A stretch of DNA of 64,000 nucleotides from contig NC_087393.1 in assembly GCF_963675165.1 (NCBI RefSeq), positions 2,299,502-2,363,501 of the forward strand. Reading direction: 5' to 3'. Under the pieces are notes generated by a model that did not search any database, was not told the origin of the DNA, and saw only the letters and a list, made by a program, of their open reading frames with translations. Shown here piece after piece: positions 1 through 64,000 of the stretch; the stretch's first letter is position 1, and every line of letters begins with the position of its first letter. The DNA is from Halichondria panicea. Its lineage: Eukaryota > Porifera > Demospongiae > Suberitida > Halichondriidae. The position numbers and the translations under genes were made by a program.

Positions 1-3000
1 TGGTCGTGTGGAGCTTTGCAAACTTTTTTCAACGTACTATTATAGACTGTATAACATGTCACTGTGTTTGCAACTATATGCATACCTCAATCCTCATAAA
101 TTAAAAAAGTGTAAGCATCAGAGGAGGTACGACAGGCGCGGTGCAGCTCAAGCAATTAGCCTTTGCTTGAGCAATAATTATCCGCCCAGGCCCCGCCCAC
201 GTCATATGTTTTTGCTGCACCGCGCCTGTCGAACCTCCTCTGCATGTACATGTCTCGACCCACAGGACGTATTGGGACAAGTTGTGCAGTGAAGCATTGA
301 ACAGACAAACTTACAGAAAAATTGTGGCAATGGTATAGGAAAATCAGGTCCAACACTGGGGCACCGTGAATCTGTGTTTGGAGATACGTTAAAAAGTGCA
401 AAACAATAGTGCGAATTGTACAAAATCGTGTCACTTACTGCAGCCGATTTCATCGTTTCCATTGGGACAGTCTGGTTCCCCGTCACAGACATACGGAAAA
501 GGAAGAAAACAGTTGTTCTCATCGCCACAACTGAAGCCAAGTCCAATAGGTCCTGCATGAAAATGATCGAGATACTAGATCTATCATTAATACGTAGAAT
601 ACATTCAAATTCATATAAGTCCCGCTTTTGAGAAATTCCAACAAGTGCTTTCTGATTTTTCACTGTGCGTGCATTTCTTATACCTTGACAGATAAACGAT
701 GACTCATCTTTGCCATTGGGACAATCCAGCTGTCCATTACAAATTAACATATTGCTTATGCAAGTGTTGTTATCATTATTGCAAGAGAGAAAACCAGCGG
801 TACAATCTGATAGTGTAAAGAAACATCAGTCGTTTTATCTACATGGGCAATGATCACTTACTTTCACACATTACATTGCTCTCGTCCGTACCGTTACTGC
901 AGTCTGGTATTCCATCACAGAATTGCTCAAATACCAGACACTCCGAAGCTTCTTCATTGCAGGGTGCACTACCCAAAGGGCAAATGGGAAGATCTAATAA
1001 TTAAAACCATGTCAATACAGGGAACAACCAAGTATCTCGACTATAGAGTATACGTGCAATAGTATAATTATAAGGTAACACCACAATTCTTGCAACAGCC
1101 AATTGCTTACTGTTGACAATTTGCCCACAGATGTCCACACTCTCATCCTCCCCGTTTTCACAGTCTATCTCTCCATTACATACCAGACTGCTCGAGATAC
1201 ACTGAGTGCTACCGTCAAGGAACTTGCAAACTCGCAAATCTTCTATGTTGGGGCAGCCTGCATTGAGCAGTATATGAATACGTATATAGTTCACACTGTC
1301 ATCAATAGATACTGATTACTCTTATGGATACACTGATATATATACCACACAGCCAAAAACAAAGACACGTGACATTTTAAACATGCTGGTAACAAATTTG
1401 AAAGTAAATCGGTGGAAAAATCCAACTGTACAAACAGTATCCGGTTCCCCATGCATGCACAAGCCTTTCAAAAGCAATAATTATAATGGTAATTTTGAAT
1501 GTGAATGTATGATAGGTAAAACATCTTTTAGCTTGACAGCATGCAATGATATTTATTTACCGCAAAGGTCCACAGATTCATCATATCCGGTTTGGCAGTC
1601 AGATTCCCCGTTGCATGCGGCGGTATTGCTGAAACACTGATTCTCACCCTGAGAATCGATTACTGAGCACTGCAAAAACCCTTCACCACATTCTGTAGGC
1701 AAATTAAATGTGTGCTCTTTCCTTCCTGAGAATCTTAATTTCAATCACATTATACAAAAGACTGATAACTTGGCACACAGCAATACAGGTTTTATAACGG
1801 CATGAAAATGTGCCTAATATTGTATGTTACATGCATGCAGTAGCACATTTACTATCAGTCTCCATGGATATAGTTTATACATTCGAGACACTTACCACTA
1901 CAGAACTCCTCTGATTCATCTCTCCCATTGGAGCAGTCTACATTGCCATCACAGAAATTATCAATCAGTACACAAGTAGCGCCTGAGGCTGGTTCTCCAT
2001 CCTCACAGTAGACAGTGCCCCCAGGACAGACTGAAATTTAAAAAAGATGACCGTGTGGTTGGTTTATTTGTTATTGAGTGGAGTGACTCACAGTTTGATT
2101 GTGGTATGGACACTTGACCAGTTGAGCCTCCTCCAAAACATTGTAGAACTGTCAACAGGGGTTATTATTAAGTGAGCAACATGTAATCATAATTATAGTT
2201 TTGCATATGCTATGTTATAATTATAATATAGTTGGTGAGTTGGTGAAAAAAGCATTCACCAACAATTGAATACTGTCTGTGATTACAGTGTTGTACTGGG
2301 TGACCGAGCAATCATTCCATCAATCTCCTGCTGATCCCAAGTTGTTTCAGACAATTCATTGCTTGGAACAGAAACACATTGATTAGACTTTAAACTCACA
2401 CCAGCTTGTCGAAATCATCAGCATGTACAAGTTTCCGGCATATAATTTATATATAATATAAATTATAGTAACTATAGAGTACGCACTATTTGTTCTGCAA
2501 TTCTCTTCGTCTCTTCCATTAGAGCAGTCTTCCACACCATTGCATATGAAACCAAAAGGGATGAAGCAGTCAGAACCATCAGCACAGCTGTAGCCCAGTG
2601 GCAAACCACTCCCTAAGAACAAGTATAACAATGATGTTTTGTCAGGATTGCGTTTACTATGCAGTTCCATACCATTCTATACACTAAGACACAACCACCT
2701 ATTACCATGCAGGAGCTATAGAACGGTTCTTGTGGGATATACATTGACTGGTTATTGGAACTAGTATAATTAAGTCACATGCTGTCAAAGATTTCAAATG
2801 AATGCCATTGGTGCGTGCGACTCCTCAGGACAAAAATGAGTGCATGTGCAGTGACTTAAATTATTAAGTCACTGCTCATTGTACCTAGCAATATTACAGC
2901 GCTGTGTATATCATTATAGTGACTTAAATACACGTTGCGGTGGCAGATCTGGGATTCTTGAAAGGGGGGTTCCCCAGGGCTCTGAGCGGGTCAAGAACTG

Positions 3001-6000
3001 TTAAATTTACCTAAAAAAAGGTCGTCACTCTTCGAAACAGTGCATGAGCATGCGCATTAACACACCGAATTTTTGTCCTAAAAAAAATATCATCACTTTT
3101 CATAAGCAGTCTGCATGCACTACACTGGAGAGTTTTTAGCCTTCATTGTCACTGAAACTGCACAGACAAAGCTTCGCAGGACTAACAAGGACTAAAGGTA
3201 AGTGAGAAGTGCATGTGAAAGCTAGTAAGAAAGGAACAACTTGCTAACTAGTTTTGAGCCTCCCACTCACTTCTTTCTCAAAGGGGGGTTCAATTGAACC
3301 CAAAGAACCCCTCTGGATCCGCCACTGCGTTGACTAATATACTGCATATAGATAGCCCATTTGGAATTCAACCCTGTAAACATGTACGTTTGTTTAGTAA
3401 CAAAAAAGAGCTCTGTCACTATTCACGCAGTATGTATATATACGCTTAACACTAACGTCTCGTGATTGAGTAACTACAATAGAGGAGAAAGGAAGTTGCA
3501 TTCCAGAGTGGGATTAGAACCGAATTGTGCTTCCGTTCAAGTTTCATTGTGTGCAACATAATTATATACATGCACCCATGCTCCTGGCAGTAGATTAAAC
3601 AGCCATTACAATGACAATTATGGACTTATAATAATTATTATGTACCACAGAATTCAAATGCCTCATCAGTGCCTCCAGGACAGTCCTCGATACCGTCACA
3701 CAGTTGAAGGTTACTCAAACACACTGTGGTAGTGTTTGGACATAGAATCTCGTCAGTTGGGCAATCTACGGTTAGAACACAACTTTAAATGTGCATGAAA
3801 AATCACACTATAATTGTATATAGGTTACCCTTTTTGCCAATTCTATATAATTATACGCACACTTTTACGAGTCATTCAAACGAAAAAAAGTACTATACAC
3901 TGATCATAGAAAACCCAAATTTAAAATGATATTTACTTAGTTGATAAAGTGTGTTTTGTGAGAGCACTGGCTAAACAGTGGTTAATGGCAGCAGAAGGAC
4001 TGAGAGGTTCTTAGAGGTTAATGTGGTCTTGTGAATGACTGCGCATGTGCAGTACAGTATTAGTATATTGGCAAAAAAGTGTGTCAGAACAAAGTTTCTT
4101 TCATTCCACCTTCCTCTAATCGCTGAGGGGGGGGGATAATTTCATACCACAAGTTCGGGCTGGGGGCACAGCCAGCTCGATTAAGGGGGTTCACCTTTAG
4201 ATAATTATAGGGAGTTGCACCCTCTATAAGGGACCCACTCAGGGAGTGCTCTCCTCAGCCAGGGCACCCCTTCCATTTGGGTGGTGTCTTTAACTTATTG
4301 TTCCGGGCCAAATATGTCAGTTTATGGTGCTTGTCATTGGTGCTTCCCTCGTCTGACATTAAGCATAAAATGATACCAAACAATCGTATAACTGCATGTT
4401 AATTGTGTCATGGATCTCCAATGTGACTCACTTCCACACAATTGCGGTATCTCATCTCCACCATTTTCACAGTCTTGAGCTCCATTACAGAACCAATCAA
4501 AAGACACACACTGAGTACTGTTAGCACAGTTGGCAGTGCCTTGAGGACACCCTAAACAACAGAAAAGTTATGATTTTTGATTCTGATTCCAGAATCAGTC
4601 AACAAGCCATACATGCACACTCTATTTTCTAATTTTCACGCAAAACGAGTGATTTAAGGATGCATGCACACGCAACTAAAACACACAATCTTCTCTAGCT
4701 ATAATGGGCACAACTTTTAATCTTCTAATTATTATGGCATCATATCCTCAAAAACTGACTATATTATTTATACACTTTCCAAGCTTCTACCAACTTGGCG
4801 CAATAAATATGATCATCATTCTCACCACACAAGGTTGTACTCTCATCAAACCCATCATCACAGTCTACTATCCCATCACACAAGAACACACCCAGCATGC
4901 ACTGTGTGATCCCATTATTGAAGCGGCAAAGCGGTAACTGTGTCTGTACAGGGCAACCTGAGAGAGAAGTGAAAATAATACATTTGTCACAATGAGCTCA
5001 TAATTATATCCATAAGTATTCAATTACACTGTAAGTGTTCTGGGTAATCTTGCGAGCTTCAAGTCTGTAGTAGCAACACCTTTCCAGCATCATACTTAAT
5101 CAATTTTGAATCTACCAGCTTACCACATGCCTCGGGAGACTCATCTACTCCATTAGGACAGTCCACCCTTCCATCACACGCCAGAGTATTGCTTACACAA
5201 GTGAATTCAGGATCTCCAGGACATATGAATGTCCCAGGACTACAGTCTGACAAAAAGTTATTATGATTGATTGAGATCAGGGAATTATTTATGTTTACAT
5301 AGTTTATAGGATGCATGGAGGGATACATTCTTGGGATATACACAACCATTGTAGGGATTGTAATATTGCAGCACCAGCTATGTGGCAAACAACTAATCTT
5401 TGTAGTTTCTTACTTCCACAGAATTCAGCAGATTCATCCCTCCCATTGGAACAGTCCACTTGTCCATCACAGTAACGCTCAATGGCCAGGCAAGAGCTTT
5501 CAGAGGCTGGCTCTCCATTCTCGCAATAGATAGAGCCACCAGGGCAGACTGAATGAAAAAAGAATAAACGGCTAACGTATCTCAAGCTAAATAATTATTA
5601 TGGGCAGCCCCAATAAGAGAGTTCACACAAATATTAAGTATTAGAGGAAGTAATTGATCAAGTGGTAAACCACAAGTGTAGTGATTAGGTGAACTCTTCA
5701 CTTAGACTGTACATCTAGTTAATGTTTGTTCTAAAACTGTAGCTGTTGCTGAACTTTGACATTAGATAACTAGGTAGAACATTCTAGAGTTATATGTGTT
5801 CTGTATATAAGTTCTTGAGTTTTGTGCAAGCTAGGTTATGATTAGGTTATGAGTGTTATGCTGTTTCTGTTGTCTACTGCTGTTACAAGAACAAAGTGTG
5901 ACTAGTGTCAACTGCGATATCTGCGAACATTAAGCACATTTATACTACGCACATGTGAGGCATTTATTTAGCTCCAGTGGCAAAACTGTATACAGCAATG

Positions 6001-9000
6001 ATTAAAACTTACAGACACTCTCAGGAATTGTTCCACGAGTTTGAAGACACATGGGATCTGTGTTTAATGATTCTGTCAATACAATTTGTGAATCGTATAT
6101 TTTCAACTAGATCTAAAGTGTGCTACCGTGATCTTTAATGAGGAAGCTACACACAGTAAGTTCTCAGTAGGGAGGGTAATTTGATATTTCCCCTATAGTA
6201 TAATGGTAGGAATATGCCTGCATGGTGATGGTTGAATCACATCAACTAAATGCATTACCAGGAGAAACGACAGTAACGTTTGTTTGAATTGTGATGGCTA
6301 TAGGGTACGTCAACACTCCTTCCACGAGCTGTATGGTGTTAACAATGGTTGTGTCACTCTCAGCTGCCGAAGTAGCTCCTGGTAATACTGAGAATAAGGG
6401 GACTGTGTGCGTGCATACGTGTGTGTGTTCACACAATAATAGCAGAAATACACTTTGACATTCATGCACACTGTATTATTGTCATCAGTATAATATTATA
6501 GCATTGTGGCAATGCAAATACACCTACCGTCATCATCAATAATGGTGACATTGACTACATCATCGACATTGAAAGCCAGCCGTCCAATAGGAGAGGAGTG
6601 TGGCCACAGAAGGATAGTCTCGTTCATCTCAACCATATCATCATTCAGAATAATTAGCTGAGTGGTGTTCCTCGATCCCTCCTGAGAAGTGCTAGGGTAC
6701 AGGAATACTGGGTGTATGCTAAAGTCTTCATTCTCTGTGGATTAGAAACAAGTATGACACAACTAATGCAACTTTGTGGGCACATTAATACGTATAATTT
6801 TAGAGCGAAACTGAACTTGAAGGCACAAGAATTGAGAGCGGAAGTCTCCGACAATTCATATTAGTTCACAAGTGCACTGACTTACCTATAGCAGAGCCGT
6901 TATTGGTGAAGTATATAGTGAGAATAAAAGGAAATTGATTGAATGTTTGAAGGTCAATAAAATTGATGTTTGTGTTGAAGTTTTCAAAGACATCGAGTAC
7001 AGGTACTCAAAATGGAAACACGATGAACACTGCAAAAAAAGTTGTACGTGGTAACATGCAGTTATATACCATGCAGCTAATGAATGGACATGCAGGGAAA
7101 ATTGAAGCACGACAAGAGGTCTGGCTATAATTTATATGCAGTTGCAATTGGCATGTAAACATCACAAACGTATACATGTAGTTACAGTGGAAGATGTGAT
7201 AAACTAGATTAAAAGGTGTTAGTAAGTGTAGTATTACACTAAAGATTGAGCTACGCTGGGTGTACGTACAAACCCACCATCATTGTCCAGAATGATGACA
7301 GTAATGCTGGTATTGAACAAGCCAGACGAAATGGTGAGCATAAAAACTTCATCAAATTCAGCAACAACATCTTCAAAGATCTCAATGGGAACACTCACTA
7401 GTGCTCTGGTATTGTTACTAGAGACGCTAGATGTAGGATCTCCGAATGAGTAGTCCACACCACCTGCATGAATGCAGCAGATGGGATTGCATATAATTAT
7501 TATACATACATGCAATAGGAAAGTAACACCAAAATGTGAATAGCTAATTATAATGAACATTCCTTAGTAAGATAATCTGTCTGTACGCGGCACAACGGTG
7601 TAGGAACAGTGATTAGCCTAACATGCAGAGTTACGTAAAGTCTATATATACAATAAAACGAGTATCCTGTTGTCTTTGAAACCTGGCAAACACAATTAGT
7701 TTCTCTCGTATAATTATAAAGACCATTGGTAACTTTACATGTAAAAGCGTCCCATGCTCATGCATTTAAAGTAGTTCTGGGCATAATAATACGTATTGGT
7801 TCACTCACTTGTGGTATTAATGTTTTGTACATCAGCGACAAAAGCTCGATCCGCAACATCACCAACCAGCTGAAACGTGACAGTCACATTGCCAGCATCC
7901 TCACGAAACATGACCACATCTGCAGCAGCACCTCCATTGATGCTACCTAGGGCTGCGCATTGTAAAATCATGCACTTAATTATGTATATAGCTGCCATCA
8001 CAATACCGATGCAATTTACATAATTAGAATATACCTTCACAAGCTGGTGTTGTTCCATTGAATTCCCCCACTGTCATATTGCCATCGCCACAAGTCCTTG
8101 TCTCATTACCAACCAGAGAGAACCCTACGTCACAGCTGAAATAAGCCTCTGTTCCAAAACTAAAGGCACCTATATTGTTATTATCTGTGCTGTAGGACAC
8201 CGTTCCATTCTCGGGTGCTGAAAGAGTCTCACAGGTAATAGCTGCATGTAGAATTAATGACATTATAATTATACAGTGTATACCGTATAGCGCGAAATTT
8301 TTGAGGGCTTAATTTCCGCGGATTTCGTGGGTTAGAATTCTACATGAAAAGTAAGTCCACGAAAATTGATTTAAGGGCTTCCGGTAAGCAGTCATTCCGC
8401 GAACATTGTGCAACGAAATGGCTTTTAGAGGCCAATCCACGAATTATAAGTGCCTCGAAAATTTCGCGCTATACGGTATATGTCCTTTCGATGCATGATG
8501 GCTATACTAGAGGGTACATTGACCTTTTGTAAAGCTTAAGGGGTATGCAGAAGAGGGCCAATTAAGAAGGGAACATAATTATGTTCTCCCATATCCCTCA
8601 AAAAATTGGAACTTTGAATTACTACATTATTTATTGTTGTACGAATTACACCTGGTCTGTACATTCATCTTTATTTTATCAAGAGGGAAAACAAGGACCT
8701 TTAAGAATAAACATTTGGAACCATTTCCTATACGTACTACATACGTGTTATACATTTTATATATCCTGTATTTGTTCTTACGTTGGCAAGCTGGTACATA
8801 TGTATCAAACACTCCCATGGAGCTGCTGCCATTGCCAACACACACACTGACAGGTTCACCAATGAGAGCAAACCCAAATGAGCAGATGAAGTTTGCCTCT
8901 GTTCCGAAACTGAATAGATCTAGTAAAACTTCCGGTATACTGTATTCAACAATTCCATTGTCCGGCGCTTCTAGTGCTGGGCATCTTATAGCTGCACAAA

Positions 9001-12000
9001 CAAATTATAGAAAGAGAGTACAAAATCATTGTCATAATACAAGTATAATTTAACAATAATAACACATTTTATGACATATTTACAAGCACAGCTAGAACTC
9101 TAGAGATTATACAGATAGAGTAGTACCATGGCATGCATATATAATAATATGCACACAATTGAATCAAAAGATAACCATGCAGGCAAGGGTGGAAGAATGT
9201 ATCCATGCAGACTGAAATACGGTGGTATAGAACTATATATCTGTACTGTTTCTGCAGTTTCTAATTTGACCGCCGTGATAGTTTGGCACTCTGTAGACAA
9301 ATTTTGACAACAAATTTCGAACTGAAAGCACTGGTTATTGCTAGGAAAATTACTAGAATTATAGCTGAATCTATAGAGCAAGAGATTGCGATCTGTATAA
9401 TCTAGAGTTTTTCAACACTACGTATAATCATATCTTCCCTCTATATATTTAACCTCCAATTATCTGTACCTATAGAATCCCGACAATTGCAAAAGCAGAA
9501 TACAAGTATACTAAACTGGGCGGAGCCATGCCAGGCTCCACTCTGTATAATCTGTGACAGTATCCACCGGTATACTGTATGTCTTCTTATATCAATCAAA
9601 AGCATATTTCACATACTCCTATACGTACTACTACGTATATGTAGTCTACACCTACCATTGCACTGAGGTGCAGCACCATTCCACTGTCCTACAGTGTTGA
9701 CTACATCGCCGAGACACACCCTCAGAACATCACCTCCTTCCAGTCCTAGGCCAAGGTTGCAAGTGTACTTAGCCTCAGTGCCAAGCGGGAAAGGGGGTGG
9801 TTGGTTAATGGAATATGTGATCGTTCCGTTTTCAGGCTCAGTGAGTTCGAGACACACCACCGTTTCAGCTGAAAGCAAAAGTATAACTTACATGTACATC
9901 GAAAGCATTCTTTAATAAAAGCCAGTGAGACAACTATATGCCAATGCGGCAACTTGCACAACATTAATGTGACCATGCACACTCCAACATATAATAAGGT
10001 AGTTTTCAGTGTTGACGCAAAATTAATAAAATGTGTACTACAGATACATAACACTCACCCTCGTTGTCAATAATAGTGATAGTTGTGACATCAGTGTCTC
10101 CCCCAGATGAAAACTCTCCTCGAGTTGAGAGTATAGAAGCAACCACAATAATTACCTCATCAATCTCAATGGGTACATCTTGAAGTATAGAGACATTTAC
10201 AAAGAACTTGGTGCCTGGTCCAGAACCAGCCTCAAAGGTCAATGTGGTTCCAAAGCTCAGGTAGTCTTCCCCAACTGTATGTGAGAATGATAAAACATTC
10301 ACATACAGGATTATTACTATATATATATATGTTACATAGAAATACTCCTTCAGAATTTAGTATGCTTACTGGTAGCAAGTCTGTTGTCAGGAAAGAATAT
10401 TCCAAACAAAGTTGCCATCTGTGTTCCATCTTGAACGAGTACATCAATTGGAAACGTGAGCGTTGATTGGACGAGCTCAACACACAGCTGCACAATTGTA
10501 TTACTTTCTTCGGTGAAGTTGGTCTCAGCCACCAACTGAAAAATAGGCACTACAAAAAATATGATTAAATTTAAAATTTGTTTTATGATATACCAACACT
10601 GTTACAGTAGTTCACAAACTCTATAATTTTAGTAACAATAATTATAGTAACACTAAACTAAGTCTAGAAATAATTGACTACATTTAGTTACAGCAGAATG
10701 GATTGCAAGCATGATCGAAGAGATTAGCAATTAAAGTGGTGCAGCTATATTTATGCATGTTTTAGTTTATGCCATACATGATTGTAATCATGATCAGGAG
10801 TCAAGTCGATATAATTATACTCTTTGTAATTTTAGCCTTACTGTGAACCAAGGTACAATACACACACTTCTGTTCATTACCATCGACATCCATAATAGTT
10901 CCCTCTACTAAGTCTTCTCCCACAGGGAATGCCAAACGAGCCAGAGGCATTGTGGTCAGCTGCAATATCAGAGTCTCATTCTCCTCCTCCACCAGTAGGT
11001 CCCGCAGAATGGTTACTTGAGCAGAAGAGGAGACGCCAGGACCAGAACCAGTATCAAACGTTAGGACGAGCGGAGCGGTAAAATCTCCATCTAATAAAAG
11101 TGATAGCCAATGATAGAACATTACTAAAGCAATTTGTATGAATTATCTGAACTATCGTGACGACTTATATAATTATATACATAATCATTGTACTTCAAAG
11201 TACACACTCGCATTTAAAACAGGCAAGGATCCTATAGCTATACGTTCGTGTATTTCAAGTTTTTTTGGTGTCCCTGATATTTTCAAATATAATTATTTAT
11301 GATTGATTGCTGCCATGTAAAGCGTTAGAATTATTAGTTGAATGAAAACTTAACCCATTCAATGATACACACAAATCCATTTACATATATATAATACGTA
11401 AGAATCTCTTACCACTCCTTTTGGCTGTTCCAATGTCATTAAGAACAATCTCCACTGGAAAGGGTAGAGTTCCCACAAGCAGTGACACAACAATGGATTC
11501 AGCGAGCGTACTAGCAGTCTCAGTGACTGTGAATGAGCCTGGCGAATTAGTGATCTGGAACATTACTGCATAAACAAAACCACAGAAGTTATGCATTGCA
11601 GGATACCCATGCAGCCTACGAAATACACACCCTATCATTTCTCACCATCCTCGTCCAAGATGATGACAGTGGCCATAATAAAGGTGGTGTTAACATTGGT
11701 ATCAGGTGAGTCAGCTGTCACCACGAACATCTCGTCAAACTCTATCAGATTGTCATTGAATATATCTATCTGGATACACATCAGAGATCCTGGCCCGCCT
11801 TGAGCAGTGGCATTGAAAAACGTCGAGGTGGTATTTACAAAACTATAGTCCTCAGGTTCTGAGAAGAAATGTCAAAAAACTGTTTACGATATACGCATAA
11901 CTAATTATAGATTTTAGCCATATTCAAGCACAACATGCATGATGCGAAAGAAGTTCATGTTATAGTATACCTGTAGCATTTCCGTTTACTGTGACCAGAC

Positions 12001-15000
12001 TCACAACCACATCTCTGGGTAAAAACCCCTCAGTGGCTATTTCCAGACAAACTGTTACATTCCCCACATCCTCTCTCACCAAGTACTCATCTTGGGTGAA
12101 TCGAAAGTCAATGGCTGGAAAGGAGAGTCTAAATAAAACTCACTTATAGCTGTTAGCTATAATTATATATAGTTAACGTTGATTTTAATACGTGGTATAA
12201 AAAAAAGAAAGCTTACCCTGAGAGATATTTCGAAGGTGTTACTATAGAGAGGGGGGTTTGTTATACCACGTAAAAAACAATGATGAAATTACAAATTAAT
12301 GCAGCCACAGCAGATACCAGGAAGCATAATTATGATCATGAACTATAAAACACACTCAACTATATATCACCTTTTGTCAGTGATATCTATAATGTATACG
12401 TACTCAGGTAAAGACCCTTACCGATGCTTTCAATAATCTCTTGAATTCTTCCTGGCTGTTCCCTGCACGATATACAGAAGCAAACACAGTATAGTCATCA
12501 CATACATACATACACTACATATACTTGCCTCTCTGTGCAGTTGAATATTACGTCTATAATAGTGATCAGGACGGGGTTGATTGTCATCTGATTCAATACA
12601 GCAAGCCCAACATCATTGTTAGTGTAGTCTGTATATACAACACAAAAAGTATACAGTTTGTGGCACAGTAGATGCAATACTTAATACAGATATAATATTG
12701 AAGGAAAATTAGCAGGATACGGATACTCACTGCATTGCACAGGCTGTATGTTCTCAGTTAAACGTCTTATTCGACGAGATCTTTCAGGAGTATGTCTTGC
12801 AAACCGAGGATTGGCTGTGGTAACATTATCTCCAGTATCATCGTCCTCTATTCCGAGGCCGTCCAAGTCAATGGGGGGTGGTTCCAACTCATCGAGGGTT
12901 AAGGCCTCACCATTACCCTCAAGTGCCAGCCTCGAATGTGCAGCCAGGAGGATACCAGTGACATCCGCCACGCGAGCAGCAGGGATTACAGCCTGTCAGC
13001 ATGCACATGGAAGGAACCGTTACAAATGTATTTTGGAAAGGGACTTGTCAATACTGCATACTGTAGTGCTAGTACGTAATGCTAGTACGTAATGGTAGGG
13101 TAATGAAGTACTTTGAGACCTCTCATCAAACCCAAATGGTTTCAAACAAAAATGAATTGTGATGACTAACCTCCGGTGGTGTGTTCCCCAACTCAGGGAG
13201 GGTCGTAAATGATGTGAAGAAGACAAACACTCCAGCTCTAGTTAATGGACCTGCATCGATTGAAGGGATAGTACTCTAAAGACTAGGGTATATATATGCC
13301 GACTTCATAGTACCCTCAAGTCATAGTAGATTTTATAATGCTTCACTCATGTGTGAGAACACCGAATGAAAATCAATGTCATACCGACATTACCTCAAAT
13401 TATGAAGTTGATATAATTATGCATTTCATAAAAGCAAACAAGTGTCTTAATTGAAGTCTTACACCTTGCATACATGGCTTCTATTTGCCAATATTAGTAA
13501 CCATGCAGACAATTCACAAATCAGGTGGTATTATCGTACTATACCATACTTATACTACCACTAACCAGGTCCTGAGAAGATTGTGACAGAATCGTTAGTC
13601 AGTGGAGCTTCACGAATGAATTCCAGCTGGGTACCGTTGGTATCTATTACTACCAGCTTGTTGATGGGTGATGGCAACCTTTTTTGGGGAATTTGAGAAT
13701 TTGAGCATTTCATTTAAGTAACTTACGTACGTACGTAACTGTTAAAATAGCAATACTGATCAATAGCTACATTCTATGAACACTTCTTAATTCAGAAATA
13801 CATAATTTTATTGACCCTTTATATATACGTTAGATTTTGCACCTGCGTATGACTGCCATGTTCGTCATGTCAAGAATAGTGACCACTCTGTTGACGTACG
13901 TGATGCCACCATTAAAAGGAACATTAACCTCATCCACACTGCAGGCCAGGGTTGTGGCATCCTCCAAACTGAGAGTGCTTCTCTTCATTCGCTTAACATA
14001 CTCCACTTGACGCGTAACTCTGGCACTCTGGGCATATATATATAATTATAATACACGATTCACAGTGATGTACTATTGATATATCTCTGGAGCAGCCAAC
14101 TTACAAACAATTGTCGTGAATTAGAGCCTTGTCCTCCACTGTTATCATCTATATGGTAGTAGTATAAGCAAGATTTAAAGAATGTGTTAATCTAATTTCT
14201 AGCCTGAGTTTGACTTATGAATTCACTAGCAGACTGCTTGTACATGCATGTACAATGGTCATGCATGGATTCCTTTTTACTCCTAATGTTATAGGCTCCT
14301 GAGCTGCTATACCATTACACACACAGAAAACTTATTTAGTGTGCATGCCTGGACGTCCCCTTACAAGAAATTTACGAACAGTGTCCTATGATGTAAGTAT
14401 AACGTAATTGTATATATGGTAACACTGGTTGAAACATAATTACACCAAGGGCGTATAAAAGAAGAGAGGGCATGCAACTCCACTATCAGTATACGTAGCT
14501 AGCAGAGCTCAAAATTTCTATTTTTGGCACTTCATGCAAATGCACACATTCCTCCGCCCACGTTTGAACTCTGCTCATATGGGAGTTGCATGCCCTCTCT
14601 TCTTTTATACGCCCTTGATTATACTACTTAAAACTGTAATTTTGGGGACTCATTATAATTATAATCTGGCTGTTTCTTGTAGATGAATAGCCTCCTTCAC
14701 AGGCCCAATGTGGTTGTCCAGGGGTATGTCCGATGGGGTCAGGGGGGTCAACTTTTAAGGTGTATGCTGGTTTAAGGTAACTATAGGATTCACTTACTGC
14801 CAGTCATTGCTAGTAAGCCAGTGCTCACACACACTACAGTGGCCGAGAACCCAGGAAACCTTCCCCTGTCACTGGTCCTCAGGATTACCTCAATAGTACC
14901 TGCAGTTAAAGTGCATTCTTATAATGAGCAAAGAATCTAAGTATATACGTGATGTGCATGTATGTGCATGGATTGCCACACAATGTACATCTCAGAATGA

Positions 15001-17469
15001 AGGGCAAGAGTCGCCGAGGGGTATGTAACCACAATATATGTAGTGGACAAATATGGGGTCCATATAATTATTATGGGTTTGGTATCTGAATTATGCCATG
15101 TCACAGCAGCACTGTAAAAAAGGACCTCCCCTAGCAACAATCGAATGCACGGTGCTACTGCAAAAAGAGCAGGACTTCGCAGCTGTCATGCAAAGAGTTG
15201 CTCAGGATAGAGGTGAATGTTGTGGTGTGACACATGGTGGACTGGTGGTAAATGTGGGTATGTATGGAAGACTTATCAAATAAAAAAACTTGCATTATAC
15301 ACCTATGTTATTTTATATGTCTTACAACTGTTGATCAATAGAGTAGTGATGTAAGTGTGGTGTGTTTACACTCTAGATCTGACAATTGTTATATATGCAT
15401 AACACGCTCGAGATACTAAAGCAGTGCCTCATCTAGGCTAAAGTGTATAACTATCATAATAATGTATAGGTCGTACTGCTTTAAATGCATGGCATGCAAA
15501 TTGGGTCAAGCTTACTGGGGACAACTTTTTTAGTAGGAGATTTTTAAACCTGCCTTTTAAGCGAGAATGCAGTGTATAATTATTATCATTACAGCTTGAG
15601 ATTCATGAGGTGGATGTATACACCTACCAGAATCAAGCGAAGATGCTAGTTCACTGGGAATGTTGGTGCCACAGGTTTCAATAAAGCCAAACCCTCCTCC
15701 ACCTCTGCTCACTTGGAGGGAATCGATGCACCTACAAAATAAAACATGTATCAATCATTTCACACAAACAGTTGCATTGGTCTGTTCACCATGTAAATAC
15801 CATTCATTGAGATATTTGATAGTCTAATACGTACGTGTTAGTTTTTTGTAAAATTAGATTACCATAGTTCCTGTATGGTTAACTATGCTTCCTGTTACTG
15901 TTATTGTGATTGTTTGTATGAGTTCTGTGACGTGGTGCTGTTCGTTAGTACGTGATTTCTGCTTATACTAATATAGTTGCATGTTTGTTGTTGTTTCATG
16001 ATTGTTGTTCTTTGTATCTATAGCTATAGTTATATAGAGGCTCGCTCCAGGCGGCTCTCTTGTGTATGCATGGGAGCCTCTGCAGGTCCACTACCTTTGT
16101 CTTGTGCCTATATACTTAAATTATGCCAGTTATGCCGTTGCATGTTCTTGTGCATTTTATAAGTTATTGGATAACTCTATTTCAAACTCAAACGTCTGCA
16201 TAATTCAGCGACATTAAATAGATACCAATTATTGCATGTACTCCTTAGTGCAATCAATAAAATTTTCCCTGCAATAATATCTACGTCCAACTAAATGGTA
16301 TACGTAGTATGCATTTCATAAATCATGTACATGTATGGAACTAAAGGTGCTACATTTTTAGAAAGTGTTACATTAAGTAATCTATCGGATAAGGCAAAAC
16401 TGGCATGCCATACTTTGTTTGGAGAACACTATGCACATAGAAGCACACGCAGACCAATAAAACTGACCTAACTATCAGTAGTTACAATCACATAGTTTAT
16501 GCTTATGACATTCTGGCTAATAAGTATATTGACACACCTTGGCTGAGGGAAATTACGATCCTCGCATATCGGCTCCTCAATTTCCAGAGATGTGAGATTG
16601 AAGAAAGCAAAATGATTATCCGGACACTGCACTCTATACTTCATTAGAAACTGGTTGCCATAACTGCAAAAACATCAGTTCATGATCAATTAACCGTTAA
16701 TAAGTATATTCGATGCACTCCTGGCGCGCATGCATGCATGTGTTCATATAAATTATCTTATATGTGATGCATACATTCTACATGCAGTCATGCTATACGT
16801 TGAAATAGATGTGTGTAAATGAACATGCACACTAACTTTGTTGGGTTGGCCAATGACCTCCCTGGTGAAAAGAGGTAGTAAACGCGTGGGTCTCCTCCTA
16901 TTGTATCGAGTGGCCGCACAATGTCATCTCTGCTTCGAATCACACAAGTTCTGGAGTTTCGATTCCCACGTATTCTTGTGGTATAGATAGCATACTGACT
17001 GGAGGACATAGACAGACGTTAAAGTATAATACATGATTCCTTCAAAAAATCTAACTCAACTCGACCACTAAAGTATACGCTCTCTATCAAATGCAATTCA
17101 ACATACTTTGGTTGTGGAACATCTGTGCGGGCTGTATTCACAATTGTACAATTAAGGACATCCAGTCTGTTTAAAAGGCAGCCACGTGGTCTTCCAAACC
17201 GGGGCTGTGAGGAAGAGCTGCATGACGAGGGAAATAAAATATAAATTGGACCATATTAAAGGAGTCACTGATCTGACTTCACACTGACATACAATTAATA
17301 TACACCAACAGTAAACCATGCATGCATGTCATGCAGGAAGGAGACTACATTATAAAGAACGAGGCTTTAAGATTTACCATGAGTACAAATAATTATGCTA
17401 AAGATACATATATATATACCTTGAAATCAAGCATACAAAAATCAAGGAAAATGCAGCAATGACAGTCAT
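1..17469 (-). CDS. Modular secreted protein, copy A (CUB/Calx-beta/sushi/LDLa), 3' end outside window, one in-frame stop
   Basis: A large extracellular multidomain protein, likely acting in matrix or cell adhesion; that role is inferred from the domains. The start at 17469 opens with MTVIAAFSLIFVCLIS, a good signal peptide. I traced exons by splice sites and phase: 17420-17469, 17107-17217, 16837-16998, 16538-16663, 15628-15731, 14798-14899, 14105-14148, 13843-14027, 13566-13678, 13171-13250, 12731-12992, 12529-12628, 12422-12462, 11971-12114, 11646-11858, 11413-11565, 10881-11090, 10370-10549, 10059-10274, 9656-9868, 8782-8991, 8035-8241, 7809-7952, 7278-7463, 6886-7029, 6528-6734, 6259-6387, 6013-6072, 5414-5548, then LDLa exons to about 319. 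Phases agree throughout. The exon at 6886-7029 has a TGA at 7007-7009 where copy B has GGA. Sponge aggregation factors also use Calx-beta repeats, but I see no other tie to them. Confidence 0.85.
115..244. mobile_element. Inverted-repeat MITE (copy A)
   Basis: Arms at about 115-147 and 212-244 are near-perfect reverse complements around GGTGCAGC; the sequence CGACAGGCGCGGTGCAGC appears in both. The loop contains a second short palindrome around AGCAATAATT. It lies in an intron of the modular gene. The same element sits at about 44836-44966, so it predates the duplication. A fragment of a related end is seen near 37195. Confidence 0.8.
319..6072 (-). CDS. LDL-receptor class A repeats 1-12 with short linker exons (copy A)
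   Basis: Twelve LDLa modules, mostly one per exon, near 5414-5548, 5125-5246, 4824-4959, 4432-4552, 3648-3768, 2487-2616, 1894-2034, 1558-1717, 1119-1262, 865-995, 681-810 and 438-558. Each has six Cys and the calcium-binding core CDGxxDCxxGxDE. Linker exons include 6013-6072, about 2300-2385, about 2091-2145 and about 319-380. Intron lengths vary from roughly 100 to 900 bases. The array continues off the left edge, as copy B has six further modules. Confidence 0.88.
2938..3327. mobile_element. Non-autonomous DNA transposon with CGTTG flanks (copy A)
   Basis: The ends are CGGTGGCAGATCTGG and, reversed, CAGTGGCGGATCCAG, a hAT-like terminus. CGTTG flanks both sides (2933-2937 and 3328-3332). 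No protein is encoded. It sits in an intron between LDLa exons 5 and 6, and copy B has it too. Confidence 0.65.
5639..5929. mobile_element. Solo LTR, only in copy A
   Basis: A 291-bp insertion flanked by the direct repeat TTAAG (5634-5638 and 5930-5934). Copy B has the empty site with a single TTAAG near 50340. It begins TATTAGAGGAAG and ends CTGCGAACA, close to the TG...CA ends of copia-type LTRs with one change. A TATA-like GTATATAAG lies inside. No internal retroelement sequence remains, so I read it as a solo LTR left by recombination. It is in an intron and should not affect coding. Confidence 0.75.
6259..7952 (-). CDS. Calx-beta domains 4-5 and first half of 6 (copy A), with in-frame TGA
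   Basis: Exons 7809-7952 and 7278-7463 make domain 4 (VVMFREDAGNVTVTF, then FDEVFMLTIS and ILDNDG). Exons 6886-7029 and 6528-6734 make domain 5. The exon at 6259-6387 gives a first half only, with no matching second half before the LDLa array. In the exon at 6886-7029 the phase-correct frame reads a TGA at 7007-7009; copy B reads GGA there. I checked the frame from both flanking splice sites. Confidence 0.82.
8035..9868 (-). CDS. Three sushi (CCP) domains, one per exon (copy A)
   Basis: Exons 9656-9868, 8782-8991 and 8035-8241 each encode one sushi domain with four Cys and the motif PENGTI/PDNGIV near the start, then FxxGTEAxxxC. The middle one (8782-8991, 210 nt) has no counterpart in copy B. 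Its boundaries are symmetric phase 1, so its absence keeps frame. Sushi domains mediate protein-protein contacts, for example in complement proteins. Confidence 0.88.
8279..8480. mobile_element. MITE with TATACCGTATAGCGCG ends (copy A, intact)
   Basis: The terminal inverted repeats TATACCGTATAGCGCG and CGCGCTATACGGTATA bound about 200 bases with no coding content. It lies in the intron between sushi exons 2 and 3. In copy B the right end is lost to the deletion that also removed a sushi exon. Related elements lie at 22666-22920 and, diverged, near 25510-25910 and 29683-29760. Confidence 0.8.
10059..12114 (-). CDS. Calx-beta domains 1-3 (copy A)
   Basis: Six exons form three Calx-beta domains, each split over two exons. 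The first halves carry the typical opening (YLVREDVGNVTV in domain 1). The second halves end with acidic turns such as DNLIEFDEMFVV and VIILDEDG. Such domains bind calcium in Na/Ca exchangers and integrin beta-4 and occur as repeats in sponge aggregation factors. The exon at 10881-11090 has one Glu more than copy B (a 3-bp indel). All junctions are phase 1. Confidence 0.85.
12422..14148 (-). CDS. Unrecognised linker region with two furin-like motifs (copy A)
   Basis: Seven exons joined in frame. The segment holds RMKR followed by Ser (exon 13843-14027) and RIRR followed by Leu (exon 12731-12992). Both fit the furin rule R-x-K/R-R. Between them lies a stretch I cannot assign to a family, including an acidic run (residues GIEDDDTGDN). 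The exon at 12529-12628 ends in a GC donor (AG then GCAAGT), a rare but accepted GC-AG intron. The phases 0, 2, 1, 0, 1, 2, 1 contrast with the uniform phase 1 downstream. Confidence 0.7.
14445..14617. mobile_element. MITE with CAAGGGCGTATAAAAGAAGA ends (copy A)
   Basis: Arms of about 35 bp (14445-14479 and 14583-14617) are near-perfect inverted repeats. It lies in the intron between exons 14798-14899 and 14105-14148. The counterpart is 58264-58435. A diverged relative with only one clear end starts at 39661. Confidence 0.82.
14798..17469 (-). CDS. Signal peptide and CUB domain exons (copy A)
   Basis: Six exons encode the signal peptide, a short Arg-rich segment, and a CUB domain. The CUB signature is clearest in the last three exons: a Cys pair around PICEDRNFPQPRC, then SRGGGGFGFIETCGTNIP, then RTSDRGRFPGFSATVVC, matching the family pattern of a CG before the last third and a terminal PGFSA-x-C. 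Several Asn-x-Ser/Thr sites are present. The exon at 16837-16998 is open here; the same exon in copy B has a stop. Confidence 0.78.
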
Positions 17470-18380
17470 TGTTGAGGAGCTTTATCCAGTTTTTCCACCA
17501 TGCATGCAGTTGCACTGACTATATAATTAATAATAGCAGATGATAGCTAGATATATACACTAACTTCAAATACGCATGCAGGCTTTATTAAACAGGGCTA
17601 TACAAGAGCAATTCATACCAATCATGTGGACATCCTGGATATTCATTAATTTGTTAGCAAACACAAAAGAGGAATTCGTAACAACATGGATACAGTGGCA
17701 TGCTGTTAGTGGTATCCAATAACTCTGAAATGTCCCTTACACAAATATGGCCTTCGGAATCCACAGATTGCTATTTAGACCTTGTGTTTATGAAACTAGA
17801 TTTAAATGTGAACACTTATAAACAGTCCACATCTAATTGGTTCTACACAGTTTCATGTTTTGTAAATCTAGATGAGCACTGCAGTGACCACACATGCATG
17901 CACATTCTCAAAACGTAATAATTATACTAGATCTAGATGTCTATACCTCTGCTCATAACTGCCATTATAATTTTACACAGCAAGTACATGTTATTTGTAA
18001 AGGACAAAGGTGTGGCTATAGATCAGGATCCAGATCTAGATCTCTGACATGTAGTAGTAGACCTATAGATCTACATGCATGTGTCGGAGCTATAGTCTTG
18101 GGCATGAGCATTAGAATACTATAATCTGCATGTGCATAGTTTCACTCTTCAGTTCTAGTGACCTGTTTTTAAAGGCATTTTGTAATGACAGGTCAATTAT
18201 TGCTTAAGTCAAGTTCTTATGTTTCTCTTGGCCCCAAGGCTTGGCAAATTGTCGTGAACCGTATAAAGCAATGATCACATCTAGATCTATATACATTGCT
18301 GATTCTCTATATAATAGAAGAAGAAGATGCATGTGGAAAAGATTGTGTGGATTTTATTTTATAACCTCCAAGAAAAACTC
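17470..18380. other. Intergenic, probable promoter region of the modular gene (copy A)
   Basis: No exon found. The stretch separates the start codon of the modular gene (17469) from the end of the small secreted-protein gene. It holds several AGATCT-containing short palindromes (around 17930 and 18030-18075), which recur near 18740 and 20400. I see no clear TATA box. Promoter function is inferred from position only. Confidence 0.35.
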
Positions 18381-19309
18381 CTAAAGGATACACCTCTTGC
18401 TTTGAATTCTCTGTACAGCTTGCATATATAGGACTGGAACCTTGCAAAGACCTGGGTTGAACTGCATGGCAACTAGCTCTATGTATAGAATGGTTATAGC
18501 ATGCATGAGGCTTTATGTCCCAATGCTCGATGGCTGCATGAGGATCAACACTATAACCATCTAACCTCACTCACCAAGACACTGCCCTTTTTTGATAGTA
18601 ACAGCTTCGAAAACTGAGTGAGAATGATAATGGCAGCCTGGAAAGCCTTCTACAAAAAGTGAATATTAATCTTATTGTTGAAAAGGTATACCTGACTCCT
18701 TTTAGGCAGGTATTTGAATGTATGTTAATTCCCTATAGATCTAGTTTCTTATAGATCTAGTGCATTAGAAACAGCCTTAATTGTATGCATGCATGCATGC
18801 ACTCATCAATGAATGATTTCAGCAGACACAGAAGAGCAACCATTATTCTCGAATTACCCACCAAGAAATAGTGAAGAATATGGCTTTAGGGCTCATTACA
18901 ACCAACAGATAGAAGTAAGTCAGTTTTTCCTAACATTGAACACAAACACCATGGCAAATTGCCAAGTGCTTTTTCAGGGAGTCTGCAGACATCATCTCGA
19001 TTTAGCTTACCCAACGAGAACTCATATAGATCTGAGTCGACAATCATTGAAAAAAGAAGAAGAGTCTTGAGAGTATTTAATCTTCTCATGGAAACTCCCA
19101 CACCCAGGAGCGTGCTCCATTGCATGTTTTACCCTCAAACGAGCCAAGGAACATTTCCAAAAGGCAACTAGCTCTTTCTCACACCCGTGTATAGAGCTTT
19201 CACGACTAGCTGATGCCACTTCACAGCACTTATCACGAACAATCTCACTGTAACTGCTCTCACCAATTCTTATGTGTGAGTTAATAGTCCATACAATGAT
19301 GATAATCAT
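18381..19309 (-). pseudogene. Small putative secreted Cys-rich protein, copy A, frameshifted
   Basis: Three exons: 19011-19309, 18575-18649 and about 18381-18478. The start ATG at 19309 gives MIIIIVWTINS, a short hydrophobic leader, then a Cys-containing stretch with DKCCEV, HGCEKELVAFWKC and HAPGCGSF. I do not recognise the family. Copy A has one extra base within 19023-19029 (CATATAG against CATTAG in copy B), which brings in a TGA before the donor. A second indel (two bases, near 18426) shifts the last exon relative to copy B. Copy B is open across both places. Confidence 0.45.
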
Positions 19310-19536
19310 GAAAACAACTTTCACCGCAAGCTAAGATACCCGATTTTATATTATTGTGGTCCGTATATACATGGGTCAGATTGCTTTAGAGTACAATATG
19401 GCCATAATCTTGTAACTGTAATAGTGATGATTATACAATTCAGTAATGCCCTTGCAAATATAAACTTATACTTAGTCATTTCCAAAGTAGAATTTGAATA
19501 TAAATGCCTTAATGTATAACGTACCCCCAAATATTG

Positions 19537-19905
19537 CTAATTTATTGCATGGTGATTTTGTATTGACAATTTATCCAACGGGGACAGAGGAAGGCATGTC
19601 AGAGCTTCTCTCAGTTGAGCTTGCCAGACTACAAGATGATCAATACTTCTATCCATGCTTATAGAAAGCCATTCTCTATGTCCATGCAAACAGCCACAGT
19701 CCACAATACAATACACTGGCCTGTGAAGATCGAGCAGATCCAAAAGTACGAAGACTGCAAGACAAAAGGATTATTAATTTTTCTCCAAATTGTGTGGACA
19801 AGGACACACAAACCTGAAACTTTCCTTCTCTCTTCATCCATATGGAGTCTTGTAACTGAAGAGAGGTGTTCAAAACTGCACCAAGTGTATCGAGATACGA
19901 GGCTT
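19537..19905 (-). other. Possible exons, conserved between copies, function unknown (copy A)
   Basis: On the minus strand, a segment starting after an acceptor TCTTGCAG near 19755 is open to a TAG at 19537 and includes VYCIVDCGCLHGHREW. A second open segment lies at about 19800-19905, with acceptor TTGTAG and donor CAG/GTTTGT. The 6-bp difference with copy B (RP against RARP) keeps frame. The two segments do not join in a shared frame, so I cannot claim a gene. A plus-strand ORF over the same bases (19615-20058) is equally unsupported. Confidence 0.25.
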
Positions 19906-20081
19906 GCACTACAATTGACGATTGTTTCTAAAACTGGCATAGAAGAAGATTTTATCTTTTTGTCTGCATGTCAATCCAGAAGACAATGGATCATAACACA
20001 ATCAAACAATACGAGCACCTATCTTGTATTCATGATTCAAGCCGAAGTGCATGTATAAGTAGTCTATATAATTATAACTAG

Positions 20082-20278
20082 CCTAAGACTTGCATGCAGT
20101 CAATTTTGTGAAACCCTATAGTAGCATGGGTGTGTGCAAAGGTGTGGTGTGGTTAAAGTTATATGACTGTCAGTATACTGTATAGTGTCTAGACTTTACT
20201 AGATTAGTTGTCTAGAAATCATAGCCTGCAGCCAGTGGTCCTTTCTCGGCAACGTCATCAAGCAGATCATCTGAAGTG
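20082..20278. promoter_or_regulatory. Upstream region of the STRA6-like gene
   Basis: Unique sequence just right of the duplication breakpoint and immediately before the proposed start codon. The next gene to the left runs the opposite way, so this and the preceding 970 bases may serve both. No TATA box or initiator that I can defend. Confidence 0.25.
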
Positions 20279-23200
20279 ATGGAGGCTGCTAAGTATTTAA
20301 CTTTTGTATCTAGCCATGTTTTAATGAAATAATTAATGCATGGGGTGCCCTATTATAATTATTAGAACTGCCATGCGGTGAGTAGATCTACTAAGCAATC
20401 TAGATCTAGTAAATCTAGATCTATCATAGGTCTAATAATATATAAATATGCATCCGATTTACCCGTGTTACCTTATACCATATATATAATATTATACCGT
20501 AGTTGATGTAATCACAGCGACACTCTATAATTATATGAAATAATAATAGCATCATAAATTATTATTATTATGATGTTAATATAGATAATTGTTTCTTGTA
20601 CATAATATTATATACGTAGTCTCAAAAAATGTATGACGCTGTATAATTCCATCAACTACGGGGTAATTATGTTTGCGAAATCATCATGGCACTAGTCTAT
20701 GGTACATGTTTCATGAATATTGTTCATCTCTCCTCACAGCTCTAGTGTCAATGTATGTACATCGAAGTATGGAACTGCCGATAGTGCATTTCTTTGGGTC
20801 TGCGTTGTTCTTGGTGTAAGTATAATCACACACACTCTATATGTTGCGCTCAGTGCCATGCATAAACATGCATAGCTACTTTAGTTATATCTGGTACCGT
20901 GTACCATTGCTAATCTGTAGATCTAGTGCTACTATAAAAAAGGTGAAACTGTGCGTTTACTTTTGGCCAATTAAACACACATGTATGCAGATGCTAGTAG
21001 TGATTGGGCTCAGCTTCACATACCAGAGAATCAACCTGTGTAAGCAACTGTGCTGGAGCTTACCTGGAATTGTACAGTGAGTATTGTAATCACTCAGATC
21101 TGAAGACACACAATTTTTGTGGTAGTCTAGTTCATCAGAATTTGTATGATCCTTAAATTGAAATAATGACTGTCAGCAGCACAATAGCAATGGTATTTTT
21201 TATAGCAATTTATGCTGTAAAGCAAAGGATCGATGCACAAACTCCCTACGAAAAAATTGCCTATAATTATGTTGATAACAATTACCATGTGTAATACAGG
21301 CCAGTGAACCTGCTCACCCACTCAGCTGATTACATCATCAACCTCGTACTCTTTGCTGCTCTATCTGGAGACATTGTTATAGTTCTGATGACGCAGCATA
21401 TGAAGTTACCTACTACCAACCCTTATACAGCCATATTTTATCAAACAGGTATAATCGGCACTGTACTCTTTGCTAAATACGCATTTATAGGCATAGTGTT
21501 GCTATCATTTGAGGATTTTCACTGATTTTAGACCACCCTGCTGTATTGTGCACGCTTATTTATAAACACCGGGCAGATTTATTCCCTAACTGAGGTTTCA
21601 GGACATGGCGTGTTTAAGGCCTTGAACCATCATTGAATCACCGGCATTTAATCCAGACCAGGCGCTTATTCAGCCAGTATAATTATATTCGACTTAATAC
21701 TGTACAAAAGTAGATATGAGTAGGTATCTTGTATTTCTTTGTCTGAAATCAGTATAAAAATTTGTCTTTGATAGTTTTGACGCCCGTATTCTCTGTCCTG
21801 GAAGTGTCGGTGAAGTACTTCCCCCTGTTCTCGTGTGTAGACGCTCCAATACCCCTCGTAGGACACATAGTTGGTCTGATCTACCTGCCATTCCTGTAAG
21901 TATGACACTAATTGATATACCATATAAGGAAATTTGTTGTAGCCCACATTAATGTTAAATGGAACATTTGTGTGGGTGTTCCTTGCATTAAATTAAATTT
22001 AAATTAAATTAAATTAAAGATGGAGCTGGCAATCTTTACTCCAATCAAAATCAACCGGTTCTCGTACCTGCAATACTATAATCATTGTGCTTGGCCTCAG
22101 TAGATCAGAATATGACGCTCCAATTGTGTGAGCCCTGAGCCCTGAGTGCTCTCGTAAGTTGACTTTAATTGATAGTGTTTACATTAGCTGCTTAATTATC
22201 CTTTCAAAGTTGATACTGCGTGTACATGTGTGACGAAAGTGCTCACTGTAACACTCAGGGCCATCCTACACTTTTAGTATTGTATAAGGATCCCCACCTA
22301 TCTGTATACAACCCTGGATTCCTACACAGCGGCATGAACGCCCACGAGTCAGCTAGCAAGCGAACAATCCAGTGGTGGCCATGCATTGCCCATGCATGCA
22401 CCTTTCCCAGACAGATCCACGTATTATAGAGACATTCATATTATTAGATGGAGTATAACTATATATAACCTCTAATCTGGCTAAAGCCCATGCAACTCTC
22501 ATCATACCATAGGCTCTGTCATATCATTGTGAGGGACGTTGGACTCTCTTGTGTCTTCGGCAACAGCAATGATGTGATTGTAAGACTGTGCATGTGACTA
22601 CATGTAGCTCAATACAACACTCGTATAGAGATCAACGTTTGCCCACGCATGTTTCTACAAATAAATACCGTATAGCGGGTATATTTCGAGGGTATAAATG
22701 TTCGCGGTTTTCGCGGATTGAGCCTGTACCGCGAAAATTTATAATAGTAGGCGTGTTCAGTATTATGGATTCGAGGCTAACGGTGTGGAGGTACAGCTGC
22801 ATGTTGATGTGGGCATGCGCCAAAAGGCTGGAACTCAGACCACGAAAATAAAATCCGCGAACCTTTGTAATGGTCCATCCGCGAAAATTTATACCCTCGA
22901 AATATACCCGCTATACGGTACACCACAAATTCCACCCTGAGTGAGTACTCACTCTGTTGTGAGAACAATTTTGTCGAGGTCAGCTTGCCCACGAAGATTA
23001 CCCACTATATGCATGTAGCGGTATGTAGTGAATGATCCATCTATCCCTATTAAGATTCCTGTAACTAACACTCAATGTTTGGTTTTGTCCCAATGCATGA
23101 TACAGACTGGCCTGTACATAGGCATGAGACTGCCCGTCTACCTTGTGCTCCTATGCATAGTCGTGTGGTACATTTATGCTGTTGTGCGTGACTGTGTCTT

Positions 23201-23438
23201 GTGTCGCAAGCTGGGCTTTGGCACAGCAGTAAGTTGATTGTTTCTTTTGGTATGCATGCATGTGGTTTTTTAAATTATAGTGTCAGTTATCTTGATTCGA
23301 ATATTTTCGCATACTACATACGTATGGTGTACACTTACTGATTGACTACTGGTAACAGATGGAGCAACTTAATGGGGCCCATCGAACGTACAACTATTAC
23401 AAGCAGTGTGTTACACATCTCTTCAAAAAGTAAGTTCA

Positions 23439-23526
<88 letters not shown>

Positions 23527-26500
23527 AATGTAATATGCGTGTGAATTATGATTATAAATGCATTACATACTACATGCAGGAAACTTCAGAATTCTAGGTG
23601 TCTCTCTTCTTTCTGTCCATGCATTCTTTCACGTGAGCAAATATTGTAACTTGATTTCGTATGCGTATACTACGTAGGTACACATACAGACAATGTCACG
23701 TATACATTTAGGTGTATGTGTTCCACTATCCATCTATTCACACTGTATGTAGCTACATTGATAGCTTCAATTCATTAGTATAATTATATACGACTGTTAC
23801 TTAATTCTTTCAGCTCGAAAGTTGCCTCTCAGATTTTCTGCAGCAGTGACTGTCTCAACATTAATTCTCTATCAGGTATATCATGTATTTCCGCTTCTAT
23901 GAGGGACCAGAGATTTAGAGACTTAGAGAACATTTGCAATAAAGCACAAATCAGTACCAAAAGGCTGCAGCTGAAAACATGTTAATACCTAAGCTAATCA
24001 AAATAACTTCCTAGAACAGATAACACAAGACAGTACTAAATGAACAACGAGCCTGGTCACAAGAGTTTCACAACATCCTATTAAACATCTAACCCCAAAA
24101 GATGGACAACAAATTAAGTTAATGACCAACTTGAAACCGATGACGAGTACAGTATAAGTTAACCGTCTAAGACAATAGACATGAAGAATCTAATAAAGGA
24201 AGTAAAAGAAGTAACTAGAGCCACAAGCCTATAGTTAGCCACATTATAGTTAATAGTGTTCCTACAGTGGCCGAGAATGGTCACCCGCCTCCGCCTACCG
24301 CCACAATGAACCGCGTGTGGATGTTTTGTTAACAGCGCGCGCTTAATTCTAAACGCTTGCGGTAAACACATTAAGTGCGCGCGGTTGTTCCTGATGTCCG
24401 CACGCGGTAGGAGACACACAGCGTGCGCAGTTAAACAAAGAGCCGCCGACAAATTTTAAGATCAGTCTGCACAAGGTCAAAGGTCCATCAATCATGTCCT
24501 GCAGTCTGCAAGAAATACCTTGCGTTAAGTAGAATCCAGATATGATTTATTGACCTTTGACCTTGTGCAGACTGATCTTAAAATTTGTTGGCGGCTCTTA
24601 ATTTGTTTAACTGCGCGCTGTGTGTCTCTTACCGCGCGCGCTTTATGTGCCTACCGCGAGTGTTTATATTTAAGCGTGCGTGCGGTCAACGGAAACTTTG
24701 CGTGCGCGGTTTGTTGTGGCGATATAGGCATAAGCGGGTGACCTTTCTCGGCCACCGTATGTTCCAGTGTGAGGTAGTGTCCTCACAGCTTCAATTTTTT
24801 GTAAGTGCATGCTGACACTTGTAATAATAATTATCCTTAATAAAATAATATCTCAAATTAGATTATGCATGCAATAATATAATTAGTTTGCGGGACATAC
24901 CTTTTAACGTATATGGCCCGTGAGACTAGCAACTAGTTACATGTAACAGTATCCTTAAAATAATTATCTCAAATCAGAGTATGCATGCAATATGTTAGTT
25001 CGCGGGCCATACCCTTCAACGTATATGGCCCGTGAGACTAGCAACTAGTTACATGTAACAGTATCCTTAAAATAATATCTCAAATCAGAGTATGCATGCA
25101 ATATGTTAGTTCGCGGGCCATACCCTTCAACGTATAATTACATGTCATACGTGTGCATTTATATTGTATGTATGCTGCACCAGGACTCTTAATAATTCCA
25201 TGATTGTGTCCGGCCTTGCAGGTTTGTTTCCTTCTGAGTGGCAGTTTGTTTTATTCTCTCTCACTGCTTGAACGTCTACTGGGGGGGCACGAACGATTCC
25301 TTGACCAATGGTTCAAAACTCATCATTTTCCTGATCATTTTTATGATGCAATCATGGAGGTCGCACAGTCCCTGTTGGGTACGTGCATAATTATAATAAT
25401 TCAGTATAATTATGCTTCAGATTCACTTTTAGTATCACATTGGCATTAACATGATTATTATTGGCAGGTATATTACAAAATTATTATGTGAGCTTTTTAG
25501 TATATAGGAGGTATATTTTGAAGGTATAAACTTTCGCGGAATGACCGTTAGAGAGGTTTTTGCAGATTTAATTTTCGGTAGTTAAGACTGGATACAGTTG
25601 AACAATGCTCGACCATTGAGATTATACGGAGTATCCTTGAAGTGAGTATTCTTGAAGTGGCGCGTATTAGTCACATCTGACATCTGCCTGCTCAAATTAA
25701 CCATAGTAATAGCCTTTTTTGATATGTGGATCGTTTCGTGCAACAACCGTATAATGTATATAGTTAGTTACAAATGAATTTGAGTGCTTGGATCCATAAA
25801 GAAATTATTGTATAGCATTTATACCCAAGGCTGCTTTCCGCAAAAATTAAATCGACCAAAACCTTCTAGCGGTCTTTCCGTGAAAATTTGTACCCTCGAA
25901 GTATACCTTATAATTATAAATACGGTATTGCAGTAGACTTTCATTAATCCTGTCACCCTTGGGACAGTGCAGTTTGGTCGCAATAGCGAGGCGCGTGGCT
26001 GCATTCCGAAAATAGCCTCGAATCAAACGACTAATTTTGTGGTTCTGTCTCGTCATTATGCTCTTTAACCAATTTTCATCTGCCAAACCACATCCAAAAC
26101 GTCCATAATAAACAAACCTAGTTTGGGGCAGCCAGAACTGACCAGTAAATAGCGACTGGCCGCATTTCAGGGCGAGTTTTATGCAGTAATGATCAAGCTA
26201 TTATTACCAGCACACTTACGTCACCACTATTCATTGGTCTCTGTACGATACATAGAAAAATAACATACAGCCCTAGGCATGCACAGTTTCAAGGTGTTTT
26301 TCATTTGTTCAAGAAAGTAAGCAAACAGAAAGCCAAGCTTGACGGTACTAAGACTCCAAGCAACGGCAGAAACACAGAAGCTACTCTCCAACAAGATGGC
26401 TAAGTCTCCATGGGTCCATGGGCGTGGTTATAATTTTATCCCAAGAGAAAAGATTGCAACTCCATGCACCGGTAAGGGACGTCGAATGGCCAACGCTTGG

Positions 26501-29197
26501 ACCATTGAAGCTCCTTGAGCATCTGTAGGAGTCGACTCTTGTTGCTCAACTAGCTCTTTGACGGCAGCAAAATCTGGCATAGTTCTGCTCTTTTTGCAGT
26601 CTGCATTGTGGATTGAATTGTTGCTAGGGGAGGGAGGTCCTTTTATAGTGCTGCGGTCATGTGGTATACCATACCTATTCGGAGGATATGCACCAATGTA
26701 TATCCTCCGTATATCTGCTACCATGGTTACATACCCCTCGGCATGTGCCAAACGAACGACCGGTGTATCGAGATGATAGAGTTCCAGATTAGCGAGAGTC
26801 TATACTGTATTGTACTCAATTATGTGTGTGCACTTGATGATATTTCCTTTTCTGCTTAATTCAGTTGTGCTCCCTGTGTCTCCCGTGGTTTCCTTGGTGA
26901 TTTGTTTTCTGCTGATAATTCATATGGTCGTCTCCGTCTAGTACGTTTTCTACTCTATTTATAACTAAATGCACATGCATATGGTCACAATCATGCAGTA
27001 AGAGTCTCCGAGCTTCAGCAAGGGGTAACACCGTGGTATCAAAGGGATTTTCCTCATTTCGATTGGTCAGTTTTTGGAATTCATATTTACTGACTAACTT
27101 AGTTGTTCATTTCAGGCTGCTTCTCTAAGATATGCTGGCTATCAAATTGCTTTTTGCTTCGCTGCATTTGTGTCGTACACTCTTGTCTTGTGGATCCTGG
27201 GTCTGATTGCAATCTTTTTATTTTTTGGCTTCAAATACATGGCAGATTATGCTTTCTACGCCTTAGCCTCAATCCTGTAAGTGGATTGAAACTGACATTG
27301 GAGCGTATACAATGTTTTTTTGTCATTAGGATTCCACTCGCCTGGATTGGATTTGTTCTTGCTGCTCAAGTCATCGCTTGCAAGACAATGTTTTTGAAGC
27401 GTGGTGGAGGACGGTTCATCATCATTTCCAACCAGTGAGTATAATTATAGTCACACAGGTACAGGTAGCACCCCTATAATATATACAGTTGCCGTTTTGA
27501 ATTCGAGTTTAGTGGACTTTTTCTAGTGTTGTGTGCATGGCTCACATATAATAATAATCAAAGTGTGGTGTGTCCTTTTCCAGGTACGTATATATATATA
27601 GGTATAGCTATTAGTCTAGAGTACAATTCAACAATAATTTTATCATGCAGGAAAATATTTCAATGGTTTATGTTCGTCCTGTTCATCTACAACACTATCA
27701 TTGGACTGGCCGCAGCCTTGTTTCGTGTACTCGTCTCTGCCACGATGGGATTGTTGCTGATGTTAAGGCTGGATAGAGTCATCCTTATGAAGGGGTTCGA
27801 GCCCTTTGACATAGGTACAACATACATACATGCTATATTGCTTGGCTCGCAAATGTTGGGTTAATCCCATGCAATTCCAAGTATATAGTACCTACGAAAT
27901 AGAACAATGTAGGTAAGTCGGCAAAATGATATTGCCTTGGAAAAGGTCTGGTTATGGGAAAGAAACATACATTGAGATTTCGGAATCCTGTTGACTTGTA
28001 GTTTTTAGTAGCCAGGCCCACATTATTTATGACTACGTACCCACTTCTTTTCATAGGGCACAATACTTACATTGGCTTTCTCCATGTGGACCTTGCATAC
28101 AACAACGCCGTGGTGCATGTATTTGTCCGCCTCATGGCAGATCTGACCACTGGCACTACGTCTAGACGATCTCCGTTTATTCCCACGCCCCCTGAAGTAA
28201 CTTACGATAGGGATCTTGCCTATGGCGTACAAGGTAGGTGATTTCTGTCAGTATATAAGTTGGGATTAATGTAAAGCTGTTACATAGAAAACAGCACTCT
28301 TTCTCGTGAGTTGAAAAAAAGAAAGACGTATGGTGTGTTCGAAACTCAAGGTGTATTTCTACGCTGTGTGTTTTTAGAAATTCGTCTGCTGTATAATACT
28401 AAAAATCAACGGTATTTTATATCTGCCATCCAAGGCGCCCACTTCAAATCGTTACTATGGACCTTAAGTATTCACTAGGCCCACTTGTTGTCCACCCCTA
28501 TGCGGTTGTAATACTTAGTCTATTAATTTGTTTGTTTATTGATTTATCTGTCTGTCGGTCTGTGCACCAAGCTCTTTTGGCATAATTGTTAGAACTACTG
28601 TGCTTCATCATTTTCGAGCACGTTGTGAAGTTTCACTCTAGATCTATCATATTTGGAATTCTACTTGAAGCTTCACATTGTGTTTTTAGAACTTGCAATG
28701 AGAGGAGAATTGTTCCTCAATATTGGTCAAACATATACATGCCAAAATCAACCACTTACTTAATTACGTATCTTCATACAACCCAAATACCTAGAATGTT
28801 TTGCGAGCATCAAACATATGTGAACTTTCATCAATTCACATAAATAAATCACAAAACCTTAATTAGTACTGCACATCGTCCTTGCCAGAACGCAATATAT
28901 AGATCGCAAAGGGACAATTTTCGCAATGGTTTTTCACCCACAAAATATTCTATAGTAATACGGTACGCAATTCGCTCACGCTCGTATATAAAGGTTGCCA
29001 GTGGCTGCCATATACATGTACAAGTATGCTTTTCTCCTGTTTCTATAGATACATCTGAGAGGCCATCTAAAGTCAGATATCATAGAATCAGGAATCGCTG
29101 GCTGGTGGCTTACACACTCTTGCGTAATCCAAGCCTTCAACCTCTCACAGCCAGTCAGCTGCAAGACAAAGACAAAGACAAAGACACTGCACAGTAA
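20279..29197 (+). CDS. STRA6-like multipass membrane receptor (retinol/RBP receptor family)
   Basis: Nineteen exons: 20279-20292, 20740-20815, 20991-21076, 21300-21448, 21775-21895, 22513-22579, 22964-23020, 23106-23228, 23359-23429, 23580-23632, 23814-23875, 25222-25378, 26865-26940, 26999-27035, 27116-27276, 27330-27434, 27651-27814, 28057-28233, 29049-29197. Together they give 634 codons plus stop with no phase conflict, close to the length of vertebrate STRA6. The C-terminal end RNRWLVAYTLLRNPSLQ matches the family hallmark, as do the segment after GFEPFDIGHNTYIGFLHVDL and the block CRKLGFG. Several hydrophobic membrane segments are evident. Vertebrate STRA6 moves retinol from RBP into cells; whether this one does is unknown. 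The first exon (MEAA) and exons 6-7 are the least certain. Confidence 0.85.
22666..22920. mobile_element. MITE with TACCGTATAGCGGGTAT ends in STRA6-like intron
   Basis: Perfect ends TACCGTATAGCGGGTAT and its complement. The inner arms carry TTTCGAGGGTATAAAT and related CG-containing words (CGCGAAAATTTAT). It belongs to the same family as 8279-8480. It lies in the intron between exons 22513-22579 and 22964-23020. Confidence 0.82.
23443..23525. repeat. (GT)n microsatellite
   Basis: An uninterrupted run of about 40 GT units inside a STRA6-like intron, just after a GTAAGT donor. The Cys-Val open frames over it are artefacts of the repeat. Confidence 0.97.
24263..24759. mobile_element. 497-bp foldback element with TGTTCC target duplication
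   Basis: Two long arms (about 24263-24490 and 24530-24759) are inverted copies. The ends are TACAGTGGCCGAGAATGGTC and the complement of TACGGTGGCCGAGAAAGGTC. TGTTCC flanks both sides (24257-24262 and 24760-24765). The arms are unusually rich in CG and GCGC for this AT-rich locus. No protein is encoded. It sits in the 1.35-kb intron between exons 23814-23875 and 25222-25378. Confidence 0.85.
24837..25133. repeat. Tandem repeat, about 112 bp, 2.6 copies
   Basis: Copies start near 24837, 24954 and 25066. Shared words include ATATGGCCCGTGAGACTAGC and CAACTAGTTACATGTAACAG. The second and third copies are almost identical, the first is more diverged, and the last is cut short after CCTTCAACGTATA. 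In the same intron as the foldback element. Confidence 0.85.
25510..25910. mobile_element. Diverged MITE in STRA6-like intron
   Basis: The left end GGTATATTTTGAAGGTATAA and the right end (complement of AAGGTATACTTCGAGGGTAC) are imperfect inverted repeats of the TTTCGAGGGTATAAA family. About 400 bases, without coding content. Confidence 0.5.
25911..26864. other. Rest of STRA6-like intron
   Basis: No exon needed by the model here. A minus-strand open frame at 26428-26751 begins MAHAEGYVTMVADIRR. It has no domain I recognise and no splice context, so I treat it as unproven. A hairpin GGAGGATATGCACC...GGTATATCCTCCG-like palindrome lies at 26680-26710. Confidence 0.3.
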
Positions 29198-30648
29198 TAA
29201 ACACTCTATTTTGTATCATTCTGCGTAGCTATGTATATAGTCCTCGACCCCTTTAGTGGAGCTAAGTTAATTTTCTTTTCTCCTGAATATGAGTTTTTCA
29301 CCTTGTTATCTGTTTTATGAATGTATTGGTAACGAAAGTTTTAGTTGTTACCACGTACCTGCATGTAATATCCATCTCATAATACCTTAGTAACATACTG
29401 ACTGGATTCCTTAGTCTGCTACCAATTGCTCGATATAATTCTCAATCTAATTCTATATATACAACATTCTTACTTGCACTACAGGTGCTATTAAAGTAAT
29501 AGTGTAGTATGGTTTAAGAGCTAGTGTAATATGAGATTAATAGCACGATTAACACAATATGGCACGAGGCCTATAGTGCTATTATTTTACGTACCTTGCC
29601 AGTGCTTGTGGTGAGTACTATTAATCCCTTGTTGCAAATAAAATAAAGATATATAGGGCAAATTAATCCCCTGTGCAATTACCGTATATTTCGAGGGTTT
29701 TCGTGGAAAGACCGTTGGAAATGTTTCCGCAAATTTAACTTCGCTGATTTAAATCCCACTTTTCATGGGCTAACTAGAGCTACATCAACATTATTTAGAA
29801 TAAACCTTTGAAGTGGCCATTACTAAAATATGATTCTTCTGTCCATCTAAAAAACCTACCCACAGGTTTCTATTTAGTGTTGATTACATTATCTCCAGTC
29901 ACAGTGCTTTAAATAACGTAATGCACAATACATGAGACATTGATATGGATTCAAATGTAGCCAAGAAAAAAAGTTACGCTGTACACGTCATGGCAGGCTG
30001 TACGCGACATGGTAGGCTGTACACAACGTTCGAGATAAGATAAAGTGACAGCACTAAATCTTTTGGAACACACCTAGCTAAGATAAATTGTTTTAATACG
30101 GTGCACTATGATGGGTTCTCTGTTACAATAACACACTTGACGTTAACCTCAAGTTCATCCTCGGCTCACACATTAAAACACTTAATTAACAAGAGAATTT
30201 GAAGAGTGTCAAACTACCAATAGCTCTATACGTAAACACTGTGCACAAAGTAACACTCGCACGTGGATGAAGTATCGTAAAATTACTAGTAATCAGCTAG
30301 TAAATGCAACAGCGAACAATGACATCATGAAATTCTGTGCATGTGCATGACGTATAACGGATGCGGAAACGTCATCAATTGCGATTTGCTCGCATGCAAA
30401 ATAGTCTAGGAAAGTGCTGAGTTAGCATGATTGGATTGCATCCGGATTTTGCGTGAGTGTGCGTATATATGTGGGTACGAGTGTATGCATGTGTATGAGT
30501 TTGAAGGTATTCCTCAGACAAGCAATTGTTAGGATATCACGTTACTTTATGCGCATGCAGTTTTCGTATAGGGGTATGGTTAATCTTGGCTGGGTGCATG
30601 TGTTCAGAAAACTGTAAACCCTTACCTATTATTTATTCGATATTTATT
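29198..30648. other. Intergenic after the STRA6-like gene
   Basis: No gene seen. An AATAAA overlaps the stop region of the STRA6-like gene (29196-29201) and could be its poly(A) signal. A fragment of the TTTCGAGGG MITE family begins at 29683 (TACCGTATATTTCGAGGG) with no clear right end. Confidence 0.4.
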
Positions 30649-30908
30649 GGGTGCCGTTTGTGTCAAAACTGCATGTTTAATGTATGTGAAAATCCACTCG
30701 CTGTATTCGGTCTCCCAATTTTAATAAATCAGGCTCACAAATTAATAATAAATATAGCATTATGGGTGTGGCATTAATAAGCATGAGCCTGAATTTAGTA
30801 AAGCGGGAGGCCGATTTACTAAAGCGTGAGCCTGATTTAGTAAATCGGGATACAGTGAAGTGGATTTTGATGTATATTGAACAGGCAGTTTTGACACAAA
30901 CGGCACCC
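30649..30908. mobile_element. Foldback/MITE element with GGGTGCCGTTTGTGTCAAAA ends
   Basis: The left arm 30649-30672 and right arm 30885-30908 are perfect reverse complements. The inner part repeats TTTAGTAAAGCG-like words three times in tandem (30795-30860). An open frame that starts inside it and runs to 31307 carries no recognised domain. Confidence 0.78.
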
Positions 30909-32222
30909 CATAGTTATTTAGTCGTGAACGTGTGCCCTGCATTAGCTGTGTTCATCAGAGAGCGCACAAAGTTGCTAAAATCGAGGCATGTATATAATTT
31001 CTCGCTCGTGTTTTGGCGCCCCCCCTCACCCAAACATGTATGGGGGATCTTAAAACCGGCGTTCAAAGGGGCCTGTGCCCCTCGCCTTAAGGTTTCAGCA
31101 CCCCGAGATGTCATTGTGAGGGTGTACGCTGATATAGGTGTCGTACTGCAGTTCCAAGAGTACGCCGAAAACATTAAGAATCTCATACACATTCTGGCCA
31201 TTATGGAGGGATTTCACTGGGTGTGGCTGGATTGGGTTACCAATGGGGGAAAAAGGGGGCAAAATGTTACAGAAATCTGTATATTATACGTGAATCGGGT
31301 GAGGTAGCAGAGATTGAAATTTTAATGAGAATCATTCGGCAGATAAAGGTTAACTGAGTTAGGGGTTTTGAATACCGACATATTTTCACAGGTAGATTTG
31401 TTTGCGTTTTCACTGTTTAGCTGGTATTAAATTCTGCTAAATCCTGCTCAAGTTGTGAAACTTCATAGCGTTCTATGTACTCGCAAGTGGTTTTAATGAG
31501 AGGATTCATTGCATTTTCCAATTATCTGCGAGTACAAATGTTTGCGATTTTACTCTCATTCGCAGAAATAGCAGAAATTAATACTCGCGAAAATATGTAA
31601 GATAATCCGACATTGTGTATATAGTATGGCTTCTTAGCTGTATAAGTCATTCCTGGGAGTGTATGATTAGTCGCTTCTGCACATCACTAATTGACCACTA
31701 ATTGATATTGACTGTGGCTCATGCCTATAGCAACTACACTTCCTCAGGTTTACTATACATCCAGCTAATAAACTTACTAAACATGATTTTTTAACATATA
31801 CATCCTCGATCAAGCATGCATGTTGTATAAGCGGGTAATTTTCGTTGATGCAAATGTTAGTATGAAACATTCGTGTCCCTCGTACGGATTACCATAGATA
31901 CACGAGTATCTATGCTCATACGTGCAATTAGATAGAATGCAATTAGCCTCTGATTGAACTCGGCAATAACGTTGTATGTGGGAGGATAATTAGTGTTTAA
32001 TCAGAGACTAATTGCTGACTACACCATACCTGACGTACCTCCTCTGCATGGTGGAGTACAACCTAGTGTGGTAGAATAATTTCGCAGTTTTACTTTTCGG
32101 ATGATGCTCTACTATACGAAAACTCTGAAAGAACCTGCTATACGGTATACAATTCATGGGTTTTTTAGCATGATTCTCTGCTAAACACACTCTAGTGAAT
32201 CACACAATGCACATGGTCACAT
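30909..32222. other. Intergenic, no gene recognised
   Basis: A plus-strand open frame continues to 31307 (VWGILKPAF, VRVYADIGVVLQ) but I cannot link it to a family. A short palindrome at 31939-32013 has arms GCAATTAGCCTCTGATTGAA and its imperfect complement. The TATACGGTATAC at 32138 is probably another MITE remnant. Confidence 0.35.
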
Positions 32223-32490
32223 GCACCCAGTTCGGAAACCTTTTCCCAGTGGCTTACTGGAATACCGGAAGAACCTAATCACTGCAGTACTGGTTTAGGT
32301 TCTCAATAGCCTCGATTCCAGGCCGCTCTCAATTGAGAAAGGGCTGCATGGGATCGAGGCTAAGTTCTGCATGTAGACCAGCCCCTCCCCTTACTTAAAA
32401 GAAGACTTTTAAGCAACCACATGTAGATATAACCATCAAGGTGCCTTTCTTTCACTGCACTCATTGTCGGTTTTACCTGTGACTATTTCT

Positions 32491-33221
32491 ATGGAGGCTG
32501 TAAGAACTGAATGTGCCCCTTTCTCCACTTCAACAACTACAATATTGCTGTCGCTGTACCGAAAGGGTATGACAGGTTGGGGCAAAAAAGCAACCATTCC
32601 TGGAAATGGCAAAGGACCGTACAGGCCTCAACGAGAAGCAGATAAGGGTACATTTATTTTTACTATATCATGTACTATGCAGATCTATAGGACTGGTAGA
32701 TTTATTACCATTTTTTCACTGAGTGAAGTACGTAGTATTTTTGATGAATTGATTCATGGATGTTGAACAGAACTGGATACGCCGAGAAAACATGAAAATT
32801 AAGCATGGTGGCATTGATGCGGATGAATCTGGTCCCTCTGATCAGTACAACATTCCGAAGAAGTCAAGCGGGCCATGGCACCAATTTCTAAAAGAGTACG
32901 GAAAATCTGAAGGTATATATATATTAGCGTCATGCATACATGGTCTAGACATATATACATGCATGTATACGACATCCACATACAAACACATGCATTGTCA
33001 AGATACTCTATTGTTCTGCATGCATGCACACAGGTGGAAAGAGTGCCATTGCAACCGCTGGAAATCCAGGTGTTTTTAACAAGGAAGCCAGTGAAGCTTA
33101 TAATAACTTGTCTAGCGATGAGAAACAAGCTCTGAGAGAACGTTCTGAAACGAATGAGCGACTCTCCCATAAAGGTGTCCTAAAAGAAGCTGAGAAACGT
33201 TTTGGGAAGATTCAGAAGCTG
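32491..33221 (+). pseudogene. HMG-box-like DNA-binding protein fragment
   Basis: Three open exon-like blocks: 32491-32647, 32768-32912 and 33034-33221. The last two join in phase (donor GTATAT, acceptor CACAG) and read SSGPWHQFLKEYGKSE and then FNKEASEAYNNLSSDEKQAL. That spacing of Trp, acidic/basic runs and the LSxDEK motif resembles an HMG box. The first block does not join the second in frame, so the gene is incomplete or mis-modelled. The inverted repeats around it suggest it was carried by a transposon. Confidence 0.4.
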
Positions 33222-33519
33222 GTATGTTAATTATATATACGTGTATATACGCATACAGCACATTATAATTATATTTGAACCACGCAGAGCACCTAATTAT
33301 AAAACCATACCGTATATAGCGGGTAATTTGGGGAGCCTATATAATTATATTGTTTGGCAATTGAAATATTATTGCCGATTCTTAATTTGACGATCATGAG
33401 ATCATTATAACTTTGTGCGATAAAATTATACTGGGACTGCGTATCTAGGCAATTTTTAATTTTGTCGACCCTCACTTTGATCAATACACCGTCCCTCGAT
33501 AGTTACTGGCTTGTACATT

Positions 33520-33921
33520 TCATCCTGTAAAAGTAACCAGGCTCAACATAACAATTAAATCAATCCTTACCTCCCAGATTTCAGCACAGTGAAAAATGTT
33601 GCGCATCAAATGAGAATCTCCGAGACAAGCCTCACAATAGTATATTGTAGGCCCACAATCAACACATCTGTACTGTGCACAGTTAGCGCACACACTGCAA
33701 GACTGGCCAGGTGGAGGAATAGAACTTTCAACAGCAGCCTTTAAGAGACGCTCTCTAATTTTCCCCCACGATTCAGCATTAGCAATTTGTTTTATCTCAT
33801 GCAAACTTCGTGCACCCTGGTTCTCCACGTCTTCATTCTGATCAAGAGTGCTGGTGTCAATCAGGATGGAATTGGCTTCATGATCAGTGCTTGTTTTCAC
33901 TGTTGTTTCCGGCAGTCTCAT
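33520..33921 (-). pseudogene. CxC zinc-cluster fragment, KDZ-transposase-associated type
   Basis: The open frame contains SCSVCANCAQYRCVDC, then YYCEACLGDSH, then FHCAEIWEV. Ordered CxxC pairs followed by Cys-x-x-Cys-His and His...W match the CxC clusters that precede KDZ transposase domains. No transposase core follows, and the frame ends in the flanking repeat. Another zinc-ribbon family is possible. Confidence 0.45.
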
Positions 33922-34289
33922 GATTGGCCTTCGGCAGACCCCTGGGAGTAACAGACCTTCTCACAGCTGAACCTGTTTGCCTTTGAGTTATTTGCAGTTT
34001 TGGAAGTTTTATCTTCATTCTCCAAGCCATGATGACCAACTCAGCCTAGTTCAGATATCTGGATCCTGTCACCTGTCACCTGTAGCTGTAGGGTGGTGGT
34101 AGGGCTAGCTCAGCCGATTTTTCTCTAATGAAACGCTATGTAGAAACCTAAACCCAGTACCGCAGTGATTAGGTTCTTCCGGTATTCCAGCAAGCCACTG
34201 GGAAAAGGTTTCCGAACTGGGTGCTTTATCAGTGTTATGTAGCTTTGGAATTTCCACCGAGGCATCAGCACCTGTGGTGATTTTTATTG

Positions 34290-34977
34290 TTTGATATGAA
34301 TGCTTCTTCAGAAATACGTATTATTGACCATTTAGGTTAGATTTTGCACCTGCATATGACTGCCATGTTCGTCATGTCAAGAATAGTGACCACTCTGTTG
34401 ACGTACGTGATTAGATGGGCGTGCCCGTCCCAGGCCATAAAAATGGGGGGACGGGTTTCAGCCCTATCTATATCTAGCATTTGTTCTGCTGTTCCCGTAC
34501 TAACTATGAATATAGTTAATATTAGCCGCGCCTCTAACCACAGAGCTCAGCTTGCTGCAGAGAAGAGGAGGGGCTGGGAAGCCAAGGAATGCATTACGTA
34601 AGAACTGTACAATCTGATTGGTGCTGAAATATAATATATTACGTAAGCAGTCTGCAATCTGATTGGTGCTGCATGATTTTCTGCAGCAGAACGAATGCTA
34701 GATAGGGCTGAAACCCGTCCCCCCATTTTATGGCTGGGGACGGGCACGCCCATCTAGTACGTGATGCCACCATTAAAAGGAACATTAACCTCATCCACGC
34801 TGCAGGCCAGGGTTGTGGCATCCTCCAAACTGAGAGTGCTTCTCTTCATTCGTTTAACATACTCCACTTGACGCCTAACTCTGGCACTCTGGGCATATAT
34901 AAACACGATTCACAGTGATGTGTTACTATAGCATGCAAAACATTGTCGTGGATTTGAACTTTGTCCTCCACTGTTAG
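34290..34977 (-). pseudogene. Third, dispersed fragment of the modular gene, split by a MITE
   Basis: Apart from 34412-34756, this matches 13790-14150 of copy A: the exon with RMKR (13843-14027), its flanking introns and part of the 44-nt exon 14105-14148. The exon frame stays open outside the insertion. No neighbouring exons follow on either side; the right edge runs into a LINE tail. It is more diverged from A and B than they are from each other. Confidence 0.85.
34412..34756. mobile_element. 345-bp MITE with 9-bp target duplication
   Basis: The perfect terminal repeats are TAGATGGGCGTGCCCGTCCC and its complement. GTACGTGAT flanks both sides (34403-34411 and 34757-34765), and copies A and B carry the single, uninterrupted GTACGTGAT at the same place. 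The arms extend about 80 bases. A 9-bp duplication suggests a Mutator-like origin; read as 8 bp it would fit hAT. Confidence 0.93.
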
Positions 34978-34984
34978 AGATAAT

Positions 34985-36105
34985 TATTATTTTTTTTTAT
35001 TTTTTTATTAAACAAATTTATGCATACAGCAAAGGTAACAGAAAATAGCAGAATAGAAGCTAATCCAAATCAGTTACCTACCTACATACACAAAAACAGT
35101 ACACAACAATCTAAATTACACTTCATTAATTTACAGTAAATGATTTTTAAAGGATGCAAGTGAAATACCGTCTGTAACAAAACCTAATTTATTCCAAGTT
35201 GTAATAGTATCTGTGAAGAAGGAAAATTTAAAGTTATTAGTTGCCGCGAATGGGACCGAAAGCTGTGTAGTGTTCAGATGTCTTAATTGGTAAAGCTGGG
35301 CTCTAATGGTGAACGGAGGATTGGGATAGGATATGTCCCCTGATATAATCTTGAAGAGTAGGCAGAGTCTGACTATGCTCCGACGCATAGCTAGCGTTTT
35401 TATGTTGCACATGGTTAGCAGTGTCTCATAATTCTCATCCCATTTCTTTGTGCACACTTTTAGGGCAAACTTCTGGGTATCCTCCAGTAACTTGATGTCC
35501 TTAGCCAAGTGGGGACTCCAGACAGCAGAGGCGTATTCTAGATAAGGTATAATTAGTGATTTGTATAATTTCGAGGTAGAGTCAGATTTCGAGTATTTGT
35601 AAAAGCTCCTGTGAAGCATGCCAATAAGTTTTCTCGATTTATTGCATGTAGAAGTAATATGCTTGGTCCAGGAGAAATCACTTGAGAAGTTGACGCCAAG
35701 GTATTTGAAGACATCTACCCTTGAGAGAGAAAAAGTGTCCTCAATAGTAAGAGGGGAGTTCGGAAGTGTGGGTGAGTGTTTCCTAGAGAAGGTCATGTAG
35801 CAATATTTTTGAACGTTTAACTTCAAGTGATTGTGAGATATCCAATAGCAGAGTGAGTTCACATCATCCTGGAGTTTTGAGTAGTCAGATTGTGAACTGA
35901 TTGACCTGTAGAGCGCGATGTCGTCAGCATACATTACTATGCTGCTCGATGACACACAGTTGGCGGCCTTATCAATATAGATTAAGAAGAGTAGAGGGCC
36001 AAGAATTGACCCCTGAGGGACTCCTGAAATCACAGGTAGGAGGCTTGATTCTACACCATCAAGAACAACCAGCTGGAGCCTTTACGTAACAAGAGCAGAG
36101 TGTAA
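34985..36105 (-). mobile_element. 5'-truncated non-LTR retrotransposon (LINE)
   Basis: On the minus strand, an open frame running from about 36089 to 35131 encodes the back half of a reverse transcriptase: SGVPQGSILGPLLFLIYI, then the catalytic YADDIAL, then KYLGV and the C-terminal IIPYLEYASAVW block. It resembles the CR1/L2/Jockey group. An A-rich tail (T-rich on the plus strand, 34985-35010) marks the 3' end. The endonuclease and the front of the reverse transcriptase are absent, typical of truncated insertion. Confidence 0.88.
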
Positions 36106-36116
36106 CAAGAGAGTCT

Positions 36117-37195
36117 AATATTTACGGTGGCCCTGAGCGCTACTCTAGTTGGTAGTTCGTACTTGATAGTTCAAACGTGTATAGTTGGTAGTTCGCAGTT
36201 GCTACTTGATAGTTCAAATGCGTAGTTGGTAGTTCGCAGTTGCTACTTGATAGTTCAAATGCGTAGTTGGTAGTTCGCAGTTGCTACTTGATAGTTCAAA
36301 TGCGTAGTTGGTAGTTCGCAGTTGCTACTTGATAGTTCAAATGCGTAGTTGGTAGTTCGCAGTTGCTACTTGATAGTTCAAACACGTAGTTGGCAGTGTT
36401 GGTAGTTGGCAGTTGGCAGTTGGCAGTTGGCAGTTGGTATAGTTGGGAGTTGGGAGTTGGGAGTTGATAGTTGGGAGTTGGGATTGGCAGTTGGTAGTTG
36501 GCAGTTCGTAACCTTTAAACTTTGCAACGATAATTAGCCTGCTTTTTATGATACTGGCACCGATATCTAGCTGGCCTAAGACGTCAATATTAATCTTATA
36601 TGTAGGTAAGCAGGGTGTCATACAGGATTTTGAAGTAGAGGGGGGAAATAAGAAAAGTAACCAGAAAATGTTGCTAAAAAAAGGTCAACTGTTATTTCAA
36701 TACCCTTATAGTATGTAAAATTGCCAGCTATGGACCCTCAGTCAGCAAAAAAGGGGGGGAAATTGGAGATAGGGGGGGATATCCCCCCTTTCCCCCCCTG
36801 TATGACACCCTGGGTAGGGAGATCATTTCAAGTCTAATCCTCTACCTATATTCCCAGATCCCAGCAGGGAGGGGGGAATTATAGAAACATGTTTTGCATG
36901 GCACTTTTAGATTCTATTGAGGCTATTTAAAGTTATGGCTAACAGATTAGAGGCAGTGCAAAGATCTACATGTATATACAACATTTGCTATCTGCAAAGT
37001 TTAAAGGTCACGAACTAGCTACTCTACCATACCAACTGCCAACTCCCAATTGCGAACTACCAACTACCAACTGAGAACCACCAACTGCCAACTGCCAACT
37101 GCCAACTGCAACTGCCAACTACCAACTGCCAACTGCCAACTGCCAACTACCAACTGGAGTAGCACTCAGGGCCACCGTAAATATTCAATATTCAG
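36117..37195. mobile_element. Foldback element with minisatellite arms
   Basis: The ends AATATTTACGGTGGCCCTGA and its complement bound about 1.08 kb. The left arm holds about five copies of a 41-bp unit (36180-36400) and then short TTGGCAG/TTGGGAG units. The right arm (37025-37160) is built from AACTGCC and AACTACC units, the complement of the left arm. The unrelated middle (36520-37020) carries no clear gene. It resembles foldback transposons with repeat-filled arms. Confidence 0.8.
36180..36510. repeat. 41-bp minisatellite and GTTGGCA-type satellite
   Basis: The unit starts GTTGGTAGTTCGCAGTTGCT and recurs every 41 bases, with CGTAG at 36221, 36262, 36303 and 36344. After 36400 it gives way to 7-bp units GTTGGCA and GTTGGGA. 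Confidence 0.93.
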
Positions 37196-37598
37196 GAGGT
37201 ACGACACGCGGTTAAGCTCACGTGGCTGGTAGATCTATGTCTTTTTTTTTGTAGGCCCCAGGTGGGGTAAAAATAATTATTAGAGAATGGCATGTACAGT
37301 GACAAGGGTACACGTAAAATAGTAGATTATTATTGTTAATATTAATTACTGTCCTGTGAGATGGGATTCTGCTGAGATCAGGTCGATCTCAATGGGTGTC
37401 CTGGCTGCATGTCCCACCGACGATCTTGCACCTCTAATTGCTTGGATGGCTGAGCGTATAGGAGGGAGAAGGTTAGGCGACATCTTAACCAGCATAGAGT
37501 TTTATTGTAGGTGATGTCCTATTTCTGGGCGAGTAGTGAGCTCAGGTGTTTGTAGAAGAGTGATGCTTCTACGCCCATGCCTCCTGTAACTGATAAAA

Positions 37599-38655
37599 CT
37601 AACGGTGTGAAAGAGGAGTGTTCAACTTCCTGGACTCTTTGCTGATATGCCCGTTTTTTTCCAGTTCGCGTTTTTTGTATGTTGCTGCATGTGACTGGTT
37701 TCTGTTGGAGGGGGCGAGGGGGTTGAACACTCTCACATCAAAGTATGTTTTTTGGAATCTTCCCCCCCCCCCCAGACACCATTGGCCGATATATCCAAAC
37801 GTGCGTTTTCTTGGCTGTTCGCTGAGGCCCCGTTGAGTTGGTCCGCGCTCACAGGTTGTAGGTTGGGCTCCACACACACTTCACTGCATACTTCCATGAG
37901 AAGGGATGCTGTGGTATCTCATATTTCGTTGTGCCTTAACGTAGGAAACCCTCCTTTGGCACAAGAGAGGGCGTGCTCCACATTGAAGTTTTTGCCACAG
38001 TCGTATTTGGAGGGCAAGCGAGTTGGGGTCCAGCCATAGCGTAGTGCCAGGGCATCTTGGAAGGCCGACTTGTGTAGTGTGAATCCATGTTCCGATATAG
38101 TGGGAGAACCGTGAGCCAAGTAGAGGCTCCTTTTGTCTTGGATAGCTCCACTGCCTTCTGGAGCCAGCCCGGTAGCATAGAGGCTGCTTCTTCTTCTTAT
38201 CTGTTCCTGTTGTCCTTACTGACCTCTCTTTTCTTCAGTTGATGATCACGGACTATGTTATATCCATATTCATTGTCTTGAGCTAGGATGTGGTCAGTGA
38301 GGGATGAGGTGACTGTGAGAGAGTACTGCAGTTCCTTGTCCGCTAGCTTGGAGGGGATAGTTATTGCTAGTCCGCCGAGCCGAGCCGGTAGAGCGTAAAA
38401 GTCGCATTCAACACTGTTTGGAGGTGGTCTTCCCGTAATGGCTGGTATCAGTTTAGTTTGAAGTGTGTTATCCAGTGGGATTAATAGGTGGCTCATGTTG
38501 AGTACGACCCGGCTGAGGTATGTCCATTTACTTAGGAGGCCATGAGTAATGGCTGAGTAGGCGGCATGTGACATGCATTGTGGTTGCAACTTCGCTATGT
38601 TACTGAGGGTGTTGATACTAGATGACCACAGTTGTACCTTAGTGTTCACGTATTC
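37599..38655 (-). pseudogene. Degenerate retroelement reading-frame fragment
   Basis: Reading from 38649 down, one frame includes FYALPARLGGLAITIP, the next GASTWLTVLPLYRN and EHGFTLHKSAFQDALALRYG, and a third TYFDVRVFNPLAPSN. I recognise this order from multi-copy retroelement proteins of sponges and cnidarians, but cannot name the clade. The frame changes between blocks, so it is inactive. An 11-base C run at 37760-37771 is one likely slip site. Confidence 0.55.
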
Positions 38656-38850
38656 AAAGTTAACTAATTTGCAGCAGCAGTAACATGAAGTGGCTACTTT
38701 ATCACAAGAATCAGGGCGGGATGTGCAGGCAAACTTGCAAATTTACTGCACAAAACATAAGCTCACATGATGATTCATTAGTGACCTTTTGACCCTGTCC
38801 ACCCTCCTCTTAATTAATTAATTACTCAGCCATTACTCATTAATTAGTCT

Positions 38851-39157
38851 GGGCTCAATCTTTGCGATCTTTAACAGTTGGGTCCAGCACTACTTTGAGT
38901 TTTGTTGGGCAGGGCTCATCTGTATAGATCTAGACTTTAAAATTTATATATATATACACACCATGTGTTTCGATGCTGATCCGGAGGAAAGAAAAAAAGA
39001 AAAGTTCGAAAGCCTCATACGAATGCGTCATTCTTATGTAGAAACATGCACATGCAGGTTGATGGTCAGGGGATTGCCGATTACATGAGCGTCACCCATA
39101 GGTATAACGAGGAGTAGTGCTGGACCCAACTGTTAAAGATCGCAAAGATTGAGCCCC
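38851..39157. mobile_element. Inverted-repeat MITE with GGGCTCAATCTTTGCGATCT ends
   Basis: Arms of about 48 bp (38851-38898 and 39110-39157) are near-perfect inverted repeats. The middle is AT-rich, with no coding content. Confidence 0.85.
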
Positions 39158-40791
39158 ACCCCCAACTAGTTGGAGCATGCAAAGACTATACCAACCCACA
39201 ATGTTTTCGAACTTTTTGTTACTTCAGTGTGCATGCTCTTCCAACCCTACTCTTCCCCATTTGAAATGCAATTGCAATATTTTAAATTGAGAAAGTTGAA
39301 GTGCATGCGTGGCATCCGATTTGTTGCTAGTTTCATCAGCGATGTTAGGAGCGGATGGAGCGTCTTATGCTATGCATTGTAATTGACTATCGTTTTAACC
39401 ACATTAATTTCCTTGTTTGTAATGTGCTAAGTGCTCTGTATATGTGGCTGATAACGCGTTTGATTGAATAATGTTAGCAGCACTCAGCGGTTTGACATAA
39501 TTATATATATGGCATAATTTGTACATAATTATAGCTAGACGATACAGAATCCGCGTAGTAAGATGCTCCATCACCTTATCTGCTCCTGGCGATGTATATA
39601 CTCATTAATGAAATGTTGGTTAGAGACACACGGAAATGGGAGAGTGTTGTTTGGTAGTACCAAGGGCGTATAAAAGAAGAAAGGGCATGCAACAGCAAAA
39701 GATCAGAAGTCAAACGTGGGCCGATGAATGTGCATGAATGTGCGATATAAAAAGAGAAATTTCGCACTTTATGTGTAAATTCACACATTAATCCGCCCAC
39801 ATTTGAATTCTGCTAGCTACGTGTACTAGAGTTGCTAGTTGGGCATGATCCGACCTTCCGTTAGGACGGGAGATCGGGTTGCGAAAGTGATTTACTGCAA
39901 TGCTGTTCTTTTACTATTATCTCACAGGTTTAATTAGTCAATATACTCACGGAAATGTAGATCTGATCTAGGAAAATGGGTTTGGCTTATAAAATGCATT
40001 GTATGTAGTCTATAGGATCTACATAATATTATTATACACAGTAGAACTTCTACCATTAACGACCACCTCCAAGAGCACAGGTCCGAATGACTTCAACCAC
40101 TAATTATTTTAAGGAAATTGGCCCGACAATGCTACACTCGTTCAGTTCACTGTGTTGCCGGTGTAGAGAGTTTGTTCAATACCGATTCTCATTATTTGTA
40201 TCCTCTGGTCTGGAATCGAACTCCTTGCTCATCAGGTCTGTTTTTTCACACGCCTTTTCAAAGCTTGTATGAGCTAAAAAAGCAGCAGCGTTTTATGAAG
40301 GTTCCACTGTATCATGCATTTGCACACAATTACATGCACACAATATTTGGTTGACTCTGCATTCATTTATATATGGGATGGTACCACCATGTAGCACAAC
40401 TTCAGTGAAGAAGCATCATTATAAATTAGGTACGAGGCATGGGGTGCATATAATTATATAGCGCATATTAATGCATATTGCTCTATTATAGATGTGTGCA
40501 TGGATAATAAATACTCATACATACAATCCAGGTGTCCCTATGATTATCAAATATAGAAACAGTTATGACAGAGCTAAACTACCCGCTGACAGTGTATATG
40601 TTCATTGTTGCATAATAAGTATAAATATCAAATTGCTCTGATCAAGGTATATAAAAATTATTAATACAGCACATCATTGAAGATCTACATAAGATAACTT
40701 AAGATCTGCTCTAACTGCCCATAGTATAATTAAGTTTTCTGGCAGAGAAAGAATGTTCACTTTTACACAGCTTGCTTCTTGAAGCATTATA
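39158..40791. other. Intergenic stretch before the modular gene's 3' end
   Basis: No gene recognised. A diverged, one-ended relative of the CAAGGGCGTATAAAAGAAGA MITE starts at 39661. The region 40380-40790 lies just downstream of the modular gene's stop codon and may be its 3' untranslated part; TATAATTATA-type motifs are frequent. Confidence 0.35.
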
Positions 40792-41609
40792 CTACCTAAT
40801 GTACAATTCTATTTGTTGTATAACCACATCTTCCTCTGATCTCACTTGGTCGCGGCATACTCGCATCTCGATATCATCAGTCAATGAATCACCAAACTCT
40901 TTAAAAAACCATGGAGGATTGTTGAAAGAACAGCAGGTACTATTGGCTCCACAGCCAGCACCATCCCATAATGGATCATCCGCATACACAAAGAAATCAG
41001 TTGGGTCTTCGGTTCCAGTGTCACAGAAATAGTCGTTACCCACAAAGTTTGGAGGCATGGTAGATTCAGAGGCAAAGTTAATGTTAGTACAGGGGCAATT
41101 TGAAAACAAAAAAGTCGCTGCTTCAGTATGTCCAGCAGCAAAAGACCAGATATGATTGCGAGGACTGAACCCATAAGTTAGACTGACACCATCAAGATAA
41201 GCATCATCTATACCTCTTGATCGGGTATTAGGCCCAAACGTATCGGTGGCAGCAACTTGATATCCGATAACCTTGCCACACACCTGGCTATAGCTAGTAT
41301 TGGTTATGAAGAATGCTTCAGAGCAACCTGCTTCCTCTGCAGTCCTTCTACAAACATTCAGCCCACCAGAAAACCCCACCTCACCAAGAGTGCCAGGACA
41401 TTGCACACCATTTACTCTGGTGTCCACATTGACAATGCGCAGCCAGCCTCCGGTAACATTACCGCATGTTATGTTCATGTCGCAAGTCCTCAGCAATTGA
41501 GTGCCAGAGAGTGTTTCTAACCAGTAGTCACCACTCGGAGAGGACGGATCGCAATCGAGGATTTGCTGACAGGAGGAAGCTGGGTTGAAATCATCGGCAC
41601 CCGGGCAAA
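40792..41609 (-). CDS. C-terminal Cys-rich domain of sponge/cnidarian type
   Basis: A single 818-nt exon. It contains SSCQQILDCDPSSPSGDYWL, TCDMNITCGNVTGGWLRI, DGVSLTYGFSPRNHIWSFAA, FVGNDYFCDTG, DPLWDGAGCG and ends QQIELYIR before the stop. I recognise this set of motifs from C-termini of many sponge and cnidarian extracellular proteins. Its start has a loose likeness to fibrinogen-type domains (YWL...CDM...GGW). No experimental function known to me. Confidence 0.75.
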
Positions 41610-41820
41610 CTGGCAAGTACAGAAGTGGATATGAATATAAATTATCAGCGTGCTGATGATTATGCAGAGGGCACTGACAATGCATTAGTCGCAAAAGTTG
41701 GAGCAGTCTAATGAAATACGCCATGCACTTCATAGGAATTCTCTTCAAACAGAGTCTTATTGTTGGTACATGCACATGCACACATGCACACATGCATGCA
41801 TTGCACTTACCTAATGATAA

Positions 41821-42085
41821 TACGACTAGATTAGAGTCGACAGATCCGATGGAATTAAACACATTCACGAAAAATACGCCAAAGAAAGTGCGTCCAACTA
41901 CAGATACTATCAAAGTAGGGGTATTGACCCCAAAAATTCATCTGAATCTGAGAGGGGTACAGTAATGTCTGCCGCCATAAACCATTGATAAGACAATTCA
42001 CTGCCAGAAGCTACGACTGAAAAGATTGCTGTTGAGTTAACCGGAAGCTCTACATCAGCTGGTTGGATGAGGATGACAGGGGGGT
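41821..42085 (-). CDS. Ig-like domain exon with a frameshift
   Basis: The first part reads PPVILIQPADVELPVN and SELSYQWFM, with the Trp of an Ig fold. After a run TTTTTGGGG (41927-41938) the domain continues only in another frame: TLIVSVVG, FFVNVFNSIGSVDSNLVVLSL. Adding one base there would restore one frame. The next exon joins the second frame correctly in phase. Confidence 0.75.
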
Positions 42086-42228
42086 CTATATGCAAGAAAA
42101 TAATAGCAATTATTAAACTATCATTCAAAGTTTTGCAATGATGCTCAAATTTCGTATAACACATAACTGACCTGTAAATATTATAGGCTAAAATTAATAG
42201 TCACACACATATATATATATATACGTAC

Positions 42229-42408
42229 CATCATTGTCAATAACCATCAGAGTAGTATTTGTCACATTCCCACCGGAAGTGAACACTCCGGGAGGCATCA
42301 CTGTCAATGTAGTGGTTATCAGTCTGTCGTTCCCAACAATGCTGTCATCAAAAACTACTGTACTGAAGAACACCTCATTTCCAGGAACGGATCCAGCAGG
42401 GAACATCA
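42229..42408 (-). CDS. Second half of a Calx-beta domain, alone
   Basis: One phase-1 exon beginning MFPAGSVPGNEVFF and ending TTLMVIDNDG, the typical tail of a Calx-beta domain. No first-half exon precedes it, as an LDLa exon comes directly before. An unpaired first half exists at 50667-50795, on the other side of the LDLa array, so the array may have been inserted into one Calx-beta domain. Confidence 0.8.
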
Positions 42409-42514
42409 CTTGAAGACCATATAATAAATACATCACTTGAACACCATAATTATAGAGACATCAACAGCACATAAAAACAGCAAATATCAGAAGAAAAATA
42501 GCTTAATTACGTAC

Positions 42515-45500
42515 GTGTGTTGCAGTTTTGCTCATCATCTCCATTTGGGCAGTGCTCAATACCATCACAGACTAGATCAAATGCAATGTAGCAGCTAGAG
42601 TCACTATCACACCTGAACCCCCCTGTATAAATGATATGCAAGTAGTGAGTCCGGCATACGTACTCGGGTCGCTGCTATTAGCAGGAGCACATGAAGGGGA
42701 GTATAAGCAACTACTATACAGCCCATGGCCATACAAACGTGTTGTTGTCTGACTCTGTTGTAAAACGCCCACGTCTTAAGTAGCTGTACAACGCACTCAA
42801 AAATAGTGTGGTTAGTATTGCGCAAGCAGCTGTGGTAGAATTTCTGATTGTAGCCTGCCTGCCTTAGTGTTTTTCAGTAAGTGTGACGGCCCTCCCGCAT
42901 CAGGCATATGCATGTACTATAACCTGGTTTATTTTATCACCTTCCCCCCCTCCCCCATATAAATCGACAGGCTACCAATACCCTTAGAAGTTGTTTTTAT
43001 CACAGTGACAGCACAAAATAATATAGGCCACTCACCACATGAACTCAAAAATAAGGTTTTTATCTGTGTGCCGAGGGGATGGGCTCGAGGTTAACGTGGT
43101 GCACGAGACGCACGCTAGCCAAGTGCATTTCGTAACCAAGAGTCCATCTGAGTGCACCATTGAAACACGTGATTTTGGCTAGGTGCATGTGTTCTAAAGG
43201 ATTTAGTGCTGCCTCGTGTACAGCCTACCTGGATACATTTGAGTTTTATATTTCATGGCATGTCTCAAATCGTTTGTTTCATAGCTTAAAGTAGTTATTT
43301 TAAAGCACGATCATGTGATTACTTTTTGATAAGCTGGAGATCATGTGACAGCACTATAAATACCCATATTATAAACTTACTGCAGAAGAAATTTGACTCA
43401 TCAATGCCATTTGGACAGTCCACCGCTCCATCACACATCGCCGTGTTGTTGACACATATATTGCTCGGGTCCAGTGAACAAAGAACAGTACCAGTTTCAC
43501 AAGCTGGAATAAAGTTCACGTGCATGCAAGTATTATAGTAATGCATGTATGTACAATTAGTTTGGAATGAATGACTCACTGCCACATGTTTGTATCGTCT
43601 CATCAGTACCTCCCGCACAATCGGGTACTCCATCACAGAATCTCTCAAATGGTAAACACATCTCTTCATTACATTGGGACATGCCAGGGGGGCACAGCAA
43701 CGTAATCCCTGCAGCAGGAAAATGTAAGAGTCAATATTAGCGAAAACTAGCATTAATTCTCATACAATTCTGGACTACTCCAATACATTGTGTTCTCATG
43801 AGCAAGAAGTATCAAAGTGTGCATATAATTATATAGGGACTAAGGGTATACCTAGAGCCAATCCACAAGAACCAACGTTTTCATCAATCCCATTAAGACA
43901 GTCTATCACTCTATCACACAGGCGGGACCTTGAAAGACATTGCGGAAAATTGCTATCTGGCAACAAACACAGTGGTAGCTCATCTTCACCAGGATAACCT
44001 TCATGTATGTATGGGGAAAACACGTAGGATCGAACCAACAAAAAAGTGGCCAGCTAATAATTTAGGTCACCCTTCAACTGACCGCAGGCAATGGCTGATT
44101 CATCTATTCCATCAGGACAGTCTACTACCCCATCACAGCCGCGAGAGTTTTCGACACAGGTCATATTCGGGTCACCAGGACACTGAATAAACCCAGTGGA
44201 GCAATCTATATATAAATAAATAATAGTAGTTAGCTGGTATAAATATATGTATAAATTCACACCCAGCTAGGGTTTGTGCAGGCACAAGATTTCCAGTACA
44301 TGACTTGGATTAATATAATTATAGCAAATTTCACCTTCCTCTCCTTTACATTGCATATTTCAGTGTTACACTTATTTGCACATTTCAAGTTCACTTACTT
44401 CCACAAAATTCTCCAGGAGCTGTAGACTCATCACGACCATTGGAGCAATCTATAACTCCGTCACAAAAGCTTTCAATGGGGATACAGCTGCTTGTTGAAA
44501 CTGGCTCCCCAGAATTGCAGTAAATTGTACCACCAGGACAGACTATACAAACGGCAGACATCACATTTTCATTACAGAAGAGCCGATTATAACAAGGATA
44601 GGTATAATAATTATTACCGGGGTGTGTAATCGAAAAAACCTAGAGGTGGGCCCTATATATAAACACAACGTAATATGCAGTAATTTTCATTTGGAGTCAC
44701 CAGAATATACAACAAAATTGGTCGTGTGCATGGAGCTTTGCAAAGTTTTTCAACGTACTATTATAGACTGTATAACATGTCACTGTGTTTGCAACTACAT
44801 GCATACCTCAATCCTCATAAATTAAAAAAGTGTAAGCATCAGAGGAGGTACGACAGGCGTGGTGCAGCTCAAGCAATTAGCCTTTGCTTGAGCAATAATT
44901 ATCCGCTCAGGCCCCGCCCACGTCATATATTTTTGCTGCACCGCGCCTGTCGAACCTCCTCTGCATGTACATGTCTCGACGCACAGGACGTACATTGGGA
45001 CAAGTTGTGCAGTGAAGCATTGAACAGACGAACTTACAGAAAAATTGTGGCAATGGTATAGGAAAATCAGGTCCAACACTGGGGCACCGTGAATCTGTGT
45101 TTGGAGATACGTCAAAAAGTGCAAAACAATAGTGCGAATTGTACAAAATCGTGTCACTTACTGCAGTCGATTTCATCATTTCCATTGGGGCAGTCTGGTT
45201 CCCCGTCACAGACATACGGAAAAGGAAGAAAACAGTTGTTCTCATCGCCACAATTGAAGCCAAGTCCAATAGGTCCTGCATGAAAATGATCGAGATACTA
45301 GATCTATCATTAATACGTAGAATACATTCAAATTCATATAAGTCCCGCTTTTGAGAAATTCCAACAAGTGCTTTCTGATTTTTCACTGTGCGTGCATTTC
45401 TTATACCTTGACAGATAAACGATGACTCATCTTTGCCATTGGGACAATCCAGCTGTCCATTACAAATTAACATATTGCTTATGCAAGTGTTGTTATCATC

Positions 45501-48500
45501 ATTGCAAGAGAGAAAACCAGCGGTACAATCTGATAGTGTAAAGAAACATCAGTCGTTTTATCTACATGGGCAATGATCACTTACTTTCACACATTACATT
45601 GCTCTCGTCCGTACCGTTACTGCAGTCTGGTATTCCATCACAGAATCGCTCAAATACCAGACACTCCGAAGCTTCTTCAATGCAGGGTGCACTACCCAAA
45701 GGGCAAATGGGAAGATCTAATAATTAAAACCATGTCAATACAGGGAACAAACAAGTATCTCAACTATAGAGTATACGTGCAATAGTATAATTATAAGGTA
45801 ACACCACAATTCTTGCAACAGCCAATTGCTTACTGTTGACAATTTGCCCACAGATGTCCACACTCTCATCCTCCCCGTTTTCACAGTCTATCTCTCCATT
45901 ACATACCAGACTGCTCGAGATACACTGAGTGCTACCATCAAGGAACTTGCAAAATCGCAAATCTTCTATGTTGGGGCAGCCTGCATTGAGCAGTATATGA
46001 ATACGTATATAGTTCACACTGTCATCAATAGATACTGATTACTCTTATGGATACACTGATATATATACCACACAGCCAAAAACAAAGACACGGGACATTT
46101 TAAACATGCTGGTAACAAATTTGAAAGTAAATCGGTGGAAAAATCCAACTGTACAAACAGTATCCGGTTCCCCATGCATGCACAAGCCTTTCAAAAGCAA
46201 TAATTATAATGGTAATTTTGAATGTGAATGTCTGATAGGTAAAACATCTTTTAGCTTGACAGCATGCAATGATATTTATTTACCGCAAAGGTCCACAGAT
46301 TCATCATATCCGGTTTGGCAGTCAGATTCCCCGTTGCATGCGGCGGTATTGCTGAAACACTGATTCTCACCCTGAGGATCGATTACTGAGCACTGCAAAA
46401 ACCCTTCACCACATTCTGTAGGCAAATTAAATGTGTGCTCTTTCCTTCCTGAGAATCTCAATTTCAATCACATTATACAAAAGACTGATAACTTGGCACA
46501 CAGCAATACAGGTTTTATAACGGCATGAAAATGTGCCTAATATTGTATGTTACATGCATGCAGTAGCACATTTACTATCAGTCTCCATGGATATAGTTTA
46601 TACATTCGAGACACTTACCACTACAGAACTCCTCTGATTCATCTCTCCCATTGGAGCAGTCTACATTGCCATCACAGAAATTATCAATCAGTACACAAGT
46701 AGCGCCTGAGGCTGGTTCTCCATCCTCACAGTAGACAGTGCCCCCAGGACAGACTAAAATTTAAAAAAGATGACCGTGTGGTTGGTTTATTTGTTATTGA
46801 GTGGAGTGACTCACAGTTTGATTGTGGTATGGACACTTGACCAGTTGAGCCTCCTCCAAAACATTGTAGAACTGTCAACAGGGGTTATTATTAAGTGAGC
46901 AACATGTAATCATAATTATAGTTTTGCATATGCTATGTTATAATTATAATAATTATAGTTGGTGAGTTGGTGAAAAAAGCATTCACCAACAATTGAATAC
47001 TGTCTGTGATTACAGTGTTGTACTGGGTGACCGAGCAATCATTCCATCAATCTCCTGCTGATCCCAAGTTGTTTCAGACAATTCATTGCTTGGAACAGAA
47101 ACACATTGATTAGACTTTAAACTCACACCAGCTTGTGGAAATCATCAGCATGTACAAGTTTCCGGCATATAATTTATAATTATAGTAACTATAGAGTACG
47201 CACTATTTGTTCTGCAGTTCTCTTCGTCTCTTCCATTAGAGCAGTCTTCCACACCATTGCATATGAAACCAAAAGGGATGAAGCAGTCAGAACCATCAGC
47301 ACAGCTGTAGCCCAGTGGCAAACCACTCCCTAAGAACAAGTATAACAATGATGTTTTGTCAGGATTGCGTTTACTATGCAGTTCCATACCATTCTATACA
47401 CTAAGACACAACCACCTATTACCATGCAGGAGCTATAGAACGGTTCTTGTGGGATATACATTGACTGGTTATTGGAACTAGTATAATTAAGTCACATGCT
47501 GTCAAAGATTTCAAATGAATGCCATTGGTGCGTGCGACTCCTCAGGACAAAAATGAGTGCATGTGCAGTGACTTAAATTATTAAGTCACTGCTCATTGTA
47601 CCTAGCAATATTACAGCGCTGTGTATATAATTATAGTGACTTAAATACACGTTGCGGTGGCAGATCTGGGATTCTTGAAAGGGGGGTTCCCCAGGGCTCT
47701 GAGCGGGTCAAGAACTGTTAAATTTACCTAAAAAAAAGGTCGTCACTTCTTCGAAACAGTGCATGAGCATGCGCATTAACACACCGAATTTTTGTCCTAA
47801 AAAAAAATATCATCACTTTTCATAAGCAGTCTGCATGCACTACGCTGGAGAGTTTTTAGCCTTCATTGTCACTGAAACTGCACAGACAAAGCTTCGCAGG
47901 ACTAACAAGGACTAAAGGTAAGTGAGAAGTGCATGTGAAAGCTAGTAAGAAAGGAACAACTTGCTAACTAGTTTTGAGCCTCCCACTCACTTCTTTCTCA
48001 AAGGGGGGTTCAATTGAACCCAAAGAACCCCTCTGGATCCGCCACTGCGTTGACTAATATACTGCATATAGATAGCCCATTTGGAATTCAACCCTGTAAA
48101 CATGTACGTTTGTTTAGTAACAAAAAAGAGCTCTGTCACTATTCACGCAGTATGTATATATACGCTTAACACTAACGTCACGTGATTGAGTAACTACAAT
48201 AGAGGAGAAAGGAAGCTGCATTCCAGAGTGGGATTAGAACCGAATTGTGCTTCCGTTCAAGTTTCATTGTGTGCAACATAATTATATACATGCACCCATG
48301 CTCCTGGCAGTAGATTAAACAGCCATTACAATGACAATTATGGACTTATAATAATTATTATGTACCACAGAATTCAAATGCCTCATCAGTGCCTCCAGGA
48401 CAGTCCTCAATACCGTCACACAGTTGAAGGTTACTCAAACACACTGTGGTAGTGTTCGGACATAGAATCTCGTCAGTTGGGCAATCTACGGTTGGAACAC

Positions 48501-50480
48501 AACTTTAAATGTGCATGAAAAATCACACTATAATTGTATATAGGTTACCCTTTTTGCCAATTCTATATATACGCACACTTTACGAGTCATTCAAACGAAA
48601 AAAAGTACTATACACTGATCATAGAAAACCCAAATTTAAAATGATATTTGCTTAGTTGATAAAGTGTGTTTTGTGAAAGCATGCACTGGCTATAAACAGT
48701 GGTTAATGGCAGCAGAAGGACTGAGAGGTTCTTAGAGGTTAATGTGGTCTTGTGAATGACTGCGCATGTGCATGTGTCAACCACGTGCAGTACAGTATTA
48801 GTATATTGGCAAAAAAGTGTGTCAGAACAAAGTTTCTTTCATTCCACCTTCCTCTAATCGCTGGGGGGGGGATAATTTCATACCACAAGTTCGGGCTGGG
48901 GGCACAGCCAGCTCGATTAAGGGGGTTCACCTTTAGTTAATTATAGGGAGTTGCACCCTCTATAAGGGACCCACTCAGGGAGTGCTCTCCTCAGCCAGGG
49001 TACCCCTTCCATTTGGGTGGTGTCTTTAACTTATTGTTCCGGGCCAAATATGTCAGTTTATGGTGCTTTGCTTCCCTCGTCTGACATTAAGCATAAAATG
49101 ATACCAAACAATCGTATAACTGCATGCTAATTGTGTCATGGATCTCCAATGTGACTCACTTCCACACAATTGCGGTATCTCATCTCCACCATTTTCACAG
49201 TCTTGAGCTCCATTACAGAACCAATCAAAAGACACACACTGAGTACTGTTAGCACAGTTGGCAGTGCCTTGAGGACACCCTAAACAACAGAAAAGTTATG
49301 ATTTTTGATTCTGATTCCAGAATCAGTCAACAAGCCATACATGCACACTCTATTTTCTAATTTTCACGCAAAACGAGTGATTTAAAGATGCATGCACACG
49401 CAACTAAAACACACAATCTTCTCTAGCTATAATGGGCACAACTTTTAATCCTCTAATTATTATGGCATCATATCCTCAAAAACTGACTATATTATTTATA
49501 CACTTTCCAAGCTTCTACCAACTTGGCGCAATAAATATGATCATCATTCTCACCACACAAGGTTGTACTCTCATCAAACCCATCATCACAGTCTACTATC
49601 CCATCACACAAGAACACACCCAGCACGCACTGTGTGGTCCCATTATTGAAGCGGCAAAGCGGTAACTGTGTCTGTACAGGACAACCTGAGAGAGAAGTGA
49701 AAATAATACATTTGTCACAACGAGCTCATAATTATATCCATAAGTATTCAATTACACTGTAAGTGTTCTGGGTAATCTTGCGAGCTTCAAGTCTGTAGTA
49801 GCAACACCTTTCCAGCATCATACTTAGAATCTACCAGCTTACCACATGCCTCAGGAGACTCATCTACTCCATTAGGACAGTCCACCCTTCCATCACACGC
49901 CAGAGTATTGCTTACACAAGTGAAATCAGGATCTCCAAGACATATGATTGTCCCAGGACTACAGTCTGACAAAAAGTTATTATGATTGATTGAGATCAGG
50001 ATAGTTTATAGGATGCATGGAGGGATACAGTCATTCTTGGGATATACACAACCATTGTAGGGATTGTAATTGCAGCACCAGCTATGTGGCAAACAACTGA
50101 TCTTTGTAGTTTCTTACTTCCACAGAATTCAGCAGATTCATCTCTCCCATTGGAACAGTCCACTTGTCCATCACAGTAACGCTCAATGGCCAGGCAAGAG
50201 CTTTCAGAGGCTGGCTCTCCATTCTCGCAATAGATAGAGCCACCAGGGCAGACTGAATGAAAAAAGAATGAACGGCTAACGTATCTCAAGCTAAATAATT
50301 ATTATGGGCAGCCCCAATAAGAGAGTTCACACAAATATTAAGCACATTTATACTACGTACATGTGAGGCATTTATTTAGCTCCAGTGGCAAAACTGTATA
50401 CAGCAATGATTAAAACTTACAGACACTCTCAGGAATTGTTCCACGAGTTTGAAGACACATGGGATCTGTGTTTAATGATT
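42515..50480 (-). CDS. Eighteen LDLa repeats (copy B)
   Basis: Twelve correspond to those of copy A, from about 50253 down to about 45161. Six more lie left of the duplicated block at about 44398-44545, 44079-44206, 43856-44002, 43582-43710, 43380-43505 and 42515-42624. Each keeps the CDGxxDCxxGxDE-type core, with variations such as CDRVIDCLNGIDE. In the LDL receptor family these bind ligand through calcium-ordered acidic residues. Confidence 0.88.
42625..43379. other. Large intron between LDLa 17 and 18 (copy B)
   Basis: No exon found. A moderately GC-rich patch at 43060-43240 (CGAGACGCACGC and similar) stands out from the AT-rich flanks but shows no inverted ends or coding signal. Confidence 0.35.
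44836..44966. mobile_element. Inverted-repeat MITE (copy B)
   Basis: Counterpart of 115-244 in an intron after LDLa 12. Both arms are present, one with a single change (GGCGTGG for GGCGCGG). Confidence 0.78.
47655..48047. mobile_element. Non-autonomous DNA transposon with CGTTG flanks (copy B)
   Basis: Counterpart of the element at 2938-3327, with the same ends and flanking CGTTG. Its presence in both copies dates the insertion before the duplication or haplotype split. Confidence 0.65.
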
Positions 50481-50666
50481 CTGTCAATACAATTTGTGAA
50501 TCGGATATTTTCAACTAGATCTAGAGTGTGCTACCGTGATCTTTAATGAGGAAGCTACACACAGTAAGTTCTCAGTAGGGAGGGTAATTTGATATTTCCC
50601 CTATAGTATAATGGTAGGAATACGCCTGCATGGTGATGGTTGAATCACATCAACTAAATGCATTAC

Positions 50667-52371
50667 CAGGAGAAACGACAGTAACGTTTGTTTGAATTGT
50701 GATGGCTATAGGGTACGTCAACACTCCTTCCACCAGCTGTATGGTATTAACAATGGTTGTGTCACTCTCAGCTGCCGAAGTAGCTCCTGGTAATACTGAG
50801 AATAAGGGGACTGTGTGCGTGCATACGTGTGTGTGTTCACACAATAATAGCAGAAATACACTTTGACATTCATGCACACTGTATTATTGTCATCAGTATA
50901 ATATTATAGCATTGTGGCAATGCAAATACACCTACCGTCATCATCAATAATGGTGACATTGACTACATCATCGACATTGAAAGCCAGCCGTCCAATAGGA
51001 GAGGAGTGTGGCCACAGAAGGATAGTCTCGTTCATCTCAACCATATCATCATTCAGAATAATTAGCTGAGTGGTGTTCCTCGATCCCTCCTGAGAAGTGC
51101 TAGGGTACAGGAATACTGGGTGTATGCTGAAGTCTTCATTCTCTGTGGATTAGAAACAAGCATGACACAACTAATGCAACTTTGGTGGCACATTAACTAT
51201 AACTTAATACGTATAATTTTAGAGCGAAACTGAACTTGAAGGCACAAGAATTGAGAGCGGAAGTCTCCGACAATTCATATTAGTTCACAAGTGCACTGAC
51301 TTACCTATAGCAGAGCCGTTATTGGTGAAGTATATAGTGAGAATAAAAGGAAATTGATTGAATGTTTGAAGGTCAATAAAATTGATGTTTGTGTTGAAGT
51401 TTTCAAAGACATCGAGTACAGGTACTCCAAATGGAAACACGATGAACACTGCAAAAAAAGTTGTACGTGGTAACATGCAGTTATATACCATGCAGCTAAT
51501 GAATGGACATGCAGGGAAAATTGAAGCACGACAAGAGGTCTGGCTATAATTTATATGCAGTTGCAATTGGCATGTAAACATCACAAACGTATACATGTAG
51601 TTACAGTGGAAGATGTGATAAACTAGATTAAAAGGTGTTAGTAAGTGTAGTATTACACTAAAGATTGAGCTACGCTGGGTGTACGTACAAACCCACCATC
51701 ATTGTCCAGAATGATGACAGTAATGCTGGTATTGAACAAGCCAGACGAAATGGTGAGCATAAAAACTTCATCAAATTCAGCAACAACATCTTCAAAGATC
51801 TCAATGGGAACACTCACTAGTGCTCTGGTATTGTTACTAGAGACGCTAGATGTAGGATCTCCGAATGAGTAGTCCACACCACCTGCATGAATGCAGCAGA
51901 TGGGATTGCATATAATTATTATACATACATGCAATAGGAAAGTAACACCAAAATGTGAATAGCTAATTATAATGAACATTCCTTAGTAAGATAATCTGTC
52001 TGTACGCAGCACAACGGTGTAGGAACAGTGATTAGCCTAACATGCAGAGTTATGTAAAGTCTATATATACAATAAAACGAGTATCCTGTTGTCTTTGAAA
52101 CCTGGCAAACACAATTAGTTTCTCTCGTATAATTATAAAGACCATTGGTAACTTTACATGTAAAAGCGTCCCATGCTCATGCATTTAAAGTAGTTCTGGG
52201 CATAATAATACGTATTGGTTCACTCACTTGTGGTATTAATGTTTTGTACATCAGCGACAAAAGCTCGATCCGCAACATCACCAACCAGCTGAAACGTGAC
52301 AGTCACATTGCCAGCATCCTCACGAAACATGACCACATCTGCAGCAGCACCTCCATTGATGCTACCTAGGG
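50667..52371 (-). CDS. Calx-beta domains 4-5 and first half of 6 (copy B)
   Basis: Matches 6259-7952. The codon that is TGA in copy A is GGA here, so the domain 5 exon reads PFGVPVLDVFENF without interruption. Confidence 0.83.
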
Positions 52372-52451
52372 CTGCGCATTGTAAAATCATGCACTTAATT
52401 ATGTATATAGCTGCCATCACAATACCGATGCAATTTACATAATTAGAATAC

Positions 52452-53704
52452 CTTCACAAGCTGGTGTTGTTCCATTGAATTCCCCCACTGTCATATTGCC
52501 ATCGCCACAAGTCCTTGTCTCATTACCAACCAGAGAGAACCCTACGTCACAGCTGAAATAAGCCTCCGTTCCAAAACTAAAGGCACCTATATTGTTATTA
52601 TCTGTGCTGTAGGACACCGTTCCATTCTCGGGTGCTGAAAGAGTCTCACAGGTAATAGCTGCATGTAGAATTAATGACATTATAATTATACAGTGTATAC
52701 CGTATAGCGCGAAATTTTTGAGGGCTTAATTTTCGCGGATTTCGTGGGTTAGAATTCTACATGAAAAGTAAGTCCACGAAAATTGATTTAAGGGCTTCCG
52801 GTAAGCAGTCATTCCGCGAACATTGTGCAACGAAATGGCTTTTAGAGGCCAATCCACAAAATCATTGTTATAATACAAGTATAATTTAACAATAATAACA
52901 CATTTTATGACATATTTACAAGCACAGCTAGAACTCTAGAGATTATACAGATAGAGTAGTACCATGGCATGCATATATAATAATATGCACACAATTGAAT
53001 CAAAAGATAACCATGCAGGCAAGGGTGGAAGAATGTATCCATGCAGACTGAAATACGGTGGTATAGAACTATATATCTGTACTGTTTCTGCAGTTTCTAA
53101 TTTGACTGCCGTGATAGTTTGGCACTCTGTAGACAAATTTTGACAACAAATTTCGAACTGAAAGCACTGGTTATTGCTAGGAAAATTACTAGAATTATAG
53201 CTGAATCTATAGAGCAAGAGATTGCGATCTGTATAATCTAGAGTTTTTCAACACTACGTATAATCATATCTTCCCTCTATATATTTAACCTCCAATTATC
53301 TGTACCTATAGAATCCCGACAATTGCAAAAGCAGAATACAAGTATACTAAACTGGGCGGAGCCATGCCAGGCTCCACTCTGTATAATCTGTGACAGTATC
53401 CACCGGTATACTGTATGTCTTCTTATATCAATCAAAAGCATATTTCACATACTCCTATACGTACTACTACGTATATGTAGTCTACACCTACCATTGCACT
53501 GAGGTGCAGCACCATTCCACTGTCCTACAGTGTTGACTACATCGCCGAGACACACCCTCAGAACATCACCTCCTTCCAGTCCTAGGCCAAGGTTGCAAGT
53601 GTACTTAGCCTCAGTGCCAAGCGGGAAAGGGGGTGGTTGGTTAATGGAATATGTGATCGTTCCGTTTTCAGGCTCAGTGAGTTCGAGACACACCACCGTT
53701 TCAG
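52452..53704 (-). CDS. Two sushi domains (copy B); middle one deleted
   Basis: Exons 53492-53704 and 52452-52658 match sushi 1 and 3 of copy A. The intervening exon is gone, together with the right end of a MITE. The junction CCAATCCAC/AAAATC shares AC with both parent edges. Because all three exons start and end in phase 1, sushi 1 still joins sushi 3 in frame. Confidence 0.9.
52689..52858. mobile_element. MITE, truncated by deletion (copy B)
   Basis: The left end TATACCGTATAGCGCG and most of the body match 8279-8440. The right inverted repeat is missing: sequence jumps from CCAATCCAC directly to AAAATCATTG, which in copy A lies 582 bases further on. Confidence 0.8.
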
Positions 53705-53894
53705 CTGAAAGCAAAAGTATAACTTACATGTACATCGAAATCATTCTTTAATAAAAGCCAGTGAGACAACTATATGCCAATGCGGCAACTTGCACAACAT
53801 TAACGTGACCATGCACACTCCAATATATAATAAGGTAGTTTTCAGTGTTGACGCAAAATTAATAAAATGTGTACTACAGATACATAACACTCAC

Positions 53895-55935
53895 CCTCGT
53901 TGTCAATAATAGTGATAGTTGTGACATCAGTGTCTCCCCCAGATGAAAACTCTCCTCGAGTTGAGAGTATAGAAGCAACCACAATAATTACCTCCTCAAT
54001 CTCAATGGGTACATCTTGAAGTATAGAGACATTTACAAAGAACTTGGTGCCTGGTCCAGAACCAGCCTCAAAGGTCAATGTGGTTCCAAAGCTCAGGTAG
54101 TCTTCCCCAACTGTATGTGAGAATGATAAAACGTACAACATTCACATACAGGATTATTACTATATATATATGTTACATAGAAATACTCCTTCAGAATTAA
54201 GTATGCTTACTGGTAGCAAGTCTGTTGTCAGGAAAGAATATTCCAAACAAAGTTGCCATCTGTGTTCCATCTTGAACGAGTACATCAATTGGAAACGTGA
54301 GCGTTGATTGGACGAGCTCAACACACAGCTGCACAATTGTATTACTTTCTTCGGTGAAGTTGGTCTCAGCCACCAACTGAAAAATAGGCACTACAAAAAA
54401 TATGATTAAATTTAAATTTGTTTTATGATATACCAACACTGTTACAGTAGTTCACAAGCTCAATAATTATAGTAACAATAAACTAAGTCTAGAAATAATT
54501 GACTACATTTAGTTACAGCAGAATGGATTGCAAGCATGATCGAAGAGATTAGCAATTAAAGTGGTGCAGCTATATTTATGCATGTTTTAGTTTATGCCAT
54601 ACATGATTGTAATCATGATCAGGAGTCAAGCCGATATAATTATACTCTTTGTAATTTTAGCCTTACTGTGAACCAAGGTACAATACACACACTTCTGTTC
54701 ATTACCATCGACATCCATAATAGTTCCCTCTACTAAGTCTTCTCCCACAGGGAATGCCAAACGAGCCAGAGGCATTGTGGTCAGCTGCAATATCAGAGTC
54801 TCATTCTCCTCCACCAGTAGGTCCCGCAGAATGGTTACTTGAGCAGAAGAGGAGACGCCAGGACCAGAACCAGTATCAAACGTTAGGACGAGCGGAGCGG
54901 TAAAATCTCCATCTAATAAAAGTGATGGCCAATGATAGAACATTACTAGAGCAATTTGTATGAATTATCTGAACTATCGTGACGACTTATATAATTATAT
55001 ACATAATCATTGTACTTCAAAGTACACACTCGCATTTAAAACAGGCAAGGATCCTATAGCTATACGTTCGTGTATTTCAAGTTTTTTTGGTGTCCCTGAT
55101 ATTTTCAAATGTAATTAATTATGATTGATTGCTGCCATGTAAAGCGTTAGAATTATTAGTTGAATGAAAACTTAACCCATTCAATGATACACACAAATCC
55201 ATTTACATATATATAATACGTAAGAATCTCTTACCACTCCTTTTGGCTGTTCCAATGTCATTAAGGACAATCTCCACTGGAAAGGGTAGAGTTCCCACAA
55301 GCAGTGACACAACAATGGATTCAGCGAGCGTACTAGCAGTCTCAGTGACTGTGAATGAGCCTGGCGAATTAGTGATCTGGAACATTACTGCATAAACAAA
55401 ACCACAGAAGTTATGCATTGCAGGATACCCATGCAGCCTACGAAATACACACCCTATCATTTCTCACCATCCTCGTCCAAGATGATGACAGTGGCCATGA
55501 TAAAGGTGGTGTTAACATTGGGATCAGGTGAGTCAGCTGTCACCACGAACATCTCGTCAAACTCTATCAGATTGTCATTGAATATATCTATCTGGATACA
55601 CATCAGAGATCCTGGCCCGCCTTGAGCAGTGGCATTGAAAAACGTCGAGGTGGTATTTACAAAACTATAGTCCTCAGGTTCTGAGAAGAAATGTCAAAAA
55701 ACTGTTTACGATATACGCATAACTAATTGTAGATTTTAGCCATATTCAAGCACAACATGCATGACGCGAAAGAAGTTCATGTTATAGTATACCTGTAGCA
55801 TTTCCGTTTACTGTGACCAGACTCACAACCACATCTCTGGGTAAAAACCCCTCAGTGGCTATTTCCAGACAAACTGTTACATTCCCCACATCCTCTCTCA
55901 CCAAGTACTCATCTTGGGTGAATCGAAAGTCAATG
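53895..55935 (-). CDS. Calx-beta domains 1-3 (copy B)
   Basis: Six exons parallel to 10059-12114, all open. The only length change is the loss of one Glu codon in the second half of domain 2. Confidence 0.83.
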
Positions 55936-56247
55936 GCTGGAAGGAGAGTCTAAATAAAACTCACTTATAGCTGTTAGCTATAATTATATATAGTTAACGT
56001 TGATTTTAATACGTGGTATAAAAAAAAGAAAGCTTACCCTGAGAGATATTTCGAAGGTGTTACTATAGAGAGGGGGGTTTGTTATGTAATACCACGTAAA
56101 AAACAATGATGAAATTACAAATTAATGCAGCCACAGCAGATACCAGGAAGCATAATTATGATCATGAACTATAAAACACACTCAACTATATATCACCTTT
56201 TGTCAGTGATATCTATAATGTATACGTACTCAGGTAAAGACCCTTAC

Positions 56248-57966
56248 CGATGCTTTCAATAATCTCTTGAAATCTTCCTGGCTGTTCCCTGCACGATATA
56301 CAGAAGCAAACACAGTATAGTCATCACATACATACATACACTACATATACTTGCCTCTCTGTGCAGTTGAATATTACGTCTATAATAGTGATCAGGACGG
56401 GGTTGATTGTCATCTGATTCAATACAGCAAGCCCAACATCATTGTTAGTGTAGTCTGTATATACAACACAAAAAGTATACAGTTTGTGGCACAGTAGATG
56501 CAATACTTAATACAGATATAATATTGAAGGAAAATTAGCAGGATACGGATACTCACTGCATTGCACAGGCTGTATATTCTCAGTTAAACGTCTTATTCGA
56601 CGAGATCTTTCAGGAGTATGCCTTGCAAACCGAGGATTGGCTGTGGTAACATTATCTCCAGTATCATCGCCCTCTATTCCGAGGCCGTCCAAGTCAATGG
56701 GGGGTGGTTCCAACTCATCGAGGGTTAAGGCCTCACCATTACCCTCAAGTGCCAGCCTCGAATGTGCAGCCAGGAGGATACCAGTGACATCCGCCACGCG
56801 AGCAGCAGGGATTACAGCCTGTCAGCATGCACATGGAAGGAACCGTTACAAATGTATTTTGGAAAGGGACTTGTCAATACTGCATACTGTAGTGCTAGTA
56901 CGTAATGCTAGTACGTAATGGTAGGGTAATGAAGTACTTTGAGACCTCTCATCAAACGCAAATGGTTTCAAACAAAAATGAATTGTGATGACTAACCTCC
57001 GGTGGTGTGTTCCCCAACTCAGGGAGGGTCGTAAATGATGTGAAGAAGACAAACACTCCAGCTCTAGTTAATGGACCTGCATCGATTGAAGGGATAGTAC
57101 TCTAAAGACTAGGGTATATATATGCCGACTTCATAGTACCCTCAAGTCATAGTAGATTTTATAATGCTTCACTCATGTGTCAGAACACCGAATGAAAATC
57201 AATGTCATACCGACATTACCTCAAATTATGAAGTTGATATAATTATGCATTTCATAAAAGCAAACAAGTGTCTTAATTGAAGTCTTACACCTTGCATACA
57301 TGGCTTCTATTTGCCAATATTAGTAACCATGCAGACAATTCACAAATCAGGTGGTACTATCGTACTATACCATACTTATACTACCACTAACCAGGTCCTG
57401 AGAAGATTGTGACAGAATCGTTAGTCAGTGGAGCTTCACGAATGAATTCCAGCTGGGTACCGTTGGTATCTATGACTACCAGCTTGTTGATGGGTGATGG
57501 CAACCTTTTTTGGGGAATTTGAGAATTTGAGCATTTCATTTAAGTAACTTACGTACGTACGTAACTCTTAAAATAGCAATACTGATCAATAGCTACATTC
57601 TATGAACACTTCTTCTTTCAGAAATACATAATTTTATTGACCCTTTATATATACGTTAGATTTTGCACCTGCGTATGACTGCCATGTTCGTCATGTCAAG
57701 AATAGTGACCACTCTGTTGACGTACGTGATGCCACCATTAAAAGGAACATTAACCTCATCCACACTGCAGGCCAGGGTTGTGGCATCCTCCAAACTGAGA
57801 GTGCTTCTCTTCATTCGCTTAACATACTCCACTTGACGCGTAACTCTGGCACTCTGGGCATATAATTAATACACGATTCACAGTGATGTACTATTGATAT
57901 ATCTCTGGAGCAGCCAACTTACAAACAATTGTCGTGAATTAGAGCCTTGTCCTCCACTGTTATCAT
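56248..57966 (-). CDS. Linker with two furin-like motifs (copy B)
   Basis: Counterpart of 12422-14148. Both RMKR and RIRR motifs are kept, as is the GC donor. Differences are few: EGDD for EDDD and RFQE for RIQE. Confidence 0.68.
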
Positions 57967-58263
57967 CTATATGGTAGTAGTATAAGCAAGATTTAAAGAA
58001 TGTGTTAATCTAATTTCTAGCCTGAGTTTGACTTATGAATTCACTAGCAGACTGCTTGTACATGCATGTACAATGGTCATGCATGGATTCCTTTTTACTC
58101 CTAATGTTATAGGCTCCTGAGCTGCTATACCATTACACACACAGAAAACTTATTTAGTGTGCATGCCTGGACGTCCCCTTACAATAAATTTACGAACAGT
58201 GTCCTATGATGTAAGTATAACGTAATTGTATATACGGTAACACTGGTTGAAACATAATTACAC

Positions 58264-58435
58264 CAAGGGCGTATAAAAGAAGAGAGGGCATGCAACTCCA
58301 CTATCAGTATACGTAGCTAGCAGAGCTCAAAATTTCTATTTTTGGCACTTCATGCAAATGCACACATTCCTCCGCCCACGTTTGAACTCTGCTCATATGG
58401 GAGTTGCATGCCCTCTCTTCTTTTATACGCCCTTG
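58264..58435. mobile_element. MITE with CAAGGGCGTATAAAAGAAGA ends (copy B)
   Basis: Same element and position as 14445-14617, with both arms intact. Confidence 0.82.
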
Positions 58436-58615
58436 ATTACACTACTTAAAACTGTAATTTTGGGGACTCATTATAATTATAATCTGGCTGTTTCTTGTAG
58501 ATGAATAGCCTCCTTCACAGGCCCAATGTGGTTGTCCAGGGGTATGTCCGATGGGGTCAGGGGGGTCAACTTTTAAGGTGTATGCTGGTTTAAGGTAACT
58601 ATAGGATTCACTTAC

Positions 58616-61310
58616 TGCCAGTCATTGCTAGTAAGCCAGTGCTCACACACACTACAGTGGCCGAGAACCCAGGAAACCTTCCCCTGTCACTGGTCCTCAG
58701 GATTACCTCAATAGTACCTGCAGTTAAAGTGCATTCTTATAACGAGCAAAGAATCTAAGTATATACGTGATGTGCATGTATGTGCATGCAATGCCACACA
58801 ATGTACATCTCAGAATGAAGGGCAAGAGTCGCCGAGGGGTATGTAACCACAATATATGTAGTGGACAAATATGGGGTCCATATAATTATTATGGGTTTGG
58901 TATCTGAATTATGCCATGTCACAGCAGCACTGTAAAAAAGGACCTCCCCTAGCAACAATCGAATGCACGGTGCTACTGCAAAAAGAGCAGGACTTCGCAG
59001 CTGTCATGCAAAGAGTTGCTCAGGATAGAGGTGAATGTTGTGGTGTGACACATGGTGGACTGGTGGTAAATGTGGGTATGTATGGAGACTTATCAAATAA
59101 AAAAACTTGCATTATACACCTATGTTATTTTATATGTCTTACAACTGTTGATCAATAGAGTAGTGATGTAAGTGTGGTGTGTTTACACTCTAGATTTGAC
59201 AATTGTTATATATACATAACACGCTCGAGATACTAAAGCAGTGCCTCATCTAGGCTAAAGTGTATAACTATCATAATAATTTATAGGTCGTACTGCTTTA
59301 AATGCATGGCATGCAAATTGGGTCAAGCTTACTGGGGACAACTTTTTTAGTAGGAGATTTTTAAACCTGCCTTTTAAGCGAGAATGCAGTGTATAATTAT
59401 TATCATTACAGCTTGAGATTCATGAGGTGGATGTATACACCTACCAGAATCAAGCGAAGATGCTAGTTCACTGGGAATGTTGGTGCCACAGGTTTCAATA
59501 AAGCCAAACCCTCCTCCACCTCTGCTCACTTGGAGGGAATCGATGCACCTACAAAATAAAACATGTATCAATCATTTCACACAAACAGTTGCATTGGTCT
59601 GTTTACCATGTAAATACCATTCATTGAGATATTTGATAGTCTAATACGTACGTGTTACTTTTTTGTAAAATTAGATTACCATAGTTCCTGTATGGTTAAC
59701 TATGCTTCCTGTTACTGTTATTGTGATTGTTTGTATGAGTTCTGTGACGTGGTGCTGTTCGTTAGTACGTGATTTCTGCTTATACTAATATAGTTGCATG
59801 TTTGTTGTTGTTTCATGATTGTTGTTCTTTGTATCTATAGCTATAGTTATATAGAGGCTCGCTCCAGGCGGCTCTCTTGTGTATGCATGGGAGCCTCTGC
59901 AGGTCCACTACCTTTGTCTTGTGCCTATATACTTAAATTATGCCAGTTATGCCGTTGCATGTTCTTGTGCATTTTATAAGTTATTGGATAACTCTATTTC
60001 AAACTCAAACGTCTGCATAATTCAGCGACATTAAATAGATACCAATTATTGCATGTACTCCTTAGTGCAATCAATAAAATTTTCCCTGCAATAATAATAA
60101 TTATAGTTATCTACGTCCAACTAAATGGTATACGTAGTATGCATTTCATGAATCATGTACATGTATGGAACTAAAGGTGCTACATTTTTAGAAAGTGTTA
60201 CATTAAGTAATCTATCGGATAAGGCAAAACTGGCATGCCATACTTTGTTTGGAGAACACTATGCACATAGAAGCACACGCAGACCAATAAAACTGACCTA
60301 ACTATCAGTAGTTACAATCACATAGTTTATGCTTATGACATTCTGGCTAATAAGTATATTGACACACCTTGGCTGAGGGAAATTACGATCCTCGCATATC
60401 GGCTCCTCAATTTCCAGAGATGTGAGATTGAAGAAAGCAAAATGATTATCCGGACACTGCACTCTATACTTCATTAGAAACTGGTTGCCATAACTGCAAA
60501 AACATCAGCTCATGATCAATGAACCGTTATAGGTATATTCGATGCACTCCTGGCGCGCATGCATGCATGTGTTCATATAAATTATCTTATATGTGATGCA
60601 TACATTCTACATGCAGTCATGCTATACGTTGTAATAATTATAGGTGTGTGTAAATGAACATGCACACTAACTTTGTTGGGTTGGCCAATGACCTCCCTGG
60701 TGAAAAGAGGTAGTAAACGCGTGGGTCTCCTCCTATTGTATCGAGTGGCCGCACAATGTCATCTCTGCTTCGAATCACGCAAGTTCTGGAGTTTCAATTC
60801 CCACGTATTCTTGTGGTATAGATAGCATACTGACTGGAGGACATAGATAGACGTTAAAGTATAATACATGATTCCTTCAAAAAATCTAACTCAACTCGAC
60901 CACTAAAGTATACGCTCTCTATCAAATGCAATTCAACATACTTTGGTTGTGGAACATCTGTGCGGGCTGTATTCACAATTGTACAATTAAGGACATCCAG
61001 TCTGTTCAAAAGGCAGCCACGTGGTCTTCCAAACCGGGGCTGTGAGGAAGAGCTGCATGACGAGGGAAATAAAATATAAATTGGACCATATTAAAGGAGT
61101 CACTGATCTGACTTCACACTGACATACAATTAATATACACCAACAGTAAACCATGCATGCATGTCATGCAGGAAGGAGACTACATTATAAAGAACGAGGC
61201 TTTAAGATTTACCATGAGTACAAATAATTATGCTAAAGATACATAATATTATATATATACCTTGAAATCAAGCATACAAAAATCAAGGAAAATGCAGCAA
61301 TGACAGTCAT
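58616..61310 (-). CDS. Signal peptide and CUB exons (copy B), with in-frame TGA
   Basis: Same six exons as 14798-17469. In the third, the phase-correct frame reads TGA at 60794-60796 where copy A reads CGA (16959-16961). This is a single C-to-T change in a CpG on the coding strand. The rest of the exon and its splice sites are intact. Confidence 0.8.
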
Positions 61311-62147
61311 TGTTGAGGAGCTTTATCCAGTTTTTCCACCATGCATGCAGTTGCACTGACTATATAATTAATAATAGCAGATGATAGCTAGATATATACA
61401 CTAACTTCAAATACGCATGCAGGCTTTATTAAACAGGGCTATACAAGAGCAATTCATACCAATCATGTGGACATCCTGGATATTCATTAATTTGTTAGCA
61501 AACACAAAAGAGGAATTCGTAACAACATGGATACAGTGGCATGCTGTTAGTGGTATCCGATAACTCTGAAATGTCCCTTACACAAATATGGCCTTCGGAA
61601 TCCACAGATTGCTATTTAGACCTTGTGTTTATGAAACTAGATTTAAATGTGAACACTTATAAACAGTCCACATCTAATTGGTTCTACACAGTTTCATGTT
61701 TTGTAAATCTAGATGAGCACTGCAGTGACCACACATGCATGCACATTCTCAAAACGTAATAATTATACTAGATCTAGATGTCTATACCTCTGCTCATAAC
61801 TGCCATTATAATTTTACACAGCAAGTACATGTTATTTGTAAAGGACAAAGGTGTGGCTATAGATCAGGATCCAGATCTAGATCTCTGACATGTAGTAGTA
61901 GACCTATAGATCTACATGCATGTGTCGGAGCTATAGTCTTGGGCATGAACATTAGAATACTATAATCTGCATGTGCATAGTTTCACTCTTCAGTTCTAGT
62001 GACCTGTTTTTAAAGGCATTTTGTAATGACAGGTCAATTATTGCTTAAGTCAAGTTCTTATGTTTCTCTTGGCCCCAAGGCTTGGCAAATTGTCGTGAAC
62101 CGTATAAAGCAATGATCACATCTAGATCTATATACATTGCTGATTCT
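61311..62147. other. Intergenic, probable promoter region of the modular gene (copy B)
   Basis: Counterpart of 17470-18380 with few changes; no exon found. The conserved AGATCT-rich palindromic patch (61770-61910) is present. Confidence 0.35.
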
Positions 62148-63147
62148 CTATATAATAGAAGAAGAAGATGCATGTGGAAAAGATTGTGTGGATTTTATTT
62201 TATAACCTCCAAGAAAAACTCCTAAAGGATACACCTCTTGCTTTGAATTCTCTGTACAGCTTGCATATAGGACTGGAACCTTGCAAAGACCTGGGTTGAA
62301 CTGCATGGCAACTAGCTCTATGTATAGAATGGTTATAGCATGCATGAGGCTTTATGTCCCAATGCTCGATGGCTGCATGAGGATCAACACTATAACCATC
62401 TAACCTCACTCACCAAGACACTGCCCTTTTTTGATAGCAACAGCTTCGAAAACTGAGTGAGAATGATAATGGCAGCCTGGAAAGCCTTCTACAAAGAGTG
62501 AATATTAATCTTATTGTTGAAAAGGTATACCTGACTCCTTTTAGGCAGGTATTTGAATGTATGTTAATTCCCTATAGATCTAGTTTCTTATAGATCTAGT
62601 GCATTAGAAACAGCCTTAATTGTATGCATGCATGCATGCACTCATCAATGAATGATTTCAGCAGACACAGAAGAGCAACCATTATTCTCGAATTACCCAC
62701 CAAGAAATAGTGAAGAATATGGCTTTGGGGCTCATTACAACCAACAGATAGAAGTAAGTCAGTTTTTCCTAACATTGAACACAAACACCATGGCAAATTG
62801 CCAAGTGCTTTTTCAGGGAGTCTGCAGACATCATCTCGATTTAGCTTACCCAACGAGAACTCATTAGATCTGAGTCGACAATCATTGAAAAAAGAAGAAG
62901 AGTCTTGAGAGTATTTAATCTTCTCATGGAAACTCCCACACCCAGGAGCGTGCTCCATTGCATGTTTTACCCTCAAACGAGCCAAGGAACATATCCAAAA
63001 GGCAACTAGCTCTTTCTCACACCCGTGTATAGAGCTTTCACGACTAGCTGATGCCACTTCACAGCACTTATCACGAACAATCTCACTGTAACTGCTCTCA
63101 CCAATTCTTATGTGTGAGTTAATAGTCCATACAATGATGATAATCAT
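62148..63147 (-). CDS. Small putative secreted Cys-rich protein, copy B, open
   Basis: Exons 62850-63147, 62414-62488 and 62148-62317 join in phase 1, with donors GTAAGC and GTGAGT and acceptors ending TAG. The predicted product has an N-terminal hydrophobic leader followed by a Cys-rich body and a Ser-rich end (ASSSSII). No family recognised. It lies upstream of the modular gene on the same strand. The exons are short and no homologue was available, so the model rests on splice phase and on the contrast with the broken copy A. Confidence 0.45.
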
Positions 63148-63404
63148 GAAAACAACTTTCACCGCAAGCTAAGATACCCGATTTTATATTATTGTGGTCC
63201 GTATATACATGGGTCAGATTGCTTTAGAGTACAATATGGCCATAATCTTATAACTGTAATAGTGATGATTATACAATTCAGTAATGCCCTTGCAAATATA
63301 AACTTATACTTAGTCATTTCCAAAGTAGAATTTGAATATAAATCCCTTAATGTATAACGTACCCCCAAATATTGCTAATTTATTGCATGGTGATTTTGTA
63401 TTGA

Positions 63405-63770
63405 CTATTTATCCAACGGGGACAGAGGAAGGCATGTCAGAGCTTCTCTCAGTTGAGCTTGCCAGACTACAAGATGGTCAATACTTCTATCCATGCTTAT
63501 AGAAAGCCATTCTCTATGTCCATGCAAACAGCCACAGTCCACAATACAATACACTGGCCTAGCCCTGTGAAGATCGAGCAGATCCAAAAGTACGAAGACT
63601 GCAAGACAAAAGGTTTATTAATTTTTCTCCAAATTGTGTGGACAAAGACACACAAACCTGAAACTTTCCTTCTCTCTTCATCCATATGGAGTCTTGTAAC
63701 TGAAGAGAGGCGTTCAAAACTGCACCAAGTGTATCGAGATACGAGGCTTGCACTACAATTGACAATGGCA
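63405..63770 (-). other. Possible exons, counterpart of 19537-19905 (copy B)
   Basis: Same layout as in copy A. The open frame ends earlier, at a TAG at 63405, because of a single change, and has two extra residues (in-frame 6-bp indel near 63560). Confidence 0.25.
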
Positions 63771-64000
63771 TTATTAACTTTGAAGAAGATTTTATCTTTT
63801 CGTCTGCATGTCAATCCAGAAGATCATGACACAATCAAACAATACAAACACCCATCTTGTATTCATGATTCAAACCGAAGTGCATGTATAAGTAGTCTAT
63901 ATAATTATAACTAGAGTAAAGTATCAATCACCGGACGTCATCATATGTCGGACACCAATATCGTCAAAACTACAAAAGATACAGACACCATTCAAAGACC

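Follow-up and report, generated by a model that had tools for sequence, protein, structure and literature searches.

Are the near-identical, differently damaged blocks of a large gene in the 64,000-nucleotide stretch of Halichondria panicea DNA analysed here (the window, whose first letter is position 1; negative positions lie to its left on the same contig) two haplotypes of one gene, separate paralogues, or copies that are translated in spite of their stops? We find that they probably form part of a genuine tandem array, at a single locus, of a gene for a large modular extracellular protein, whose copies appear to exchange stretches of sequence and some of which bear lesions that are recent and private. 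A first-pass annotation had described two blocks, A (1-20081) and B (44719-63914), as matching through their introns. These coordinates were confirmed by comparing the window with itself by BLASTN and by intron comparison: positions 1-5638 match 44719-50342, 5926-8443 match 50334-52860 and 9020-20081 match 52856-63914; counting gaps, identity is 97.4-98.8%. Not mentioned there were a third near-identical copy, X, found to the left of the window and joined to it without any N, the absence from A of the 3' end of the gene (exons 35-43 of our exon table), and the rightward extension of the repeat to 32223 (A) and 78348 (B). The left edge of A lies at -61, just beyond the window, and adjoins the 5' flank of X. 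The young copies, X, A and B, share a single 174-kb N-free stretch of the assembly with an older paralogue, Z. All table exons present in X are open (42/42, one of them, row 4, being doubtful), and X alone among the young copies showed no lesion. The layout within and beside the window is as follows.

1-20081, minus strand: copy A, the gene body from table exon 34 back to the CUB-like exon, with some 5' flank
20078-32223, no strand assigned: intergenic 5' flank of A, with counterparts beside X (-11242 to -94) and B (66967-78348)
35131-36081, minus strand: reverse-transcriptase open reading frame of a retroelement, spanning the left edge of unit B
44719-63914, minus strand: the part of copy B that matches A; the B gene extends left to 40792

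Read along the minus strand, the gene encodes a CUB-like part, Calx-beta pairs, sushi, Calx-beta, 18 LDLa, half a Calx-beta, an Ig-like part and a C-terminal domain. Exons of B are placed as follows.

50667-55936, minus strand: exons of Calx-beta type and sushi exons in B, their counterparts in A being at 6259-12114
42515-50252, minus strand: the 18 LDLa-type exons of B, 12 of which are in A (5548-439)
41811-42085, minus strand: Ig-like exon of B, 275 nt against 276 nt in X
40792-41609, minus strand: C-terminal exon of B, with a weakly COLFI-like domain, absent from A

Domain assignments differ in firmness. Pfam placed Calx-beta (PF03160) in three stretches of a sequence put together from X exons and one exon of A (E 3.2e-24). 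Of the LDLa exons in X, 17 of 18 match the motif and the 18th was assigned by eye, and 12 stretches pass Pfam alone. The Ig-like exon scores 14.9 bits with Ig_3 against a cut-off of 30, and the CUB label is weak, Pfam giving no CUB match at E <= 1 and the best PDB match being C1s at E = 0.37. For the C-terminal domain COLFI was matched at E 0.028 (Pfam) and E 0.088 (PDB) and no Pfam fibrinogen match was obtained by sequence; its single-sequence AlphaFold2 model (pLDDT 36) is unusable, and the domain may yet have a distant fibrinogen fold. VWA or VWD domains were matched neither in the minus frames of 34701-64000 (E <= 0.01) nor in the joined pieces (E <= 1), a scan that covers the exons found; the 5' end, a signal peptide and a membrane anchor were not found for the gene. 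The C-terminal exon has at least 152 matches across the genome, and linker exon 6 has 6, five at the X/A/B/Z locus and one weak match elsewhere (E 2.5e-4). The central exons are symmetric throughout (34/34 in phase 1-1, with lengths of 3n), three of them (rows 27, 32 and 37) having been accepted for fitting that phase. Z contains 26 sushi exons and the LDLa motif was not found in it, so neighbouring genes differ in both the type and the number of their domains. Several candidates were discarded: table row 4 is distrusted as an exon, the finder having started it at an ATG where there is no AG acceptor; the exon finder had joined the last exons of A to X in one run and started A at a spacer open reading frame, 5' joins that were dropped as unsupported; a supposed Z exon at -64107 to -64370 is part of a transposase open reading frame; and a Pfam search of the plus frames of 44657-54658 for plus-strand genes gave no match.

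The first-pass annotation had also listed four lesions, a TGA in a Calx-beta exon of A and, in B, a TGA in the CUB exon, a lost sushi exon and an Ig frameshift.

7009-7007, minus strand: TGA in A, codon 7 of the Calx-beta-type half exon 7029-6886 (phase 1-1)
60796-60794, minus strand: TGA in B, in the CUB-like exon 60833-60672
8991-8782, minus strand: sushi exon of A, present also in Z (-58202 to -58411) and absent from X and B

Both stops are present in exons of the kind reported. Where A has its TGA, X and B both read GGA; the exon that holds this codon, whose Calx-beta label was assigned by eye since it reads as half a domain, was not found in Z. The codon at the TGA of B is CGA in X, A and Z, the change being C to T at a CpG. 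This CUB-like exon lies outside the exon table and was found by scanning for stops that differ between copies; the exon and its acceptor are conserved in Z, the preceding intron is not, and a weaker acceptor, apparently in the same phase, lies at 60785, downstream of the stop. The frameshift is also real in the assembly: the Ig-like exon of B, which lies beyond the range previously given for B and which we take to be the exon meant, lacks one T from a run of six (T6 to T5), possibly through sequencing error. The sushi exon is indeed absent from B, but this is probably not damage of B's own: since it is missing from X too and kept in Z, one deletion common to X and B, rather than a separate loss in B, would be the simplest account.

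Divergence is distributed unevenly along the copies. Among X, A and B, gene-body introns differ by 0.55-0.87%, whereas the intergenic 5' flanks have 3.1-5.5% mismatches (lowest for A-B at 3.1%, highest for X-B at 5.5%), counts that take in repeat-rich pieces and one overlap. With pieces under 85% identity left out, mismatches in the flanks fall to about 2.3-3.9%, and flank divergence is then 2.6-7 times that of gene-body introns; gene bodies are thus alike and spacers more diverged, the pattern of concerted evolution. When 230 clean two-state sites were classed by the odd copy, they formed 95 runs against a shuffle mean of 142 (0/10000 shuffles as low), and the 156 sites of the gene body, taken by themselves, formed 74 runs against 97.9 (0/10000 as low); a shorter stretch of the gene body gave a weaker result (27/10000), and all these tests omit the first 900 alignment columns, which reach the block edge. 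With Z as outgroup, X and B share 10 derived sites, A and B 5, and X and A 4; these groupings lie only partly in separate tracts and are interleaved at A 12844-13790 and 17013-17172. Together, the runs tests and the polarised sites point to conflicting genealogies along X, A and B. X and B are near-identical across table exons 9-25, and 2,408 columns contain no clean site private to either. Between Z and the young copies dN/dS is 0.36, and nonsynonymous changes among the young copies fall below the simple neutral share (X-A, p 0.048; X-B, p 0.0033; A-B, p 0.0005), in counts that exclude row 4, the CUB-like exon (60833-60672) and, at the end of the C-terminal exon, its final 54 bases with the stop. 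Judged by these counts, coding constraint between the copies is still visible.

In a tandem array, the mosaic would have arisen as, after duplication, either gene conversion or unequal crossing over homogenised the bodies of the three young genes, while the intergenic DNA drifted. The 3' end of A would have been removed by deletion, and A and B would have acquired their private lesions. Symmetric exons may permit domains to be lost, gained or skipped with the frame intact, which would account for the varying number of domains and perhaps soften the lesions. Among the points that weigh against this reading, a mis-joined assembly could mimic an array, and older allelic mosaicism fixed in the duplicates would leave a pattern like that of conversion. 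The earlier suggestion of paralogues decaying separately is kept in its core and amended in its detail, given the lesion-free appearance of X, the one loss common to X and B, the lack of the entire 3' end in A and the persistence of constraint.

We consider it unlikely that one real tandem duplication has been combined with one false haplotypic duplication, leaving fewer copies per chromosome than were assembled. The near-identity of X and B in table exons 9-25 and in the 2,408-column stretch is allele-like, but the 5' flanks of these same two copies are the most different and those of A and B the least, and there is no N at any join. Retention of two haplotypes of one gene in the assembly, put forward in the first-pass annotation, is quite improbable. 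The gene-body divergence, below 1%, would suit it, since heterozygosity in many animals is of that order, as would the fact that the lesions of A and B differ. As a sole account, however, it is not supported, given the presence of three young copies, not two, plus Z on one N-free stretch, the distinct 3' boundary of A, which abuts the flank of X, and flanks far more diverged than the gene-body introns; moreover, the two outer flanks tested (6,000 and 2,400 bases) had no second full-length match among the 40 candidates scored per flank in the assembly search. Consensus errors of the assembly are likewise a very doubtful source of the point lesions. Homopolymer loss is a common type of sequencing error and the Ig lesion is of this type, but both TGAs are single-base substitutions and the missing 3' end of A is structural. 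Finally, translation of A and B past their stops, by readthrough, recoding or editing, is scarcely credible even with coding changes still constrained, since a recoded stop is expected to be shared and each TGA faces sense codons in the other copies, the frameshift in B would not be cured by readthrough, and A lacks its 3' end.

From its domains, the product of this tandemly arrayed gene is most likely an extracellular adhesion or recognition protein, and it may, at clearly less than an even chance, act in recognition. FREP-like immune lectins combine an Ig domain with a fibrinogen C domain. The molluscan FREPs resemble the present gene in having an Ig-like part beside a C-terminal domain, here possibly of the fibrinogen/COLFI group, but the present gene has no Pfam fibrinogen match, an Ig match under the cut-off and many more domains. 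Members of the sponge aggregation factor family have several Calx-beta domains, a VWA or VWD domain and a Wreath domain. Their genes were reportedly the subject of Grice et al. in 2017. They share with the present locus a clustered arrangement and a large extracellular protein that contains Calx-beta domains (PMC10815962), but the gene described here has sushi, LDLa and Ig-like exons and a COLFI-like end, and no VWA/VWD match in the sequence scanned. Our literature search returned no paper linking a sponge aggregation factor with Calx-beta plus sushi, and the titles and abstract beginnings it covered held no mention of this gene, which does not in itself make the gene unpublished. A sponge grafting study saw no significant enrichment of aggregation-factor adhesion genes (PMC5450542). 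The sea urchin SpTransformer family, as set out in PMC8634487, likewise consists of clustered similar genes formed by tandem duplication, with mosaic patterns of repeats inside the coding sequence and a copy number thought to vary; its protein is unrelated, and the varying units here are whole symmetric exons, known from one genome. The fuhc and fester allorecognition loci of Botryllus are also large genes at one locus and give a lead for the self-recognition idea; an allorecognition locus is marked by polymorphism that predicts fusion or rejection, and the present locus is known from the sequence of a single genome.

A bolder reading, which we regard as rather unlikely, is that of a recognition locus built to vary, in which symmetric-exon arrays would expand, contract, swap and die in frame, conversion would reshuffle them, individuals would differ in domain number and order, and the stops would not mark gene death but be tolerated as variants that can be skipped with their exons. 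Overall, the locus offers a clear, N-free cluster of modular extracellular genes in which divergence, exchange between copies, expansion of exon arrays and private decay can be followed together. Should individuals differ in domain number, it would become a concrete and typeable candidate for recognition diversity, with the sushi array of Z its most promising part.

The first-pass annotation had described two copies of a 20-kb block, each with its own coding lesion, had proposed haplotypes, decaying paralogues or readthrough, and had hinted at sponge self-recognition; BLASTN of the window against itself recovered its pieces, which match between A and B at 97.4-98.8% identity (gaps counted). 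A search of the genome (131 Mb, 39 contigs; window at C17:2299502-2363501) using the initial 3 kb of B as query returned a third long match at C17:2267618. Flank comparison delimited three young units of one large modular extracellular-protein gene (X, A and B), comparison of the left flank revealed a fragment of a fifth copy, and an older paralogue, Z, lies further left (window coordinates, negative to the left of its start):

about -77059 to -46295: Z, 78-97% identical to the young copies over the main matching pieces
-43805 to -40907: fragment of a fifth copy
-40898 to -94: unit X
-61 to 32223: unit A
35777 to 78348: unit B

No N bases occur across the 144 kb of copies and flanks, nor across 174 kb including Z. 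The left part of the unit, where the 3′ end of the gene lies, is missing from A, which adjoins the 5′ flank of X with 32 bases between. Of the six genome matches of linker exon 6, five fall within this cluster; the sixth, elsewhere, is weak. The outer flanks (6,000 bases right, 2,400 left; 40 candidates scored each) matched only themselves at full length, and partial matches elsewhere are dispersed repeats. The neighbourhood also contains a dispersed 100-base element (44830-44940), close to the left limit of the A-B match and to A's cut-off point, that recurs on many contigs, mostly at 87-94% identity; a retroelement reverse-transcriptase ORF spanning the left edge of unit B (35131-36081); short repeats of satellite-like character, in direct and inverted orientation, lying between A and B's gene (36117-37185, window self-comparison); and four longer ORFs (33523-33960, 38200-38742, 62599-63168, 30690-31307) for which Pfam gave nothing at E ≤ 0.01.

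Pfam matches to LDLa, sushi and Calx-beta were found on the minus strand; a 10-kb scan of the plus frames gave none. Exon calling used a small splice-aware program, with 1,802 codons chosen by eye as its training set, and returned one gene in each copy; five exons skipped in B were checked by hand, two having already been called in X and the remaining three (rows 27, 32 and 37 of the 43-row exon table) being admitted for fitting phase 1-1. From 5′ to 3′ the order is CUB-like exons, linker, Calx-beta pairs, sushi, Calx-beta pairs, 18 LDLa-type exons, half a Calx-beta, an Ig-like exon and a C-terminal domain. Joined exon pieces matched Calx-beta (3.2e-24) and sushi (4.3e-18), and gave no Pfam CUB match at E ≤ 1 for the CUB-like exons; LDLa reached 3.9e-70, with 12 stretches matching individually, the Ig-like exon scored under Pfam's Ig cut-off, and at the C-terminal end there is a weak resemblance to COLFI. 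The C-terminal domain (40795-41609) has at least 152 genome matches, dense on contigs C5 and C13, and belongs to a large domain family without a good Pfam name. Neither the 5′ end nor a signal peptide was found. Exons 9-42 are all (34/34) phase 1-1 and of length 3n, and exon loss may be tolerated in frame.

The exon table and a scan of copy-differing stops recovered every lesion previously named. X has 42 of 43 rows, all open (doubtful row 4 counted); A has 34, one of them with a TGA (7009-7007) and 33 open; B has 42, 41 open, its Ig-like exon being one base short (T6 to T5). The scan also detected B's TGA at 60796-60794, in a CUB-like exon absent from the table. Since this exon's acceptor and coding part, and not its intron, are conserved in Z, and its frame is uninterrupted in X, A and Z, the TGA is counted as a real exon lesion, which a weaker acceptor past it could bypass. 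A sushi exon is missing from B; because X also lacks it and A and Z keep it, its loss is best explained by one deletion common to X and B. Exon 12 shows the same split, with a form 3 bp longer in A and Z. The private lesions are A's TGA, B's CUB-like TGA and B's Ig-like loss, and the missing sushi exon, previously listed as B's own, would leave that list. The proposal of paralogues decaying separately survives, corrected for a third, open copy (X), the deletion common to X and B, and A's lost 3′ end.

Haplotypes alone, another earlier proposal, do not survive as an explanation, predicting neither three copies nor the jump in divergence at the gene edges. Gene-body introns differ at 95/10924 (X-A), 71/12871 (X-B) and 76/10949 (A-B) positions, or 0.55-0.87%, with dS of 0.95-1.6% and dN of 0.32-0.51%, and intergenic 5′ flanks at 432/10167, 501/9098 and 334/10657, or 3.1-5.5% (pieces of at least 300 bases, one small overlap among them); without pieces under 85% identity, flank values are 2.3%, 3.9% and 2.7%, respectively. 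Readthrough has no support either, as other copies read sense codons at each stop.

Clean two-state sites in the alignment number 230 (odd copy X at 109, A at 85, B at 36) and form 95 runs against a mean of 142 in 10,000 shuffles, none as low. Because X's diverged 5′ flank could drive this result, the test was redone starting at the CUB-like exon (156 sites, 74 runs versus 97.9; 0/10,000 as low), and a still shorter stretch gave 51 runs versus 63.9 (112 sites; 27/10,000). At 36 Z-polarised sites the derived state is common to X and B at 10, A and B at 5 and X and A at 4, with 15 private and 2 other; tracts of the three groupings are partly separate and partly interleaved. The mosaic runs, these groupings and the contrast between flank and gene-body divergence point to sequence exchange between copies, by what would be gene conversion or unequal crossing over.

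Between Z and the young copies, dS is 0.113-0.126 and dN 0.041-0.045, a ratio of about 0.36 (14 or 15 exons). Among the young copies, nonsynonymous changes number 18/29 (X-A, stop included), 16/30 (X-B) and 17/34 (A-B) against 77% expected from a simple site count (one-sided p = 0.048, 0.0033 and 0.0005), in tests that share branches and ignore transition bias. Since coding constraint is still detectable between copies, the lesions look recent, on a dating that is not strong.

Z runs from CUB-like to Calx-beta exons, followed by 26 sushi exons, of which 24 belong to one close type; 21, from -66810 on, alternate between two forms, one with 11 exons and a mean pairwise difference of 3.3%, the other with 10 exons and 1.8%. 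A motif search found no LDLa in Z. All sushi exons except the last, which has lost its donor and reads into a stop, are open (25/26), each having four cysteines and bounded by AG and by GT or GC. Between -75866 and -58593 (L009-L011) lie 24 sushi exons of close similarity; the final 21 form a two-exon repeat of roughly 865 bases. The array is a whole-exon coding tandem repeat, possibly polymorphic in length. Inside it, a 7-kb insert carries an open transposase ORF of 556 residues (L010:4329-5996, minus strand; Pfam DDE_Tnp_1_7), which we take to be of piggyBac type. Because its C-terminal exon is badly broken, Z also has a private lesion. Elsewhere, a cathepsin L-like frame (L017, C9:2570213-2570782) appears to have Ser at the expected catalytic Cys position, as silicateins do.

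This assembly holds tandem copies, a missing 3′ end in A, common and private lesions, a mosaic, constraint and module differences. The encoded proteins may function in extracellular adhesion or recognition. The locus illustrates well a gene cluster of a known kind, and the exon array next to it is striking.
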